DNA of 64,000 bases from Comamonas sp. GB3 AK4-5. GTDB lineage: Bacteria; Pseudomonadota; Gammaproteobacteria; Burkholderiales; Burkholderiaceae_C. The notes under the pieces were generated by a model. It worked only from the letters and a program-made list of their open reading frames with translations, ran no database searches and was not told the origin of the DNA. This document shows positions 1 to 64,000 of the stretch, in pieces. Made by a program: the position numbers and the translations under genes. The stretch spans positions 1,922,001 to 1,986,000 of the forward strand of contig NZ_CP166730.1 of assembly GCF_041320665.1 (NCBI RefSeq), given 5' to 3'. The stretch's first letter is position 1; the number at the start of each line of letters is the position of its first letter.

Positions 1-1
1 C

Positions 2-187
2 CTGGAAGGGCGCTGGATCTTTCACCCCGTGGGCGACGGCAGCCAGCGCGCCTGCAAGGTGGAGCTGCAGCTGGACTACGGCTTTGATTCGGCGGCGCTG
101 GCCGCCGTGGTGGGCCCGGTGTTTGACCGCATCGCCAACTCCATGGTGGATGCCTTCATCAAGCGCGCCGAGAATGTGTATGGGTGA
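2..187 (+). CDS. ratA: RatA-type START/COQ10-family protein, 3' end only
   Basis: The frame is open from the window edge to a TGA at 185-187 and encodes the last 61 residues of a small START-fold protein. The visible part has the family's final strands and C-terminal amphipathic helix (VELQLDYGFDS...VVGPVFDRIANSMVDAFIKRAENVYG). Members act as coenzyme Q chaperones or, as RatA in E. coli, inhibit 70S ribosome assembly; which role applies cannot be told. The rnfH-like gene overlaps its end, the usual ratA-rnfH pairing. The N-terminus lies outside the window. Confidence 0.85.
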   Translation: MEGRWIFHPVGDGSQRACKVELQLDYGFDSAALAAVVGPVFDRIANSMVDAFIKRAENVYG

Positions 188-491
188 CGTGCTGGTCTGG
201 CATTCGCCTGCACCGGGACAGGTTCAGGAATGCACCGTGCACCTGCCGCAACCCGCCACCGTGGCCCAGGCCTTGCAGGCTGCCGGGCTGCCTTGGGAGG
301 GCCTAGCCTGCGGCATCTGGGGGCGGGTGTGTGATGCCGCCACCTTGGTGCAAGCCGGCGACCGGGTAGAGCTCTACCGCCCGTTGACCGTAGACCCCAA
401 GGTCGCACGCCGCACCCGTTTTGCCAGCCAGGGCGCGCGCAGCACCGGCCTGTTTGCCAAGCGCAGGCTCAATAGCAAAGCGGGTTACTGA
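174..491 (+). CDS. rnfH: RnfH family (ubiquitin-fold) protein
   Basis: About 105 residues; starts at ATG 174 or ATG 180, both inside the end of ratA, so the two are translationally coupled. The beta-grasp core is visible: an N-terminal strand (VLVWHSPAPGQVQECTVHLP), a helix (TVAQALQAAGL), and the conserved C-terminal GDRVELYRPLTVDPKVARRTR motif. It is encoded next to ratA in many proteobacteria; its molecular role is poorly defined, with the ubiquitin-like fold suggesting a protein-protein or sulfur-carrier-like function. The tail after RRTRF is basic and low complexity. Confidence 0.85.
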   Translation: MCMGDVLVWHSPAPGQVQECTVHLPQPATVAQALQAAGLPWEGLACGIWGRVCDAATLVQAGDRVELYRPLTVDPKVARRTRFASQGARSTGLFAKRRLNSKAGY

Positions 492-575
492 ACTCGGAGC
501 GCAGGCTGGGCCAGTCCGGTTGGTGCGGCTTTTGAGGTGGGACGTGAAATCGCCGCAGCTCATCGCTGGCGCTGA

Positions 576-2174
<1,599 letters not shown>

Positions 2175-2180
2175 TGACGG

Positions 2181-2210
2181 AAAAATGGCTGCTGGATGGC
2201 AGCCATTTTT
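2181..2210 (+). terminator. Rho-independent terminator of guaB
   Basis: Perfect inverted repeat AAAAATGGCTGC, six-base loop, GCAGCCATTTTT beginning 6 bases after the guaB stop, with the T-run in the right arm. It separates guaB from the DIP1984-family gene. Confidence 0.85.
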
Positions 2211-2240
2211 CTGTGCTTGAAAGCTTGAACTGGAGTCTCC

Positions 2241-2693
2241 ATGAAATTGGCGGAAGCCTTGCTGCTGAGGGCGGATCAAAAAAAGAAGCTGGCCTCTTTG
2301 CGTGAACGCATTGCTCGCAATGCCATCGTGCAAGAGGGGGAGCAACCCAAGGAAAAAGTGGCGGACTTGCTGGCAGAGGCGACATCCACCTTGCAGGAGC
2401 AGCAAAAGCTGGTGCGCACCATCAATGCCGCCAACGAGGCTGCCAAGTTGGCAGACGGCCGCTTGCTGGCCGATCTGCTGGCGCAGCGCGACATGCTGGT
2501 GGCCCAGCATTCCCTGTTGAGCTGCGCTATCGATGCCACCCACAAAGATGTGGACCGCTACAGCCAGCGCGAAATCAAATGGGTGCCGCAGATTGATGTG
2601 GCCAGTGTGCAAAAGCAGGCCGATGATGTGTCGCGCAAGATCCGTGAGGTGAACGTGACGATCCAGGCCGCAAATTGGCAAATTGATATCTGA
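2241..2693 (+). CDS. DIP1984 family protein
   Basis: 150 residues, mostly helical and charged, starting MKLAEALLLRADQKKKLASLRERI, with GGAG close upstream. The opening KLAEALLLRADQKKKL and the block SLLSCAIDATHKDVDRYSQREIKWVPQIDV are hallmarks of the DIP1984 family (sometimes called septicolysin-like in old annotations). Long helices suggest a coiled coil over residues 10-85. Function is unknown. It lies alone between the guaB terminator and the vapBC-like operon. Confidence 0.85.
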   Translation: MKLAEALLLRADQKKKLASLRERIARNAIVQEGEQPKEKVADLLAEATSTLQEQQKLVRTINAANEAAKLADGRLLADLLAQRDMLVAQHSLLSCAIDATHKDVDRYSQREIKWVPQIDVASVQKQADDVSRKIREVNVTIQAANWQIDI

Positions 2694-2892
2694 GTTTTGG
2701 AGCGTCGCGGGCGAGTGCTAAGACCTCGGTGAGGCCAGGAGGTTGAAAACAAGCTGGTCTCTCAACTGGATGCGCGAAGGGCAGCGCACGGTGCTCAATA
2801 CACCATGTACCAATCAGCCCATCACTGTTTACAGCGCACTTTGTAGACTTCACCCCGCACCACCTTGCACTGACGCGACGCTCCCTTCTTTG

Positions 2893-2961
2893 CAGACCAG
2901 ATTGCGATCTTCTGGTCTGAATGTTAAAATCTGACCTGAATTAAATTTCAGGCCAGATTTT
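2893..2961. promoter_or_regulatory. Two inverted repeats upstream of the toxin-antitoxin operon
   Basis: First repeat: CAGACCAGA (2893-2901) and TCTGGTCTG (2911-2919). Second repeat: arms 2926-2940 and 2947-2961, 15 bases each with one mismatch. The two share a TCTG..CTGAA element. They sit 23-91 bases before the antitoxin ATG, the usual place for operators bound by an autoregulating antitoxin or antitoxin-toxin complex. Binding is an inference. Confidence 0.6.
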
Positions 2962-2983
2962 TCTTTTTCCGCAGTCTCTTCCC

Positions 2984-3244
2984 ATGCAATCCGTCGGTAT
3001 CTACGAAGCCAAGACCCGTTTCTCTGCCCTGATCGAATTGGTCGAGCAGGGCGAGGAAGTGCGCATCACCCGCCACGGCAAGGAAGTGGTGCGCATGCTG
3101 CCCATGCGCCGCAAGCCGGTGATCACTGACGAGCAGATTGCCCAGGAGTTGGCGCATATTGCGGCGCTGCAGTCCACCATACGGGCTGCAGAAGCTATGG
3201 ATTCCGTAGCAAGCCTGCGCCACTGCGGAAGGAGCCAGGCATGA
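2984..3244 (+). CDS. vapB: Phd/YefM-type antitoxin
   Basis: 86 residues. The N-terminus (IYEAKTRFSALIELVEQGEEVRITRHGKEVVRMLPM) is the Phd/YefM DNA-binding fold, which dimerises and binds its operator; the C-terminal half should wrap and neutralise the toxin. Its TGA overlaps the ATG of the downstream PIN gene by 4 bases, a standard antitoxin-toxin arrangement. The residues after about 70 ([13 protein letters not shown]) look weakly conserved. Confidence 0.9.
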   Translation: MQSVGIYEAKTRFSALIELVEQGEEVRITRHGKEVVRMLPMRRKPVITDEQIAQELAHIAALQSTIRAAEAMDSVASLRHCGRSQA

Positions 3245-3681
3245 GCGCCGCAGCTTTTGTGCTCGATGCCTCGGTCACCGCAGCCTGGTTGTTGCCAGAC
3301 AACGCCAGCAGCCATACCCAGCGCCTCTACACCCGCATACGCCGCGATGAGGTCGACCCGCAAGCCCCCAATCTCTGGCAGTGGGAATGTGGCAATCTGA
3401 TCGCCTCGGGTGTGAACCAGGGCCGTATTCCGCGCGCCAGTGTGGAAGGCCTGTGGGGCGTGCTGGAGGCCATACGCCACCGTGTGGAGCTGCATGAGCT
3501 GGCGCCCGCACAACACAAGGCCGTGCTGGATGTGGCGCAGGACACGGGCCTGCCCATTTACGACGCAGCCTACCTGTGGTTGGCGCAGTCGCTGCGCCTG
3601 CCGCTTGCCACATTCGATGCTGCCCAGATCGCCGCCGCCCGCAAAAGCGGTGTGCAGCTCTTGGCGCCCGAAGATTTCTGA
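3241..3681 (+). CDS. vapC: PIN-domain toxin (VapC type)
   Basis: 146 residues. PIN-domain ribonuclease predicted to cut RNA, with acidic Mg-binding residues at DAS (residue about 9), E in WQWECGN (about 43), D in [12 protein letters not shown] (about 105) and D in ATFD (about 124). All four acidic positions are present, so it looks active. Translationally coupled to the antitoxin by the 4-base ATGA overlap. It ends about 40 bases before guaA. Confidence 0.9.
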
Positions 3682-3722
3682 ACGTCTCCCTTTTTCTCCT
3701 ACCCTTCTTGCCCTTGACCACC

Positions 3723-5339
3723 ATGCAACACGACAAGATTCTCATTCTGGACTTCGGCTCCCAAGTCACCCAGCTGATTGCCCGCCGCGTGCGCGAAGCC
3801 CATGTCTACTGCGAAGTCCACCCCTGCGATGTGAGCAGCGACTGGGTGCGCGAATTCGCCGCCGACGGCAAGCTGAAGGGCGTGATCCTGTCCGGCAGCC
3901 ACGCCAGCGTTTATGAGGTGGACGACCGCGCGCCCGATGCCGTGTTCGAGCTGGGCATTCCCGTGCTGGGCATTTGCTACGGCATGCAGACCATGGCCAC
4001 CCAGCTGGGCGGCAAGGTCGAAGGCAGCAACAGCCGCGAATTCGGTTACGCCGAAGTCCGCGCCCATGGCCATACCGCGCTGCTCAAGGGCATTGAGGAC
4101 TTTGTCACGCCCGAAGGCCACGGCATGCTCAAGGTCTGGATGAGCCATGGCGACAAGGTCACCGAGCTGCCCCCGGGCTTCAAGGTCATGGCCTCCACAC
4201 CGTCCTGCCCCATCGCCGGCATGGCCGACGAAGCACGTCGCTACTACGCCGTGCAGTTCCACCCCGAAGTCACGCACACCGTGCAAGGCCAGGCCCTGCT
4301 GAACCGCTTTGTGCTGGACATCTGTGGCACCCAGGCCGACTGGATCATGGGCGACTACATCGCAGAAGCCGTGGCCAAGATCCGCGAGCAGGTGGGTGAC
4401 GAAGAGGTGATCCTGGGCCTGTCCGGCGGCGTGGATTCTTCCGTCGCTGCGGCCCTGATCCACCGCGCCATCGGCGACCAGCTGACCTGCGTGTTTGTGG
4501 ACCATGGTCTGCTGCGCCTGAACGAAGGCGATGCAGTCATGGAGATGTTTGAAGGCAAGCTGCATGCCAAGGTCATCCGCGTGGATGCCTCCGAGCTGTT
4601 CCTGGGCAAGCTGGCCGGTGTGTCCGAGCCAGAAGCCAAGCGCAAGATCATCGGCGGACTGTTTGTCGATGTGTTCAAGGCCGAAGCCGCCAAACTCAAG
4701 GCCGCCACGGCCGGCAGCAAGGGTGCGACCTTCCTGGCCCAGGGCACCATTTACCCCGACGTGATCGAGTCCGGCGGTGCCAAGAGCAAAAAGGCCGTCA
4801 CCATCAAGAGCCACCACAATGTGGGCGGTCTGCCCGAGCAGTTGGGCCTGAAGCTGCTGGAGCCGCTGCGTGACCTGTTCAAGGACGAGGTGCGCGAGCT
4901 GGGTGTGGCCCTGGGCCTGCCCCGTGGCATGGTCTACCGCCATCCCTTCCCTGGTCCCGGCCTGGGTGTGCGCATTCTGGGCGAGGTGAAAAAGGAATAC
5001 GCCGACCTGCTGCGCCGCGCCGATGCCATCTTCATCGAAGAGTTGAACAACTGGATCGACGAGGCCAGCGGCAAGAGCTGGTATGACCTGACCAGTCAGG
5101 CCTTCACCGTCTTCCTGCCCGTCAAGAGCGTGGGCGTGATGGGCGACGGCCGCACCTACGACTACGTCGTGGCCCTACGCGCCGTGCAGACCAGCGACTT
5201 CATGACAGCCGACTGGGCCGAGCTGCCTTATGGTCTGCTGAAGAAGGTCTCCGGCCGCATCATCAACGAAGTGCGTGGCATCAACCGCGTGACCTACGAC
5301 GTCTCGACCAAGCCGCCTGCAACCATTGAGTGGGAATAA
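3723..5339 (+). CDS. guaA: GMP synthase (glutamine-hydrolysing)
   Basis: 538 residues. Converts XMP to GMP with ATP and glutamine. An N-terminal class I glutamine amidotransferase has its nucleophile Cys in GICYGMQTM (about residue 85) and His-Glu in QFHPEVTH; the ATP pyrophosphatase PP-loop is GLSGGVDSS (about 232); the dimerisation domain ends in the invariant TIEWE. ATG 3723 ([18 protein letters not shown]) is chosen over the longer upstream frame because it matches the family start. The last codons are att, gag, tgg, gaa, taa; this end is the integration point of the island that follows, and a second copy of the TIEWE-stop coding end is found at 51788-51805. Confidence 0.98.
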
Positions 5340-5341
5340 TT
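5325..5341. other. Proximal attachment site (att) at the 3' end of guaA
   Basis: ATTGAGTGGGA (5325-5335) at the guaA stop is repeated exactly at 51791-51801, and similarity extends a few bases further on each side. The distal copy keeps the same reading (Thr-Ile-Glu-Trp-Glu-stop) with GAG-TGA instead of GAA-TAA, as expected if the island supplied its own guaA end on integration. The guaA 3' end is a known target of tyrosine-integrase islands. Confidence 0.85.
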
Positions 5342-5344
5342 TAA

Positions 5345-5428
5345 AGTTTCCAGCAACGTACGGTAGCGTTCTGGAAACTGCTGATTCCCTATAAGGAATC
5401 ATGGGTTGTTCGTCCAAGGACAACCCAT
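5345..5428. repeat. Three consecutive stem-loops after guaA
   Basis: AGTTTCCAG/CTGGAAACT (5345-5353 and 5371-5379), TGATTCC/GGAATCA (5382-5388 and 5395-5401) and ATGGGTTGT/ACAACCCAT (5401-5409 and 5420-5428), all with perfect arms. They lie between the island att site and the integrase. They may terminate guaA transcription or be recombination-related; none has a T-run typical of an intrinsic terminator. Confidence 0.6.
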
Positions 5429-5465
5429 AAAATACAACAATAGCCGTAAATTCATGCGGTACGCC

Positions 5466-5530
5466 TGACGGTAAAGCTGTAACATTTCGGAACGTTGCTT
5501 TCCCATACCGACACCTCCCTGTGACGGTAT
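5466..5530. promoter_or_regulatory. Putative integrase arm-type sites, proximal end
   Basis: TGACGGTAAA at 5466-5475 and GTGACGGTAT at 5521-5530. The same two decamers occur at the other end of the island (51690-51699 and 51701-51710). Repeats near both ends of an island are typical of integrase arm-binding sites; binding is inferred. Confidence 0.6.
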
Positions 5531-5549
5531 CAACGAAAGCCTAATCAAA

Positions 5550-6782
5550 ATGCTTACTGACACCGAACTACGCAGCCTGCGCCCTAGAGAAAAAGCCTAC
5601 AAAATCTCGGATCGTGATGGTATGTATGTCATGGTGACTACTGCTGGCACGAAGTCATTTCGCTATGACTACCGCCTCAATGGCCGACGAGAAACACTCA
5701 CTATTGGTAAGTACGACGACACTGCAGGGGCTAAACACCCTAGAAGCCCAGATCAGCTTGAGTTTGGGATGACGGTATCGTTAGCTGAAGCCAGATCACT
5801 GCTGACGGTAGCGCGACGGTATGTTGAGCGTGGCCAGTCACCAGCCAAAACCAAGGCACTTACCAAGCAGGAAGCCATCAATGCTCTGACCTTCGCTTCT
5901 TGGGCTGAACGCTACTTTGAGGACAAGGCAGATCCGAACAATGGTGCAAAGCTTGCGGACTCAACGCTGGCTATGCGGCGGTCTGTATACACCCGGCACT
6001 TGTTACCAGCGTTTGGCAAACTGAAGTTGGAAGAAATCACACCTGCATTGTTGATGCAGCTTTGTGAAAAAATTAAAAAGAATGGTGCTCCAGCTCCTGC
6101 TGTGCAAGTTCGTGAAATCACGTTGCTTGTGTACCGATTTGCACTATCCAAAGATAAAACGCTTCAAGTCGGCAACCCAGCAGCTGATATTAGGCCAAGC
6201 GATATTGCGAGCTTTAAGCCTCGTGATCGTGCACTAAGTCCCAATGAAATAAAAATATTTTTTGAAAGTCTAGAAAAAATTGGGACTACCCCAACCCTAA
6301 GATTAGCGATTAAATTTATTCTTTTAACTATGGTTAGAAAAGGAGAGTTTATAGATGCAACTTGGGATGAGATCGATTTTGATAATTCCGCCTGGATAAT
6401 CCCCAAAGAGCGGATGAAAGCATCAAGGCCACACGTCGTTTACTTGAGTGACCAAGCACTTGATATATTGGTGAGTTTTCGGGCTTGCTTTTCAGCTTCT
6501 AAATATATTCATCCTGGAAGATACGACTCATCAGTTCCTCTGAGCAATGCAACATTAAATAGAGTAATCGATATCGCTGTCAAAAAAGCAAATGAACTTG
6601 GGAATGAATTAGAGAGCTTTACAGTGCATGACTTGCGAAGAACAGCGTCATCACTGCTGAATGAGTTTGGGTTCAACAGGGACTGGATTGAGAAGTGTTT
6701 AGCCCATGAAGAAAATAGCGTGAGAAGTACTTATAACAAGGCTGAGTATTCGCATCAAAGAAGAGTAATGCTTCAAGCTTAG
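5550..6782 (+). CDS. int: Tyrosine integrase of the guaA island
   Basis: 410 residues, P4-integrase type. The N-terminal DUF4102-like arm-binding domain (about 1-100: GMYVMVTTAGTKSFRYDYRLNGRRETLTIGKY) is followed by a SAM-like core-binding domain (about 115-210) and the catalytic domain. Catalytic residues visible are Arg in TMVRKGEF (about 263), His-x-x-Arg in HDLRRT (about 359), His in LAHEE and Tyr in STYNKAEY (about 393). It would excise and integrate the island at guaA. The 3' third is clearly more AT-rich than guaA, a sign of transfer. Confidence 0.95.
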   Translation: MLTDTELRSLRPREKAYKISDRDGMYVMVTTAGTKSFRYDYRLNGRRETLTIGKYDDTAGAKHPRSPDQLEFGMTVSLAEARSLLTVARRYVERGQSPAKTKALTKQEAINALTFASWAERYFEDKADPNNGAKLADSTLAMRRSVYTRHLLPAFGKLKLEEITPALLMQLCEKIKKNGAPAPAVQVREITLLVYRFALSKDKTLQVGNPAADIRPSDIASFKPRDRALSPNEIKIFFESLEKIGTTPTLRLAIKFILLTMVRKGEFIDATWDEIDFDNSAWIIPKERMKASRPHVVYLSDQALDILVSFRACFSASKYIHPGRYDSSVPLSNATLNRVIDIAVKKANELGNELESFTVHDLRRTASSLLNEFGFNRDWIEKCLAHEENSVRSTYNKAEYSHQRRVMLQA

Positions 6783-6899
6783 GCAGATATTGTTGATTGT
6801 TTTATTTATGAGCGTCAATTGGGTGATTTGGTAAAAAATTCAAGAATAGAGGCATTAAATTTTTAAGAATAAATTTAAAATATAATGTGAGGAAATTAA

Positions 6900-7670
6900 A
6901 TGAGGGAATTTACTCTTTCTGATTTCAATGAAAATAATAAAAGCATTCCGCCTCCAGATTGGGCGATGGAATGTATCGTCTCGATTAGATCATTGTGGGA
7001 GATCTCTGCAATGGCTGGCGATGTTGCACCAATACTTCCGGTAGTCAAGGAGAAAAAATCCATAGACAAAAAATGGAGGTCTGATTATTTTGAGCGGACT
7101 CGTGAAATGAGTAAGGTGCTGCAGTCTGATCGAAATCAATTAGGTGATTTTGTGTACTACGACCCGCACTTGGGAGTAAATTCCATAAAAACGGGGAAAA
7201 AAGAAAAAACGAAAATAGATTTAAGAAATACACAAGTCGATGTCATTAGTGCTATTGAATTTCTTTGGAATAGATACGGAAAGAGTTCTTTTCCGGAAGG
7301 GTTGGAGCTAATCCATAAAAAACAAAAGGAGCGAAGACTTTATCTTGCATCCAAGGCTGACAAAGAGAAGAAAAATTATTATTTTAGCTCTGGTGAGAAT
7401 GAAGCCAAAGAATCTGCAGCCAATAGGCAAGATAAGGCCAATGCAACAAAGGAAATAAAAAGGCTGCAGGCTATGCTTTATATCATTTCATGTGCTAATC
7501 ATGGCATTGATTGGAAAATTAAATCTTTAGACATGGATTTGATTTTTAATTGGCTTGACGATATAGAAGAGGTCGGGTTTGAAAAAGTTCATGGATTCGG
7601 GCAGCATGCCATTGAAAATCTTGTAGAAAAATGCTTTAAGGCATACTGGGAACTAAAAGAAAAAAAATAA
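6900..7670 (+). CDS. AT-rich orphan protein of unknown function
   Basis: 256 residues, AT-rich and Lys/Glu-rich, unlike the core genome. The N-terminus (residues 1-50) has a Trp-containing helical stretch (SIPPPDWAMECIVSIRSLWEISA); residues 130-180 are highly charged and probably helical or coiled coil; the C-terminus has DMDLIFNWLDDIEEVGF. No signal peptide or membrane segment is seen. I do not recognise the family. Position directly behind the integrase is where cargo such as phage-defence genes is often found, but nothing in the sequence supports a specific role. Confidence 0.65.
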   Translation: MREFTLSDFNENNKSIPPPDWAMECIVSIRSLWEISAMAGDVAPILPVVKEKKSIDKKWRSDYFERTREMSKVLQSDRNQLGDFVYYDPHLGVNSIKTGKKEKTKIDLRNTQVDVISAIEFLWNRYGKSSFPEGLELIHKKQKERRLYLASKADKEKKNYYFSSGENEAKESAANRQDKANATKEIKRLQAMLYIISCANHGIDWKIKSLDMDLIFNWLDDIEEVGFEKVHGFGQHAIENLVEKCFKAYWELKEKK

Positions 7671-7796
7671 TGGAAGATGAGGGGGTATAAAGTGGCAGCA
7701 AAAAACGTTAAAAGACCACTAACTGGACGCATGTAGTCCCCTTGAGAACCTGAGCCAGCGGGAAGTAGAGAATTCGCAAACCAACGGAGTCTCTAC

Positions 7797-7935
7797 ATGA
7801 AGAAATCCAGATTCAGCGAAGCGCAGATAGTCAGCATCCTTAAAGAGGTTGAGATGGGGGCAAGGTTGGCGACACATGCAGAAAGCTTGGCGTGAGCGAG
7901 CCGACGTACTACAAATGGAAGAGCCAGTTCTCGGT
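7797..7935 (+). pseudogene. IS3-family OrfA fragment, frameshifted
   Basis: ATG 7797 starts MKKSRFSEAQIVSILKEVEMGARL, the OrfA helix-turn-helix; a frameshift follows and the homology continues in another frame as DTCRKLGVSEPTYYKWKSQF. The rest of the transposase is missing. Confidence 0.8.
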
Positions 7936-8048
7936 GCGGGTTCAACCGGTCGATGCAACACATTCGTTGAACATCTCCGTTGGTGTCCTGAATCCCAGAG
8001 GCTTCCTGGGCGCTCATTCAATTTTCTCGCAATCGTATCCAACTCCTG

Positions 8049-8700
8049 CTACGAGTAGCAAGACACATCCATGCTCTTGGGCAGGTACTGCCGCAGCAGC
8101 CCATTGGTGTTCTCGTTGGTGCCGCGCTGCCAAGGGTTCTGTGGGTCACAGAAGTAGACCTGGATGTTTGTGTCAGTGGTGAAGCGCTTGTGGCCTGCCA
8201 TCTCCGAGCCTCGGTCCCACGTCAAGAATCGGTAGAGTTCTTGCGGCAAGATGCGGGCATGCCTGGCCAACGCTGCTGCGACGGTATACGAGTCTTTGTC
8301 CGCCAGCTTGACCAGCATCACGTAGCGCGTGTGCCGCTTCACCAAGGTGGCGATCGGCTATGTGCGCCACCGAACAGCATCAGTGGCCCGGCACTGCCCG
8401 GTCCTCGATGCACACGGGCCGCTCGCTGATGGGCACTGCATCCACGATGCGGCCATGGATGGGCGTTTTCTGGGTGCAGTGGCGCGAGCGGCGCATCCTT
8501 CTGGTCCGGCGCAAGTGCGTCAGCAACTCCTTCTTCAAGGCCCCACGCGCTTGAACGAACAACGTGCGGTAGATGGCTTCGTGCGACACCTGCCAATCCT
8601 TTTCACCTGGGTATGTCCGCTTGAGCCATCCTGCGATTTGCTCAGGCGACCACTGGCTTTGCAATTGCGTGGCCACGATCTGTGCCAGTGCAGGATGCTT
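8049..8700 (-). pseudogene. IS30-family transposase, 5'-truncated and frameshifted
   Basis: On the minus strand the frame 8676-8380 reads LQSQWSPEQIAGWLKRTYPGEKDWQVSHEAIYRTLF..., and after a disruption near 8370-8390, in what should be GHWEGDLLFGGAHS, the homology continues in 8345-8049 as VKRHTRYVMLVKL...LTWDRGSEMAGH...YFCDPQNPWQRGTNENTNGLLRQYLP. This is the DDE core of IS30 transposases. The N-terminal DNA-binding part is lost at the junction with an IS3 fragment near 8700. Confidence 0.85.
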
Positions 8701-8948
8701 GATGCATGGCGATGAAGGCGTACTTCAGTCGGACTGACTGGCATCTGCTGCTGGCGAACCCATTTGTACAGGCTATGTGCGCTCACCCCCAAGCGGCGAG
8801 AGACATCGGCCACGCTGTGGCCGTGTTCCGGGATTTGCTTGGCGGCTGCAATCCTGAATTCTTCGGGGTAACGTTGACTGCTCATAAGGACTCCTATTGA
8901 AACGGAAATAGGAGGCTTTGAACTATCTACCAAACTCTGGTCGATTCA
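8700..8948 (-). pseudogene. IS3-family left end and OrfA fragment
   Basis: ATG at 8885 (minus strand) starts MSSQRYPEEFRIAAAKQIPEHGHSVADVSRRLG..., an IS3 OrfA; the tail of the fragment reads LKYAFIAMHQ in another frame, the start of OrfB, so the middle is deleted. The upstream terminal sequence (8888-8948) is one of three copies in the window. Confidence 0.8.
8888..8948 (-). repeat. IS3 left-end remnant, copy 1
   Basis: Sequence GGACTCCTATTGAAACGG to TCGATTCA, about 61 bases, repeated in opposite orientation at 12542-12605 and in the same orientation at 32897-32956. It is the terminal sequence upstream of an IS3-type orfA. Confidence 0.8.
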
Positions 8949-9030
8949 GTCTCAGAAATTCGAGGGGACTACAACAACAGCTCCATACGCAATCATCCGT
9001 GACCCGTCAACTCGACTCATCATCAGTTTT

Positions 9031-9105
9031 GATGGGTTAGTCATGGGTTAGAAATTCAGGGATGTCGCGCCTCCAAAATTGAACCCATCCGGATGCTGAT
9101 GGGTT
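9031..9105. repeat. Iteron-like 8-mers upstream of the AlpA gene
   Basis: GATGGGTT at 9031-9038 and 9098-9105, CATGGGTT at 9042-9049, and the inverted AACCCATC at 9082-9089, all within 75 bases just upstream of the replication module. They could be regulator or initiator binding sites; the evidence is only the repetition and position. Confidence 0.4.
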
Positions 9106-9154
9106 CGACGGGACTCATTGAACCAACTTCAATAGTTCTTTCAAGGAGGCTTAA

Positions 9155-9373
9155 ATGGCACAACAATTTCAAGAGGCACTGATTCGCAAGTGCAAAGTTC
9201 TGGAGATGACCGGTTGGTCCAACTCGACTTTATATCTTCGGATCTCTAAGGGTGAGTTCAAACCAGGTGTCAAAGTCGGCAGCCGCATGGTCGCTTGGCC
9301 CCTGAGCGAGGTTGAGGCATACATCAAAGCGCGCATCTCTGAGCGTGACGAGCAGATCGGTGGGGCAGCATGA
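9155..9373 (+). CDS. AlpA/excisionase-family regulator
   Basis: 72 residues. A MerR-like winged helix: IRKCKVLEMTGWSNSTLYLRISKGEFKPGVKVGSRMVAWPLSEVEAYIKARIS, as in AlpA and phage excisionases. The pattern of Ser-Thr-Leu-Tyr in the recognition helix and WPLSEVEAYI in the wing is diagnostic. AGGAGG precedes the ATG. Its stop overlaps the start of the DUF927 gene by 4 bases, so the two are co-translated. It may activate integrase or replication genes of the element. Confidence 0.9.
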   Translation: MAQQFQEALIRKCKVLEMTGWSNSTLYLRISKGEFKPGVKVGSRMVAWPLSEVEAYIKARISERDEQIGGAA

Positions 9374-11157
9374 AGCGCAAAAAGGCTCATAGCAGCCCCA
9401 CGCTGCACACTGCTGCCACAGCACAAAACCCGCAGCAGGACATTCCTTCTCCGGTGAAGCAGGATAAACGTGCCAAAGAACCGTTGAACCTCGACGAGGA
9501 GCATGCTCCGTCCCCTCTGCCTAAGGCCATCAAAGCAGTCTTTCGTGTTGTCGATGAATTCGGCAAGCGAACCGGCCACCTTGCTGTCGAGTCAGTAAAC
9601 GAAGCCGCTGAAACCGTGCTGAGCCCAATTGACTTGAAGAAGATGAGCAATGGAAATTTGGAAGAGGTTACGGCGCTTGCGGTGGACGCGGACTTGAGCC
9701 CGTTCCAATCTCGAAAGGGCGGTAATGAGCTTGCTGCGCTGATCCGTCAGCCTCACCACCATCGACCCGCTTACATCGCTGACCGTGATGGTTACCATCG
9801 GGTGGACTATGGCGGCAAGGTCATCGAATTTTTCGTGTGGCGCGACAAGATCCATATGTTTGGTGAAGAGTCTCCACCTATCGCGCTGCTCGTTTCCAAG
9901 GAGGTTGCTGCCTATCCGCCTGCATCCGGAACGCAAAACGACTGGATGTCAGAAGTTGGGGTGCACGTTGTTCGTAACCCATACATGCTGATTGCCGTGC
10001 TAGCTGGCTTGGCTGCCTTGCTGAGCCAAGCATTCGCTTTGCCGAAATTGGTGCTCATGTTTGTTGGCCCCAGCAGCCAAGGCAAAACAACACTGCTGCG
10101 TGTTGGGCAGTCGCTTATCAGCTCTGGCAAGACTATTGAGACCTTTGCGGGAACCACCAAAGGTATTGAGCTCAAGTTGCGTGAACATTCGGATGCGCCA
10201 GCGTTCATGGATGAGCTTCGCCAAGCCGATGTTCCTTCCGATTTGATCAAGCTGGTTTTCGACATTGAGAACGGCGCGAATCGCAAGGTCAGCTCAGGTG
10301 CTCAGAAAGTTGTTCAGCGTGGTGCCATTCGTGCCGCGCTGGTAGCCGCCAACGAAAGCACTGTGGCCGAAATTACGTCGGGAGTACGGGTCAAGGTCAA
10401 CGAGGGCATTGCGGCTCGCTTGCTCGAAGTGCACATTCAGGCCCCACATGGCACCTTCCATGTCCTGCCCGACAACATGACGGCCAAGCAGTTCGCTGAG
10501 CACATGAAACTTGCTACGTCTCGTGTGTATGGTGCAGTTTGGGACGCTTGGGTGCATAGCGTGGCTACAAATGCATCCAACATTCGCAGCTGGCTTGGAA
10601 AAAACCTTGCTCAATTTGAGGAAGAGTTGTTGGAAGGGCTACCTGTCAACAACCCGGTTACTGCTCGCCTGGTGCAGGGTATGGCTGCTTGGTGCTGCGC
10701 GGGGATGTTGGCGCGGCGCTTCGGATTGCTGGACATTGATCGCAAAGCCATCATTTCGGCAGTTCGGCTGGTGCTTGAAGAGCACTTGAAACGCAACATT
10801 CATGGCAGTCACAGCGTTGCTGAGCAAGTAGTGGCAACTGTACGTGCATGTATTGACCAGAACGCGAGCAAGTTTCCTCCTCTGGCGCAGTTCCACTCAC
10901 CAGAGCACTCCCGCATCTATGGGTATCGCGTTGGTCACGGCGAGGATGCGGAATTTTTGTTCTTACCTTCTGTTTTTGAGCAGCTCGTTGGTCAGAAGTA
11001 TGGAACCGAAGCTGCCGCTCGCGCGCTCTCGACTGCGGGTTTTCTGAAATGCACCAAAGGTGCTGGCTATCAGTATCAGAAGCGTGTTCCCAGCATGAGC
11101 GGTGAATCAGAGCGCAAACGCTTTTATGCGGTTTTTGGCCGCATTCGATTCGTCTGA
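9370..11157 (+). CDS. DUF927 ATPase/primase-helicase-like protein
   Basis: 595 residues. After a poorly conserved N-terminus, residues about 120-450 form a DUF927 domain with a Walker A-like motif FVGPSSQGKTTLLRVG (about 235), the block TIETFAGTTKGIELKLREHSDAPAFMDELRQAD with the DE of a Walker B, and SSGAQKVVQRGAIRAALVAANES. DUF927 proteins accompany primases and replication genes in plasmids, prophages and islands. Here it is coupled to AlpA and followed by a Rep protein, which suggests replication of an excised element. Base composition is moderate, distinct from the AT-rich gene at 6900. Confidence 0.85.
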   Translation: MKRKKAHSSPTLHTAATAQNPQQDIPSPVKQDKRAKEPLNLDEEHAPSPLPKAIKAVFRVVDEFGKRTGHLAVESVNEAAETVLSPIDLKKMSNGNLEEVTALAVDADLSPFQSRKGGNELAALIRQPHHHRPAYIADRDGYHRVDYGGKVIEFFVWRDKIHMFGEESPPIALLVSKEVAAYPPASGTQNDWMSEVGVHVVRNPYMLIAVLAGLAALLSQAFALPKLVLMFVGPSSQGKTTLLRVGQSLISSGKTIETFAGTTKGIELKLREHSDAPAFMDELRQADVPSDLIKLVFDIENGANRKVSSGAQKVVQRGAIRAALVAANESTVAEITSGVRVKVNEGIAARLLEVHIQAPHGTFHVLPDNMTAKQFAEHMKLATSRVYGAVWDAWVHSVATNASNIRSWLGKNLAQFEEELLEGLPVNNPVTARLVQGMAAWCCAGMLARRFGLLDIDRKAIISAVRLVLEEHLKRNIHGSHSVAEQVVATVRACIDQNASKFPPLAQFHSPEHSRIYGYRVGHGEDAEFLFLPSVFEQLVGQKYGTEAAARALSTAGFLKCTKGAGYQYQKRVPSMSGESERKRFYAVFGRIRFV

Positions 11158-11185
11158 ATTTGCACGTTAACGAGCTCTTGCTGTC

Positions 11186-11200
11186 ACGTTGTCACAACGT
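11186..11200. repeat. Palindrome between DUF927 and Rep genes
   Basis: ACGTTGT, C, ACAACGT, a perfect 7-base-arm palindrome embedded in three GTCAC direct repeats (11183-11203). It lies 64 bases upstream of the first possible Rep start, where an origin or nick site could be; this role is a guess. Confidence 0.45.
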
Positions 11201-11263
11201 CACAAGCATTTAGCACGACAGCGTGGCAGTACGCATCAACCAATTCATGGCTGGCTGTAATAC

Positions 11264-12529
11264 ATGACATCAGCCTGCTCAAGCCCCTGGATATTACAAA
11301 TGAACCTCAATAACGTAGCTCGTGGTGCAGCACCATTGACTTTGCGTGAACGTTGGATGGCGAAAGCTTGTAGTGCTGCACTTGCAGAGTTCAAGCGTAT
11401 TACGACACTGGTGGACGTGGATTTCAGCCCCAACTTAGATGCCCAGTTGGAATCTAGCACCAACGTTAAAGCTAAAGTCAAAGTGTGGAAGCCGTTTCAC
11501 TCATTCCTAATTGATACGGTCAAGGTCAAGGTGCGGGTACTTCACCCACCCTTGCAAGAACTTGCGCTGAACAATGCCAACGTCAAGCAGGATGGCTACA
11601 AGTTCCTCATCAAATGCCCAGATACTGGTGCGTGCGTTCAAATGTTTAGCCAAGAAAACTGCCAGGCGTTGTTGCTGGAGTTCAGCGTACCCAAATTTCT
11701 AACAGGGCAAAACATCGTAGGCCACTTGGACGTGCACGCGGGAGCTCTTGCTGCTATCAAGAAAGCATTCAAGCTCTTAGGCTTTGTTCCCTCGCCGGAG
11801 GAGCGTGCAGCTATTGGCCGCGGCCAGTACGCACTCACGCGTGTTGATGTGACAGTGCATGTTGACTGCGGATCTTCGGACTACGCTCAAGCCTTGATGA
11901 TCGCGCTGCGTGAATACATCGTCAGCAACGCTGGTGATGTGAGCTTGTATGGCTTGGAAACAGGCTACATAGGTCAGGGCTCGAAACGCCGCACCCTCAA
12001 GTGGTATCGCAAGGGTATTGAGTTGAAGAAGAAGGGGCGTGCAATCCCGGCTCATGTTCATGGGTGCGAATACTTGACCAAGGTTGCTGATCGACTGGTG
12101 CGCTTTGAACTGACACTGCGTGGCAAGGAGTTGGCACGTCTCAAGTTGTCGTCACCAATGGCGTGGAACGAAGACGTAGCCAAAAAGCAGCTGTTGCCTT
12201 GGCTCTACAAGCTGAAGCAAGCGGAGGGTGTGCTGCCAGACACCAACGGTATCAATCTGCTGTCCCCAGCCATGCAAAACAAGCTTCGGCTTTGGCTTTT
12301 GGGTGATGTTCTAGCCTTTAGCCGTGGTGTTTCCAAGGATGCCTATCGCGATGCCCGTAAAAAGGTCAAAACGGCAACAGGCTTGGACATTGAGCTGGCT
12401 CGGAGCCCTACGCAGCAAGCTGCAGCATTCACAACTATTCGCCAGCTGTTTGAGCGTGGGCTGGGCTTTAAAACCTACGAGGAAAAGTGGGAGCTGTTGG
12501 TTCAGAGTGCTCACAAGCACCACGGCTAG
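11264..12529 (+). CDS. rep: Phage/plasmid replication initiator, II/X family
   Basis: 421 residues from ATG 11264; ATG 11300 (MNLNNVARGAAPLTLRERW) is an equally possible start because neither has a good ribosome site. The central region fits the filamentous-phage gene II/X replication proteins (Phage_CRI): ALTRVDVTVHVDCG..., then YGLETGYIGQGSKRRTLKWYRKGIELKKK and DRLVRFELTLRGKELARLKL. Such proteins nick DNA to start rolling-circle replication. With AlpA and DUF927 upstream it forms a compact replication module flanked by inverted IS remnants. The catalytic Tyr cannot be assigned by eye. Confidence 0.75.
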   Translation: MTSACSSPWILQMNLNNVARGAAPLTLRERWMAKACSAALAEFKRITTLVDVDFSPNLDAQLESSTNVKAKVKVWKPFHSFLIDTVKVKVRVLHPPLQELALNNANVKQDGYKFLIKCPDTGACVQMFSQENCQALLLEFSVPKFLTGQNIVGHLDVHAGALAAIKKAFKLLGFVPSPEERAAIGRGQYALTRVDVTVHVDCGSSDYAQALMIALREYIVSNAGDVSLYGLETGYIGQGSKRRTLKWYRKGIELKKKGRAIPAHVHGCEYLTKVADRLVRFELTLRGKELARLKLSSPMAWNEDVAKKQLLPWLYKLKQAEGVLPDTNGINLLSPAMQNKLRLWLLGDVLAFSRGVSKDAYRDARKKVKTATGLDIELARSPTQQAAAFTTIRQLFERGLGFKTYEEKWELLVQSAHKHHG

Positions 12530-12541
12530 CGGCTGTCATAG

Positions 12542-12605
12542 TGAATCGACCAGAGTTTTTTAGATAGTTCAAAGCCTCCTATTTCCATTCCAATAGGAGT
12601 CCTTA
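12542..12605 (+). repeat. IS3 left-end remnant, copy 2
   Basis: Same terminal sequence as 8888-8948 but inverted, truncated exactly where the orfA start codon would be (ATG is replaced by ATT). With copy 1 it brackets the replication module; with copy 3 (32897-32956) it brackets the biosynthetic cluster and its regulator. Confidence 0.8.
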
Positions 12606-12657
12606 TTAGCACTGTGTTTGCGTCTTGATTTGATGGTCATCGATTTCTCTAGGTTTG

Positions 12658-12677
12658 GCCTGATCTCAGGCTTTTTT
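12658..12677 (+). terminator. Possible intrinsic terminator
   Basis: GCCTG, four-base loop, CAGGC followed by TTTTTT. It would stop plus-strand transcripts coming from the Rep gene before they run against the biosynthetic operon. Short stem, so moderate confidence. Confidence 0.5.
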
Positions 12678-12733
12678 ACGGGAAGAAATCTCGCTTCGCC
12701 AACTGTTCAAAAAACCGGGACCACTTCTAAATT

Positions 12734-13888
12734 TCACCGTTCCGCAGGATGAGTAAGGAAACCCGATCGCCAGAGGTACTCGAAATAGGTGGTCAGCAAC
12801 TCGCCCTTGCGCTTCTCATAGGCGATGCCGTTACGGCTCATAGCTCTCATGGCGAATTTGCTTTCATACTGGTCGATGTTGATGGCAGAGCTCAGCACGC
12901 GATGCTCCGCATCGTCCTTTCGATAGAGCGGAAGGAACTTGTAGATTGCGTTGTCCTCGGCAATTGCGTCCAGCCTGCGTTGCCATGAGGAAAACGGCAT
13001 CTGCTCCATGACGTAGCCTTGTGCAGCGAGCCAGTCGATGATCTCTCTCCACGAGACGAGTTCTGCGCCGTTGAAAGCGTTGAATACTTGCCCACCTGTG
13101 CCCAAGAACTCAGGGGCCGCCATCAGGCGTGAGATGGTGTCTACTGGTGTCATGTTGATAAGACGCTCCATCATCGGAGCGGCACCTAGCTGGATACATC
13201 CCTTGATCAGCATGAAGAGCTGATTGTCCTGGTGCAACGAAACGCCTGTGACACTGTGCCCGGTAATCCGGCCCAGCCGAAAGATGTTCGCTGGGTATCC
13301 GCTTGCGTGAACACGGGCAAGAAGCCGCTCTGATGCCCACTTCGACTGAAAGTACCCCATGCTGCTTTCGAGTGGCGTGTCATCTGGGAAGTCCTCGGCC
13401 AGCAAACCCTGGGGTGTCCGGCGGGCCGCTGCCCCTAGGGTGGAGACGAAATTAAGCACCTTGGGGCGCCCCTGCAAACTTAACCGAGCGAGTTGTGCCG
13501 TGCTTTCGACGTTGGAGGTGCGGAGCTCTGAATAGGGCAAGAGATGGTTGACTTGCGCGCCAACGTGATAAATGGTATCGACCTCGTTGGCCAACATGCT
13601 TTGCGTTGCTGTTGACAGTCCCAGTGTAGGCAGCGCCAAGTCGGCCTCGACTATCACGATTCTGGGTGAAGGCTGTAGCGGTACAAGCTCGAACCGGTTA
13701 AAGCTTAGGGCGAGCTTCGATTCAAGATCGAGCTGGCGACCGCTTCGGCGCAGCAGAACGTAGATACGCCCGATGCCTGCGATTTTTGCCAGTTCGACAA
13801 GAAGGTGAGCTCCGACGAAGCCGGTGGCTCCAGTTATCAAAACTGTTCTCTCCAACGAACGCGCAGCGTTCAACTCTTCAGCAGGCAT
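12734..13888 (-). CDS. Stand-alone thioester reductase (extended SDR)
   Basis: 384 residues. NAD(P)-binding Rossmann motif TGATGFVGAHLLVEL (about 20-34) and the SDR Tyr-x-x-x-Lys in MGYFQSKWASERL (about 180) are intact, and the block VDTIYHVGAQVNHLLPYSELRTSNV is typical of the reductase domain at the end of NRPSs and carboxylic acid reductases. These enzymes reductively release a carrier-bound thioester as an aldehyde or alcohol. Here it is a separate protein, the last gene of the NRPS-PKS operon, 9 bases after the type II thioesterase gene. No carrier domain is attached, so it must act in trans on the megasynthase. Confidence 0.9.
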   Translation of the reverse strand: MPAEELNAARSLERTVLITGATGFVGAHLLVELAKIAGIGRIYVLLRRSGRQLDLESKLALSFNRFELVPLQPSPRIVIVEADLALPTLGLSTATQSMLANEVDTIYHVGAQVNHLLPYSELRTSNVESTAQLARLSLQGRPKVLNFVSTLGAAARRTPQGLLAEDFPDDTPLESSMGYFQSKWASERLLARVHASGYPANIFRLGRITGHSVTGVSLHQDNQLFMLIKGCIQLGAAPMMERLINMTPVDTISRLMAAPEFLGTGGQVFNAFNGAELVSWREIIDWLAAQGYVMEQMPFSSWQRRLDAIAEDNAIYKFLPLYRKDDAEHRVLSSAINIDQYESKFAMRAMSRNGIAYEKRKGELLTTYFEYLWRSGFLTHPAER

Positions 13889-13897
13889 GGGAACCTT

Positions 13898-14638
13898 TCA
13901 CATTGAAGGGGTCTGGATTTGCAACACGCGCCGGCAAAGCAACTGCGAGAAAAGCACCGGGTTCTCATGTATGAAGAAATGGCGGCCAGGTAGTCGGTCT
14001 AGCGTGAATGCCTCCGAGGTCATCGCGCGCCAGCCGTCCAGCGCCGCGAAATCCACGTCCTTGTCATCAATCCCACCGAAGACATGAATGGGAATAGAGA
14101 GTCGGATCAGAGAGGGCCATGACCACGTTTCGAGGAGTGCAAGATCACCTCGAATGGCGGGCTTGATCAGTTCGAACAGTTCCGTTGGCATGCCGAGTTC
14201 GTCGATACCATTGGCCATTAGCCGTTGATAGAGACCAGCATCGTCGGTAAGATGAAGAAGAGGTGGCCGAAAAGGCACACTGGGTGCACGGCAGCCCGAG
14301 ACGATCAGCGCGCAAGGTAGAGGGCCTTCTCTGTACTCATACAGCCGGCACGCTAGCGCATAAGACATCCACCCTCCCATGCTATGGCCAAAGAACGCGA
14401 ATGGCCGGTCAAGCCAGGGCCGAATCGCTTCGTCCACTTCTGTAACTAACATAGCGAAGTCCGTCGGATGCCTGTCCTGCAGCCTCGCCTGCCGACCGGG
14501 CAGCTCAATGCCGCACAGCTCGAAGTCGCCAGGCAGCGATGCCAGTACCTGGCGATAGCAGCTTGCGCCTCCTCCTGCATATGGAAAGCAGAACAGGCGC
14601 ACCGCTGCACTTGGGAGGGGCCGAGGACAGACGATCAT
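13898..14638 (-). CDS. Type II thioesterase (alpha/beta hydrolase)
   Basis: 246 residues. Starts RLFCFPYAGGGASCYRQVLASLPGDFELCGIELPGR, the typical TEII opening, with nucleophile Ser in GHSMGG (about residue 87) and the late His in GRHFFIHEN (about 225). TEII enzymes remove stalled or wrong acyl groups from carrier domains of NRPS/PKS assembly lines. Its start overlaps the aconitase stop by 4 bases, showing that these genes are one transcript. Confidence 0.92.
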   Translation of the reverse strand: MIVCPRPLPSAAVRLFCFPYAGGGASCYRQVLASLPGDFELCGIELPGRQARLQDRHPTDFAMLVTEVDEAIRPWLDRPFAFFGHSMGGWMSYALACRLYEYREGPLPCALIVSGCRAPSVPFRPPLLHLTDDAGLYQRLMANGIDELGMPTELFELIKPAIRGDLALLETWSWPSLIRLSIPIHVFGGIDDKDVDFAALDGWRAMTSEAFTLDRLPGRHFFIHENPVLFSQLLCRRVLQIQTPSM

Positions 14639-17298
14639 TGCGGACTTTCGGAGCGCTTGAGAAACCCTCCTACCACATAGGGAAGGATTCCGCCGCTACA
14701 CAAATAGGAAAGTTCTTGCTCCGTGTCGATGCGGACGGTCACCTGAAACTCCAATGTCCGATCATCACCAATCGCCTGAACGGTGCCACTTCCCTTGACC
14801 ACCATCGGGCAGTGAATGGCCAGGACTTCATCTCCACGCAAGCCGAGAGACGACAAAGACCGTCCTTCGGAGAGTTCCAGCGGAAGCACACCCATGCCGA
14901 CAAGGTTGGCCCGATGAATGCGCTCAAAGCTCTCCGCGACTACGGCCCTAACTCCCAGCATTGCCAGTCCCTTTGCAGCCCAATCTCTGGACGATCCAGC
15001 GCCGTACTGCTTCCCTGCGAGAATTACCAGGGGTGTATCGCTTTCCACATATCGCATCGCCGCATCGAAGATGGGAAGAATATGCCCCGTTGGATGGTGG
15101 ATCGTCATTCCACCTTCTCCTGAAGCGATGAGTTTGTTCCTGATCCGTTGGCTCGAAAGGATGCACCGCACAGAGATGTCGGAGTTACCACGGCGCGATC
15201 CGTAGGAGTTGAAATTCTCCGGACGAATACCTCGGGCGAGGAGGTATTTCCCGGCGGGGCTATCCACCGGAATGGCTCCCGCAGGTGCGATCAGGTCAGT
15301 ATTGACGGCATCACCCAGTATCGCAAGCACGCGCGAATCCTGGATCGAAATCACATCATCGTACAGTTGCTTGGGACGCACGACATATGGAGGCCTTTGA
15401 ATGTATGTAGAGTCATCGGGCCAGTGGAATAACGGACTGCGAATCTGCGCGAGGGTATCCCAGCGCTCGCCGCCTTCCAACACCGACGCATAAATGGTTC
15501 TATAGCGATCAGCGTTGACGTGTGCGGCAATGGCTTTCTCCACATCCGTGCGCTCAGGCCAGATGTCTCGCAGATATACGGGCTCCCCTCCGGGCGTTGT
15601 ACCGAGCGAGGCATTTGCGATGTCAAAATCGATCCGCCCGGCCAGCGCGTAGGCAATCACTAGGGCGGGCGAGGCGAGCACGTTCATGCACACGTCGTCG
15701 TGAATGCGTCCCTCGTAGTTCCTGTTTCCCGATAGCACCGCGCATACCGCCAGATTCCGCGCCTTGACCTGTGCGGCGACCTGCTCGTTGAGCGCGCCTG
15801 AATTTCCGATGCAAGTAGTGCAACCGTACCCTACGACGTGAAAACCGAGTTGCTCCAATGGATCAATCAATCCCGCTCGGCCAAGATAGTCCTCGACCAC
15901 GCGCGATCCAGGTGCAAGGGATGTCTTGACCCAGGGCTTGGTTGTCAAGCCGCGTGCTACTGCGTTTTTCGCGAGCAGCCCCGCGCTAATCATCGAGGCC
16001 GGATTCGAGGTGTTGGTACATGAGGTAATGGCGGCGATCACCACGGCACCTTCCATCAAGGTAGGCGCTGTGTCGTGGCTATTGTCTGCCTTGGTCGATC
16101 CACTTTCCGTTGCCTTTCTCAATGCCTCCCCGAAGACCGCTCCAGCGGATTCCAGAGGCACTCGGTCGTGGGGTTTCGCGGGTCCTGCCACGCAAGGAAC
16201 AATGACCGATAGATCAATCTCAAGCTCTTGCGAGTAGCATGGCTGTTTGCCTTGTGCATCATAGAAGAGCGCCTGTCTTCTCGCGTAGCTCTCAACCCTT
16301 GTCACATCTTCGGGCGTGCGCCCCGTCAGGTGCAGAAAATGCAGCGTTTGCTCATCGATTGGAAAGAACCCCGTAGTAGCCCCATATTCGGGGGCCATGT
16401 TTGAGATAGTGGCGCGATCGAATACGGAAAGCTTCGAAACGGCAGGCCCAATGAATTCGACGAAACTCTCAACCACATCTATCTGACGAAGCCTCTCGAC
16501 GATAGTGAGAACGATATCGGTTGCAGTGACGCTGGCCTGCGGGCTGCCAGTCAGCCGGATGCCTACAACTCTGGGAATGCTCATAGGCACCGGCAACCCC
16601 AGCAACGCAGCCTCAGCCTCAATTCCGCCAACGCCCCATCCAAGGACGCCGAGCGCATTGACCATGGGGGTGTGCGAATCTGTTCCTATGACGGTGTCGG
16701 GAAAGGCAATGCATTGCCCGTCCTCCAACTGCTGCTCGCAGACGACGCGCGCCAGATATTCGAGATTGATTTGATGAACTATGCCCTTACCAGGCGGGAT
16801 GATCCTCACATCATCGAATGCGTCCTGGCACCAACGCAAGAACTCGTAGCGTTCTCCGTTGCGCTCATACTCCTTTGCTAGGTTCCTTTCTTCCGCATCT
16901 GATTCTCCTGCGTGATCGACCTGCACCGAATGGTCAACCACAAGCTCGATGGGTATCGCCGGCTGCACAAGATTGGGGTCACCACCGCATTCCCGGATGA
17001 CGTCACGCATGGCGGCCATGTCCACCAGTGCTGCGACACCAAGAAAATCCTGCATGAGAATTCTCGAAGGATAGAAAGGCATCTCCATTCGATGGCTCTC
17101 GGGTTCCGGCCATGCAAGGATTGCCTCGATCAGCTCGGCTGCGTGTGTGATGCGGGAGGCATTGCGCAGAATGTTCTCAAGCAGAATGCGCAGTGTGAAT
17201 GGAAGGTGCGAGATGTCACCATATTGGCCTATCTCAAAAATCTCCGGCACCCCAGTGGTCGGTCGGATTACTGGTTTATGGCGCTTTCTGCGTTGCAT
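14635..17298 (-). CDS. acnA: Aconitase (AcnA type) inside the biosynthetic operon
   Basis: 887 residues, full length. [4Fe-4S] ligand cysteines are in AITSCTNTSNP (about 429) and YGCTTCIGNSGAL (about 496, two Cys); the swivel domain ends YGAGSSRDWAAKG. Catalyses citrate-isocitrate isomerisation through cis-aconitate. ATG 17298 (MQRRKRHKPV) follows AAGGAG by 8 bases and is preferred over a GTG 18 bases upstream. It overlaps the thioesterase gene and follows the TauE gene by 29 bases, so it belongs to the cluster. A second aconitase in a gene cluster often means either a pathway-dedicated isomerase or a resistant copy protecting the producer; the sequence alone does not decide. Confidence 0.93.
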   Translation of the reverse strand: MQRRKRHKPVIRPTTGVPEIFEIGQYGDISHLPFTLRILLENILRNASRITHAAELIEAILAWPEPESHRMEMPFYPSRILMQDFLGVAALVDMAAMRDVIRECGGDPNLVQPAIPIELVVDHSVQVDHAGESDAEERNLAKEYERNGERYEFLRWCQDAFDDVRIIPPGKGIVHQINLEYLARVVCEQQLEDGQCIAFPDTVIGTDSHTPMVNALGVLGWGVGGIEAEAALLGLPVPMSIPRVVGIRLTGSPQASVTATDIVLTIVERLRQIDVVESFVEFIGPAVSKLSVFDRATISNMAPEYGATTGFFPIDEQTLHFLHLTGRTPEDVTRVESYARRQALFYDAQGKQPCYSQELEIDLSVIVPCVAGPAKPHDRVPLESAGAVFGEALRKATESGSTKADNSHDTAPTLMEGAVVIAAITSCTNTSNPASMISAGLLAKNAVARGLTTKPWVKTSLAPGSRVVEDYLGRAGLIDPLEQLGFHVVGYGCTTCIGNSGALNEQVAAQVKARNLAVCAVLSGNRNYEGRIHDDVCMNVLASPALVIAYALAGRIDFDIANASLGTTPGGEPVYLRDIWPERTDVEKAIAAHVNADRYRTIYASVLEGGERWDTLAQIRSPLFHWPDDSTYIQRPPYVVRPKQLYDDVISIQDSRVLAILGDAVNTDLIAPAGAIPVDSPAGKYLLARGIRPENFNSYGSRRGNSDISVRCILSSQRIRNKLIASGEGGMTIHHPTGHILPIFDAAMRYVESDTPLVILAGKQYGAGSSRDWAAKGLAMLGVRAVVAESFERIHRANLVGMGVLPLELSEGRSLSSLGLRGDEVLAIHCPMVVKGSGTVQAIGDDRTLEFQVTVRIDTEQELSYLCSGGILPYVVGGFLKRSESPQ

Positions 17299-17327
17299 GT
17301 GACAGTCTCCTTGCACATCTCGACGGA

Positions 17328-18068
17328 TTACCTGATGCCGCTATAGATGAGTTGAGCTGCGGCGATCAGCGCCGCGCCCTGGATACAGCGTTTGAAGATG
17401 TTTTCGTTTAGAATTCCGATCAACCGATACCCTATGTAGCCGCCGAGCAGTGCCAACGGAATGCACATGACATTTAGGATCAGCGAATCCGCAGTGATGA
17501 GGCCGATGCTGGCCGAGAAGGGGAGCTTGAAGGCGTTCAGCAGCAGGAAATACCAGCTGCGCGTTCCGATGAATCCTTTCTTGTCCATGCCCAGCTGCAG
17601 AAAATAGATGCCTAGGAGCGGGCCCGCCGCGTTAGCCAGCATGGTGGCGACTCCCACCAGCAAACCGACGACGATGGTGTAGCTCCACTGGGCTATCTGT
17701 CCCAGTTTCACGCGCTCCACCACCATCCCAGTCAACAGCATTACGATGATCGTGACACCCAGCACGAGGTCGAATACCTTGTTTGGTATGGCATCCAGAA
17801 TCAGGTAGCCTATCCCGACCCCGGCTGCGGTCAGCGGGAAGAACTTCAGGATGACCCGCCAATCACAGTCTCGCCGGTAGTAGAGGACAGCGAGCAGATC
17901 CGCAAAGACCATCAACGGAAGAATGATGCCGGTGGACTGCTTACCAGGGAATCCGATGGCCACAAGTGGGACTGCAAGGATCACCAGACCCCCTACGGAT
18001 GTTTTGGAAAAACCAATCAGGATTGCGGCGAGGAAGATACAGATGTAGGCGGTTGCACTGTAGTCCAT
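17328..18068 (-). CDS. TauE/SafE family permease
   Basis: 246 residues, about eight hydrophobic segments, starting MDYSATAYICIFLAAILIGFSKTSVGGLVILAVPLVAIGFP; the motif GFSKT..GGL is typical of TauE/SafE (sulfite exporter TauE-like) proteins. Family members move sulfonates, sulfite or other organic anions. Position between the megasynthase and aconitase suggests a role in exporting a product or an anionic precursor; the substrate cannot be read from the sequence. Confidence 0.88.
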   Translation of the reverse strand: MDYSATAYICIFLAAILIGFSKTSVGGLVILAVPLVAIGFPGKQSTGIILPLMVFADLLAVLYYRRDCDWRVILKFFPLTAAGVGIGYLILDAIPNKVFDLVLGVTIIVMLLTGMVVERVKLGQIAQWSYTIVVGLLVGVATMLANAAGPLLGIYFLQLGMDKKGFIGTRSWYFLLLNAFKLPFSASIGLITADSLILNVMCIPLALLGGYIGYRLIGILNENIFKRCIQGAALIAAAQLIYSGIR

Positions 18069-18137
18069 AGTGAGATTTTTTTGTTGGTTGTGGTTGTTGC
18101 CGTCCGTTGGGTTGGATGGCCGGTTTGCTTCGAGTAC

Positions 18138-21100
18138 CTACACGTTTTGTACTTTTTCCCAGAGCGTCGCAACATCCTGTTCTAAGTTCTCCGCATGGGA
18201 TGTCTGCGCACTTGTGCGCCTTGTAGGACTTGCGTCGCTCACTTGTGGAGCCCTTGTCGACAGGGTGCCCGAGCAGCGCACTAGGTCATGTGCTATTCCC
18301 AGTACCGTTGCGTTTCGGTATAGCTGACCTATGTCCAACGAGATTCCCATCTCCTTCGAGATCAGTCTCTGCATCTGCATCAGAACCATTGAGTCTCCGC
18401 CCAATGAAAAGAAGTTGTCGCCCTGTTGCACTCCTTCAACACCCAGAAGCCGTTCCCATATTCCCGAGACGCCGCAAATGAAGGAATCTATGTCCATTGG
18501 TACGGTGGAGATCTGTTCGTCGGCTGGCTGGGACGAATCGGACCCGTTGGAGCCGGCAGATGTCGCTGATTCCAGCAGCGGATCGATCCAGAATCTTTTG
18601 CGCTGAAACGGGTAGGTCGGCAACGAGATCTTGTGACCATTGCCGCCGCCGTAATAGCGATGCCAATCCACTCCTACCCCCAACTCCCAGGCACGGCCCA
18701 GTGCCTGCTTGAAAGCCGTGTCGTCGGAAATGGGGCTCTTCTGGTGTCTGCATGAAGAGATCACCTTAGTTGGCACCATTCCTGAAGACGCCTCCACGAA
18801 GTTCTTGAGAACTTGCCCGGGCCCGACTTCAATCAAAACTAGGTTCTTCATGGAACCCAGCCTCTCGACGCCGTCGTGAAAGCGAACCGTCTGGCGAAGG
18901 TGGCGAACCCAGTAGTCCGGATTCGTCGCCTCGTGCGCTGACAGCCAGTCTCCCGTCAGATTTGAGACGATGGGCAAACTGGGGGGGGCCATCTCGATAC
19001 CGTCGAAGCAGCGCCTGAATTCATCTAGCACGCCATCCATCATGTGCGAGTGAAAGGCATGCGATGTATTCACACGTACACAGCGAATGCCTTCTTTCTC
19101 CAACTCGACCTGGCAGCGGTCGATTTGGTCAAAATCACCAGAGACGACCTGTTGCATTGTGAAGTTGATGGCAGCCAATGAGCACCCCGTCTTTGTCAAT
19201 GCATCATCAAGCTGCTGCACAGAACAGGTGGCAGCCAACATCGTACCTGGGGAAACTGCTTGCATCAGGCGGCCACGGGCCGCAACTAAGTCGAGCGCGC
19301 TTTCGAGCGAAAACACGCCTGCGATGCAGGCCGCAACATACTCGCCGAGGCTGTGTCCCATGCACGCGGCAGGGGAGACTCCCCAGCGGATCCACAATTG
19401 GGCCAGTGCGTATTCAAACATGAACAGGACGGGCTGCGATATGCGCGTTTGCTTGAGCGCTTCCTCCGCAACTGCCTCATCACCAGGATGAGGAAAGACA
19501 ATCCGAAGTACATCCTCTTGGAGCAGCGGGTCGAGGATCTCACAGCATCTGTCCACGCACTCGGAGAACGAGGGGACGTTGAAGTAGAGGTCACGCATCA
19601 TCCCGATGTGTTGAGTCCCTTGGCCTGGAAAAAGAAAGGCAACCTTCGGCTGCATCCGAGCCACCCGACTTAGTTTCGATGCCAAGAAATCGTCCATTTC
19701 CTCCAACAGCGTCGATGTAGTACTGGCCACGAAGGTCGCTGCGTAGGGGTGGTGTACCCTGCCGCACGCAAGCGTCAACGCTATGTCTCTCAACGGAATG
19801 AGCGGCTGGGCGCGAAGAAAGGATGCTATTTTGGCGACATAAGCATCAAGTGCGCGGGGTGTTTGCCCCGAAAGGACAAAGATCTCCGCTCCATCAGAAT
19901 CGGTGGCTGAGCCGCGCATCGGGATTGCCTGGTGATGCTCGAGCACCACATGGGCGTTTGTGCCGCCTAGCCCGAAAGCGCTCACCCCTGCCAACCGCGA
20001 GCCCGTGCAATCTTTCCAGGGCACCGACTTCGTATTGACATAGAAAGGCCCTTGGTGAAATGGAATGTGCAAATTCGGTGATTCGTAGTTGATACTTGCC
20101 GGAAGAATCCCATGCTTGAGCGCCAGAGCGACCTTCATCAACCCCACAACTCCCGATGCGGTACTCAAGTGTCCGACGTTGCCTTTTATCGATCCGATTG
20201 GGCACCGAGCGCCGCTGGGATAGTTTGAGAAGACATGATTCAATGCGGTGATCTCGATCGGATCACCGACAACAGTCGCCGTTCCATGCGCTTCGATATA
20301 GTGGATATCTGACGGGGCCACGCCGGCGTCGTGGATCGCCCGCTCGATGGTAGCGATCTGCCCTGCTACTGCTGGCGCTGTGAAACCCACTTTCTCCGTG
20401 CCGTCGTTGCCGACTGCGGAGCCCCGGATGACGCCATAGATATGGTTTCCTTCACTCAGCGCATCCTCCAACCGCTTTAATAGAACGACGCCAGCGCCGC
20501 TGCCGAACACCGTTCCAGATGCGTTGCGATCGAAGGGACGGCATTGACCGTTTGACGACTCGATTCCACCTTCCCCACGAGCATAGCCATGCCCGTGAGG
20601 AACAATGACACGGACCCCTCCCGCTAGCGCTTGCTTGCAGTCCCCTGCCTGAAGGCTTCGAACCGCATTGTGCACGGCGACCAGAGAGGATGAACACGCC
20701 GTGTCGATATGCATGCTGGGCCCTTGCAGGTCGAGCTTGTAGGAAAGAAAGGATGCGGCGTAGGTCCGGTCGTTGAACAGTAATGCGCGCCGATCTCCGA
20801 TCTGAGCGATCAAGTCGTCTCGTGCCCGAACATTGTTGAGGTAGTAGTCGCTTTTCCCCACGCTGACGAAAACGGCCGTTTGCGGGGTCTGTGATGGCAA
20901 CTCGCCGGCATCTTCAAAGGCTTCGACACTGCACTCCAGAAGAACCCGGATCTGAGGGTCCATTAACTCAGCCTCCCGAGGCGTCATCCGAAAGAACTCG
21001 TTGTCGAAGTATTCGATGTCGTGTAGCAGTGAGGTCACCAGCACGCGATCCGAATCGCGGATGGCCTCGACCGCGATCCCCTGTCGCTGCAGCGTCTCGA

Positions 21101-23102
21101 CATCAACAGGCGATAGCATCTCGACGCCGTGAACTAGATCCTTCCAGAATTCCGGAAGCTCCCGCCCTCCCGGAAAACGCCCGGCCATGCCGACGATGGC
21201 GATGGGAGATCGCTGCGATTCGGGGCGCTTTCTTACTTCAGGCAGCAATGGTTGAGCCATTTCCTGGCGCAGCCGAACAGCTGGCTTCGATGCTGCCTTG
21301 GTGAGGATGTGCCCAGAGAGCGACTCCACAGTCGGGTGTTGGAATATATCCACCAGCTGCAAATTGACCTTCAACTCCTTGACGAGCATCCGATAGAGGC
21401 TCACGAGTTTCAGTGAATCAGCCCCAAGCTCGAAGAAGTTAATCTTCCTTGGCAAGGGGCGTACCCCCAGGGCACGAGAACAGATGTCTTCCACGGCATC
21501 AACTGGGGCTTGCTCCTCGTGTTCATTGGAGAGCGCGGGAAGTTTCAACGCGGCCAGGGCATTTCTGTCTTTCTTTCCATTCGGAAGCAGTGGGATCTTT
21601 TCCATAACGACGATGTGTGAAGGGATCATGGTGGCAGGAATCTTTTCTTCGAGCATTCGACGTAGATCAGATGCATCACCGGCCCAGGCTTGCGTCCATT
21701 CCACGTATGCGACGAGAACGAGCTGTTCAGTCGCATCGGGTTTCGCAACTACCACTACTTCTTGGGTTGCGCCAGTGCGCAAGATCGACTGCTCCACCTC
21801 GGGAATTTCGATCCGATTCCCACGGATCTTCACTTGCAGATCCTTGCGGCCTCGGTGAACGAAGGATCCATCTGGCAGTTTCTGAGCAAGGTCTCCCATC
21901 CTGAACAGGCGGCCATGGTCGCTTCTGTGTTCCGACGAGAAGCGTTCCGCGCTAAGAGCGGCTTTACGCCAATAGCCCGGAGAGAGATATGCGCTCTTGA
22001 TAACGATTTCTCCGACCTCGCCATCTGCAACAAGCGATCCCGCGTCATCAAGCAGGAGAATCTCTACATCCTCGACTGGGCGCCCCATCAGTGCCACGTT
22101 GCTTGAGAGGAATGTCGACTTGTTGATGAAGTATTGCGTGACGGCACCTGTTTCGGTGGATGCTAGACCGCAGGAAAGGCGGCATTGATCAGAGGTGCAC
22201 CTCTTGTAAAGATCGATGTCCTGCGCATACACCACTTCGCCCCCCAGCTTGATGATTCTCAAATCGGGGAATCGGATCTTTTCGTCTAGCCAGCGCCCCA
22301 ATTGCCGGAAGATCGTCGCAACCGAACAATAGATGCTGATCTCCTCGCTACGCAGCCAGTCTGGAAGGAGTGCGAGCTCCTCACTCTTGACGGAGAGGAC
22401 GTGCAATGATGCGCCGTTGAGCAGGGCATTGAAGGTGTCGCGGATTGATCCATAGACATTGCAGGGGTAGAGCAATGACTGCTTGTCGTTCGCGCTGATC
22501 TCGAAAGACTTGGAGTGAACCCATACGTTGTGCATTAGCTGTCGATGACTTTGCATGACGCCTTTGGGTGTACCCGTTGTTCCCGAGGTGTACAGCAAGC
22601 ATGCTAAATCGTCACCCTTCACTCCAACAGCCGGATTGACCTCATCCAGATCATCCCCTAGTTCGTCAATATCAATCAGCGCAGCTGCCTCGGTTAATCT
22701 GGCCCGGCTCTGCGATGAGAGCGTGCCGTCGACTACAAATAGCTGAGCCTCTGAATCCCGGAGCATGTGTTCGGTGCGATCCACGGGGACACTCGGATCA
22801 AGCGGAACGTAGAATCCTCCAGCCTTTAGGATGCCCAGTGCTGCTGCAATCATGTTGATTCCCTGGGGAATCAAAATAGCGACGGGCAAATCTCGTAGTC
22901 GTCGCTCTCCACATCGAAGTAACCTACTTGCGATACGGTTGGCAAGCTGGTTGAGTTCACCGTATGACACGGATCCATGCAGGGTCTTGACTGCCAGCTT
23001 GTTCGGTAAGGTTGCGGCAATCAACTCGAATCTTTCGTGCACCGCCGCCGACAAAACGGTCTCTGACCAATGTAATTCTTCGCTCGTATCGTGCTTAGAC
23101 AT
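18138..23102 (-). CDS. Hybrid NRPS-PKS megasynthase, A-PCP-KS-AT-ACP
   Basis: 1654 residues from ATG 23102, preceded by GGAGAGG. Order: adenylation (about 25-540; A3 LLYTSGTTGTPKGV near 171, A7 FRMGDL, A8 GRKDLQVKIRGNRIE, A10 PNGKKDR), PCP with Ser in LGADSLKL (561), ketosynthase about 645-1070 with Cys in DTACSSSL (800) and both His (EAHGTAT, KGNVGHL), acyltransferase with Ser in GHSLGE (1250) and HAFH (1348, typical of malonyl-CoA use), and ACP with Ser in LGGDSMVL (1570). No condensation, ketoreductase, dehydratase or thioesterase domain is seen. It should load one carboxylic acid and extend it once with malonate to a beta-ketoacyl-ACP. The region YPCNVYGSIRDTFNALL, where amino-acid A domains have FDAS-type Asp, lacks that Asp, so an alpha-amino acid is not the likely substrate. 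Confidence 0.93.
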   Translation of the reverse strand: MSKHDTSEELHWSETVLSAAVHERFELIAATLPNKLAVKTLHGSVSYGELNQLANRIASRLLRCGERRLRDLPVAILIPQGINMIAAALGILKAGGFYVPLDPSVPVDRTEHMLRDSEAQLFVVDGTLSSQSRARLTEAAALIDIDELGDDLDEVNPAVGVKGDDLACLLYTSGTTGTPKGVMQSHRQLMHNVWVHSKSFEISANDKQSLLYPCNVYGSIRDTFNALLNGASLHVLSVKSEELALLPDWLRSEEISIYCSVATIFRQLGRWLDEKIRFPDLRIIKLGGEVVYAQDIDLYKRCTSDQCRLSCGLASTETGAVTQYFINKSTFLSSNVALMGRPVEDVEILLLDDAGSLVADGEVGEIVIKSAYLSPGYWRKAALSAERFSSEHRSDHGRLFRMGDLAQKLPDGSFVHRGRKDLQVKIRGNRIEIPEVEQSILRTGATQEVVVVAKPDATEQLVLVAYVEWTQAWAGDASDLRRMLEEKIPATMIPSHIVVMEKIPLLPNGKKDRNALAALKLPALSNEHEEQAPVDAVEDICSRALGVRPLPRKINFFELGADSLKLVSLYRMLVKELKVNLQLVDIFQHPTVESLSGHILTKAASKPAVRLRQEMAQPLLPEVRKRPESQRSPIAIVGMAGRFPGGRELPEFWKDLVHGVEMLSPVDVETLQRQGIAVEAIRDSDRVLVTSLLHDIEYFDNEFFRMTPREAELMDPQIRVLLECSVEAFEDAGELPSQTPQTAVFVSVGKSDYYLNNVRARDDLIAQIGDRRALLFNDRTYAASFLSYKLDLQGPSMHIDTACSSSLVAVHNAVRSLQAGDCKQALAGGVRVIVPHGHGYARGEGGIESSNGQCRPFDRNASGTVFGSGAGVVLLKRLEDALSEGNHIYGVIRGSAVGNDGTEKVGFTAPAVAGQIATIERAIHDAGVAPSDIHYIEAHGTATVVGDPIEITALNHVFSNYPSGARCPIGSIKGNVGHLSTASGVVGLMKVALALKHGILPASINYESPNLHIPFHQGPFYVNTKSVPWKDCTGSRLAGVSAFGLGGTNAHVVLEHHQAIPMRGSATDSDGAEIFVLSGQTPRALDAYVAKIASFLRAQPLIPLRDIALTLACGRVHHPYAATFVASTTSTLLEEMDDFLASKLSRVARMQPKVAFLFPGQGTQHIGMMRDLYFNVPSFSECVDRCCEILDPLLQEDVLRIVFPHPGDEAVAEEALKQTRISQPVLFMFEYALAQLWIRWGVSPAACMGHSLGEYVAACIAGVFSLESALDLVAARGRLMQAVSPGTMLAATCSVQQLDDALTKTGCSLAAINFTMQQVVSGDFDQIDRCQVELEKEGIRCVRVNTSHAFHSHMMDGVLDEFRRCFDGIEMAPPSLPIVSNLTGDWLSAHEATNPDYWVRHLRQTVRFHDGVERLGSMKNLVLIEVGPGQVLKNFVEASSGMVPTKVISSCRHQKSPISDDTAFKQALGRAWELGVGVDWHRYYGGGNGHKISLPTYPFQRKRFWIDPLLESATSAGSNGSDSSQPADEQISTVPMDIDSFICGVSGIWERLLGVEGVQQGDNFFSLGGDSMVLMQMQRLISKEMGISLDIGQLYRNATVLGIAHDLVRCSGTLSTRAPQVSDASPTRRTSAQTSHAENLEQDVATLWEKVQNV

Positions 23103-23152
23103 AGGACCTCTCCAGAGATGCTTAAGAGTCTTGTTTCTCTTGGTTTGCAGCT

Positions 23153-23725
23153 TCAACTGCGTTCACTCACTGCTTCAGTTGCATCGACCGCTCTAAGTAC
23201 CAAACAAGTGGTTGTCGCATGGGCATATAACATCCCATCAGGGCCGATCAGACGAGCCTCAGCGGTGGCCAGCTTGCGCCCGCAGTGGATCACAGTCCCC
23301 TCGGCGCGTACGCGCAGCACATTCAGTGACACGCTACGTACCAAGTTCACGCTCAGTTCGGCCGTGGTGTAGCCGTACCCTGTAGGTATCAAGGTGTAGA
23401 CGGCGCAGCCCATAGCCGAGTCCAGCAGCGTGGCGTACCAACCACCGTGCACGGTGCCGATGGAATTAAGTAGATTCAGACTCGGTGTTCCTTGAAATAT
23501 GGCTTTACCCGGCTCAACGGATATCAGCGTGTAGTTCAGTGTTTTCGCCATTGGGGCGCATGGAATTTCTCCATCCAGCATCGCCTGAAGGACTTCGAGC
23601 CCGGATTTGCCTGAAGTCTGCGTTTGCGAGGCAACCCCAGGCCCTGGGCCGAGTGTTCTGCGGGCATTGGTCGTCTGCTCTTGCTCCAACCACTCGGCCA
23701 AGGAAGAGGTCTGTTCAATGGGCAT
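23153..23725 (-). CDS. PaaI-type hot-dog thioesterase
   Basis: 190 residues. The hot-dog helix GTVHGGWYATLLDSAMGCAVYTLIP (about 95-120) and the strand pattern YTTAELSVNLVRSVSLNVLRVRAEGTVIHCGRKLATAEARLIGPDG match PaaI/YdiI thioesterases, which hydrolyse acyl-CoA or carrier-bound acyl groups. An N-terminal extension of about 40 residues is not conserved. Sits 50 bases upstream of the megasynthase gene; it could release the beta-ketoacyl chain or recycle acyl-CoA by-products. Confidence 0.85.
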   Translation of the reverse strand: MPIEQTSSLAEWLEQEQTTNARRTLGPGPGVASQTQTSGKSGLEVLQAMLDGEIPCAPMAKTLNYTLISVEPGKAIFQGTPSLNLLNSIGTVHGGWYATLLDSAMGCAVYTLIPTGYGYTTAELSVNLVRSVSLNVLRVRAEGTVIHCGRKLATAEARLIGPDGMLYAHATTTCLVLRAVDATEAVSERS

Positions 23726-23779
23726 GCATACTCCTGATAGGGTTGGCTTGGGTTCCCGTAATTCGTGTCCTGGAGACCT

Positions 23780-24419
23780 TCAGAGCTTCGGATGAGGGTT
23801 GAATCCACCTTCGATGTAATCCCAGATGGCAATGCCCTCACGTTCGAGCACACGTTTCACTGCGGGCCGGTCCTCCAGTCGTCGCGCATGCAGAGTCCAG
23901 GCTGGAAATCGAGAGGCCATGTAGATAGGGATCGACCGCGCTGTACTGCCTGCCGACGGCATACGGTTCCCGACTTAAATGACCTTCGATGCGCTCGAAG
24001 GCTTGAGTCAAGTTGATGCGGCCCTTAGCCTCGACCTGAGCCTCTAAGCAGGGCTCGCCGATGAAGCGACCGGCCTGCCACACCTGGCCCACAGCCATCG
24101 TGTGAACGGTGCCCGACAGCCAGTTGAACCATTCGGCGCAGCGCGCTAAGGCCATCGGATGGGCGGTCGGCAACCAGTTTCCCTCCGGGTGGCGCAGAGC
24201 GAGATACAGCAGGATGGCGGGCAACTCGGTGAGCACCTCGGCGCCAACGACGAGCACCGGCACACGGCCCTTGGGATTGATCCGCAGGAAGCCGGCCGAG
24301 CTAGTCATCCCTTGTGGAATCGACACGCACTCCTGAGTGAAAGGCTGGCCGATCTCCTCCAGCAGCACGTGTACTGCGAACGAGCAGGCACCTGGCGAGT
24401 AGTAAAGTTTGAGGGCCAT
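23780..24419 (-). pseudogene. Glutathione S-transferase with C-terminal frameshift
   Basis: ATG 24419 starts MALKLYYSPGACSFAVHVLLEEIG, a thioredoxin-fold GST N-terminus, and the frame runs through the helical domain to YAVGRQYSAVDPYL. There the expected C-terminus continues in another frame (YMASRFPAWTLHARRLEDRPAVKRVLEREGI..., ending at 23780), while the first frame runs into an unrelated tail. One indel near 23925 explains this. Either the gene is recently broken or the read is wrong. The catalytic N-terminal half is intact. If functional it could catalyse glutathione addition or isomerisation in the pathway. Confidence 0.8.
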
Positions 24420-24453
24420 CGGTCTTCTCTGCAATGTGTGGATGAGCGTCCAG

Positions 24454-25356
24454 CTAGCCAGTGGATGCGGAGGAGCGCCGGAAGTACGAGGTAATTCGTG
24501 CGCCGAACGTTGCAACGAGAACACCTGCCAGCACCAGAGCGGCAGCGGCCAGCTTCCACGGCAGCAAGGGCTCATCAAGGACCACAGCGGACGACAAGAT
24601 GGTCAGCACAGGCACCAACAAGGTGAACGGCGCCACTTGAGTCGCGGGGTAAAGCTGCAGTAGCTTGCTCCACAATGCGTATGCTAAGAAGGTGCCGAAG
24701 TACGCCATGTAGAACATCGAGCTCACGCCGACACCCGACAGATTTCGGAAGCTGTGCACAACCAATTCCGGCCCTTCGAGTACCAGTGAGGCCAGCAGCA
24801 GAGGTGGCCAGGCGAAGAGACTACCCCAGGCGATCAAGGCCAGTAGGTTCACAGGACCCAAGTGCTTACTGACAATGTTAGCCGTACCCCAGGCCGAGGC
24901 TGCCAGCAACATCAGCAGCAAGCTCAACACGCTGAATCCGCCGGCGGCGGAGCCTACGTGCATGGCGACTAGGCCCAGCCCAGAGAACGAGATCAGCGAG
25001 CCCAGGATTTGCCACCGGCTCGGCCGCTCCCTCAGGAATACCGCGGCGAGCGCTGCCGTCACGAACACATGCACCTGCAGCAGCACCGCTGCCATTCCTG
25101 CCGGGACTCCCTGATGGATCGCCACCGCCAGAAGACCAAGCTGCATGGCGAACATCAAGATACCGTATAGAGCCACCTTGTACAGGGACACAGAGGGGCG
25201 TGGCAGTATCAGTATCCAGGGCAGCGAAGTCAGAAGCAAACGCACCGTGGACAAGGCCAGCGGTGGCATGTCGCGCAATCCCAGCTTCACAGCCAGGAAG
25301 CTCAGCATCCAGAGCACGACTATTAGCAATGCCAAGCCTACGTGCTGGACTCTCAT
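24454..25356 (-). CDS. EamA/DMT-family exporter
   Basis: 300 residues with about ten transmembrane helices in two EamA repeats (about 10-135 and 145-285). Motifs include LWMLSFLAVKLGLRDMPPLALSTVRLL at the start and AAALAAVFLRERPSRWQILGSLISFSGLGLV closing the first repeat. Members export amino acids, amines and related metabolites. In this operon it is a likely product or intermediate exporter. 21 bases after the YqcI/YcgG gene. Confidence 0.9.
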   Translation of the reverse strand: MRVQHVGLALLIVVLWMLSFLAVKLGLRDMPPLALSTVRLLLTSLPWILILPRPSVSLYKVALYGILMFAMQLGLLAVAIHQGVPAGMAAVLLQVHVFVTAALAAVFLRERPSRWQILGSLISFSGLGLVAMHVGSAAGGFSVLSLLLMLLAASAWGTANIVSKHLGPVNLLALIAWGSLFAWPPLLLASLVLEGPELVVHSFRNLSGVGVSSMFYMAYFGTFLAYALWSKLLQLYPATQVAPFTLLVPVLTILSSAVVLDEPLLPWKLAAAALVLAGVLVATFGARITSYFRRSSASTG

Positions 25357-25377
25357 GTTGGCCTCACGGACATAAAT

Positions 25378-26166
25378 TCACATGGGTTTGTCAGCGCTGG
25401 CGGCGGACATACTGCTGCCGGCCGAGGCTTTCTGGGGAGGCTGCTTTGCTCCAGAGAACGGGCAGCGTCCCGTAGCAGGTGAGTTGTCATCAGAGGCGCA
25501 ATACTGCTTCCACCGGAATGCCAACGTCTCGTCAATGACGTTGAAATCCGGGTGCATTTCCATGTCTCCGTCGTAGGCTTGGAGCTTCGGACGAATGATC
25601 TTCCGTGCCTGAATGCCGCCAGGCGTGGCACCCTCGATACCAATGAATACGCGCTTGGGCTGAAACAGGATCATCATGCTTTTCCCAAAGCGTCGGCTGT
25701 TGCGCTGCTTGTAGGCAGGGAAGCCGCAGAACAGGAAGATGTCGTCGCCCGAGAAGCAGAACTCCCAGTTGGGGTTCTCCGTATCCTCGGTCACATGCGC
25801 TGGCCACGGAAGGGGATCATGCTGGTGCAGATAGTTGACAATTTCCCAGAACCGCTTTTGATAGTGGTCGAAGTCATGCTCTTCTTTTTCTGGCTCAAAG
25901 AAGGTGATATAGGCATGCCGAACGTCTGCGTGCTCACGCGCGAACTGCATAAATTCATTGAGCTTTGCCGGCAACTCATGAAGCGCGTCCCGGTTGATCA
26001 CGCCATAGCGCATCTCGTCTTTCTTCACCCCCACCGTGCCGAAGTAGCACGGGAAACTTGAGTGAGTGACCTTTTTATGGAAGATGTCAAACTCGTCAAT
26101 GGCCCAAGGTGCTATCAGGCTGGGGTCACGCATGTCTGCATTGGTTAGCGGCCGGTTTGTATTCAT
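25378..26166 (-). CDS. YqcI/YcgG family, GntA-like heme N-hydroxylase candidate
   Basis: 262 residues from ATG 26166 (MNTNRPLTNADMRD), chosen because GGAG lies 6 bases upstream; longer starts exist. The family blocks are clear: FPCYFGTVGVKKDEMRYGVI, FFEPEKEEHDFDHYQKRFWEIVNYLHQHDPLPWP, NWEFCFSGDDIFLFCGFPAYKQRNSRRFGKSMMILFQPKRVF and QARKIIRPKLQAYDG, ending in CPFSG. The characterised member GntA is a heme-dependent N-hydroxylase in guanitoxin biosynthesis. Its presence beside an NRPS-PKS suggests that the product contains an N-O bond, perhaps on a guanidine or amine. Substrate is inferred only from this relationship. Confidence 0.85.
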   Translation of the reverse strand: MNTNRPLTNADMRDPSLIAPWAIDEFDIFHKKVTHSSFPCYFGTVGVKKDEMRYGVINRDALHELPAKLNEFMQFAREHADVRHAYITFFEPEKEEHDFDHYQKRFWEIVNYLHQHDPLPWPAHVTEDTENPNWEFCFSGDDIFLFCGFPAYKQRNSRRFGKSMMILFQPKRVFIGIEGATPGGIQARKIIRPKLQAYDGDMEMHPDFNVIDETLAFRWKQYCASDDNSPATGRCPFSGAKQPPQKASAGSSMSAASADKPM

Positions 26167-26259
26167 CATTGTCTCCATCAGGTTGAACAAGAAATGGCCC
26201 GATCCTGGAAGAGACGGGCAAGGGAGCATGTGAGGGGCCATGAAGATCGTGGCAGTTCT

Positions 26260-27975
26260 TCAGCCATAGAAATCACCCAAGGCCGGCGCCACCTCGATAC
26301 CGTCGATCTGCACGTCCACTACGACTGTCTGACGGTTTTGATATGCATCAAATGCTGCGATCAGCGCATCGCTCAGTGCCTCACGGTGCCGCACTGGCAG
26401 CAGCACAATGTCTCGGTGTTTGAAATTGAGATCACTATTGAAGCCAAAGCCTGAGCTGGTACAAATGTGGGGGGCGCCATTTTGCAGACTTTGCTGCCAC
26501 TGGCGTTCCAGCCACCCGTAGGAGCTGTTGTTAAAAACCAGATAGATCACGGGCAATTCGTGGTCGGGCGCAGTGCAAAGATCGCTACGAAAGAGATTGA
26601 ATGCGCCATCACCGACCAAGGCCATCACAGGGGAGTTTGGGCGCGCGAGCTTGACCCCGATAGCTGCCGCCGCGCCAAAGCCCAGTGTGGTTTGCTCGCT
26701 TGGAACGATGCTGCATTGACCATCCCTCAATGCAAAGTAGGGGTAGAAATAGCTCCACATATCGGCCAAGCCGTTTTCGTGGACAAAGACCGTATCCGGC
26801 GGCGCTATACCGTGAAGTGTCCTCACAACATCCGCCGGCCGGATTCCGCTGCACCCCGGCTCGATGGCTGGTAGCTCGGCCATGTATGCGCTGCAGTCCG
26901 CGTGGGCCTGTCTGCGCAATCTGGCGATTTGGATCAACCACTTGCCTTTTGCCGGCTGATCCCCCGCTGCGGCGGCTGGGGCTGGAGTCTCCATGAGGGA
27001 AAGCCAATGTTCTGCGCAGGCTGCGGCATCCCCCATCAGCTTGAGACTTTCGACACGGTGGGAGAAATTGGACGGCTCGACATCCACCTGAATCCATTGC
27101 GCGTCGGGAGAGATTTGCGGCAGCAGTGCCAAGGCCGTCTCCTCAAGCCTGGAACCAAGCACCAGCACTAGGTCAGCGTGGAACCAAAGCTCACGTAACG
27201 CCTCGGCAGTGTAGATGCCTGCTAGGCCGCAGAACAGAGAGTGAGACTCTGCTACGGCGCCACGGCCCGATGCTGTTGTGAAGAGAGCCATTTCATTGCG
27301 CTCGGCCAGACGCTCATAGAGCCCTGTGCCACGCGCTGCCGCAAGGGCCCCGCCACCCAGCAGGAGAATCGGCCGTTGAGCCCGCTTCAGCCTGTACCAG
27401 GCTTCCTGCAGCACAGCTACCTCAGGCGTACATAACAAACGGTATGGAGGGGATGGCAGTAATACCTGCTTCCCAGCAGGAGCCGTTGCCAGGTTTTCCG
27501 GCAACTCCACGTACACGGGGCCCGGCTGACCATTGACTGCCAGGAATGCGGCTCGCTGCAGTGCCCAGCCCAGGCGCTCCATCTGCTCGACTCGGTAGGC
27601 CCACTTCACCAGCGGTCGCACCATCGCCATCTGATCAGCCTCCTGGAAGGCGCCGTTTCCGATGGATTCCTGGGCCGTGCCGGTGGCCAACAGGAGCACT
27701 GGTGCGGACAACGATTGGCATTCCAGCAAGCCTGTCAGTGCGTTGCCCAGGGCAGGCCCTTTACCCACTACGCAGACCGACAGCCGTCCACTGGCCAGGC
27801 TCTGTCCGCCGGCCATGAACATTGCGTTCCGCTGGTCTCTCGTCAAGATCCAGCGCAAGCCGTGCCGCCGCACTGCCTGCAACGCCGCCAGGTCGTCATT
27901 GGGCAAACCAAAAACGGCTCGCACGTCCCATTGCTGCAGTGTGCGCATCACGAGATCCCATGCATTGCTGCTCAT
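26260..27975 (-). CDS. Thiamine-diphosphate enzyme (2-oxoacid decarboxylase / acetolactate synthase-like)
   Basis: 571 residues with the three-domain ThDP fold: pyrimidine-binding domain with FGLPNDDLAALQ...LTRDQRNAMFMAGG (here RDQRNAMFMAGG replaces the usual HEQ/RHEQGA block), central domain about 190-330, and ThDP/Mg motif GDGAFNLFRSDL...YLVFNNSSYGW (about 455-485). The glutamate that activates ThDP is not obvious (Asp in TRDQRN may sit there or next to it), so activity needs caution. Relatives decarboxylate 2-oxo acids, including 5-guanidino-2-oxopentanoate. With the adjacent aldehyde dehydrogenase it could make a chain-shortened acid starter for the megasynthase. Confidence 0.85.
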   Translation of the reverse strand: MSSNAWDLVMRTLQQWDVRAVFGLPNDDLAALQAVRRHGLRWILTRDQRNAMFMAGGQSLASGRLSVCVVGKGPALGNALTGLLECQSLSAPVLLLATGTAQESIGNGAFQEADQMAMVRPLVKWAYRVEQMERLGWALQRAAFLAVNGQPGPVYVELPENLATAPAGKQVLLPSPPYRLLCTPEVAVLQEAWYRLKRAQRPILLLGGGALAAARGTGLYERLAERNEMALFTTASGRGAVAESHSLFCGLAGIYTAEALRELWFHADLVLVLGSRLEETALALLPQISPDAQWIQVDVEPSNFSHRVESLKLMGDAAACAEHWLSLMETPAPAAAAGDQPAKGKWLIQIARLRRQAHADCSAYMAELPAIEPGCSGIRPADVVRTLHGIAPPDTVFVHENGLADMWSYFYPYFALRDGQCSIVPSEQTTLGFGAAAAIGVKLARPNSPVMALVGDGAFNLFRSDLCTAPDHELPVIYLVFNNSSYGWLERQWQQSLQNGAPHICTSSGFGFNSDLNFKHRDIVLLPVRHREALSDALIAAFDAYQNRQTVVVDVQIDGIEVAPALGDFYG

Positions 27976-27990
27976 AGCGTGCTTCGGTGA

Positions 27991-29196
27991 TCAAAAATGC
28001 TCACCCACCACCTGCGACAGCAGGATGGGCGCAGGCTTCACGCGTCCGGCATGAAACACGTAGTTGGCCATCTGCCCATAACCACCGAAGGGCAAATTCC
28101 CATCCTCAATGTCGAACAAGGTCTGCTCGATGGCGACCATGTGATTGGCTTGGAGGAATTTGGCCAGTACCGGACTGCCATGCACGCTTGCCCCCATTGC
28201 GCGATCCCGGTAGAAGCTCTGATCCAGTTCCGCCATGAGACTGGCCTCGTCGCGGTAGCTGACGATGCTGAAGATCGGGCCGAAGTATTCGACCACCGGA
28301 GGTTTGTCTTCAAGGCTGCTCCGCAGAATGGTGGGCTCGATCTTCCGCTTGGAGAAATCGATGGTCCCGCCAGCCTGGATGTACCGGGCGTTGTCTGCTA
28401 GATATTGAGACAAGGTCGACATCGTTGACGAGTAGAAAATCGGCCCATAGTCAGCTTGCGGATCATGTCGCGGGCCGAAGACCATGCTGGACAGTCGCTG
28501 ACGCATGTACTCGCTGAAATCGTGTGCCCGATCCTGATGAACGAATAGCACGTTCGGCCCCATGCAGTCCTGCCCTGTATTGAACATGCGGGCGGTAATC
28601 AGATCCTGCACAGCACGCTCAATGTCCGCACTGCCGCCCACAACTGCGGGATTTACGCCTTGACCAAAGAACACGTAGGTCTGCCGGTTAGACGAAAGCC
28701 TGCAGCGCACCAATTCAGCGTTCTTGTACGTGCCGGTAAACACTACCAACTGGGCCCGAGACACTGATTCTTCAATGAATATCCTCTGGCTAACAAGCTG
28801 CAGGGAAATGGGCAATTGATGTACTGGCTCCAGCAGTTGATGCAGGAGTGCGGTCTGCTCGGTGATATGCGAAGATGGCCTGAAAAAAATTCGCTGCGTG
28901 TAGAGAGACGGAATGACAAGGTACAGCACGTAGAAATACAGCACCATGTTCGACGGCATGAAAACGGCCATGCAGTCCACAGACTGATCGTTGACATGCT
29001 GCTGTACCTCTTGCTCCGCGCCTTTCAGTGCCTTGACGCTTGACTGCCATTCGGCCGCCGCCGCCGCATAGCCAGCGTGACCCGTCAGCAGCCTTATGAC
29101 TTTTTCCTTGTTCTCGTCCATGAATTCCGTCAGACGCCGAATGGAATTGATACGGTCTTGCCTGGATTGCTTGGCGCAGCCAATCGAAGAGGTCAT
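27991..29196 (-). CDS. Atypical aldehyde dehydrogenase-family protein
   Basis: 401 residues, about 80 shorter than usual because the N-terminal cofactor-binding segment is reduced. The nucleophile Cys is present in NTGQDCMGPNVLFVH, followed by the C-terminal blocks EPTILRSSLEDKPPVVEYFGPIFSIVSY and NLPFGGYGQMANYVFHAGR. The general-base Glu of the usual ELGG motif is replaced (VFFGQGVNPAVV), as in CoA-acylating or reductase-type members, so oxidation to a free acid is not assured. First gene of the operon, 15 bases before the ThDP gene. Confidence 0.85.
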   Translation of the reverse strand: MTSSIGCAKQSRQDRINSIRRLTEFMDENKEKVIRLLTGHAGYAAAAAEWQSSVKALKGAEQEVQQHVNDQSVDCMAVFMPSNMVLYFYVLYLVIPSLYTQRIFFRPSSHITEQTALLHQLLEPVHQLPISLQLVSQRIFIEESVSRAQLVVFTGTYKNAELVRCRLSSNRQTYVFFGQGVNPAVVGGSADIERAVQDLITARMFNTGQDCMGPNVLFVHQDRAHDFSEYMRQRLSSMVFGPRHDPQADYGPIFYSSTMSTLSQYLADNARYIQAGGTIDFSKRKIEPTILRSSLEDKPPVVEYFGPIFSIVSYRDEASLMAELDQSFYRDRAMGASVHGSPVLAKFLQANHMVAIEQTLFDIEDGNLPFGGYGQMANYVFHAGRVKPAPILLSQVVGEHF

Positions 29197-29276
29197 CGCT
29201 TTCTCCGGTTACTCAAAAACTGCATTTGTCGCCGCGGCAGTCTTTGCCATTTAGTGACGCTCAGAATAGGAGCACG

Positions 29277-29313
29277 CCAGAAGGGGAAACTGACGATTTC
29301 GCCGCAGATTCGG
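29277..29313. promoter_or_regulatory. Candidate regulator site upstream of the biosynthetic operon
   Basis: CCAGAAGGGGAAACT (29277-29291) followed by CGCCGCAGATTCGGCCAT lies about 80-120 bases upstream of the operon's first gene. Close matches (CCAGAAGGGAAACT at 31673-31686 and TGCCGCAATTTCAGCCAT at 31718-31735) lie just upstream of the GlxA-type regulator gene, in the opposite orientation relative to the gene. Shared regulation is inferred. Confidence 0.4.
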
Positions 29314-29480
29314 CCATCTATTGCCAAAGCTCAAACTGGACTGCTACCGGTTCGGTAGACAAATCCCAGCCTCAAGCCGAGGCGCGTTCAAACGCCTTGG
29401 GGCTATGCCGCCGAGATGACTGTGGCAGCGGGTTCGGTTGCAGAACTGTTGATTTCCACCCAGAAGTGACCCTTTGGGGA

Positions 29481-31078
29481 TGCGGACAAAAACTTGGACT
29501 ACCAGGAGGTAGTTCATGTACTCATACGCAGACAGGATTCGTGTAGTTGAGCTTTACATCAAGCTTGGCTTGCGTGTCAGAGCCACGATTCGCCAGTTGG
29601 GATACCCAACCAAGAACGCATTGAAAGGCTGGTATCAGCACTATCTGAAGCATCAGGATTTGCCAGCAAGCCAAGCTCCAAGAGCACCAAAATATTCGCT
29701 GCAGCAAAGGCAGGTGGCGGTTGCTCATTACCTCGCCCATGATCGCTGTATTGCTGCAACGATGAGGGCTTTGGGTTATCCGGGTCGAGGAACGTTGACT
29801 GCGTGGGTTCGGCAAGACTGCCCTGACACCTGCAAATCGATAGCAGGCAGATCTTGGCTGGCTACAAAGCCTGATGCCTTGATGTGCGAGGGCGTGGTGC
29901 AACTGTGTACCCGCCAATCAACTGCGCAGGAGATAGCGGACAATTTTGGGGTATGCAGAGGAACCTTGTACAACTGGAAAAATCAGTTGCTTGGCCCTTG
30001 TGCCCCCGCCTCGATGAAACACAGTCCAAAGCGATCGCCAGTGTTGGATGAAGCAGCGCTGCGGCGCCAAGTTGAATCATTGCGCCAGGATGTCCGGCGG
30101 CTGAAGATAGAGCGCGAGCTCCTCAAGCAGGCCCATGAAATCTTAAGAAATGGGTCCGACATTGACCTGCATAGGCTGACAAACAAAGATAAGGTCGTGC
30201 TGGTTGAGGCGTTGCGCGGGCAGTATAAATTGCCAGAACTGCTCTCTCTTGTAGGTCTTGCTAGAAGCTCGTATTTTTACCGTCGTGCCAGGCTGAAGCT
30301 GACTGAAAAATACTTGGATGTACGCCGAAGCATCACAGATATCTTCGACAACAACTACCGTTGCTATGGATATCGCCGAGTCCAGGCATCCCTGCTCAAG
30401 GAGTGCACGGGCATCTCAGAGAAGGTGGTTCGCCGGCTGATGAAGCAGGAGGGTTTGATCGTGGCCAAGCCCAAACGCCGCAGATATAACTCATACCTTG
30501 GAGAGATAGGTGCTGCCCCGCAAAACCTAATCAATCGAGACTTCCATGCTGCTGCGCCCAATGAGAAGTGGCTCACCGACATTACCGAATTCCAGATTCC
30601 TGCTGGCAAGGTTTACCTGTCGCCAGTGATTGATTGCTTTGACGGGTTGGTGGTGAGCTGGTCCATTGGGCCCCATCCCAACGCAAATCTCGTCAACACA
30701 ATGCTGGATGCGGCCATTGATGCTGTTCAAGGCAGCGAGAGCCGTCCTGTGATTCATTCTGATCGTGGAGCTCACTACCGCTGGCCGGGATGGCTCTCGC
30801 GGGTGCACGATGCAAAATTGGTTCGTTCAATGTCCCGCAAAGGGTGCTCACCAGACAACGCTGCGTGCGAAGGCTTCTTTGGAAGGCTAAAGATGGAGTT
30901 GTTCTATCCCGGCAACTGGCAATCAACGACGATTGAGCAGTTCATTGAAGCTGTCGATACTTACATTCGTTGGTACAACGAAAAACGTATCAAGGTATCT
31001 CTGGGACGTTTAAGTCCTGTGGAATACCGGCACAAACTTGGCCTAGCCGCATAAAACCAGTCCAAGTTTTTATCCGCA
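29481..31078 (+). mobile_element. Intact IS3-family insertion sequence (1598 bp)
   Basis: Ends TGCGGACAAAAACTTGGACT (29481-29500) and AGTCCAAGTTTTTATCCGCA (31059-31078) form a 20-base inverted repeat with one mismatch and TG...CA termini. No target duplication is visible (gga left, cct right). The flanking sequences (about 29450-29474 and 31098-31130) are themselves inverted relatives of each other (GTTGATTTCCACCCAGAAGT versus GTGGAAATTAACAG), so the element appears to sit between remnants of an older IS, perhaps IS21-type. Confidence 0.85.
29516..31054 (+). CDS. IS3-family transposase, single fused ORF
   Basis: 512 residues. Two N-terminal helix-turn-helix segments (about 5-60 and 60-100), a leucine-zipper-like stretch (RRQVESLRQDVRRLKIERELLKQAHEILRNG, about 180-210), an HTH_21 domain, and the rve catalytic core with DDE residues in WLTDITEF (about 346), HSDRGAHY (about 418) and DNAACEGFFGRLK (about 452). 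OrfA and OrfB are joined in one frame without frameshift. Looks active. Confidence 0.95.
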   Translation: MYSYADRIRVVELYIKLGLRVRATIRQLGYPTKNALKGWYQHYLKHQDLPASQAPRAPKYSLQQRQVAVAHYLAHDRCIAATMRALGYPGRGTLTAWVRQDCPDTCKSIAGRSWLATKPDALMCEGVVQLCTRQSTAQEIADNFGVCRGTLYNWKNQLLGPCAPASMKHSPKRSPVLDEAALRRQVESLRQDVRRLKIERELLKQAHEILRNGSDIDLHRLTNKDKVVLVEALRGQYKLPELLSLVGLARSSYFYRRARLKLTEKYLDVRRSITDIFDNNYRCYGYRRVQASLLKECTGISEKVVRRLMKQEGLIVAKPKRRRYNSYLGEIGAAPQNLINRDFHAAAPNEKWLTDITEFQIPAGKVYLSPVIDCFDGLVVSWSIGPHPNANLVNTMLDAAIDAVQGSESRPVIHSDRGAHYRWPGWLSRVHDAKLVRSMSRKGCSPDNAACEGFFGRLKMELFYPGNWQSTTIEQFIEAVDTYIRWYNEKRIKVSLGRLSPVEYRHKLGLAA

Positions 31079-31129
31079 CCTCCACTAGCCCCCGGCGGGT
31101 CAGTTTTGCGTGGAAATTAACAGCAGAAC

Positions 31130-31587
31130 GCCTCGATGTAGTCGAAGACGTCGGCGCGAGCTAAATCCCGGGTCTTTTAGATTCGCTTTTGGACGCATGC
31201 CCTCTTCAGGCTGATGAAGAAGAACTCGGCGACGGCATTGACGCTCCTATGTCAAGGGCTACGCGAAGACTCCGTCAAATCGACCATGATGAGCGGCAAC
31301 AGCTCGCGCACGATGTAGCATTTGAGACATCGGAGGATCTCCTCGCTGGCCCCCTCTCGATTCACGGAGGTTGCCAAAGACACGCCGAGCACCATAGACG
31401 CCACAGCTGGCAGCATAGAAATGGCAGATGAGCTCCAGCAGCCTGGTGTCGTCCTTGGCTCGGTCGGACACCGGGCATTGCAGCCAGGCATACAAAATCC
31501 GCACCCCCTCCGTGCCACCTGAAGAATCCGGCACATCAAGGCCAGCGGATATTCATGACGGTGTTCGTTCATGAAGCGATACTTCAC
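31130..31587 (-). pseudogene. IS3-family OrfB, degenerate
   Basis: Minus strand from about 31587 reads MKYRFMNEHRHEYPLALMCRILQVARRG, then changes frame (AWLQCPVSDRAKDDTRLLELICHFYAASCGVYGARRVFGNLRE). After a large internal deletion the C-terminal end NAVAEFFFISLKR...RIxKTRDLARADVFDYIE appears at 31130-31245 with an in-frame TAA. Non-functional remnant just upstream of the GlxA-type gene. Confidence 0.85.
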
Positions 31588-31672
31588 TCTGGCTCCCTTG
31601 CAAAGTACCGCGCGGCTTTTTTACTCCTCTTGTCTACCAGACCGGGAGCAGTCGAACCAGATCGGTGGCAGT

Positions 31673-31730
31673 CCAGAAGGGAAACTTCCAAGGCTATGCT
31701 GGCAATTTCGTAATCTTGCCGCAATTTCAG
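31673..31730. promoter_or_regulatory. Candidate operator upstream of the GlxA-type regulator
   Basis: CCAGAAGGGAAACT (31673-31686) and, nearer the ATG, TTGCCGCAATTTCAG. Both parts resemble the region upstream of the biosynthetic operon at 29277-29313, though the spacing between the two parts differs (4 versus about 26 bases). Confidence 0.35.
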
Positions 31731-31732
31731 CC

Positions 31733-32749
31733 ATGCCCGCCAGACAACTCAATACATCAACACAGACCCGCGTCGTGGTACTGGTTGTTTTCGATGGATT
31801 TCTGTCGCTCGACGTGTCCGGCCCTTGGGAGGTCTTTTCCAAGGCTTCGCGCATTGGCGCCGCGAAATCTGGACGCCCCGCCTATCGCCTCGTTTTGGCA
31901 TCGCCCAACGGCGGCGTGGTAGGTTCCAGTTCCGGCTTGGAGTGGGGTAATACCGTTGCCGTTGCCGACCTCCATGGGCCTATTGACACGGTGCTGATAG
32001 CTGGAGGTGATGTCAGGGTGTACGAGCCCGGAGGGGCAGCTGTAAGCCTCCTGCCTTGGCTGCGGCGCAAGGCCCAAATGGTCAGGCGCATGGGCAGCGT
32101 GTGTACAGGTGCATTCGCATTGGCCGCAGCGGGCTTACTGGATGGGCGCCGGGCAACCACGCACTGGAATGCCTGTGCGCGGTTGGCGAAGACCTACCCC
32201 AGCGTGCAGGTGGAACCCGATGCCATCTATATCACCGACCCACCTTTCTATTCTTCGGCAGGCGTTTCAGCCGCTATCGACTTGTCGCTCGCCCTGGTTG
32301 AAGCAGATCTCGGACAACCCGTTGCCTTATCCATCGCGCGTGATCTGGTGCTCTACTTGCGCCGCCCAGGAGGGCAGTCGCAGTTTTCTGCGGGCCTACA
32401 AGCCCAAATGGAGGCTAATCACCGTTTCCGTGACCTCGTGATATGGATGATCGAAAATCCAAGGAACGATTTGAGCATCGCCATGCTGGCTGAACGCATG
32501 GCGATCAGCGAGCGTCATTTCGCACGCCTGTTCCGCAGTGAAACCGGCAAAACACCCGCTCGCTTCGTGGAGGAGTTAAGGCTGGATCATGCGAAAAACC
32601 ATCTGGAGCAAACATCCTGGCCGTTGGAGCGTGTAGCGCAGCGTGCTGGCTTTGGATCTGTTGACAGCCTTCAGCGCAGTCTGCGCCGCCATGCCGGTAT
32701 TACCCCTGAGTTGTATCGCCAAAGGTTTGGCCAAAAAGGAGAGTACTGA
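31733..32749 (+). CDS. GlxA-family AraC-type transcription regulator
   Basis: 338 residues from ATG 31733 (MPARQLNTSTQTRVVVLVVFDGFLSLDVSGPWEVF). Residues about 12-185 form a DJ-1/PfpI-like class I amidotransferase domain with Cys in MGSVCTGAFALAAAGLLDGRRATTHW; residues about 235-330 hold two AraC helix-turn-helix motifs (SIAMLAERMAISERHFARLFRSETGKTPARFVEELRLDHA and LERVAQRAGFGSVDSLQRSLRRHAGITPELYRQRF). Such regulators sense small amines or amino acids and activate nearby genes. It points away from the biosynthetic operon across one IS, so it is the likely cluster regulator. Confidence 0.92.
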   Translation: MPARQLNTSTQTRVVVLVVFDGFLSLDVSGPWEVFSKASRIGAAKSGRPAYRLVLASPNGGVVGSSSGLEWGNTVAVADLHGPIDTVLIAGGDVRVYEPGGAAVSLLPWLRRKAQMVRRMGSVCTGAFALAAAGLLDGRRATTHWNACARLAKTYPSVQVEPDAIYITDPPFYSSAGVSAAIDLSLALVEADLGQPVALSIARDLVLYLRRPGGQSQFSAGLQAQMEANHRFRDLVIWMIENPRNDLSIAMLAERMAISERHFARLFRSETGKTPARFVEELRLDHAKNHLEQTSWPLERVAQRAGFGSVDSLQRSLRRHAGITPELYRQRFGQKGEY

Positions 32750-32765
32750 TCTTGCCCCAAAAATG

Positions 32766-32896
32766 GCGTTGTTGCATAAATGAATTTCCTTTCTCCATAG
32801 TAGGCGATCAAGAAATATTCTTACCCTTATATGCGAGCAAGATCCTTTCCTAAAGAATCTCCGCCCTGAAGAAAAATTGTTTTATGCAACAATGCC
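32766..32896. repeat. 131-bp MITE-like element
   Basis: Terminal inverted repeats GGCGTTGTTGCATAAA (32766-32781) and TTTATGCAACAATGCC (32881-32896) match at 15 of 16 positions and enclose AT-rich non-coding DNA. Similar ends (TTTATGCAACAGCGTC at 33073-33088 and TGCAACAGCGCC near 33228) occur just downstream. They resemble ends of IS5-type elements, so this may be a miniature or internally deleted copy. Confidence 0.6.
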
Positions 32897-32956
32897 GGAC
32901 TCCTATTGAAACGGAAATAAAAGGCTTTGAACTATCTACAAAACTCTGTCGATTCA
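32897..32956 (-). repeat. IS3 left-end remnant, copy 3
   Basis: Matches 8888-8948 in the same orientation with a few differences; truncated just before the orfA start, directly against the MITE-like element. The rest of 32957-33299 contains only short IS-end fragments and no gene that I can support. Confidence 0.75.
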
Positions 32957-33299
32957 AATAAACTGAAAATTCGATGTGCCATTCTCGATCGCTTCATTGA
33001 ATTGGGCCGTCCTCAGACGGTGGTTCTGGCATAAGTTTGCCTGGGGTTGGGGAAAGCTCGTTGTGCATTCCATTTATGCAACAGCGTCTCATGGACTGCA
33101 GCTCAAACCCATTCACAACAGTGTCGTCTTTGGTCGTTGTCGGAGCGGAATGACCGGTGGATTCGCTGATCGGCAAGAGCCCCCATAAAGCGGGAATTCG
33201 TCGTGCATTGAGGGAAAGTCCCTGTAGTGCAACAGCGCCTATTCGTGGCTAAAATAATAGTGAAACTAATTTTTTCGAGAAGCTTTAAAATATACCCTG

Positions 33300-34070
33300 A
33301 TGTCCTTTAATATCGCCGTGAAGCCTTCGGGCAGTGACCGCCTTTCACAATATGTATGGAGGCTCCGTACTCCCATAGGCATCGGTGATTTAACTCGAGA
33401 CCTAATCGTGGGTCGCAGTTCCGAGATACTGGCTATTTATGGCCACTGGATCAAGTATTTTTCGGATGCTGAGCATAATCGTGCAGATCTCTTTGTTAAT
33501 CAAGTCGACAGATTAGATTTTATCGCTGCCCATGTCTTAGCCCGCCACATGGTTGCCGCGCTATGCTTCACGGGAGTGGAAACGCCAATTCGCATAACAC
33601 AGCAATGTGGTGTCTGTGGGGGAGCCCACGGGCGCCCATACCTTCTGGACATAGATGGTATGTATGTGTCGTGGGCACACTCCAAGGGTATCGTTGCAGC
33701 AATAGCGTCCGAGGCCGAAGTAGGCATTGATATTGAGTGTGCAAAGTCTATTCAGATTGATGAGTCCCTGGCTCAGGCGTTCCTCAGTACGAGGGAAGTT
33801 AACCGTTGGATGAGATATAAGAAATGGGTCGGCGTTGATGCCGGAAAGAATTTTGCGATTCAGCAATGGGTTAGAAAGGAGGCGTGCGTAAAATTAGGTG
33901 CCTTTGGAATTGAGCAATTTCCCGCGATAACGTGCTTACCGAGGTTACGCCCCTGTGGCCGTCAGGCGGGCCGACGAATGGAGGTGGATTTAGGTGCCCA
34001 TAGTGCCTACCTAACAGACTTCTGTATCGACGAGTTGGGTGTACTAGGTTCCGTCGCAAATTGGACATAG
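33300..34070 (+). CDS. Sfp-type 4'-phosphopantetheinyl transferase
   Basis: 256 residues. Key motifs are ARHMVAAL (about 82), CGGAHGRPYLL (about 103-113), SWAHSKGIVAAIASEAEVGIDIE (about 124-146, Mg-binding DxE) and QQWVRKEACVKLGAFG (about 186-200). It would attach phosphopantetheine from CoA to the PCP and ACP of the megasynthase. It is more AT-rich than the cluster and separated from it by IS remnants, but no other such gene is in the window, so it is a plausible partner. C-terminal residues after about 215 are variable. Confidence 0.88.
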   Translation: MSFNIAVKPSGSDRLSQYVWRLRTPIGIGDLTRDLIVGRSSEILAIYGHWIKYFSDAEHNRADLFVNQVDRLDFIAAHVLARHMVAALCFTGVETPIRITQQCGVCGGAHGRPYLLDIDGMYVSWAHSKGIVAAIASEAEVGIDIECAKSIQIDESLAQAFLSTREVNRWMRYKKWVGVDAGKNFAIQQWVRKEACVKLGAFGIEQFPAITCLPRLRPCGRQAGRRMEVDLGAHSAYLTDFCIDELGVLGSVANWT

Positions 34071-34201
34071 CTTTCTTCTCAGCAGCCGACCAGCGCCGCC
34101 TACGCTGGTCTCGGGTGATGACCCCATCGTCTCTGTATGCCTAGGTGTTTAGTCCCGTGTTTTGATGGTGCAATCTTCTCAGCGAAATGGAAGGAAGCGC
34201 T

Positions 34202-34768
34202 ATGGGCCAAGTTCTGCACGGCAGCGCCACAACGACAGAGGCAGTCCGTCGAGCAATACAAAATAGTCAAGAGAGCCTGAGAGCGCTTTCTGGACGTTAC
34301 GGTATTAATCAGAAGACGGTGGAGCGAACTTCGGTCACCGATCTTCCAACCGGGCCGAAACAGGCATGCTCCACCGTTTTGTCGATCGAGGACGAAGCAG
34401 TCATCGTTGCCTTTCGCAAGCACACGCTGCTGCCGCTGGACGACTGCCTCTACGCGCTGCAGCCAAAGATTCCGGACCTGACGCGTTCGTCGTTGCACCG
34501 ATGTCTCCAACGCTACGGCATCTCGCGACTGCCTGAGGTCGAGGGCACCAAGCCAGCCAAGAAGAAATTCAAAAGCTACCCGATCGGCTACATCGCAGAG
34601 GTGCAGACGGCCCAAGGCAAGCTCTATCTCTTCGTGGCCATCGACAGGACCTCCAAGTTCGCCTTCACCGAACTCCATCCCACAGCCGGTAAGATGATTG
34701 CTGCACAGTTCCTGCGCAACTTGATCGATGCCGTGCCGTACACCATTCATACGGTGCTGACCGACAAC
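34202..34768 (+). pseudogene. IS481-family transposase, N-terminal part
   Basis: From ATG 34202 (MGQVLHGSATTTEAVRRAIQNSQESLRALSGRYGINQKTVERT) through HTH domains to FKSYPIGYIAEVQTAQGKLYLFVAIDRTSKFAFTELH and IHTVLTDN, where the IS110-type insertion breaks it. The first Asp (IDRTSK) and second Asp (TDN) of the DDE triad are on this part. Confidence 0.9.
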
Positions 34769-35007
34769 GTACTAAATGCAAGAGGGGCTCCCGCAAATGA
34801 CAACAGCATCGCATCCGGTCTTGCAGAGCAGATCGGCCGATAGCAAAGAGCGATGAGCAGAATCAGCGACGCGGTTCCGCCGCACATGGATGCCTCGGTT
34901 AACCATAGTGGAAACAAGATTCACGACGTGGTCGTGATCTTCACCGTACCTAAAACAGCGTAGGCAGCCCAGCGGAAGGTCCGAGCATTATCTAAGGGGT
35001 CTCCGAC
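34769..35007 (-). ncRNA. Candidate bridge-RNA region of the IS110-family element
   Basis: IS110-family transposases use an element-encoded bridge RNA; in the IS1111 group it lies between the transposase 3' end and the element end. This 239-base non-coding stretch is the only place large enough in this element. The RNA itself is predicted from position alone; I did not fold it. Confidence 0.4.
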
Positions 35008-36288
35008 TTACGTCGGCGCCCCGACGGCCCTATTGAGAGGGATCGATCCGCTGGGCAAACTCTGCTCAAAGAACTGCCTGTAGGGCTGGTTCTTCTTGAC
35101 GATTCCGTACGCCATGCGCGCCATCTTGGCAGCCACGGCCGTGAGCGCCTTGCGCTTGAGGTCGGGGTCTTTGGGGTTGCTGCTGACGTATCGATCGTAC
35201 TTCTGCCGAAACGAGTTCTCGCGGGCCCGAATCGCAACGACGGCGGCCAGCCAGAAGGCCAGACGCAAGCGGGCGTTACCACGTTTGGACAACTGTTCAC
35301 GACCGCGGCGAACACCCGACTGGCTCTTAGCCAGGTCAAAACCGCAGTACTTCAGAAACTGCCGGTGATGCCCGAACCGGCGCAGATTACCGGCCTCGGC
35401 AAGGATGGTCAGCGCGTTGATGGGGCCAACACCCGGCAAGGACATCAGGCTCATGTAGTCCGCATTGCTGGCCAGTAGGTTCTGTGCTTGTCCTTCGAGC
35501 TGGCGGCGCATGTCATTGAGGTGCTGGTAGTGATGCAGCGTGAACAGAAAGGTCTGGACCGCAACGCTTTGCGGATCGTGCGGTAACGCCCCGGAGTCTG
35601 CACAGCACTCCCAGATCTCAGTCAGCTTGGCAACGCGATGGACGCGTCGGCCAACCACTGGTGAAGCCAACTCGATAAACTCCTGGCAGGTGTGTTGCCG
35701 CACATGCGCAGGGGTGGGGAACTCGATCATGAACCTCACCCACCATTCGTTACGGGTGCTGGTCCAATACTTGTGCATCTCTGGAAAGTACAGCGGCACA
35801 TGGTGGTTGATGATGGCGTGCTGAACCTTGGTCCTGGCGCGGCTGATCTGGTAATAGGTTTTGGATAGCTCCTGGATGTCATGGTGACCCGCCAGCATGG
35901 GATCGACGTACCTCTGAGTGCGCCCCTGTTTGAGCATCTCCAGGATGACAGCGGCATCCTTGGGGTCGTTCTTGTCCCACGAGTTGAACATCGCTTCGCG
36001 AAACCTCGACTGGGCCACCGATGAGATCGAGACGAGCTCAAAGCCGGCTTGCAGTAACCGATGGGCGATCGGGCGGTGATAGTCTCCAGTGGGCTCTAGG
36101 GCCACTCGAGATTGACCACCAAGGCCGAGCAAGAAGTCGATAAGACGCTGCATGTCTGCAGCGCTGTTGGTCATACGAAAGCGATGGCGTTGACCGGATG
36201 CCGTCTCGGCAAGGACCGCATTCCAGTAGCGGGCCACGTCGATTGCAACCCAGTGCAGCGCGGGCGTAGGATGGTTCAAGTCAGCCAT
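35008..36288 (-). CDS. IS110-family transposase (DEDD recombinase)
   Basis: 426 residues from ATG 36288 (MADLNHPTPALHWVAIDVARYWN), preceded by AAGGAG. RuvC-like DEDD domain: Asp in VAIDVAR, Glu in ALEPTGDYH, Asp in WDKNDPKDAAVI; C-terminal Transposase_20 domain with LMSLPGVGPINALTILAEAGNLRRFGHHRQFLKYCGF and the Ser in QLSKRGNARLR. All landmarks are intact, so the element looks active. Confidence 0.95.
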   Translation of the reverse strand: MADLNHPTPALHWVAIDVARYWNAVLAETASGQRHRFRMTNSAADMQRLIDFLLGLGGQSRVALEPTGDYHRPIAHRLLQAGFELVSISSVAQSRFREAMFNSWDKNDPKDAAVILEMLKQGRTQRYVDPMLAGHHDIQELSKTYYQISRARTKVQHAIINHHVPLYFPEMHKYWTSTRNEWWVRFMIEFPTPAHVRQHTCQEFIELASPVVGRRVHRVAKLTEIWECCADSGALPHDPQSVAVQTFLFTLHHYQHLNDMRRQLEGQAQNLLASNADYMSLMSLPGVGPINALTILAEAGNLRRFGHHRQFLKYCGFDLAKSQSGVRRGREQLSKRGNARLRLAFWLAAVVAIRARENSFRQKYDRYVSSNPKDPDLKRKALTAVAAKMARMAYGIVKKNQPYRQFFEQSLPSGSIPLNRAVGAPT

Positions 36289-36368
36289 TGGGTGGTCTCC
36301 TTCGGAAGTCAGCGATCCAAAGGATGCTTGCTGCCGACAGTGGCTGACAACCACTATGCATTTACTAC

Positions 36369-36729
36369 GGCATCCAGTTCACAAATCGAACCTGTGATCG
36401 GTACGCCTTCGACCACATCTTCGGTCGGGTCTGCGTCGAACATGTCATCGAGCATCGCCTGACCAAGGTGAAGTATCCATTGGACCAATGGGCAGGTCGA
36501 ACGCATGAACCGGATCACCAAGGAGATGACCGTCAAACGCTTCCATTACAACGATCACGCTCAACTGCGTCAGCATTTGGCTGACTTCATCGACGCCTAC
36601 AACTTCGGGCGAAGACTCAAGACGCTCAAGGGTCTGACACCCTACGAATCCATCTGCAAACAGTGGACATCCGAGCCTGAGCGATTCACGATTGATCCGA
36701 TCCACCAAATGCCGAGACTAAACACCTAA
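36369..36729 (+). pseudogene. IS481-family transposase, C-terminal part, frameshifted
   Basis: Continues the broken gene as GIQFTNRTCDRYAFDHIFGRVCVEHVIEHRLTKVKYP, then one extra base near 36478 shifts the frame; the homology goes on as MNRITKEMTVKRFHYNDHAQLRQHLADFIDAYNFGRRLKTLKGLTPYESI. So the gene was damaged twice. Confidence 0.88.
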
Positions 36730-36905
36730 TACTACTTGCCGTTGAAGTGCTACTGTCAGTAAGGCGCTGTTTTCACAGATCGAACCACTCATTCCCCGAT
36801 CGTCGCATTACGCAACGGTGGTCGCACCATCAGTGATGAAGCAGACCGCAACGGCATTTTTTGTCCTACACACATGGCATTCCATAGGAAGACTTAAAGA
36901 TTCTG

Positions 36906-37232
36906 TTACATGTCTTGCGGAGGCTGCTCAGGAAGAAGGGCTTGAATCCTCAGGCGCACTTCATCAGAAGCCTTCCCGTACCTGAACAACAGTTCGGCAA
37001 TTTCATCGTCCGTGTCAGCGTAGAAGAACGCAACAGGAACTCGGAGCACAGCAGCCAGCTTGCGTACAGTCAGCAGGTCAGGTTTGTGGATGCCAAGTTC
37101 ATAGCGATTGATGCGCGTGCTGGCCACGAACGCATCGATTCCCGCTTCAATCCCCAGCATCTTTTGTGACAGCCCCACAGCCAAGCGGGCCTGTTTGAGC
37201 CTCGCGCCCCATTGTTCATCTGCGTCAGACAT
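36906..37232 (-). CDS. XRE-family repressor
   Basis: 108 residues. Cro/CI helix-turn-helix over residues 8-65 (WGARLKQARLAVGLSQKMLGIEAGID...TRINRYELGIHKPDLLTVRKLAAVLRVPVAFFYADTDDEIAELLFRYG). Divergent from the secreted-protein gene at 37347; two palindromes lie in between (37250-37264 and 37284-37298), and two near-identical ones lie before the flagellin gene at 41696. It probably represses itself and both targets. A truncated close paralogue lies at 43565-43757. Confidence 0.92.
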   Translation of the reverse strand: MSDADEQWGARLKQARLAVGLSQKMLGIEAGIDAFVASTRINRYELGIHKPDLLTVRKLAAVLRVPVAFFYADTDDEIAELLFRYGKASDEVRLRIQALLPEQPPQDM

Positions 37233-37249
37233 CTCGCACCTTTAAAAGG

Positions 37250-37298
37250 CTACGAGATTCGTAGTTATGATTTATTCTCGATACTACGAGTTACGTAG
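37250..37298. promoter_or_regulatory. Two 15-bp operator palindromes, repressor/secreted-protein promoter
   Basis: CTACGAGATTCGTAG at 37250-37264 and CTACGAGTTACGTAG at 37284-37298, starts 34 bases apart. They share the arms CTACGA and CGTAG and match the pair at 41526-41608. Position between divergent repressor and target genes is typical of XRE operators. Confidence 0.8.
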
Positions 37299-37346
37299 CT
37301 CTGCTGAGGCAAGAAGCAACTGCCCAGCCCAATAAGAGGACAAAGC

Positions 37347-38954
37347 ATGGTAGTGAGAGAGGGAACGCGCTGGCTCACAGCGCTGGGTGTGTTGGGATTC
37401 GCTGCGGGCGCTTGGGCACAGGCTGTCGGCGCTCGTGAAGGTACTCAACTGGCATCAAGGGTGCATGACTACTACATGGAATGCCACAACCCTGACACTG
37501 AACTGTGCTCCGTTAAAAGCCCTGAGCCGTCGCTGTACATGTACACGGTGCTCACGCCCGACATTCCCTTTGATGACCTAGGGGCGCACTGGGTGGTGGA
37601 TTTGCGCAAGTTCCAACCCACGAAGAGAGCTGTGAAGGTGCTACGTGTAGCGTCCAACATCGGAGAAGTGCATGCCATTCATCTGAAGCTGATTTATGAC
37701 AAAACTGCTTTGGCACATGCCGCACGCAAGCCATCACCAGTCGCCGCTTCAACGTCGCCTCCTGCAGTGCCACAGCCCGCGTTGCCCACGCCAGCCACAA
37801 CGGTTGTGCACAGTGCATCACGGCCCGGTTCGGCACCGACAGCACGTGGTGAAAAATCATCCGAATCAGCTCCGCCTAGTAACGTGGTGCGAACAGGAAA
37901 AGCAGTACCTCCTAACCCATCATCTTCGACGTCGTCCGCCAGGGTTGAGGGAACATCCGTTGAGCAGCCCGATGTGAAAAAGACCAGCACCAAAGCCGCT
38001 GCTGCTTCAACTTCTGAAGCCGCTGCTGCTTTGCCGTCTCCCTGCCTTGATGGAATTTGCCTGGGAGCATCCATCCAGACATTGAACGCACCTTTTGAGC
38101 CTGTGTTGACTTTGGCTGATCAATTGCGCTCTGGCCTCACTTTGCACGGCACTTTGCCTTCAAATGCGGAGGAAAGTTTCAAGCGCATGGAAGCCTTGTA
38201 CCGTAAGGGCGACAAGGAGGGCCTTGAGAAGGAAGCACTGACATGGCCCACATCCTATAACTCCGGGCGTGATCAGCTGCTCAAGAACCTTTTCCATCTG
38301 GTTCAGGCATATGAGTTGGCGGAACAGGCATTGGGAGGAAAACGCAATGCTGATACCGTTGCGCTTGCCATGTACTTTGTGCCCCAGCCAGCAAGCCAAA
38401 AACAAGGCTTTCGAGGCACCGTGAACATCAAAGCCAACCCGATGGGATTCGCGTCTGGGTCAAGCCTGAACTTTGACCTAGGCTTGCCGAAGCTGATGGC
38501 AAAAACCAAGCCGAGATTTTGCGGGGCGTTTCGCCTCGAAGGCTATTACGAAAGCCAATCAGGCGACCCAACCACGATCGCGGTGCAGACCGATAGCGAC
38601 GGCGACTTCAAAGTCATCACCACTCAGCGCTTGTTCACGAACGCCTCCCGGGGCAGCGTGCAGCAACTGCATGAGGAACTGGCGCAGCGCTATGCGCCGG
38701 CCATCAAAGCCAACATCGCTAAGCTGAAAACGGAAGGATCAAGAGTACAGTTGAGTTTCATGCACCCGATCATGATCCAAGGGGTGGGTGCGGGTGCCGA
38801 CGAGGCCAGCAAGCTTTTTCAAGCGCTCTGGCAGCAAGGCTGGATGGACTTCAAAGGCAAGAACGCGGGCTTGCTGGGTGCCATGAATACCATTAGCAAT
38901 CAGAACAAGAGCAGCATTGCAGCTTGCAAGCCAAAGGCACTACCACTGGATTGA
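37347..38954 (+). CDS. Secreted/periplasmic protein of unknown function
   Basis: 535 residues. A Sec signal peptide (MVVREGTRWLTALGVLGFAAGAWAQA, cleavage after AWA or AQA), a short N-terminal domain (about 30-125) with three Cys (ECHNPDTELCSV..., so possible disulfides), a Pro/Ser/Thr/Ala-rich linker (about 130-235), and a C-terminal domain (about 240-535) with paired Cys in SPCLDGICLG and a repeat-poor mixed fold including KRMEALYRKGDKEGLEKEALTWP and RFCGAFRLEGYYES. I do not recognise the family. Start ATG 37347 has GAGGA upstream. Under the operator pair of the XRE repressor, hence probably co-regulated with the flagellin. Confidence 0.75.
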   Translation: MVVREGTRWLTALGVLGFAAGAWAQAVGAREGTQLASRVHDYYMECHNPDTELCSVKSPEPSLYMYTVLTPDIPFDDLGAHWVVDLRKFQPTKRAVKVLRVASNIGEVHAIHLKLIYDKTALAHAARKPSPVAASTSPPAVPQPALPTPATTVVHSASRPGSAPTARGEKSSESAPPSNVVRTGKAVPPNPSSSTSSARVEGTSVEQPDVKKTSTKAAAASTSEAAAALPSPCLDGICLGASIQTLNAPFEPVLTLADQLRSGLTLHGTLPSNAEESFKRMEALYRKGDKEGLEKEALTWPTSYNSGRDQLLKNLFHLVQAYELAEQALGGKRNADTVALAMYFVPQPASQKQGFRGTVNIKANPMGFASGSSLNFDLGLPKLMAKTKPRFCGAFRLEGYYESQSGDPTTIAVQTDSDGDFKVITTQRLFTNASRGSVQQLHEELAQRYAPAIKANIAKLKTEGSRVQLSFMHPIMIQGVGAGADEASKLFQALWQQGWMDFKGKNAGLLGAMNTISNQNKSSIAACKPKALPLD

Positions 38955-39066
38955 TGGCGAGTGGATTCTTCCGTGACTCAAGCCAGGTTCAGTGGAAGTG
39001 ATGCTCGGGTGCATGTTGGCACTGATCAGATCAGAACTTCTACAGATCAGCAGAGCTTTCAGCACC

Positions 39067-39238
39067 GTTCCGGTGTTTGCTGCAAAACGGCTAAGCAGCC
39101 TGCCTGTTGCCGCGATCGCGGCGTCTCATTCTTAGACGAGCCAAGGCGGCGGCCCACTTCACGTTCTAGCTCATGCGCCATACCACGTGCATCTTTCTCT
39201 TCCTGTAGTGCTCGCTGTCGCCATTCGAGCTACTGGAG
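39067..39238 (-). pseudogene. Possible coding remnant, coiled-coil tail
   Basis: In the gap 38955-39344 the only coding-like stretch is a minus-strand frame LEWRQRALQEEKDARGMAHELEREVGRRLGSSKNE... with no start codon and a stop directly upstream. It resembles the charged C-terminal tail of a plasmid mobilisation or replication protein, but this is weak. Otherwise I see nothing in the gap. Confidence 0.25.
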
Positions 39239-39344
39239 GCACAAACGGGAAGGGCCCCTCTTTTGACGGAGAGCCCCTTTGGGAGTTGGTGCCGATCACC
39301 TGACTCAAACACAATATGGAAGTCCCTTTTGTTATGACGCCCAC

Positions 39345-40250
39345 TCAACGTCGTGGCCAAATCATCTCGCCGACGCGGCAGCAAATGAAGGGGTAGCGAT
39401 GCACGGTGAACAGGGCCGTGTCCTCGCCGTCTTGAGTGCCAACGAAGAATAGCCAGGCTTTCTCGGGCTGGCCGGCCTTGCCCTTCACTGCGTCCTTGGC
39501 GATCTCAATTTCCTCCCGTAAGGTGTTGCGTTGCCTGTCAGTCCAGTCAGCCCACATCACGCGAACCTTGTAGAACCTCGTTGGGCGCTCCTCATCTTTC
39601 GGCCACTCGCCTGCATCCAAGGCCCACTCGATGTAGGTGTCCGTTTCGACTGCTGAGCGCCAGCGCAATGCAGCGCAAAACAATCGCGTCGGAGATTGTT
39701 GCCTTTCGATCCCGAAGAAGCCAAGTCCTCGAAACACCGTGGTATAGGTCGAGCCTGGGCAGCCGGGGATTTGCAGCGGCAACTGTGCGCGGTCGTTAGG
39801 GAAGTCCATGAACACACGACAAACCGGACGGATGGTCTTGACCGTGTGGCCGTGATACGACCGGCCGCGCTCGCCGTTGGCACGGGTTCGTGCGCGGCCG
39901 GCTCCCTCACCAGCTCTGGGCACATCCCCTCCAGTTGTAACTGGGCGCTCTTCATCAAAACGGAGACGATTCGGGAATGGAACAGGAAAGCCCTCAGGAG
40001 TACCAACCTGTTCTTTCCTTGCCTTCTTGACCAGCTTTTCTTCACCATCGACACCGCAGGGCTGGATGTGCTTGTTGTCCATCGGGGTGAAGTACGGGCG
40101 CTTCTTGTTAATGTTCTTCCGGTACGAAGCCGGAAAGACTTGAATGCCGCATCCGGGGCATTCGTAGGCATCCTTGTCCACGACTTCCAAGTCCCAAAGC
40201 TGCTCTGCGTCGATGATGTCGCAGGTACGTTTGTCGCGGGCACTATCCAC
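39345..40250 (-). CDS. Putative zinc-ribbon protein of unknown function
   Basis: 301 residues from GTG 40250, which follows AAGGAGAG at good spacing (no nearby in-frame ATG). The N-terminal part has a CoiA-like treble-clef pattern, AYECPGCGIQVFPASYRKNINKKRPYFTPMDNKHIQPCG, with Cys at about 30, 33 and 66. The middle is a low-complexity RAGEGAGRARTRANGERGR linker and the C-terminal half has a Trp-rich domain (YIEWALDAGEWP, RVMWADWTDRQRN). I do not recognise the family. Possibly a nucleic-acid-binding accessory protein of the island. Confidence 0.65.
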   Translation of the reverse strand: MDSARDKRTCDIIDAEQLWDLEVVDKDAYECPGCGIQVFPASYRKNINKKRPYFTPMDNKHIQPCGVDGEEKLVKKARKEQVGTPEGFPVPFPNRLRFDEERPVTTGGDVPRAGEGAGRARTRANGERGRSYHGHTVKTIRPVCRVFMDFPNDRAQLPLQIPGCPGSTYTTVFRGLGFFGIERQQSPTRLFCAALRWRSAVETDTYIEWALDAGEWPKDEERPTRFYKVRVMWADWTDRQRNTLREEIEIAKDAVKGKAGQPEKAWLFFVGTQDGEDTALFTVHRYPFICCRVGEMIWPRR

Positions 40251-40675
40251 TGATTCTCTCCTTACTGTCTTGTCAGGCTCCGGATGGAGCGCAGCCCTAA
40301 GCTAGTTTCTGGCGAAGGTGCCAAGATGTTGATCGATTCGATGCGAGATGGTTCACTTTAAAGATGCGCCAACCCGCGTGCTAGTTGACGCAGACGCCGG
40401 CAGATTTCATTGAAAAGATGATCCGTGAAGTGGTCGGAATCAAAATTCCAATTGATCGGCAAGCTCAATGCTAGGCAGGCATGAAGCCATGCAAGATCGG
40501 GCGGGAACCGTCACCGGACTGATCTCTGTAATTGACCCAAAGCTTCTGTCGAAGCCTCGTTAGAAACCAGCAGCAATCGTCGCAAAGAGGTCAGTTGTGT
40601 TGGTCATGCCTGCAGACTGCTAAAGCGCGCCAGTCGCAAGCATGGAGATGCGCTTATGGCTCCTGATCCATCGCA

Positions 40676-41308
40676 TTACCAAACCCCGTCAATGCTAGGT
40701 GCCTGTAGGGGCACCACAGATTTGGATCCGGAAGGTCCATTGAGACGCCTTGCCAATGGTGGCATGTCTGCGGGTGGCCTCCGATACCAATGTTGGCAGA
40801 CGTCAATGATGTTGAAGAATTCGTGTGATTGGCGGTCGATCAGAGATTCGGTAACGGCTTTGTCGTGATAGCAGAAGAATTCTCCTTCGTGCTGAACCTC
40901 TTCCGCATAATTCTTTCGGTCAGCAAGTGGCTTCTGCAGCATGCGGCGCGGGACATTGAAGTTGCATCCATCCTCAATGAGTGCCTGTCCCAGGATGGGT
41001 GCCATAAAGTCGACGAGCCAGCCATCAACTTCGACCCATGCATGAAAGCCTTTTGTGTCGTAAATCCACTGGTCATTCACTTGGCGACCATAAACGACCA
41101 CCAGGGCGGATTCCTCATCGACCATGAGAGCCATGCTTCCGGCACTGATCGTGGCATCCAAACCATAGTGGTTTCTCAAAAGCAACATGCCTGCCGTCGC
41201 AAAGGTTAGGCATGCGCGGTGCCGAGCCAAGCCGGCCGATTTTATGACGCTATAGATGGTCTGGTAGATGCGTTCGTAGTCTTTAAACGGGAGCGGTGGT
41301 TGGGGCAT
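40676..41308 (-). CDS. DUF2026 family protein, possible cysteine hydrolase
   Basis: 210 residues from ATG 41308 (MPQPPLPFKDYERIYQTIYSVI); an ATG at 41356 gives a longer form. Conserved blocks are RHRACLTFATAGMLLLRNHYGL (Cys), KGFHAWVEVDGWLVDFMAPILG (His and Asp) and VPRRMLQKPL. The Cys-His-Asp order matches the transglutaminase/papain fold, so a hydrolase or transferase role is plausible but unproven. No partner gene is obvious. The 40251-40675 gap upstream shows no gene or clear repeat. Confidence 0.7.
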   Translation of the reverse strand: MPQPPLPFKDYERIYQTIYSVIKSAGLARHRACLTFATAGMLLLRNHYGLDATISAGSMALMVDEESALVVVYGRQVNDQWIYDTKGFHAWVEVDGWLVDFMAPILGQALIEDGCNFNVPRRMLQKPLADRKNYAEEVQHEGEFFCYHDKAVTESLIDRQSHEFFNIIDVCQHWYRRPPADMPPLARRLNGPSGSKSVVPLQAPSIDGVW

Positions 41309-41525
41309 TCTGTGGTGTTGAAAGGCGATGCGATGCCGGCTGAGTCCTGGAAGCACAGGATATTGACCAAGACAGTATGCAGGAGTTGAGAGCTCAGCTG
41401 CACTGATGGCCTTTCCTGGTTTTTTTGCTCCAGGTGCTCTGGCTGGTCATGCTCTTGTGGCTTATCCAGACTCGACCGGAGGTTCCTGGCCGGGCATACG
41501 CTGCGGCTCATTGCATCAGTTTTGA

Positions 41526-41608
41526 CTACGAGATACGTAGTTTTTGCCGCTTTGTTTGCACCTTTGATCTGAGGCTGTGTCACTACCATGATGCTACGAA
41601 TTACGTAG
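41526..41608. promoter_or_regulatory. Two 15-bp operator palindromes upstream of the flagellin gene
   Basis: CTACGAGATACGTAG at 41526-41540 and CTACGAATTACGTAG at 41594-41608. Starts are 68 bases apart, twice the 34-base spacing of the pair at 37250-37298. Sequence just after the second site (GCTTCGGTGAGG) also resembles the region after 37298 (GCTCTGCTGAGG), so the promoters look homologous. Confidence 0.8.
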
Positions 41609-41695
41609 CTTCGGTGAGGAAGCCGCTAGCCACTGGTCTCTCATCAGCTCGTGAACCACCCTCACCAAGACAGCTGGAGCAAAGCACCGTACGCA

Positions 41696-43195
41696 ATGGC
41701 TTTAACGATCAATACCAATACTCCCTCCCTCACTGCGCAGCGGCACTTGGCGCTGTCGGGCACTGTTTTGAGCACCACCATGCAGAGGCTGTCGTCGGGC
41801 TTGCGCGTGAACAGTGCCAAGGACGATGCGGCAGGCTTGGCTATCAGCGAACGCATGAGTACGCAGGTGCGAGGTGTGGGGGTGGCTCGTCGCAACGCCA
41901 ACGATGGCATTTCGTTGTCTCAGACGGCAGAAGGTGCGATGCAAAAGCTCACGGACATCTTGCAGCGTAGTCGAGAGCTAGCGGTGCAGGCCGTAAACTG
42001 GACGAATTCGGCTAGCGACAGACAAGCCCTGGACAGTGAGCGGGAGCAGTTGCTGCAGGAGTTCTCACGCATCGTGAGCACCAGCAATTTCAATGGACAG
42101 AAGCTCATTGATGGCAGCTTTATGGCGCAGACCTTTCAGGTGGGAGCCAATGCCGGAGAGATCATTGGCATGAGTCTGCCTTCGCTACAGGCTCCGGACT
42201 TGGCCGCTGCGATATGGACTGGCAGTTCAGAACGCACATTTACTCGCGGCGATAACGGACTTCCAGCAGGAGACTTGGTTTTGCGTGGCACAGCAATACC
42301 TGTTGCGCAAAACGAAAGCGTTACCTCGATTGCTAAGAAGGTGAACAGCACTGCACTGGAGCCCCAAATCTATGCCGAGGTTGGTGGCACCAGCGCGTGG
42401 GTGATGTTTGGTACTCCAGCCACGTGGCCTGTGGACGTGACGCTCAAGGTGGCTAATGGTGATGCAACCAAGGTGCAAACCGTGGCCTTTACTTGGAACC
42501 CGAGCGATCCAGCCGCGACTCGGAATGCCATCGGAGCCATCAATGCGGTCAGTGGCCAAACGGGTATCCGGGCGACAGGCGTCAATCAGCAAGGCATGGT
42601 GCAGCTAGTCAATGAAACGGAAGAGATCCGGTTGCTCAACGACTCTGCGCCAGGCGTCAACATGTTTGTCAACGACTGGGATGGCAATGCTTTCAGTGCT
42701 TTTGCGAATGCAGCTGGAGCCGGCGGCAATGGTGCCTTTGGCGGACCAAACGACGTGCTGGTGAATGGAACCCTCACACTCATTTCGGAAGAAGAGTTCA
42801 GTGTGAATGGGGGCTATTATGACCAGGATGACAACCAAGTGGGGCCGTTCCCTGATGCAGGAGACTCAAGGCATACCGCCACGCTGTCGGATGCAAAACT
42901 CACCACACCCGCTTTGGCGAGTCGGGCATTGGTCATCTACGATGCTGCGATCAAGCAGGTGAGCCGTGCACGAGTTGATGTAGGCGCAATGCAGTCGCGC
43001 TTTGAATCGGTGGTGAGCAACCTCGGTATCGCTGAAGAAAATACAGCCGCAGCGCGTGGCCGTATCGTGGACGCTGACTACGCGGTGGAAACAGCCAACC
43101 TCAGTCGTACGCAGATCCTGCAGCAGGCAGGCGCGGCCATGGTGGCGCAAGCCAACCAGATTCCGCAAAGCGTGCTGCAGTTGCTTAAGACCTGA
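41696..43195 (+). CDS. fliC: Orphan flagellin
   Basis: 499 residues, starting MALTINTNTPSLTAQRHLALS. The D0/D1 N-terminal region (about 1-140) has RLSSGLRVNSAKDDAAGLAISERM and the C-terminal D1/D0 region (about 415-499) has GAMQSRFESVVSNLGIAEENTAAARGRIVDADYAVETANLSRTQILQQAGAAMVAQANQIPQSVLQLLK, so both coiled-coil ends are complete. The central variable domain (about 150-410) is surface-exposed. No flagellar genes, chaperone or glycosylation genes are near. ATG 41696 is chosen as the family start; the ribosome site is weak. Preceded by two XRE operators. Confidence 0.95.
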   Translation: MALTINTNTPSLTAQRHLALSGTVLSTTMQRLSSGLRVNSAKDDAAGLAISERMSTQVRGVGVARRNANDGISLSQTAEGAMQKLTDILQRSRELAVQAVNWTNSASDRQALDSEREQLLQEFSRIVSTSNFNGQKLIDGSFMAQTFQVGANAGEIIGMSLPSLQAPDLAAAIWTGSSERTFTRGDNGLPAGDLVLRGTAIPVAQNESVTSIAKKVNSTALEPQIYAEVGGTSAWVMFGTPATWPVDVTLKVANGDATKVQTVAFTWNPSDPAATRNAIGAINAVSGQTGIRATGVNQQGMVQLVNETEEIRLLNDSAPGVNMFVNDWDGNAFSAFANAAGAGGNGAFGGPNDVLVNGTLTLISEEEFSVNGGYYDQDDNQVGPFPDAGDSRHTATLSDAKLTTPALASRALVIYDAAIKQVSRARVDVGAMQSRFESVVSNLGIAEENTAAARGRIVDADYAVETANLSRTQILQQAGAAMVAQANQIPQSVLQLLKT

Positions 43196-43564
43196 GTTCA
43201 GCACATGCTCTGTTTCCCATGTCGCCAAGAGAATGTGCCGGGGCGATTCAGAACTGGATTGCGGCATCGGTTGCACTGAGCAGTGCCGCACGACCTATGC
43301 TGACGGTTAGCCGAGCATCTGCTCACCGTAGAGTTTCCATGGCTCCGGGCCATGTTTTCAACCTTGATTCGAGCCAGACTTCACCTTGGTCGCGCTGCAA
43401 TGTAGGTCCCATGCTGGACCCTCGCTTTGAGTTGGCTTTTCGATCGCTGGGGCAGGTTCGCTAAGCGTCTTTCAGACCTCAGTGGCACTCATTCTTGGCT
43501 GCAATTTAGGGGCTGCTCGCAGAGCTAGAGCTGCCACCTAGTTCTACGCGGCTTACCAGCTTAG

Positions 43565-43757
43565 ACAGCTGCCTCAGCGGAGTCGGCTTTCAGTATTTGT
43601 TGGATATGTTGTCTCGTTTCCTGATTGGCGTGTCCGTACTGGAAAAGCAGTTCAGCCACTTCATCGTCGGTGTCTGCATAGAAGAACGCGACAGGGACCG
43701 TAAGCATCATCGCAATTTTGCGCACAGTCAGCAAATCGGGCTTGTGGATGCCTAGGG
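43565..43757 (-). pseudogene. Truncated paralogue of the XRE repressor
   Basis: The minus strand reads LGIHKPDLLTVRKIAMMLTVPVAFFYADTDDEVAELLFQYGHANQETRQHIQQIL..., closely matching residues 45-100 of the repressor at 36906-37232. The N-terminal DNA-binding half is missing; an IS5-type element begins directly at the break. The flanking 43196-43564 shows no gene. Confidence 0.88.
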
Positions 43758-44584
43758 CCTGTTCACGTTAATAGTTGAGTGCATGCTGGAGCACTGAAAA
43801 TCGTGCGCCTGCATGTACATCACTCGCGCTCAGTTCAAACGTATTCGTCACCTACTGCCCAAGCCACACGGCAGTAAATTGATTAGCCACTACAGGTTCC
43901 TCAACGCATTGGCTTATATGGTCAGCAATGGCTGCAAGTGGCGAGCCTTGCCATCCCGATTTGGTCCTTGGCACACGGTATACATGCGTCTGTATCGCTG
44001 GGCTCACAGCGGTGTTCTGGTGCAGGTGCTCAATCACCTGCAACAACAACGACTTAGTCAGTGGGTAGTTCAGGCATTGAGCCTTGACTCCACCATCGTC
44101 AAAGTTCACCCCGATGGCTGTGGCGCTCAGAAAAAAACGGCCCCCAAGCCATAGGCAGAAGTCGGGGAGGCTAGAGTTGCAAGATCCATATGATCGCAGC
44201 CAGCTGCAAAGATGCGCTTGATTGGAGTATGACACCCGGGCAAGCAGGTGACTGTCCAGAGGGCTGCAACCTCATTGATGCAGTTGGGGCTCAGGACAGC
44301 GCGGTGTATCTGCTGATGGATAGTGCCTATGGCAGCGATGAGTTGCGTTCGATGGCCGAGGCAAGAAATCTCATACCAATTGTTCCTGCCCACCTGCAAC
44401 GCAAGAATCCTTGGTTACTGGATAAGCAAAGGTATCGCCAACGCAATGAAGTCGAGCGGTTGTTTCGACGAATCAAAGCGTATCGGCGAGTTTTTACGCG
44501 CTACGACAAGCTGGATGTGATATTTGCCACATTCGTCTCAATGGCCTTGATCTGTGAGCAACTTCGCTAAGGTGAACAGGCCCT
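43755..44584 (+). mobile_element. IS5-family (IS427-like) element, 830 bp
   Basis: Inverted repeats GGGCCTGTTCACGTTA (43755-43770) and TAAGGTGAACAGGCCC (44569-44584), 15 of 16 matching, flanked by TA on both sides as a 2-base target duplication. It carries a disrupted transposase. Confidence 0.88.
43813..44570 (+). pseudogene. IS5-family transposase, frameshift at A-run plus amber codon
   Basis: Frame one (43813-44154) gives MYITRAQFKRIRHLLPKPHGSK...NALAYMVSNGCKWRALPSRFGPWHTVY...LSLDSTIVKVHPDGCGAQKK; after an A7 run near 44130 the homology moves to the frame QKKNGPQAIGRSRGG, where a TAG interrupts, and continues as SCKIHMIAASCKDALDWSMTPGQAGDCPEG...LLMDSAYGSDELR...RNEVERLFRRIKAYRRVFTRYDKL. 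A frameshift at the A-run is normal for IS427 elements, but the TAG is not. Confidence 0.85.
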
Positions 44585-44701
44585 AGGCATATGCACAGTC
44601 CTGTCCCTATCTCACTAGGGCCAGCGTTCTCGCCATCCTTGGTACGCTACGATAGCTTACAACTAGACACTAGCGCCTCAGGGAGCAGGAGGGCCAAAGG
44701 T

Positions 44702-46840
44702 ATGCACATCTCCAAACTTACGCTGGTCAACTACAGAAACTTTAAGAACACCAATCTGACGTTTCAGCGCGGCGTCAATACCATCATCGGAGAGAACGGT
44801 GCGGGCAAGTCCAACATTCTCCGCGCCATACGGCTGCTCCTGGACGACAACATGGTTCGCGCAGCTTATCGGCTGGAAGAGTCCGATTTCAGCCGCGCGC
44901 TGGATCAGTGGAAGGGCCACTGGATCATCATCAGCATGGAATTCGAGAACCTCAGCCCGGATGAGGCGGTCCAGGCGCTGTTCTTGCACGGCACCGCCGG
45001 GATCCACGCCGGACCGATTTCCAAGGCCACTTACAACCTGATCTTCCGGCCCAAGAAGGAGATCCGGCTGAAGCTGGCAGCCCTCGAGGACTTTGACAAT
45101 GCGGGGTTGAAGGCAATTCGGGATGGCATCACCATCGACGACTACGAGACCATCTTCACCGGCCGAAGCAGCGCTGATTTTGGTGATCCGGCCACATATC
45201 AACGGATCGTCGGAAACTTCGACGTTTGTTCCTTCTCTGTCGAAACCGAGTTCCCTGAGATTGGGGCCAAGGTGCCAGGATTTCTGTCCGTCACCAAGGA
45301 GGTGTCACTTACCTTCATCCAGGCGCTTCGCGACGTCGTGGCTGAGTTTCACAACAACCGGACTAATCCGCTGCTGACTCTGCTCAGAAGCAAGAGCGGT
45401 GAGATCGACGCGGCGGCCTTGGTCCCAATCGTGGACAAGGTGCGCGATCTCAATGGCGCCATCGAAGGGCTCGAGGACGTGCAGTCGGTGCGCAAGCATA
45501 TCCGAGAGACCATCAAGGACACTGCCGGCGAAACCTACTCCCCGACCTCGCTGTCGATCAGGTCGGATCTACCCGAGGAGGCGGAGCAGTTGTTTCAGTC
45601 ACTGCGTCTGTTCATTGGGGAGTCGGAGGACGGATATGAAGGGACGATCAACGAACTCAGCCTTGGCGGTGCCAATCTGATCTACCTAACCCTCAAACTG
45701 CTGGAGTTCAAGTACCAGCGAGAGAAGATGGCGATCGCGAACTTCTTGCTCATCGAAGAGCCCGAAGCGCATATCCACACCCATATCCAGAAGACGCTGT
45801 TTGATCGCATCGCCTATGAGGATGCTCAGGTCATCTACACGACGCACTCCACCCACATCTCCGAAGTGAGCAATGTGAGCAACGTCAACATCCTGGGTCG
45901 ACGCGGTTCGTTCTGTGAGGCTTACCAGCCGGCGACTGGACTGGATCCTGCGCAGGTGACAAGCATACAGCGGTACCTGGACGCAGTGCGAAGCAACCTG
46001 CTGTTCGCCAAGAGCGTGATTTTGGTGGAGGGAGACGCGGAAGAGATCCTGATCCCTGTGCTCGTAAAGCGGGTCCTGGGTTTGAGCGTGGATGAGTTGG
46101 GGATCAGTGTCATCAACATCCGAAGCACCGGGTTCAAGAACGTCGCGGTTCTGTTCCACGACACCCGGATCCGCAAGCGGTGCGCGATCGTCACGGACCT
46201 GGACACGATATTTTTCGATACCACGCCGAATCCGACGGATGGGGACGTCTTGGCTGCTAGGAAGCGAAAAGCGATTGGCTCGCAAACGGCTGGAGCGCAG
46301 CGAAAGGTCGATTTGGACGCATTTGCCGCAGACAATGCCTGGGTGCAGAGCTTCTACGCTACACATACGTTCGAGGTGGATCTGGTCGGCTCAGGCAATC
46401 ATGAAGCCTTCGTTCGCAGCGTCGACAAGGTCTACAAGGCACCAGCGACGATCACGCAGGCAATGACCGACCTTCGCTCGGGCCTAATTCATCAAAGTGG
46501 CTGCCGGACCTTGACGATGGCCGAGCAAGAAGGCAAGGGGTGGTTCGCCATCCTGCTCGCGCAAACGCTGGATCACCAAGCAGTGGTGCCTGGCTACATC
46601 CGAGAGGCCGTCCTATTTGCGCATGGCCCGTTCTCGCGACCGCTGATTATGCGAATCCTCCGGCACCGGATGAACTGTCTGTGGGGCACGGATCACGCTG
46701 CGCGTCCACGCCTGACGCTCTTTAATTCTGAGGTGGAGCGTTTTGGGCGCTCGGAAATCGATTTAGTCACTCTTCGTACTGCGGCCATAACGGCGTTGCC
46801 GGGAGACGTGATCCATGTGTTCCTGGCTGGGATGACCTGA
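44702..46840 (+). CDS. OLD-family ATPase-nuclease (Gabija GajA-like)
   Basis: 712 residues from ATG 44702, preceded by AGGAGG. N-terminal SMC-like ATPase: Walker A GENGAGKSN (about 30), signature LSLGGANLIYL (about 320), Walker B FLLIEEPEAHIH and TTHSTHISEV. TOPRIM nuclease follows with VEGDAEE (Glu about 442) and DLD in VTDLDTIF (about 498). The C-terminal 200 residues extend beyond typical GajA. With the UvrD-type helicase gene next to it (1-base overlap TGATG) it forms the Gabija arrangement, which defends against phage by nicking DNA when nucleotide levels fall. Function is by analogy. Confidence 0.85.
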   Translation: MHISKLTLVNYRNFKNTNLTFQRGVNTIIGENGAGKSNILRAIRLLLDDNMVRAAYRLEESDFSRALDQWKGHWIIISMEFENLSPDEAVQALFLHGTAGIHAGPISKATYNLIFRPKKEIRLKLAALEDFDNAGLKAIRDGITIDDYETIFTGRSSADFGDPATYQRIVGNFDVCSFSVETEFPEIGAKVPGFLSVTKEVSLTFIQALRDVVAEFHNNRTNPLLTLLRSKSGEIDAAALVPIVDKVRDLNGAIEGLEDVQSVRKHIRETIKDTAGETYSPTSLSIRSDLPEEAEQLFQSLRLFIGESEDGYEGTINELSLGGANLIYLTLKLLEFKYQREKMAIANFLLIEEPEAHIHTHIQKTLFDRIAYEDAQVIYTTHSTHISEVSNVSNVNILGRRGSFCEAYQPATGLDPAQVTSIQRYLDAVRSNLLFAKSVILVEGDAEEILIPVLVKRVLGLSVDELGISVINIRSTGFKNVAVLFHDTRIRKRCAIVTDLDTIFFDTTPNPTDGDVLAARKRKAIGSQTAGAQRKVDLDAFAADNAWVQSFYATHTFEVDLVGSGNHEAFVRSVDKVYKAPATITQAMTDLRSGLIHQSGCRTLTMAEQEGKGWFAILLAQTLDHQAVVPGYIREAVLFAHGPFSRPLIMRILRHRMNCLWGTDHAARPRLTLFNSEVERFGRSEIDLVTLRTAAITALPGDVIHVFLAGMT

Positions 46841-48621
46841 TGTTTGTTTGGGATGCCACCGAGCTCAATCCCGAGCAAGCTGCCGCCGTTGAAGAAGCAT
46901 CGAGCGTGTTCCTGGTCGCCTGTCCGGGCAGCGGAAAAACGCGCACGCTGACCTACAAGATCGCCTACGAACTGTCCCGACGCACGGACAAGCGCATCGT
47001 CGTGGCCATCACTTATACGCACCGGGCCGCTGACGAAATTCAGGAGCGAATTGAAGCCCTTGGCGTCGATACCTCCGCCTTGTGGATCGGAACCATTCAC
47101 TCTTTTTGTCTCGAATGGATCATCAAGCCCTACGGAATTTATGTCCCAGAGCTGGCTCGCGGGTTCACGGTCTTGGACCGGCACGACCGCGACAAGATGC
47201 TCGAGCGACTGTGCGCACCGTACCGCGGCGTGACCTTGTGGGACTGCGACTATTACTTTGAAGGAGATAGTTACCGGCTGGGATGCGCTGACACGCGAAA
47301 GCACGACAGCATCCATGAGGTCTTGGCAGCCTACTTTCGAGAACTGGCGGATACGAGGCGCATCGATTTTGAGTTGATCCTTTGGCACTCCCAGGTACTG
47401 ATGCGGAGCCAGCCGCATATCGCGACGCTGCTCTCGCAAGTCTTTTCATATGTCCTAGTTGATGAGTACCAGGACACGAAGCAGATCCAGTACAACCTAG
47501 TGGGGGCCATCCTTCGGGCGGGCGCCGGCAGCACCAAGACGTTCATCGTGGGCGATCCCAACCAAGCAATCTATGGCTCACTTGGCGGTTATGCCATTTC
47601 GGTGTCGGATTTTCGTGCGCTCACGGGCATCCCCATTCGGGAGATGGCGCTTAGATTGAACTACCGCTCAAGCGCGCGGATCATCGGGCACTTCTCCAAC
47701 TTCAATGTGCACGCTACCGACATCGAGGGAGCAGGCAGGATGGTCGGCTTTCCCAGCCACGTCTCCTACAACCGCCTCGTTGCGCACGGCAATCTTCATG
47801 ATGAACTGGTCAGGCTCATTCAAAACAGCTTAGCCGAAGGGCATGCACCCGAAGAGATTTGCGTGTTGGCGCCGTGGTGGATCTTGCTGGCGTCAACCAC
47901 CCGAAAACTGGTAGCACTGCTCCCCGACCAGCAGTTCGACGGTCCGGGATTGGTGCCGTTCAGCAATGATCCCGATAACTTTTGGTTCAAGCTGTCCAAG
48001 ATCTTGCTGACGGAGTCGTCGCCCCAAATGTTGGTGCGACGCATGCGATGGGCCAGGGACGTCATTGCCGACCTGCGAGATTTCGGTGTCGACACGTCCA
48101 GAATCACGCAGCGGTCGCTGCTGCGGGAGTCCAACTCCCTCGCCATTACCGAAACAAATGGCTTGGCGTATCTGGATCAAGCATTCGTCGCGTTGCTGGA
48201 TCGCCTGGGGATCGCGCTGCGTGCTTTCCCCGCGCTGGTGGAGCATCGCGAAGCATTCTTTGCGAGTTCCCAGGCGCGGCTGGAGAAGCTACAGAATTCC
48301 GGCGCCGGCTACATCACCGATCTGTCGTTCTTCAAGAAGGTGTTCCGTGAACGGACCGGGATCACGGTGTCGACCATTCACGGGGTCAAGGGAGCGGAGT
48401 TTGACGTAGTCATCGCGTTCGGTCTTCTCCAGGGCATGGTGCCCCACTTCAGCGATTCCGACGGTGATCTCGCAGCCAGCAAGCTGCTGTACGTCTTGGC
48501 CTCGCGCGCTCGAAAGCACTTGCACCTCATCTCGGAGGTCGGTCGCTCACGCGGAAGATATGGCAGCTACGAGCCCACCGAAGTTTTGGCCCGCTGTGAT
48601 TTCGATTACAACGGGGAGTGA
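46840..48621 (+). CDS. UvrD/Rep-family helicase (Gabija GajB-like)
   Basis: 593 residues. SF1A motifs: Q motif LNPEQAAAVEEA, Walker A ACPGSGKTRTL (about 28), Ia ITYTHRAADEI, II LVDEYQDTKQIQ (about 207), III FIVGDPNQAIYGS, IV LRLNYRSS, V VSTIHGVKGAEFDVVIAFGL, VI LLYVLASRARKHLHL. Complete. Coupled to the OLD nuclease gene by a 1-base overlap. Shorter than UvrD or PcrA (about 720), as is common for GajB. Confidence 0.9.
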   Translation: MFVWDATELNPEQAAAVEEASSVFLVACPGSGKTRTLTYKIAYELSRRTDKRIVVAITYTHRAADEIQERIEALGVDTSALWIGTIHSFCLEWIIKPYGIYVPELARGFTVLDRHDRDKMLERLCAPYRGVTLWDCDYYFEGDSYRLGCADTRKHDSIHEVLAAYFRELADTRRIDFELILWHSQVLMRSQPHIATLLSQVFSYVLVDEYQDTKQIQYNLVGAILRAGAGSTKTFIVGDPNQAIYGSLGGYAISVSDFRALTGIPIREMALRLNYRSSARIIGHFSNFNVHATDIEGAGRMVGFPSHVSYNRLVAHGNLHDELVRLIQNSLAEGHAPEEICVLAPWWILLASTTRKLVALLPDQQFDGPGLVPFSNDPDNFWFKLSKILLTESSPQMLVRRMRWARDVIADLRDFGVDTSRITQRSLLRESNSLAITETNGLAYLDQAFVALLDRLGIALRAFPALVEHREAFFASSQARLEKLQNSGAGYITDLSFFKKVFRERTGITVSTIHGVKGAEFDVVIAFGLLQGMVPHFSDSDGDLAASKLLYVLASRARKHLHLISEVGRSRGRYGSYEPTEVLARCDFDYNGE

Positions 48622-48962
48622 GGGCGGGGTAGCTACCGCAAGAGCGGTTTAGTCCTGTGTCCATTACCTACGGCACCTGGCTTCGAGCCAGCGAGGTGAT
48701 TGACACAAAAAGTTAGCCAAAGGCTGCTATCACGGATGGGCCCAGGCGGTACGAACGGCATCATCACATCGGTCGCACTGCTTCAGCGCATGCAAAGCGG
48801 CCTGTCTCTAGTGAAGCTTTGAGGTGTGGAGTGGACTTGCATGGAAGGCTCAGGGCAATGACTGCTTGGGGTCGCAGCAGTCATGATCCGCGGACTGGTC
48901 AACGCGGATATGCGCCAGGTGGTCAGACTTGCCGCATAGTTTGGTTAGTAAGTCTATAAATT

Positions 48963-48988
48963 CATATATCAAATATAATTGATATATG
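48963..48988. repeat. Perfect AT-rich palindrome upstream of the cassette
   Basis: CATATATCAA, six bases, TTGATATATG: ten-base perfect arms in the 48622-49257 non-coding region, followed closely by GGTATAATGAA which resembles a -10 box. Probably an operator or promoter for the genes at 49258 onward. A GC-rich stretch (49060-49200) between it and the gene has no ORF I can support. Confidence 0.55.
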
Positions 48989-49257
48989 TTATTTGGTATA
49001 ATGAATGGCCTGGTGCTGCGTAAGCTGCCTCCTTGGCACCTGATCACGGGCCTCGTTCTCCGCTCGCGTTTCGAGCACTTTCCCCCTTTGCCCTCGTCCT
49101 CCGCCTGAATTTATCAGGCCGATTGCCCGCGCGTGCCTTCAACGGCATGTGCGGCGTAGCTGTGCCTGTCTTTTTTGGGGGGCGAGGTTGGGGCAAGGGG
49201 CTGGTTAGCCGCTGAGCGTTGCTTCCGCTTTCCACCTTGCCCTTAATGGAGTTTTCT

Positions 49258-49593
49258 ATGACTGATTCAGGTCAGGCCGCCGCATACCAAAATGATTCCT
49301 CTTCTGCTTCTGGTGTTGCAGTTCCCTTGTTGCCCCTGGGCCAGGTGCTCGCTACTCCGGGGGCCGTTGAGTTGCTGCTCTCTTTGAAACTGGCCCCGCT
49401 TCGGTTTTTACTGCAGCATATGGGGGGCGATTGGGGTGATATCTGTGAGGAGGACCGGCAGACCAATGCCGAAGCCCTGGTGCACGGCGCGCGGGTTATG
49501 TCGGTATATGAGCTGGAGCCCACGCAGCGTCTGTGGATCATCACGGAAGCCGACCGCAGCACCACCACGCTGCTGTTGCCCGAGGAATACTGA
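49258..49593 (+). CDS. Small ICE/plasmid-associated conserved protein
   Basis: 111 residues; ATG 49258 has GGAG 6 bases upstream. The C-terminal two thirds (LPLGQVLATPGAVELLLSLKLAPLRFLLQHMGGDWGDICEEDRQTNAEALVHGARVMSVYELEPTQRLWIITEADRSTTTLLLPEEY) match a small family common in integrative elements and usually annotated as plasmid-related protein. Function is unknown. Its stop overlaps the peptidase start by one base (TGATG). Confidence 0.85.
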   Translation: MTDSGQAAAYQNDSSSASGVAVPLLPLGQVLATPGAVELLLSLKLAPLRFLLQHMGGDWGDICEEDRQTNAEALVHGARVMSVYELEPTQRLWIITEADRSTTTLLLPEEY

Positions 49594-50216
49594 TGCCGGG
49601 GCAGCGCTTTGTGTTGCATTCCCAGCTGAGCGTGGGGCGCCAAGGGGCGCTGGCCCACGGTGACAAGGTATTGCTGCGCCAGGGCGAGAGTGACATGGCT
49701 TGTGGCCACCACTGTGTGCTGATGGCGCTCATGCTGCTGGGTGTGGTGTCGCGCGATGCCTTGTATGAGGATGAGCCCGATGAGCGCTTGGTCGAGGTTT
49801 GTGCCATCGGGCAGTCCCGCTATTTCACGGGCTGTTCGGCTGCGCAGCTCAAGGAGCAGTTTGCCCCATTTTCTGAGCAGGTGCATTGCCGCCCCTTGCG
49901 CCGTGACTTAGAGGCTCGCACGATAGCCGCCCTGGAATCTGACCATGTGTGCCTGGTGCGCTTCACATCGCCCAGCTATAGCCATTGGGTGCTGGCGGTG
50001 GGGGTGATGTATGCCGATGGCAAGCCGCATTCCTTGCTGGTGCTCGACCCGTTGATGGACGGTGTGCCGCTGACCCCATGGAATGCCTTGCTGGAGCATT
50101 GGGGCAGCAAGCGGTTGCGCAACACCAATGCCCGCTGGTCAGAAAAAGCCACCTTGGACAAGGTGGTGCAAGTCGGTTTGTGCAGCCGCCGTGGCACGGC
50201 CATTGCGCTGGCTTGA
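49593..50216 (+). CDS. C39-like cysteine peptidase
   Basis: 207 residues starting MPGQRFVLHSQLS. A papain-fold C39-like triad is visible: Cys in ESDMACGHHCVLMALMLLG (about 36), His in SPSYSHWVLAVGVMY (about 131) and Asp in LLVLDPLMDG (about 151). No signal peptide or transporter domain, so it is a free cytoplasmic protein rather than a peptidase-containing ABC transporter. Translationally coupled to the upstream small gene and followed after about 118 bases by a large unknown gene. Substrate unknown. Confidence 0.75.
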   Translation: MPGQRFVLHSQLSVGRQGALAHGDKVLLRQGESDMACGHHCVLMALMLLGVVSRDALYEDEPDERLVEVCAIGQSRYFTGCSAAQLKEQFAPFSEQVHCRPLRRDLEARTIAALESDHVCLVRFTSPSYSHWVLAVGVMYADGKPHSLLVLDPLMDGVPLTPWNALLEHWGSKRLRNTNARWSEKATLDKVVQVGLCSRRGTAIALA

Positions 50217-50334
50217 GTTTCAGTTTCTCGCTCTCTTTTTCCTGATTTCCCTTGTGAACGTTGTGCGCCTGGTGCTTGGCTCTTGAAGCTGCACTCAGGT
50301 GCCGTTGCGGCGTGCCTGTTTTGAAAGTTCAACC

Positions 50335-51636
50335 ATGCACCCTTATCACTTGAGGTGGTACCGCTACCGGCGTTTGTTGGCTGCGGCGATGACATTGCCT
50401 GCACTAGATACCTCAACGCTTGTTTCGCATGAATACAGTGGGCAGTGGCCGTGCTGCTTCAATGGCTGTGCCGAGGCTGGGCGTTATGTGCATACAGCCA
50501 AGCCCTGCATGGAGCCGCAATCAGCCATGGTGCTGGAACTGGTCGATGCAGCGTTGCAGACCGTAGACCCCATCAGCCAGCGCACTGCTGCATGGCAGGC
50601 ATTTGCACGGTGTGCTGTGCCGCAACAGGGCTTGGGCAGCTTGGCGCGGTTGGAAGCACTGCTGTTGCAATACGGGCCTGATGAGGATGCTGAGCTGGCT
50701 GTATTGCTGTGGCAAGGAGAAATAACTCAGCAAGTAGCAGCACTCAAGGCCGTGCAGCGTTTGCGCAGCCTGGTCGCATTCTTGCAAAGCCAGGGCATCA
50801 CGGATGGAGCCAGTTGGTTGCAATGGCGGGATTCGGCAGATGCGCAAGCGGTTGTGCACGGTGCACCGCATCAGGTGCCAGACACGATCAACGCTTTGCT
50901 ATGGCACTTGGATAGTGGTCGCTGTGATGTGCCCTGGGTGCTGATGTTTGCAAGGCGGGTGCTCGGTCAAGCTCCTGCGCATGGCCACATCATGCTGGCT
51001 ATTCAAGAAATGGCTGAGGCCATGAACCTGAGTGCCAAGGCTTTAGCCAGGCGCATTGCATGGCATGAACGACTGTTTCAAGCATTGGGCGACGTGCCCG
51101 AGCTTCGGCTGGCGTGGTGGCGGTGCGTGAAGCGCACTCTGCAAGCGCAACTAACCAACGCTACATCGGTCAAACTGCAAGTGCAGGGAGTCAAAGAGCC
51201 TTTGCCGCTGTCACTGGCCGTGCACCTGCGCCAGGGACAATCCATGCTGACGATTCAGTTGCCCCGTGCGTTTGGTGCGGCACCAGCATGGCCCAAACTG
51301 ACCATGGTGCAGCTGCGGCAAGAAGGCTGGGGGGCTGGTCTAGGGCTGCGCTTGCTGCTGCAAGGCGAAGGTGTGTTGGCAACCGAGCTACAGCTGGACA
51401 TCGCCAAACGCTGGAAAGCAGCGCAACTGCAGCTACCAATGTTTGAGCGCATCAGCGCCACCAAGTGGAAAATCAGTTGCTGTTGGTGCGATGGGCTGTG
51501 GAAACCATCTAGCATGAGCCCGGCGGATGTGACCGACTGGGCGACCGACACTGCGCTGCAGGTGATGGAATATGTGCAGTTGCTCAGGGGGCTGCTAGAT
51601 TGGAAAGTTACGGCTGCAACGGTGTTATCGTGCTAG
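50335..51636 (+). CDS. Unknown 433-residue protein of the peptidase cassette
   Basis: From ATG 50335 (MHPYHLRWYRYRRLLAAAMTLP). Residues about 35-55 hold a Cys cluster (WPCCFNGCAEAGRYVHTAKPC). The central part is helical (LLQYGPDEDAELAVLLWQGEITQQVAALKAVQRLRSLVAFLQSQG...) and the C-terminal part is beta-rich (PLPLSLAVHLRQGQSMLTIQLPRAF, LGLRLLLQGEGVLATELQL) with a final KISCCWCDGLW. No membrane span or signal peptide is convincing. I do not recognise it. It is the last gene before the distal att site. Confidence 0.7.
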   Translation: MHPYHLRWYRYRRLLAAAMTLPALDTSTLVSHEYSGQWPCCFNGCAEAGRYVHTAKPCMEPQSAMVLELVDAALQTVDPISQRTAAWQAFARCAVPQQGLGSLARLEALLLQYGPDEDAELAVLLWQGEITQQVAALKAVQRLRSLVAFLQSQGITDGASWLQWRDSADAQAVVHGAPHQVPDTINALLWHLDSGRCDVPWVLMFARRVLGQAPAHGHIMLAIQEMAEAMNLSAKALARRIAWHERLFQALGDVPELRLAWWRCVKRTLQAQLTNATSVKLQVQGVKEPLPLSLAVHLRQGQSMLTIQLPRAFGAAPAWPKLTMVQLRQEGWGAGLGLRLLLQGEGVLATELQLDIAKRWKAAQLQLPMFERISATKWKISCCWCDGLWKPSSMSPADVTDWATDTALQVMEYVQLLRGLLDWKVTAATVLSC

Positions 51637-51689
51637 CCTTTATCGGTTTCGCTCAACGTCCAGTAACGCTCAGAGACAACCAGTTGCTT

Positions 51690-51710
51690 TGACGGTAAAA
51701 GTGACGGTAT
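51690..51710. promoter_or_regulatory. Putative integrase arm-type sites, distal end
   Basis: TGACGGTAAA (51690-51699) and GTGACGGTAT (51701-51710), identical to the two decamers near the integrase at 5466-5475 and 5521-5530, in the same orientation and order. Confidence 0.65.
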
Positions 51711-51787
51711 GGTCTTTTCTAGCTAGGCCAAAGCATGTGCAACAACGTGCAGCTTCGTTCAATAGCGGGTTGATTTCTGATCTGTTG

Positions 51788-51807
51788 ACAATTGAGTGGG
51801 AGTGATT
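51788..51807. other. Distal attachment site: displaced guaA 3' end
   Basis: aca-att-gag-tgg-gag-tga (51788-51805) encodes Thr-Ile-Glu-Trp-Glu-stop, the conserved end of GuaA, with no guaA upstream of it. ATTGAGTGGGA (51791-51801) is identical to the proximal copy. This marks the far boundary of the island. Confidence 0.88.
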
Positions 51808-51852
51808 CGGCGTCTGGCATTGACTGGCGCCGAATAGCACCAGCATCCATCT

Positions 51853-51877
51853 AAGCCCGCATCAATGCGGGCTTTTT
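51853..51877 (+). terminator. Original guaA terminator, now beyond the island
   Basis: AAGCCCGC, six-base loop, GCGGGCTT then TTT; a strong intrinsic terminator 47 bases after the displaced TIEWE-stop. Its position is that expected for guaA before integration. Confidence 0.75.
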
Positions 51878-52038
51878 GGTGATTTTTTTCTGGCATCGAC
51901 TGGGGATTTACGGTTTTGAAATTCCCTCGAATACCTGAACCAGTCGGAAGTGAATCGACCATCCTCTCCATAGATAGCCTGGAGCCTCACGGAATTGCGT
52001 CTCGCGCACTTTACGGGAGAGAGGCCATCTGCGGCCGG

Positions 52039-52995
52039 CTATGGCTGCAGACCTGTCTCCATCGCGGTACCTGACTCGGAGCCGGGTCGGCTCAAAGGCC
52101 CTGTCAACTTGCGCAACTGCTCCAAGAACTTGCTGGCAGGGGCGGGCAGCAGGCCCTGGCGGCGCCGAAAAGCCGTCAATGTGCGGACATCGCTGGCATC
52201 CGGCAGAGGCAGGGGGGCGAGCAGGCCGGCCTCGGATTCGGTGCTGAACATGGGGCCTGCCATCCAGCCCAGAAAGCTGGAGTGGCCCATCAGGCTTTTG
52301 AGCATGGTGACGGAGCGGGTTTCAACCACCGCGCTGGGCATGGGCAGCCCGTGGCGCGTAAACAAGGCCTTGAGTTGTTCAAACGGGCCGGTGCCCTTGG
52401 GGAACATGGCCCAGCGTTCCTCCAGCGTGTCGGCCAGGCCCAGGCTGGGCTGATGGTGCAGGCGGTGGTGGCTGCCCGCCACGATATAGCTGCGGTCTTG
52501 CCAATGGCAGTCCGGGATGGCTTCGATGAGGTCGCAGTCCTCCAGCGCCACACCCAGCGCCAGATCAATCTCGTGCGAGGTCAGCGCACAGGCCAGCTTG
52601 TCCCACACCCCTTCGAGAACCTGTACCTGGAGCTGGGGCCAGGTATGGCAGGTCTGGGCGATGGCGATGGGCAGCACGGAACAGGCAATGCTGCCGATGG
52701 CGCCTACGCGGATGACCCCCCGGGCCAGGCCGAGATGGGCCCGGATCTCTTCTTGCGCATGCTCTGCCTCGCGCAGCAGCAGGCTGGCATGGGGCAGCAG
52801 TGCCCGGCCTATGTCGGTGAGCTGCATGCCCTTGGAATGGCGCTCGAAAAGTGCGGCCCCTGCTGCGGCTTCCAGTTTGCGGATGGTTCTGCTGAGGGCG
52901 GGCTGGGTGATGTGCAAGGCGATGGCTGCACGCCCCAGGCTGCCCGTGGCCACGATGGTGTGGAAGGCTTTGAGATGTTGCAGCTCGAAAGTCAT
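52039..52995 (-). CDS. LysR-type transcription regulator
   Basis: 318 residues. N-terminal winged helix (LQHLKAFHTIVATGSLGRAAIALHITQPALSRTIRKLEAAAGAALFERHSKGMQLTDIGRALLPHA) then a periplasmic-binding-like effector domain (about 95-300). Divergent from the benzoylformate decarboxylase gene, so it probably controls that aryl-glyoxylate operon. Core chromosomal DNA starts here. Confidence 0.93.
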   Translation of the reverse strand: MTFELQHLKAFHTIVATGSLGRAAIALHITQPALSRTIRKLEAAAGAALFERHSKGMQLTDIGRALLPHASLLLREAEHAQEEIRAHLGLARGVIRVGAIGSIACSVLPIAIAQTCHTWPQLQVQVLEGVWDKLACALTSHEIDLALGVALEDCDLIEAIPDCHWQDRSYIVAGSHHRLHHQPSLGLADTLEERWAMFPKGTGPFEQLKALFTRHGLPMPSAVVETRSVTMLKSLMGHSSFLGWMAGPMFSTESEAGLLAPLPLPDASDVRTLTAFRRRQGLLPAPASKFLEQLRKLTGPLSRPGSESGTAMETGLQP

Positions 52996-53143
52996 GCCAA
53001 AAGATAATGACTCTGGTGCAAAAAAGCAATTTGCAAACAGGCGCGCATTGGCAAAACTGATAGTGATTGCTCATTGTTTTGGCCTTGTAGGGCCTTTGTG
53101 ATGGCAGCGCTTGAGGTCAACCACAGAACCATGCGAGGCCCAG

Positions 53144-54769
53144 ATGCACACCACCAACCCCCAGGCCGTGGACGATACGGCCATGCAGACCGCGCTGGAG
53201 CGCATGACGGTGCGCGATGCCGTCATCGACCTGCTGCGCCAGCTTGGCATGACCACGGTGTTTGCCAACCCGGGCTCCACCGAGCTGCCGCTGTTTCGCA
53301 ACTTTCCGGCAGATTTCCGCTACATCCTCGGCCTGCAAGAGGCCAGCGTGGTGGGCATGGCCGACGGCTTTGCCCAGGCCAGCCGCCGCGCCGCCTTTGT
53401 GAACCTGCATTCGGCCGCCGGCGTGGGCAATGCCATGGGAAATATCTTCACGGCCCACAAAAACGGCACGCCCTTGGTGATTACGGCAGGCCAGCAGGCG
53501 CGCTCCATTCTGCCTTTTGATCCATTTCTGGCCTCGGTCCAGGCCACCGAGCTGCCCAAGCCTTATGTGAAGTGGAGCACAGAACCGGCGCGGGCCGAGG
53601 ATGTGCCCCAGGCCATTGCCAGGGCCTGCTATCTGGCCATGCTGCCGCCGCGTGGCCCGGTGCTGGTGTCCGTGCCGGTGGATGACTGGGACAGACCGGC
53701 CCACAGACTGGTGCGGCGGCGGGTCAGCACCGAGATCCGGCCGCAACCTGCGGTGCTGGAGGGGCTGGGGCTGGCCCTGGATGGCTGTGAACGCCCGGCC
53801 TTGGTGGTGGGCGCTGCGGTGGACCGCGACGGCGCCTGGGAGCAGATCATTGCCCTGGCGGAGCGGCACAACGCCCGCGTGTTTGCGGCCCCCATGTCCG
53901 GGCGCTGCAGCTTTCCTGAAGACCACCGTTTGTTTGCCGGTTTTCTGCCCGCCTTGCGCGCGCGCGTGGTGGAGCTGCTGGCCGGCCATGATGCGATCTT
54001 CGTGATGGGCGCCCCTGCATTCACCTACCACGTGGAGGGTGCAGGCCCCTTCATACCGCCAGGGGCCAAGCTGTTTCAGATCACCGATGACCCCGGTACG
54101 GCGGCCTGGACGCCGGTGGGCACCACGGTGCTCGGCAGCATGCGCCTGACGCTGCAGGATCTGCTGGCCCGGCCCGCATGCGTGCTCCGCCCGCCCCCCG
54201 CAAGCCGGCAGCCACCACCCATGGCGACCGCCACGCCACGGATGACGGTGGCCTATGTGCTGCAGACACTGGCGCAGCTGCGCGATCCCCAGGACATCGT
54301 GGTGGAGGAGGCGCCCAGCGCCCGCCCCGTGATGCAGCGCCATCTGCCCATGACGCGCAGCGCAAGCTTCTACACCATGGACAGCGGCGGCCTGGGCTGG
54401 GGCATGCCGGCTGCGGTGGGCGTGGCACTGGCCAGGCCAGGGCAGCGGGTGATTGCGTTGATAGGCGATGGCTCCAGCCTGTATTCCATGCAGGCCATGT
54501 GGACGGCGGCGCAGCAGCGCTTGCCCATCACCTTCCTCATTTTGAACAACGGCCGTTATGCGGCCGTTGAGGATTTCGCGCCAGTGTTTGGCTTTGTCCC
54601 TGGCGAGGTGGTGCAGGGCACGGCGCTGTCCGGACTGGACTTTCCCGCACTGGCGGCGGGCTGGGGCTGCGTGGGGCAGCGCGTCAGTGCCGCTTCCGAG
54701 CTGCCCCAGGTCTTGCAGCAGGCGCTGCACAGCGACGGGCCTTGTTTGGTCGACATCGCCGTGGCCTGA
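53144..54769 (+). CDS. mdlC: Benzoylformate decarboxylase
   Basis: 541 residues from ATG 53144 (GAGG upstream); ATG 53183 is possible. ThDP enzyme cleaving benzoylformate to benzaldehyde and CO2. Key residues: Ser in FANPGSTELPLF, Glu in LGLQEASVVGMADGFA, His in NLHSAAGVGNAMGNIFTAHKNGTPLVITAGQQAR, ThDP motif GDGSSLYSMQAMWTAA...FLILNNGRYAA (about 440-470). Followed by an aldehyde dehydrogenase and an aromatic-acid transporter, consistent with mandelate or phenylglyoxylate catabolism. Specificity is by family and context. Confidence 0.88.
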   Translation: MHTTNPQAVDDTAMQTALERMTVRDAVIDLLRQLGMTTVFANPGSTELPLFRNFPADFRYILGLQEASVVGMADGFAQASRRAAFVNLHSAAGVGNAMGNIFTAHKNGTPLVITAGQQARSILPFDPFLASVQATELPKPYVKWSTEPARAEDVPQAIARACYLAMLPPRGPVLVSVPVDDWDRPAHRLVRRRVSTEIRPQPAVLEGLGLALDGCERPALVVGAAVDRDGAWEQIIALAERHNARVFAAPMSGRCSFPEDHRLFAGFLPALRARVVELLAGHDAIFVMGAPAFTYHVEGAGPFIPPGAKLFQITDDPGTAAWTPVGTTVLGSMRLTLQDLLARPACVLRPPPASRQPPPMATATPRMTVAYVLQTLAQLRDPQDIVVEEAPSARPVMQRHLPMTRSASFYTMDSGGLGWGMPAAVGVALARPGQRVIALIGDGSSLYSMQAMWTAAQQRLPITFLILNNGRYAAVEDFAPVFGFVPGEVVQGTALSGLDFPALAAGWGCVGQRVSAASELPQVLQQALHSDGPCLVDIAVA

Positions 54770-54818
54770 GACGGTATTTCCGGCAAGCCGCAGAGCAACC
54801 TGGATCGAGGAGGGCGTG

Positions 54819-56267
54819 ATGCAGATTTCCATGTACATCAACGGTGTGGCCGTGCCCGCCAGCAACGGCGCCACGTTCGAGCGCCGCAACCCACTCGATG
54901 GCAGCGTGGCCACGGTGGCGCCTGCGGCCACGCTGCAGGACGCTGTGGCCGCAGCCGATGCAGCTGCAGCCGCCTTTGCAAGCTGGTCGCAGACCGGCCC
55001 CAGCGAGCGCCGCGCCGTGCTGCTGCGGGCGGCGCAGCGGTTGGAGTCCAAGGGCGAGGCCTTTGCCGCTGCCATGGCGGCCGAAACCGGTGCCACGGCA
55101 CAGTGGGCCGGCTTCAATGTGCAATTGGCGGCCGGCATGTTGCTGGAGGCCGCGGCCCTGACCACGCAGATTCAGGGCGCTGTCATCCCCTCCGATGTGC
55201 CGGGCAGCCTGGCGCTGGCCGTGCGCCAGCCGGCCGGTGTGGTGCTGGCTATCGCCCCCTGGAATGCGCCCGTGATCCTGGGCGTGCGGGCGCTGGCCAC
55301 GGCCCTGGCCTGCGGCAACACGGTGGTGCTCAAGGCCAGCGAGCGTTGCCCGGCCACCCATGGCCTGATCGTGCAGGCGCTGCAAGAGGCCGGCTTGCCT
55401 CCCGGGGTGGTGAATCTGCTGAGCAACGCCCCGGCTGATGCGGAAGGCCTAGTCAACGCGCTGATTGCCCACCCGGCCGTGCGCCGTGTCAACTTCACCG
55501 GCTCGACCCGGGTGGGAAAGAAAATTGCCCTCAGCTGTGCCACCCACCTCAAGCCCGTGCTGTTGGAGCTGGGTGGCAAGGCGCCCCTGCTGGTGCTGGA
55601 CGACGCCGATATCGATGCCGCAGTCGATGCGGCTGTGTTCGGGGCCTTTGCCAACTCGGGCCAGATCTGCATGTCGACCGAGCGCATCGTGGTGGACGGC
55701 AGCATTGCAGACGTGTTTGTGCACCAGCTGGTGGCTCGGGTGGCTGCGCTGCCTCAGGGTGATCCCCGCGATGGTCCTGTGGTGCTGGGCTCTGTGGTGG
55801 ACATGGACACGGTGCAGCACTGCAACGCGTTGATTGACGACGCCCTGGCCCAGGGCGCGCGGCTGCTGACCGGGGGCAAGGCGCTGAGCACGCTGATGCC
55901 GCCCACCTTGCTGGATGGTGTCACCGCGCAGATGCGCATCTACCACGAAGAGACTTTTGGCCCGGTCAAGGCCATTGTCCGGGTGCAGGGGGTGGAGGCG
56001 GCTGTGGCCTGCGCCAATGACAACGCCTATGGTTTGTCTGCGGCGGTGTTTGGCCGCGATGTGGCACGTGCATTGGAGGTGGCCGCGCGCATCGCGTCCG
56101 GTATCTGCCATATCAACGGGCCCACGGTGCATGACGAAGCCCCCATGCCCTTTGGCGGCGTCAAGGGCAGCGGCATGGGCCATTTCGGTGGCCAGGCCGG
56201 TATCGCGGCCTTTACCGATTTGCGTTGGGTCAGCGTGCAGAAAACCCCGCGTCACTACCCCTTCTGA
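54819..56267 (+). CDS. Aldehyde dehydrogenase (benzaldehyde/salicylaldehyde type)
   Basis: 482 residues from ATG 54819, preceded by GAGGAGG. NAD-binding GSTRVGKKI (about 228), general-base Glu in LLELGGKAPLLVLDDADID (about 248), nucleophile Cys in NSGQICMSTERIVV (about 282). Resembles salicylaldehyde and vanillin dehydrogenases. Would oxidise the benzaldehyde formed by the upstream decarboxylase to benzoate. 49 bases after mdlC. Confidence 0.88.
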   Translation: MQISMYINGVAVPASNGATFERRNPLDGSVATVAPAATLQDAVAAADAAAAAFASWSQTGPSERRAVLLRAAQRLESKGEAFAAAMAAETGATAQWAGFNVQLAAGMLLEAAALTTQIQGAVIPSDVPGSLALAVRQPAGVVLAIAPWNAPVILGVRALATALACGNTVVLKASERCPATHGLIVQALQEAGLPPGVVNLLSNAPADAEGLVNALIAHPAVRRVNFTGSTRVGKKIALSCATHLKPVLLELGGKAPLLVLDDADIDAAVDAAVFGAFANSGQICMSTERIVVDGSIADVFVHQLVARVAALPQGDPRDGPVVLGSVVDMDTVQHCNALIDDALAQGARLLTGGKALSTLMPPTLLDGVTAQMRIYHEETFGPVKAIVRVQGVEAAVACANDNAYGLSAAVFGRDVARALEVAARIASGICHINGPTVHDEAPMPFGGVKGSGMGHFGGQAGIAAFTDLRWVSVQKTPRHYPF

Positions 56268-56331
56268 TGCCTGTTGGCTGCTGCAGCTCACATTCCCGCC
56301 CCCTCATTCCCCCCACGCAGGAGACCAGCAG

Positions 56332-57732
56332 ATGGAAAACAGGATCTCACCCCATGACGATGCGCAGCCGCCTCCAGGGCCCAGCACGGGCGCCAGTGCA
56401 GCATCGAGGGATGTCGATGTGGGCGAGTTGCTGGACGATGGGCCGTTCACGGCCATGCAAAAGTGGGTGGTGCTGCTGGCTGCCATCTCCATTGTGATCG
56501 ATGGCTTTGATGGTCAGCTCATTGGTTTTGCCATTCCCTTCATGATCCAGGAATGGGGCATCACCAAGAGCGCCATGGCACCCGCCGTGGCGCTGGGCCT
56601 GGTGGGCATGGGCATAGGCAGTGCGTGTTCGGGCCTGCTGGCCGATCATTTGGGGCGGCGTCTGGCGGTGATCACCAGCGTTTTTGTTTTTGGTTCGGCC
56701 ACCTGCTTCATCGGGCTTGCGGGCGATGTCTGGACATTGGCCGCATTGCGCTTTGTTGCCGGCTTGGGCATTGGCGGGGCCTTGCCTGCGGCGACCACGG
56801 TGGCCGCCGAGTTCACTCCCGCCCACCGACGCACCCTGGCTGTGACGGCCACCATCGTCTGTGTGCCGCTAGGAGGCATGCTGGCGGGGCTGTTTGCCGC
56901 CGAGGTGCTGCCTCGGCTGGGCTGGCGCTGGTTGTTTTATATCGGCGGCACTTTCCCGCTGCTGCTGGGTTTGATGCTGCTCGCTGTCTTGCCGGAGTCC
57001 CCCCGTTTTCTGGCGCGCTATGCCAGCCGCTGGGAGGAGTTGCGCCGTCTGCAGGCACGCATGGGCCGGCCGGTGGACAGGGCAGCGAGTTTCTCCAATG
57101 CCTCGGAAGCTCAGGTAGGGCCGCACGCCGGTTTCCATACCTTGTTCCAGCCCCTTTTTGTCCGCGATACGGTTGCGGTGTGTCTGACATTTTTCATGTG
57201 TTTGACGGCGGTCTACAGCGCTTTCAGCTGGCTGCCCACCATGCTCACCACCGAGGGCTTGTCGCCAGGGCTCGCCACCTCGGGCTTGACGGCCTACAAC
57301 CTGGGCGGCGTCATCGGTGCCTTGGGCTGTGCCGTGGTCATTGGGCGTCTGGGGTCACGCTGGCCCATGGTGGTGTGCAGCGTAGGGGCCGCGGTCACGG
57401 TGTTTGCCATGCTGGGCATCAACACGGCAACCTCGCCCGCGCTGCTGATATGGGGCTTTGGCATCCATGGCCTGTTTACCAATGCGGTGCAGTCCACGAT
57501 GTTTGCGGTGTGCGCTTTTATCTATCCCACCACTGTGCGTGCGCGTGGCACGGCCTGTGGTTTGGTGTTTGGGCGCCTGGGGGCCATCTTGAGTGCTTTT
57601 GCCGGTGCGGCCGTCATCACGGCTTATGGGGCAGCGGGCTATTTGAATCTGCTGGGCATTGCCATGTTGCTGGCGGCCGTGGCCTTGCTGTTGGTCAAGC
57701 ACCATATTCCGCGCCGGGTGAGCAAGGCCTAG
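56332..57732 (+). CDS. MFS transporter, aromatic acid/H+ symporter type
   Basis: 466 residues, twelve transmembrane helices. The motif DGFDGQLIGFAIPFM in helix 1 and LADHLGRRLAV between helices 2 and 3, plus PESPRFLA after helix 6, are AAHS-family hallmarks. Likely imports an aromatic acid such as benzoylformate, mandelate or benzoate. Start 56332 has GGAG upstream. Last gene of the operon. Confidence 0.9.
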   Translation: MENRISPHDDAQPPPGPSTGASAASRDVDVGELLDDGPFTAMQKWVVLLAAISIVIDGFDGQLIGFAIPFMIQEWGITKSAMAPAVALGLVGMGIGSACSGLLADHLGRRLAVITSVFVFGSATCFIGLAGDVWTLAALRFVAGLGIGGALPAATTVAAEFTPAHRRTLAVTATIVCVPLGGMLAGLFAAEVLPRLGWRWLFYIGGTFPLLLGLMLLAVLPESPRFLARYASRWEELRRLQARMGRPVDRAASFSNASEAQVGPHAGFHTLFQPLFVRDTVAVCLTFFMCLTAVYSAFSWLPTMLTTEGLSPGLATSGLTAYNLGGVIGALGCAVVIGRLGSRWPMVVCSVGAAVTVFAMLGINTATSPALLIWGFGIHGLFTNAVQSTMFAVCAFIYPTTVRARGTACGLVFGRLGAILSAFAGAAVITAYGAAGYLNLLGIAMLLAAVALLLVKHHIPRRVSKA

Positions 57733-57756
57733 CGCCTGTGGCGCCGCGAAGGAGTA

Positions 57757-58839
57757 TCAGTCGCCCGGATGCGGCACACCCAGCAAGGCGTGCAAATGGC
57801 TGCTGCTGCTGGTGTATTGCAGCAGTGGTGGCCGGCCCTGCAACTGCTCGGCGATGGCAAAGGCGGCCAGCGTGGCTTCGTGAAAACCGCACAGAATCAG
57901 CTTGCGTTTGCCGGGGTAGTGGTTGATGTCGCCCACGGCGTAGATGCCGGGCTCGGCCGTGGCAAAGCGCGCGCTGTCCACGGGCAGCTGCTTGCGTTCC
58001 AGCGCCAGGCCCCAGTCGGCCAGGGGGCCCAACTTGGGCGAGATGCCCAGATAGCCCAGCAGCAGCTCGGCTGGCAATGCCTGGGTGCCGCCCTCGGGCA
58101 GCGACAGCTCCAGGGCCTGCAGCGCGCCATCGGTGCTGTGCTGCAGGGCGGCGGGCTGGCCGGCCACCACCTGCAGCAGGCCCGCGCTGCGCAGCTCGGC
58201 CAATTGGGCCAGCAGGGCATCGGGGCCGGTAAAAACATCGCGGCGATGTACCAAGGTCACGCTGGCGGCTTGGTCCACGCAGGACACAGCAGCGGCTACG
58301 GCGGTCTCATCGCCACCCAGCACCACCACATGCCGGCCCTGGGCCAGAGGTGCCAGGTTGTGCTGGCTGGGGTGGTAGTGCAGCTGGCCGCGTGCGGCCA
58401 GTGCTTCGGCGCCATTGAGCTTGAGGGGGCGCGGCACAAAAGCCCCCACGCCGGTGGCCAGAATCACACTCTTGCTGCGCAGCCAGGTGCCGGCCGTGGT
58501 GCCCAGCAGCAACTCGCCGTCAGGCAGGCGCTGCAAGGTCTGCACCTGTTGGCCGAGGTGGTAGGTCGGCTTGAACGGCGCGGCCTGGGCTTGCAAGCGC
58601 TCTGCCAGCTCCAGGCCGGTGCAGGCGCGAATGCCGGGGATGTCGTAGATGGGCTTGTCGGCATAGAGCTCGACACATTGCCCGCCCACATGGGGCAGGG
58701 CATCGACCACCTGGGCCTGTATGCCTTGCAGCCCGAGCTGGAACACTTGGAACAGGCCCACCGGACCGGCACCTATCACCACAGCATCGACCGTGGTGAT
58801 GGCGCTATCGGGCGGCAGGGTCGAGGTTTCCAGCGGCAT
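57757..58839 (-). CDS. fpr: Ferredoxin-NADP reductase, type 2 (TrxR-like)
   Basis: 360 residues. FAD-binding [20 protein letters not shown] (about 20-39), NADPH-binding [18 protein letters not shown] (about 170) and the late [39 protein letters not shown] motif. No thioredoxin-reductase CxxC is present, as expected for this type. It would pass electrons between NADPH and the adjacent ferredoxin; the genes are 12 bases apart. Confidence 0.9.
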
Positions 58840-58851
58840 GGGCGCAGCGGC

Positions 58852-59181
58852 TTAGCGCACCAGGTCTTTGAGCTTGCCGGGCTCGCCGTTGAAGCTGTCG
58901 GCGTCGGGCATCGAAGCCTTGCGCTTGGTGATGCTCTTCCAGCCCTTGGCCAGCGACAGCTCGGCGTTCAGCTTGATGAAGGCCAACTGGTCTGCGGGCA
59001 CATCTTCTTCGGCAAAGATGGCATTGGCCGGGCATTCGGGAATGCAGACGGCACAGTCAATGCACTCATCCGGATCGATGACCAGGAAGTTCGGGCCTTC
59101 GCGGAAGCAGTCCACGGGGCAAACGTCCACACAGTCGGTGTATTTGCACTTGATGCAGTTTTCGGTGACGACGTGAGTCAT
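58852..59181 (-). CDS. fdxA: 7Fe ferredoxin (FdxA type)
   Basis: 109 residues. Two cluster motifs: [20 protein letters not shown] ([3Fe-4S]/[4Fe-4S] pattern of FdxA) and [17 protein letters not shown]. The C-terminal [16 protein letters not shown] tail is typical of proteobacterial FdxA. Small soluble electron carrier; partner of the reductase downstream. Confidence 0.95.
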
Positions 59182-59356
59182 GGTTGTTCTTATGAGGTTC
59201 GGTGAAACCCCATGATTTTAGGTGTTTTCCCATGCCCCTCCAGCAGGCGGGGCGGAACAGGAGTTAAAGGCCCATCTGCGACGGGCGCAGCGGGTGGCTC
59301 AAGGTGGCGCTCAGTGCACCCTATCGCTCCTATGGAATAAAGCCTGGGCGCGACGT

Positions 59357-59482
59357 ATAAAACTGGCGCCGCCCCAGGCCAGGGCTGCTGCGCAAGGGCC
59401 GCCCCGCCGCGCGGGCAATGTTTCCCTGCCCGCGAGCGCAGCGAAGCGAGAGCAGGGGAAGGCACGCAGTGCCTCAGAGGGG
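59357..59482 (-). repeat. Intergenic GC-rich repeat, copy 1
   Basis: Shares AAACTGGCGC..., GCAAGG.CCGCCCCGCCGCGC and CGCAG.G.CTCAG.GGG with copies at 60903-61016 and 62062-62174. A dispersed non-coding family found next to the cys genes; its role is unknown. The 59182-59356 spacer contains no gene. Confidence 0.75.
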
Positions 59483-59487
59483 CCATC

Positions 59488-60867
59488 TCACCCCACCAGA
59501 ACAGCAGCGGCCGTGGCATGGCTGGCGGTGTCCACCAGAATCAGCGAGCCGAGCTGGCGCGCCGTGGCAAAAGAGGCGGTGGGAATGGCCTCCTGCAGCG
59601 CCAGCTCCACCACGCCAATGGCATTGGGCTCCAGCTGCTGGGCTTCTTCCTGGGCCAGGCTGTGGATGTTCAGCCGGTGCACCACACGCTGCACCTTGGC
59701 CTTGACCCAGCGGTGGCCGTGCAAGGCGTTATAGACGCGGCCGGGCACCAGGGGCTCGTTGTCCATCCAGGCCACGGTGGCACGCAGTTGGCGGCTGCTG
59801 GGCCAGGGGCTGGTGGCTGCGGGTTGGTCAAAGTCGTCTTCCGCCGCTGCGGCCTGCACCGGCGCGGCGATGATCCAGTCCCCACGCGATACATCGACCT
59901 CGCGGTCCAGGGTGATGCCGGCAGACAGACCTGCAGCCACAGCCTGGGGCGTGCGGGCGTGATCGATCACCTGGGCGATATGGGCCAACTGGCCGCTGGG
60001 CAAAATCTGCACCTGGGCGCCCAGCTGGGCGCTGCCTGCGGCCACGCGGCCCCAGAACACGCGGCGGCCCTGGGTGGTGACGGCGCTATCGTGGAACTTC
60101 TCCACCCACTGCACGGGCAGGGCCAAGGGCAGGGCGGTATCGGCCGGGGTGTTGGGCAGTCGCTCCAGCAACTGCAACAGGCTGGGGCCTTGGTAGCCGG
60201 CCCAGCCAGGCTCGGCCGTTACCACGTTGTAGCCCTTGAGGGCCGAGACCGGCACCGTGGCGGTGACGGCAATCCCGGCCTCCTGGGCAAAGCGCTGCAG
60301 GGCGGCGCTGATATGGGCAAAGGCCAGGGCCGGATCGGCCACGGCGTCCAGCTTGTTGACGGCAAACACCAGGGAATGCACGCGCAGCAAATGCACCAGC
60401 AGGCTGTGACGGCGGGTTTGCGGCAGCAGCGTGAGCGCGGGGTTTTGCCAGTCCAGCTTGTTGGCGTCGACCAGCACCACGGCGGCGTCGGCACTCGATG
60501 CGGCGGTGACCATGTTGCGGGTGTACTGCTCATGGCCGGGCGCATCGCCAATGATGAACTTGCGCGCCTCGGTGGTGAAGTAGCGGTAAGCCACGTCGAT
60601 GGTGATGCCTTGCTCGCGCTCGGCCGAGAGGCCGTCGGTGAGCAGGGCCAGATCCGTCTCACCGCTTTTGGTGACGCCAGCCAACTGGTCCTGCAGCACG
60701 GCGCGCGTGTCCACCAGCAGCCGGCCAATCAGCGTGCTCTTGCCGTCATCCACCGAGCCGCAAGTGATAAAGCGCAGCGCGGATGCATGGTCGGTATTTT
60801 GATTGTTTGAGGCCGCAGCGCTTGCTGTGCCTGCATGAGCAGCTATGGAAGTAATAGTTTCAGTCAT
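59488..60867 (-). CDS. cysN: Sulfate adenylyltransferase subunit 1
   Basis: 459 residues from ATG 60867 (MTETITSIAAHAG). EF-Tu-like GTPase: G1 GSVDDGKST (about 40), G3 DAPGHEQYTRNM, G4 NKLD; then two beta-barrel domains (about 255-440). Stimulates ATP-sulfurylase activity of CysD to form APS. Ordinary length without a fused APS kinase domain. About 150 bases after cysD, with a repeat copy in between. Confidence 0.95.
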   Translation of the reverse strand: MTETITSIAAHAGTASAAASNNQNTDHASALRFITCGSVDDGKSTLIGRLLVDTRAVLQDQLAGVTKSGETDLALLTDGLSAEREQGITIDVAYRYFTTEARKFIIGDAPGHEQYTRNMVTAASSADAAVVLVDANKLDWQNPALTLLPQTRRHSLLVHLLRVHSLVFAVNKLDAVADPALAFAHISAALQRFAQEAGIAVTATVPVSALKGYNVVTAEPGWAGYQGPSLLQLLERLPNTPADTALPLALPVQWVEKFHDSAVTTQGRRVFWGRVAAGSAQLGAQVQILPSGQLAHIAQVIDHARTPQAVAAGLSAGITLDREVDVSRGDWIIAAPVQAAAAEDDFDQPAATSPWPSSRQLRATVAWMDNEPLVPGRVYNALHGHRWVKAKVQRVVHRLNIHSLAQEEAQQLEPNAIGVVELALQEAIPTASFATARQLGSLILVDTASHATAAAVLVG

Positions 60868-60902
60868 CAAATTCTTTCTGCGATCAAGCTTGTCCCACGC
60901 CG

Positions 60903-61016
60903 CATAAAACTGGCGCGCCCCACACCAGGGCGCCGCGCAAGGACCGCCCCGCCGCGCTGGTGCCGTCCCCCTCCGGCGAAGCCAGAGAGGGGGAAGACGC
61001 GCAGCGTCTCAGGGGG
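60903..61016 (-). repeat. Intergenic GC-rich repeat, copy 2
   Basis: Between cysD and cysN; contains CGCCCCGCCGCGCTGG, TGCCGTCCCCCTCC and CGCAGCGTCTCAGGGGG in the same order as the other copies. Confidence 0.75.
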
Positions 61017-61021
61017 AGTGC

Positions 61022-61966
61022 TTAGAAATACCCGTCTTTCTTGCGCTTCTCCATCGATGCCTCGCTGGTCTTGTCATCCATGCGCGTGGCGCCGCGCTCG
61101 CTCACATCCGCCGCCAGGGTTTCGACCACGATGTCGGCTGCCGTGGCGGCCCGGCTTTCCACCGGGCAGGTGCAGGTGATGTCGCCCACGGTGCGAAAGC
61201 GCACATCGCGCTGCTCCACCTGTTCGCCGTCCTTGGGCGGGGTCAGCGGCGTGACGGGCACCAGCAGGCCCTTGCGCTCCACCACCTCGCGCGGGTGGCT
61301 GTAGTAGAGGCTGGGCAGGGCGATGCGCTCGCGGTCGATGTACTGCCACACATCCAACTCGGTCCAGTTGCTGATGGGGAAGACGCGGAAATGCTCGCCC
61401 GGGGCAATGCGGGTGTTGAACAGCGTCCACAGCTCGGGGCGCTGGGCCTTGGGCTGCCATTGGCCAAAGCTGTCGCGGTGGCTGAAGATGCGCTCCTTGG
61501 CGCGGGCCTTTTCCTCATCGCGGCGGGCGCCGCCAATCAGAGCGTCGAAGCGGAATTCCTCGATCGCTTCGAGCAGCGTGACGGACTGGTGCACATTGCG
61601 CGATTCGCCCGCATGGGCCAGGCGCACCGTGCCGCGGGCCATGGAGTCTTCCACGTTGCGCACAATCAACTCGGCACCCAGTTCCTGGGCGCGCAGGTCG
61701 CGGAAATCGGTCACCTCGGGGAAGTTGTGGCCGGTATCGATCATCAACAACGGATAGGGGATACGGCCCACGCCAAAAGCTTTCTCGGCGCAGCGCAGCA
61801 TGACCAGCGAATCCTTGCCGCCGGAAAACAGCAGGGCCGGGCGTTCAAAGGCGGCGGCCACTTCACGCAGGATGAAGATGGTTTCCTCTTCCAGCGCATC
61901 CAGATGGCGGTTGCTGAGCTGGCTCAGCACGGCGGTATCAACACGGGCGTTCATTGCTTTATCCAT
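61022..61966 (-). CDS. cysD: Sulfate adenylyltransferase subunit 2
   Basis: 314 residues. PP-loop ATPase: LFSGGKDSLVMLR (about 47), then GGARRDEEKARAKER and FPISNWTELDVWQYI. Catalyses sulfate activation to APS with CysN. Starts with ATG 61966 (MDKAMNARVDT) or the closer internal ATG 61954. Part of the cys cluster reading leftward. Confidence 0.96.
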   Translation of the reverse strand: MDKAMNARVDTAVLSQLSNRHLDALEEETIFILREVAAAFERPALLFSGGKDSLVMLRCAEKAFGVGRIPYPLLMIDTGHNFPEVTDFRDLRAQELGAELIVRNVEDSMARGTVRLAHAGESRNVHQSVTLLEAIEEFRFDALIGGARRDEEKARAKERIFSHRDSFGQWQPKAQRPELWTLFNTRIAPGEHFRVFPISNWTELDVWQYIDRERIALPSLYYSHPREVVERKGLLVPVTPLTPPKDGEQVEQRDVRFRTVGDITCTCPVESRAATAADIVVETLAADVSERGATRMDDKTSEASMEKRKKDGYF

Positions 61967-62061
61967 TCAAATCGGGTGACAGCTTTGCTGTCTGATATCC
62001 AACATTGCTCCATGGCAGCCAGCCCCTCACCCCCACCCTCTCCCCGGAGGGGCGAGGGAGT

Positions 62062-62174
62062 GAAGCCAGGGCGCGGCGCACGTCAGGGCACCGCGCAAGG
62101 GCCGCCCCGCCGCGCTGGTGCCGTCCCCCTTCCGCGCAGCGAGAAAGGGGGAAGCCGCAACGCGGCTCAGGGGG
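62062..62174 (-). repeat. Intergenic GC-rich repeat, copy 3
   Basis: Between cysH and cysD; carries AAGGGCCGCCCCGCCGCGCT, TGCCGTCCCCC and CGCAACGCGGCTCAGGGGG. It ends exactly before the cysH stop. Confidence 0.75.
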
Positions 62175-62810
62175 TTAGTGAGATATATGCAGCCCGCACT
62201 CGCGGTTGTCCTCACCCTTGGTGGGGTCCACATAGTCGAAGTTGTTGGGCAGGCCGTGCTTTTCGCAGTACTCGTACAAGTCCTTGGACGACCAATGCAG
62301 CAGCGGTGCCACCTTGATCAGCCCGTCGGGGTTGATGCTGACGGGCTCCATCTGTGCACGTACGGCGGTGTCGGTGGCGCGCAGCGCGGTGAACCAGACC
62401 TTGGGTGCCGTCTCGCGCAGGGCGCGGGCAAAGGGCTCAAGCTTGACTTCGCCGGTGAAGTCGCCGTGGCGCGGGTCGTCCAGCGCGGGCGTGGGGCCTT
62501 CCACGGCCTCGCGGTGGGCGCGGGAGCGGCGCGGCAGGTAAATCTTCAGATTGAGCTTCAGCTGCTTGCTCACCGCGTCGGCAAAGCGGTAGGTGGCCTC
62601 GGTGTTGTAGCCGTTGTCCATCCAGACCACGGGCATATCGGGCTGGACTTGCGTGACCAGGTGCAGGATCACGGCCTCGAAGGGGCGGAAGTTGGTGGTG
62701 ATTATGCTGGGCTGGCCCAGGGCCGCGGCCCAGCGCACCAGGGCTGCGGCGTCATGGCCGAGTTCGGCGTTGACGCGGTCTAGGTCCAGGCTAGGGGCGG
62801 ACTGGCTCAT
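62175..62810 (-). CDS. cysH: PAPS/APS reductase family protein
   Basis: 211 residues. PP-loop-like SIITTNFRPFEAVILHLV, PVVWMDNGYNT, and the C-terminal catalytic ECGLHISH. The paired Cys motifs (CC...CxxC) that bind the [4Fe-4S] cluster of APS reductases are absent; only YEYCEKHG and ECGLH remain. So it is the cluster-free type, usually PAPS-specific. Coupled by 4-base overlap to the DUF934 gene upstream. Confidence 0.9.
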   Translation of the reverse strand: MSQSAPSLDLDRVNAELGHDAAALVRWAAALGQPSIITTNFRPFEAVILHLVTQVQPDMPVVWMDNGYNTEATYRFADAVSKQLKLNLKIYLPRRSRAHREAVEGPTPALDDPRHGDFTGEVKLEPFARALRETAPKVWFTALRATDTAVRAQMEPVSINPDGLIKVAPLLHWSSKDLYEYCEKHGLPNNFDYVDPTKGEDNRECGLHISH

Positions 62811-63193
62811 GCGGCCTCCTGGGCAAAGTGGGGCTTGGCGTGCACGGCATCGGCCTGGTAGAAGCCGCCAAAACGCTCGAACTGTCGCTGGGCTGCGGAG
62901 GCATCCACGTCCTCGCGCAGCACGGCGCTGCTGAAACCCGTGCGCTGCATTTGCACCAGCTGGTCGATCAGCACATCGCCGGTGGCGCGGATATCACCGG
63001 CAAAGCCGCGGCGGCGGCGCAGCAGATAGGCCTGGGTGAAGGCGCGGCCATCGGTGAAGGCGGGGAAGTGCAGGTCCACCTGGGTGATGCCGTCCAGCTT
63101 GGCTTCGAGTGCGTTCACATCGTTGGCCAGCACCAGCACGCTGCCCTGGCTTTCGGCGGGGAGCTGGTAGTCGGAATGGGCCAGAATTTTCAT
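62807..63193 (-). CDS. DUF934 family protein of the cys cluster
   Basis: 128 residues, with FPAFTDGRAFTQAYLLRRRRGFAGDIRATGDVLIDQLVQMQRTGFSSAVLR, the DUF934 core. Always found next to sulfite reductase; it may help sulfite reductase or its electron supply, but no activity is established. Its stop overlaps the cysH start. Confidence 0.9.
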   Translation of the reverse strand: MKILAHSDYQLPAESQGSVLVLANDVNALEAKLDGITQVDLHFPAFTDGRAFTQAYLLRRRRGFAGDIRATGDVLIDQLVQMQRTGFSSAVLREDVDASAAQRQFERFGGFYQADAVHAKPHFAQEAA

Positions 63194-63237
63194 GGAATGT
63201 CCTTGTGCTGCTTGGTTTTTTTCTGGTGTGAGGGGGC

Positions 63238-64000
63238 TCAGGCTGCGGTGTCTTCCAGCTCGGGCGCCGGGTGGCGTGCGCCCTTGCCGGCTTCCTTGAA
63301 GGGCTCCAGGCCGATGCGGCGCACCGCGTCCACAAAGGCTTCGCCGGGCTGGCGCAGGTCGCGGTAGGTGGAGAGCACGGCCTCCAGCACATCGGGCACT
63401 TCGGCGGCGCTGAACGAGGGGCCGATCACCTTGCCGGCCTGGGCAGGGCCGGACAGCTCAGCGCCGTCCGAGCCCCCCAGCGTGACCTGGTACCACTCCT
63501 TGCCGTCCTTGTCCACGCCCAGAATGCCGATATGGCCGCTGTGGTGGTGGCCGCAGCTGTTGATGCAGCCGCTGATGTGCAAGTCGATGTCGCCGATATC
63601 GTCCAGCTCGTCCAGGTCCTGGTAGCGCTGGGTGATGGCCTCGGCAATCGGCAGGCTGCGGGCATTGGCCAGGGCGCAGAAGTCGCCGCCGGGGCAGGCA
63701 ATCATGTCGGTCAGCAGGGCCACATTGGTGCTGGCCAGGCCCAGGGCCTTGGCGCGCTGCCACAGTGCATGCAACTGGCTCACCTGCACCCAGGGCAGCA
63801 TGACGTTCTGGTCGTGGGTGACGCGGGCCTCGCTGGCGGAGAAGCTGTCCATCAGCTCGGCCAGGGCATCGAGCTGGTCGCCGGTGGCGTCGCCCGGGGC
63901 CTGGCCCACGCGCTTGAAGGACAGGGTCACGGCGCGCAGGCCGGGTGTTTTGTGGGCATGCACATTGCGCGACAACCAACGGGCAAAAGCAGGTTCGGCA
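63238..64000 (-). CDS. cysI: Sulfite reductase hemoprotein (C-terminal part)
   Basis: At least 254 residues; the frame is open to the window edge, so the N-terminus is missing. Siroheme/[4Fe-4S] ligands are visible in ACPGGDFCALAN and SGCINSCGHHHSGHIG. Reduces sulfite to sulfide. First gene of the leftward cys cluster in the window, 44 bases before DUF934. Confidence 0.95.
   Translation of the reverse strand, partial: AEPAFARWLSRNVHAHKTPGLRAVTLSFKRVGQAPGDATGDQLDALAELMDSFSASEARVTHDQNVMLPWVQVSQLHALWQRAKALGLASTNVALLTDMIACPGGDFCALANARSLPIAEAITQRYQDLDELDDIGDIDLHISGCINSCGHHHSGHIGILGVDKDGKEWYQVTLGGSDGAELSGPAQAGKVIGPSFSAAEVPDVLEAVLSTYRDLRQPGEAFVDAVRRIGLEPFKEAGKGARHPAPELEDTAA

Follow-up and report, generated by a model that had tools for sequence, protein, structure and literature searches.

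The nikkomycin picolinate route employs the ligase NikE, the acylating ALDH NikA and the C-C bond-forming NikB, and the malleicyprol bur/mal cluster combines a small hybrid NRPS-PKS line with ketol-acid reductoisomerase and methyltransferase genes. ALDH and ThDP enzyme genes are found close to each other in actinobacteria, with an acid-activating enzyme nearby as in the locus described here; examples are Streptomyces sp. Mg1 pSMg1-3 (locus L025) and Streptomyces sp. C10-9-1 (L031). According to the accessible parts of PMC10849742 (see also PMC8976061), heme-dependent N-oxygenation of guanidines is carried out by the YqcI/YcgG proteins AglA, GntA and ChmN; PMC10849742 also assigns a heme-ligand role to Cys47 of ChmN. 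An aconitase-family enzyme, Pmi, acts inside the phosphinothricin pathway according to the accessible part of PMC12723261.

The window, which is the whole stretch of 64,000 nucleotides of Comamonas sp. GB3 AK4-5 DNA that was analysed, hosts eleven genes lined up on the minus strand between 12734 and 29196 in its open reading frame list, the ALDH gene being the first of the operon. These genes and the surrounding features are:

3576-5339: guaA, beside the integrase gene (PF00958/PF00117)
5550..6782, plus strand: phage-type integrase, likely left end of an island (PF00589, 3.8e-20)
12734..13888, minus strand: free-standing thioester reductase (NAD_binding_4), likely for reductive release (PF07993, 9.7e-51; TIGR01746)
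13898..14638, minus strand: type II thioesterase, probably editing (PF00975, 9.1e-37)
14635..17316, minus strand: AcnA-type aconitase, complete, likely start 17298 (TIGR01341)
17328..18068, minus strand: TauE/SafE-type permease (PF01925, 1.4e-28)
18138..23156, minus strand: A-PCP-KS-AT-ACP synthase, 1672 aa, likely ATG at 23102 (Pfam domain order; motifs)
23153..23725, minus strand: PaaI-like hotdog thioesterase (PF03061, 2.9e-14; TIGR00369 above cut-off)
23838..24419, minus strand: GST-like gene (PF13409, 5.6e-11; the reading frame opens at 24578 with TTG, ATG at 24419)
24454..25356, minus strand: EamA exporter (PF00892, 2.8e-31)
25378..26241, minus strand: candidate heme-type N-oxygenase of the YqcI/YcgG family (PF08892, 3.7e-60)
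26260..27975, minus strand: acetolactate-synthase-like ThDP enzyme (PF02776/PF00205/PF02775)
27991..29196, minus strand: ALDH-family protein (PF00171, 4.2e-28, profile positions 48-440 of 461)
29446..31123, plus strand: IS3-type element (transposase Pfam matches; terminal inverted repeats 29446-29479/31090-31123)
31571..32749, plus strand: divergent AraC/DJ-1-type regulator (PF12833, PF01965)
33300..34070, plus strand: phosphopantetheinyl transferase (PF01648, 2.5e-6, above cut-off)

Counted from the 12734 end upward, the gaps between the eleven genes measure 9, -4, 11, 69, -4, 112, -125, 21, 18 and 15 bases. The -125 overlap turns into a 34-base gap if the GST gene starts at the ATG at 24419, and all gaps then fall between -4 and 112 bases; the second -4 overlap becomes 50 bases if the synthase starts at the ATG at 23102. 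The initial annotation had described eleven leftward genes with short gaps as an operon-like biosynthetic cluster, and both gene content and layout bear this out, Pfam and NCBIfam assignments matching its labels for all eleven. The cluster had been extended to 34070; the operon itself spans 12734-29196, and the remainder also holds the IS3-type element. The regulator and the phosphopantetheinyl transferase noted as close are both present, and the IS now stands between them and the operon. A consensus promoter scan of positions 12500-32000 returned three sites, all on the plus strand and none on the minus strand; as this is below the mean for shuffled sequences (8.3), the silence of the minus strand carries little information.

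The synthase gathers A, PCP, KS, AT and ACP in one protein, as expected of the single condensation module previously proposed, and active-site motifs are intact. The KS features DTACSSS, HGTA and NVGH, the AT features GHSLG and HAFHSH, in which HAFH is of the malonyl type, and the carrier motifs are LGADS in the PCP and LGGDS in the ACP. The hybrid NRPS-PKS set is completed by the thioester reductase for release and by the phosphopantetheinyl transferase, found nearby beyond the IS element. The reductase scores 250.4 bits against TIGR01746 (cut-off 213), has MxaA as best solved match (1.3e-54), and carries a Gly-rich motif and Tyr-x3-Lys, as read by eye. It belongs to the family responsible for myxalamid-type release, but is encoded by a free-standing gene instead of being a synthase domain. 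A separate reductive release is thereby supported. The bur/mal cluster was discarded as a model, as ketol-acid reductoisomerase-like and methyltransferase genes are missing from the eleven according to Pfam.

The pocket code of the A domain is YGRCILGAVK, the positions being numbered after GrsA in what we take to be its numbering. It includes Tyr235, Gly236 and Arg239, and no acidic residue is found among the ten positions. Asp235, the grip for alpha-amino groups, is present in all 14 ordinary A domains used for comparison, and is Tyr here; Gly236 and Arg239 are common to the two nearest A-PCP relatives. Because the gripping Asp is missing and an Arg is found in the pocket, arginine is unlikely, to judge from these residues, to be the loaded monomer, and the idea of feeding labelled arginine loses its ground in this respect.

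The ALDH and the ThDP enzyme score above Pfam cut-offs, and neither passes an NCBIfam cut-off among the matches listed. The ThDP enzyme reaches 258 bits against the acetolactate synthase model (cut-off 538) and 196.8 bits against the 5-guanidino-2-oxopentanoate decarboxylase model (cut-off 500). Its GDG...NN cofactor motif is present (GDGAF...VFNN), and the cofactor-activating Glu, catalytic in canonical ThDP decarboxylases and AHAS, is replaced by Gln (RDQR) in the alignment with BbmA. The catalytic Cys of the ALDH (GQDC) is kept, and the general-base Glu of hydrolytic ALDHs is missing. The solved relatives shown, BbmA for the ThDP enzyme and two ALDHs, keep Glu at both sites. In the ALDH loci collected for comparison both glutamates are lost as in the window: Cys is kept and the general base missing in 28 out of 28, and DQR is found in all 26 ThDP partners. 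A ThDP relative lies near the ALDH in 26 of the 28 loci (25 of them actinobacterial), and acyl-AMP ligase homologs occur in 25, many loci coming from related Streptomyces and hence not being independent. Identity matrices of ALDHs and ThDP enzymes correlate with r=0.925, a value reached by 0 of 2000 permutations (25 sequences) and reflecting shared ancestry as well as partnership. On sequence evidence, the two proteins form a conserved pair whose catalytic residues are altered, both being devoid of the family Glu, and are not the generic tailoring enzymes for which they had been taken.

Ligase and ALDH share a single open reading frame in two loci, L031 (914 aa) and L032 (open over 950 codons), and the fusion suggests that an acid is reduced to an aldehyde, which then undergoes carboligation. 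The succession of acid activation, aldehyde and C-C bond formation is also the logic of the nikkomycin route, in which an aldolase, and not a ThDP enzyme, is used. The A domain is the only acyl-AMP-forming enzyme of the Comamonas cluster, and the analogy with fused ligase-ALDH proteins is therefore indirect. The actinobacterial loci differ in other respects. ALDH identity to the window is 30-40%, and no match to the YqcI protein, aconitase, TauE or thioester reductase is found in them; they have a separate ligase, and KS proteins are encoded in 18 out of the 28 ALDH loci. The product of the Streptomyces ALDH-ThDP cassette was searched for in open-licence papers and none was found, nor was anything relevant on BbmA/CsmA. 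Carbazole-type ThDP/KS chemistry came up in PMC7466098, in the accessible part of which aldehyde dehydrogenase is mentioned 0 times.

The YqcI protein scores 203.8 bits against PF08892 (gathering score 27), the family including AglA, DcsA, GntA and ChmN. It aligns with AglA (9uba, 2e-36), with which the cysteine of PCYFG is conserved, and scores 46.1 against the GntA equivalog NF041366 (cut-off 145). What had been labelled an N-hydroxylase is supported as a candidate N-oxygenase of the YqcI type. Described YqcI/YcgG systems differ, since the eleven genes include no SznF/ChmM-type or arginase-type domain; the lack of an SznF/ChmM-like partner, as judged by Pfam, also led to rejection of a graminine/diazeniumdiolate pathway. 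The aconitase reaches 1114.7 bits against TIGR01341 (cut-off 945), retains the Fe-S cysteine motifs SCTNTSNP and GYGCTTCIG, and is 43-44% identical to two full-length AcnA-like paralogs of the host, whose genome also holds a LeuC-type and one further Pfam-matching aconitase frame. It could be either a tailoring enzyme or a resistant duplicate. The parallel with Pmi is that of an aconitase-family enzyme in a product pathway, and no phosphonate genes are found among the eleven.

The operon is probably located on a horizontally acquired stretch. Similarity to congeners at guaA breaks off at about 5340 in most of them, and GC content, 0.55 in the island, is higher in the flanks (0.62 and 0.66) and rises near 52 kb. 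A search for a right attachment repeat detected none of at least 14 bases in the window and one 13-mer within 40 kb beyond. The ALDH gene is absent from 52 other genomes of the genus (search at 1e-40), and no close relative of the cluster was found in the genome samples searched. No described cluster with the same gene set was found in open-licence papers, in line with what had been stated at the outset.

CAGAA at both ends of the IS element is a 5-bp target duplication, and indicates that the IS inserted 249 bases upstream of the operon. The GST frame ends early near the 3' end, and a GST-like C-terminus, recognized by eye, runs on in another frame; the gene may hence be degraded or frameshifted. 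Neither the insertion nor the possible GST break had been noted before.

The locus is quite possibly, if short of probably, a horizontally acquired operon for a small polar metabolite made as follows. The phosphopantetheinyl transferase would arm PCP and ACP, and the A domain would load a carboxylic acid without alpha-amino group, probably with an anionic group facing Arg239. One malonyl unit would be added by the KS, and the beta-ketoacyl-ACP would be released reductively by the thioester reductase as an aldehyde or alcohol, the two thioesterases acting as editors. ALDH and ThDP enzyme would form a cassette. The ALDH, in which the Glu for deacylation is missing, would convert thioester to aldehyde or the reverse, and the ThDP enzyme would link an aldehyde to an acyl anion derived from a 2-oxo acid, a step that would produce the starter or else lengthen the aldehyde after its release; reaction direction and carboligation are here deduced from residues and neighbours. 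The YqcI protein would N-oxygenate a nitrogen-bearing intermediate, the aconitase would act on a di- or tricarboxylate or be a resistant spare copy, and EamA and TauE would export the product. The proposal also has observations against it. The closest pair found, the adjacent ALDH (46%) and ThDP (42%) genes of Bradyrhizobium uaiense (L030), has no ligase match in the fetched DNA, nor an NRPS-PKS, YqcI or aconitase match. Moreover, ALDH and thioester reductase are two possible aldehyde formers in one cluster, which the scheme does not account for.

The first idea considered was an arginine-derived starter. Hydroxylation of the guanidine would fall to the YqcI protein, a chain-shortened aldehyde would arise through a transaminase of the host and the ThDP enzyme, and the ALDH would convert this aldehyde to 4-(hydroxyguanidino)butyrate, to be loaded by the A domain and extended with one malonate. 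YqcI relatives act on guanidines, as reported in the accessible parts of PMC10849742 and PMC8976061, the ThDP enzyme scores 196.8 bits with the decarboxylase model, and the butyrate has no alpha-amine, as the pocket predicts. The pocket comparison lowered this idea to quite improbable, as an Arg and no acidic residue would poorly suit a cation. Moreover, the ThDP enzyme scores better with acetolactate synthase and remains under both cut-offs, the Glu that hydrolysis requires is missing from the ALDH, no transaminase is found among the eleven genes by Pfam, and a YqcI match occurs in 0 of 28 ALDH loci. A decaying operon, from which nothing is made any longer, is unlikely as well, though the IS at 249 bases and the possibly broken GST, its C-terminus lying in another frame, raise the chance of a silent or decaying state. 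Each of the ten remaining genes has an open frame that matches its family, and the motifs checked in synthase, ThDP enzyme, ALDH, YqcI protein, aconitase and thioester reductase are present, save for the two Glu also lost in relatives; the 249 bases left leave room for a promoter, which IS elements can also provide.

The aconitase bears on two further readings. It is possible, if doubtful, that the product is directed against aconitase or the iron-sulfur cluster of that enzyme, and that the operon AcnA is a tolerant copy conferring self-resistance. The gene is complete, keeps the cluster cysteines, is additional to the two host AcnA-like genes, and lies between the TauE and thioesterase genes with gaps of 11 and -4; a biosynthetic role is equally possible, aconitase is found in 0 of 28 cassette loci, and no case of self-resistance by aconitase was found in the accessible text of the literature searched. 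Rather doubtful is that the enzyme isomerises a citrate- or aconitate-like acid, perhaps one loaded by the Arg-lined A domain and exported by TauE. Arg239 and the adjoining TauE gene would fit, precedents are provided by Pmi and by AMT8 (chain homologation), as described in the accessible parts of PMC12723261 and PMC8102738, and PrpF-domain genes occur near the cassette in L025 and L027, the latter having also a citrate-lyase-family gene. The PrpF co-occurrence may be incidental, neither an acid-making synthase nor a homologation-cycle dehydrogenase is encoded by the eleven genes, and the sequence scores as an ordinary AcnA.

Returning to the operon as a source of a small polar metabolite, a bolder and rather unlikely extension is that ALDH and ThDP enzyme represent an undescribed partnership, recurrent in actinobacteria, whose two members, both devoid of the family Glu, convert carboxylic acids to hydroxyketones through a reduction and a carboligation, together with an acid-activating enzyme. 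In the present operon, where the partnership would be linked with the NRPS-PKS module and the N-oxygenase, the outcome would be a new metabolite class, and aconitase would be either a target or a tailoring enzyme. As an orphan pathway the cluster is compact and open to testing. With only eleven genes, it offers a setting in which the chemistry of the pair, once worked out, could account for unknown portions of larger products and would reveal how ThDP catalysis works when the usual glutamate is missing. Three of the 28 ALDH loci are from strains CB00455, CB02009 and CB02261, which a genome survey (PMC5181780, accessible part) presents as predicted producers of nine-membered enediynes with unusual side-group genes.

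Eleven ORFs are read leftward from 29196 to 12734, in the order ALDH, ThDP enzyme, YqcI protein, EamA exporter, GST, PaaI thioesterase, synthase, TauE permease, aconitase, type II thioesterase and thioester reductase. Neighbour distances, counted from the thioester reductase towards the ALDH, are 9, -4, 11, 69, -4, 112, -125, 21, 18 and 15 bases; starting the GST at ATG 24419 turns the -125 overlap into 34 bases, and starting the synthase at ATG 23102 turns the second -4 into 50. The short distances are in keeping with the operon proposed in the initial annotation. Its gene labels are each backed by Pfam, and those of the thioester reductase and the aconitase, which exceed NCBIfam cut-offs (for the latter, the AcnA equivalog), by NCBIfam as well. 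The ALDH covers Pfam positions 48-440 of 461, and its top NCBIfam score is just 64 bits. The end at 34070 given in the initial annotation brings in a transposase, which lies between the operon and the regulator; features of this interval and of the DNA beyond it are:

between the operon and 34070, + strand: IS3-type transposase, AraC/DJ-1 regulator and PPTase (Pfam)
34187-36354: Integrase-core fragment (+) and IS110-type transposase (-), downstream of the PPTase

The IS element spans 29446-31123 and is bounded by inverted repeats. The direct repeat CAGAA is found at both its ends, and the element was therefore inserted between operon and regulator. Between it and the start of the ALDH gene 249 bases are left. 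The operon is possibly silent or decaying.

The greatest interest of the cluster lies in the ALDH/ThDP pair, in which both glutamates are lost; several pathway steps are open to direct testing. The best plasmid matches listed for both proteins are Streptomyces records, and the two genes lie near each other in three fetched loci (L025, L026 and L027). An ALDH-alignment scan of genome contigs from 84,980 species gave 28 loci, 27 of them actinobacterial by their titles and with related Streptomyces recurring, a list that is not exhaustive because only two peptide patterns were used. The ALDHs of all 28 loci and of the window keep GQDC; none has the general-base Glu that is seen in both solved ALDHs shown. 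Of the 28 loci, 26 have a ThDP relative in the fetched DNA; the exceptions are L032, which is a 12-kb contig, and L056. All 26 partners, and the window enzyme, feature DQR where the segment of the cofactor-activating Glu sits; BbmA, a solved relative, has Glu at the position occupied by Gln in these enzymes. The patterns used for locus choice touch neither tested residue place, though three Streptomyces ThDP proteins had been inspected ahead of the scan. The cofactor-activating Glu is also absent from glyoxylate carboligase, another ThDP enzyme. Identity matrices of ALDH and ThDP proteins correlate (r=0.925, 25 sequences; reached by 0 of 2000 permutations), shared ancestry contributing to the value.

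An acyl-AMP ligase homolog is present in 25 of the 28 loci, all but L030, L033 and L056, and 18 contain a KS homolog of the stand-alone type. Ligase and ALDH share a single uninterrupted frame in L031 (Streptomyces sp. C10-9-1, 914 aa) and L032 (open frame, 950 codons). The enzymes would plausibly activate an acid, reduce it to the aldehyde and use the latter in a ThDP carboligation. Homologs of YqcI, aconitase, TauE and thioester reductase were found in none of the 28 fetched loci at 1e-6. Bradyrhizobium uaiense has the nearest locus, L030 (46% identity for the ALDH, 42% for the ThDP enzyme), with no ligase match in the fetched DNA; there, at 12833-16472, the pair is followed by two genes, the sequence starts of which look LodA-type-oxidase-like by eye. 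L025 (Streptomyces sp. Mg1 pSMg1-3) and L027 associate ALDH, ThDP enzyme and ligase with serine acetyltransferase, cysteine synthase and two ATP-grasp proteins, and also hold NikS, dihydroorotase, PrpF and AsnB homologs, with a KS in L025. L048, L047 and L057 derive from strains CB00455, CB02009 and CB02261, respectively, listed among predicted nine-membered enediyne producers in PMC5181780.

The synthase has the Pfam domain order A-PCP-KS-AT-ACP and the motifs TSGTTGTPKG, LGADS, DTACSSS, HGTA, NVGH, GHSLG, HAFHSH and LGGDS; HAFH is the usual malonyl signature. The ten-letter code of its A domain is YGRCILGAVK. Eighteen loci from other genomes (L005-L022) were compared, and the 14 A domains recovered within the limits of the script all have Asp at position 235 (GrsA numbering), which is Tyr in the window. 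The two nearest relatives, L004 from genome G073 and L082 from Nostoc sp. UHCC 0926, have Asn and Ala, respectively, and share Gly236 and Arg239 with the window. As judged from these residues, an alpha-amino acid is an unlikely substrate, and so is a guanidino acid, because the pocket has Arg and no acidic residue. The YqcI protein fits its family profile (3.7e-60) and matches structures of the heme N-oxygenase AglA (2e-36), the PCYFG cysteine being conserved; the family includes an argolaphos-cluster member and DcsA (PMC8976061). If a guanidino acid is not taken by the A domain, YqcI may act elsewhere in the pathway.

In the aconitase the iron-sulfur motifs are intact. Two full-length paralogs in the host genome share 43-44% identity with it; the genome search also matched a LeuC-type gene and a further frame beside one paralog. 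Its best plasmid relatives reach about 51%. A tolerant spare copy and a tailoring role are both plausible, and the data fit either. Product pathways with aconitase-like enzymes have been published: that of phosphinothricin uses Pmi (PMC12723261), and AMT8 serves a homologation cycle (PMC8102738). The aconitase passages of these papers, and that of PMC12161575, which treats housekeeping AcnA, report no resistance copy.

The hybrid NRPS-PKS cluster is real, rare and uncharacterised. At 1e-85, one of the 299 family genomes matched the A-PCP part, namely the genome of the window; at 1e-60, 42 of 399 order genomes did, own included, the best foreign matches being two in G073 (41 and 40%) and the others listed not exceeding 36%. 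The ThDP enzyme (1e-75, 398 phylum genomes) and YqcI (1e-25, 369 class genomes) were each matched only in their own genome. The samples overlap and are small fractions of their groups, and a fast first filter was used, so that relatives can escape detection. Among plasmid records, 3033 matched the synthase and 48 YqcI, none at 60% identity or more (best listed for YqcI, 39.8%). Neither a cluster with the same gene set, in agreement with the initial annotation, nor the ALDH/ThDP pair was found described among the papers listed in the open-licence literature searches.

GC content is 0.55 at 5550-51900, versus 0.62 at 1-5400 and 0.66 at 52000-64000. Features of the region are:

3576-6782, + strand: guaA and, after it, a phage-type integrase (5550-6782), a possible integration hotspot
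9370-12529, + strand: DUF927 gene and G2P-type replication gene, between integrase and cluster
41651-43195: flagellin gene, in the low-GC stretch
44591-48621, + strand: Gabija defence pair GajA (PDLC00072, 1021 bits) and GajB (PDLC00127, 823 bits), in the same low-GC stretch

The guaA region was matched in 50 of 51 congener genomes searched, and in most the match ends near the guaA end. The ALDH gene was found at 1e-40 in 1 of 53 genus genomes, the window's own. Because of the low GC, the integrase after guaA, the guaA-bounded matches and this ALDH distribution, the operon was most likely acquired horizontally. A right attachment repeat was searched for and not found. The DUF927 and G2P-type genes suggest remnants of a replicating element. 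In the congener G700 the DNA match continues through the integrase, and pieces 36907-38957 and 42241-42897 recur downstream of guaA and integrase (L080).
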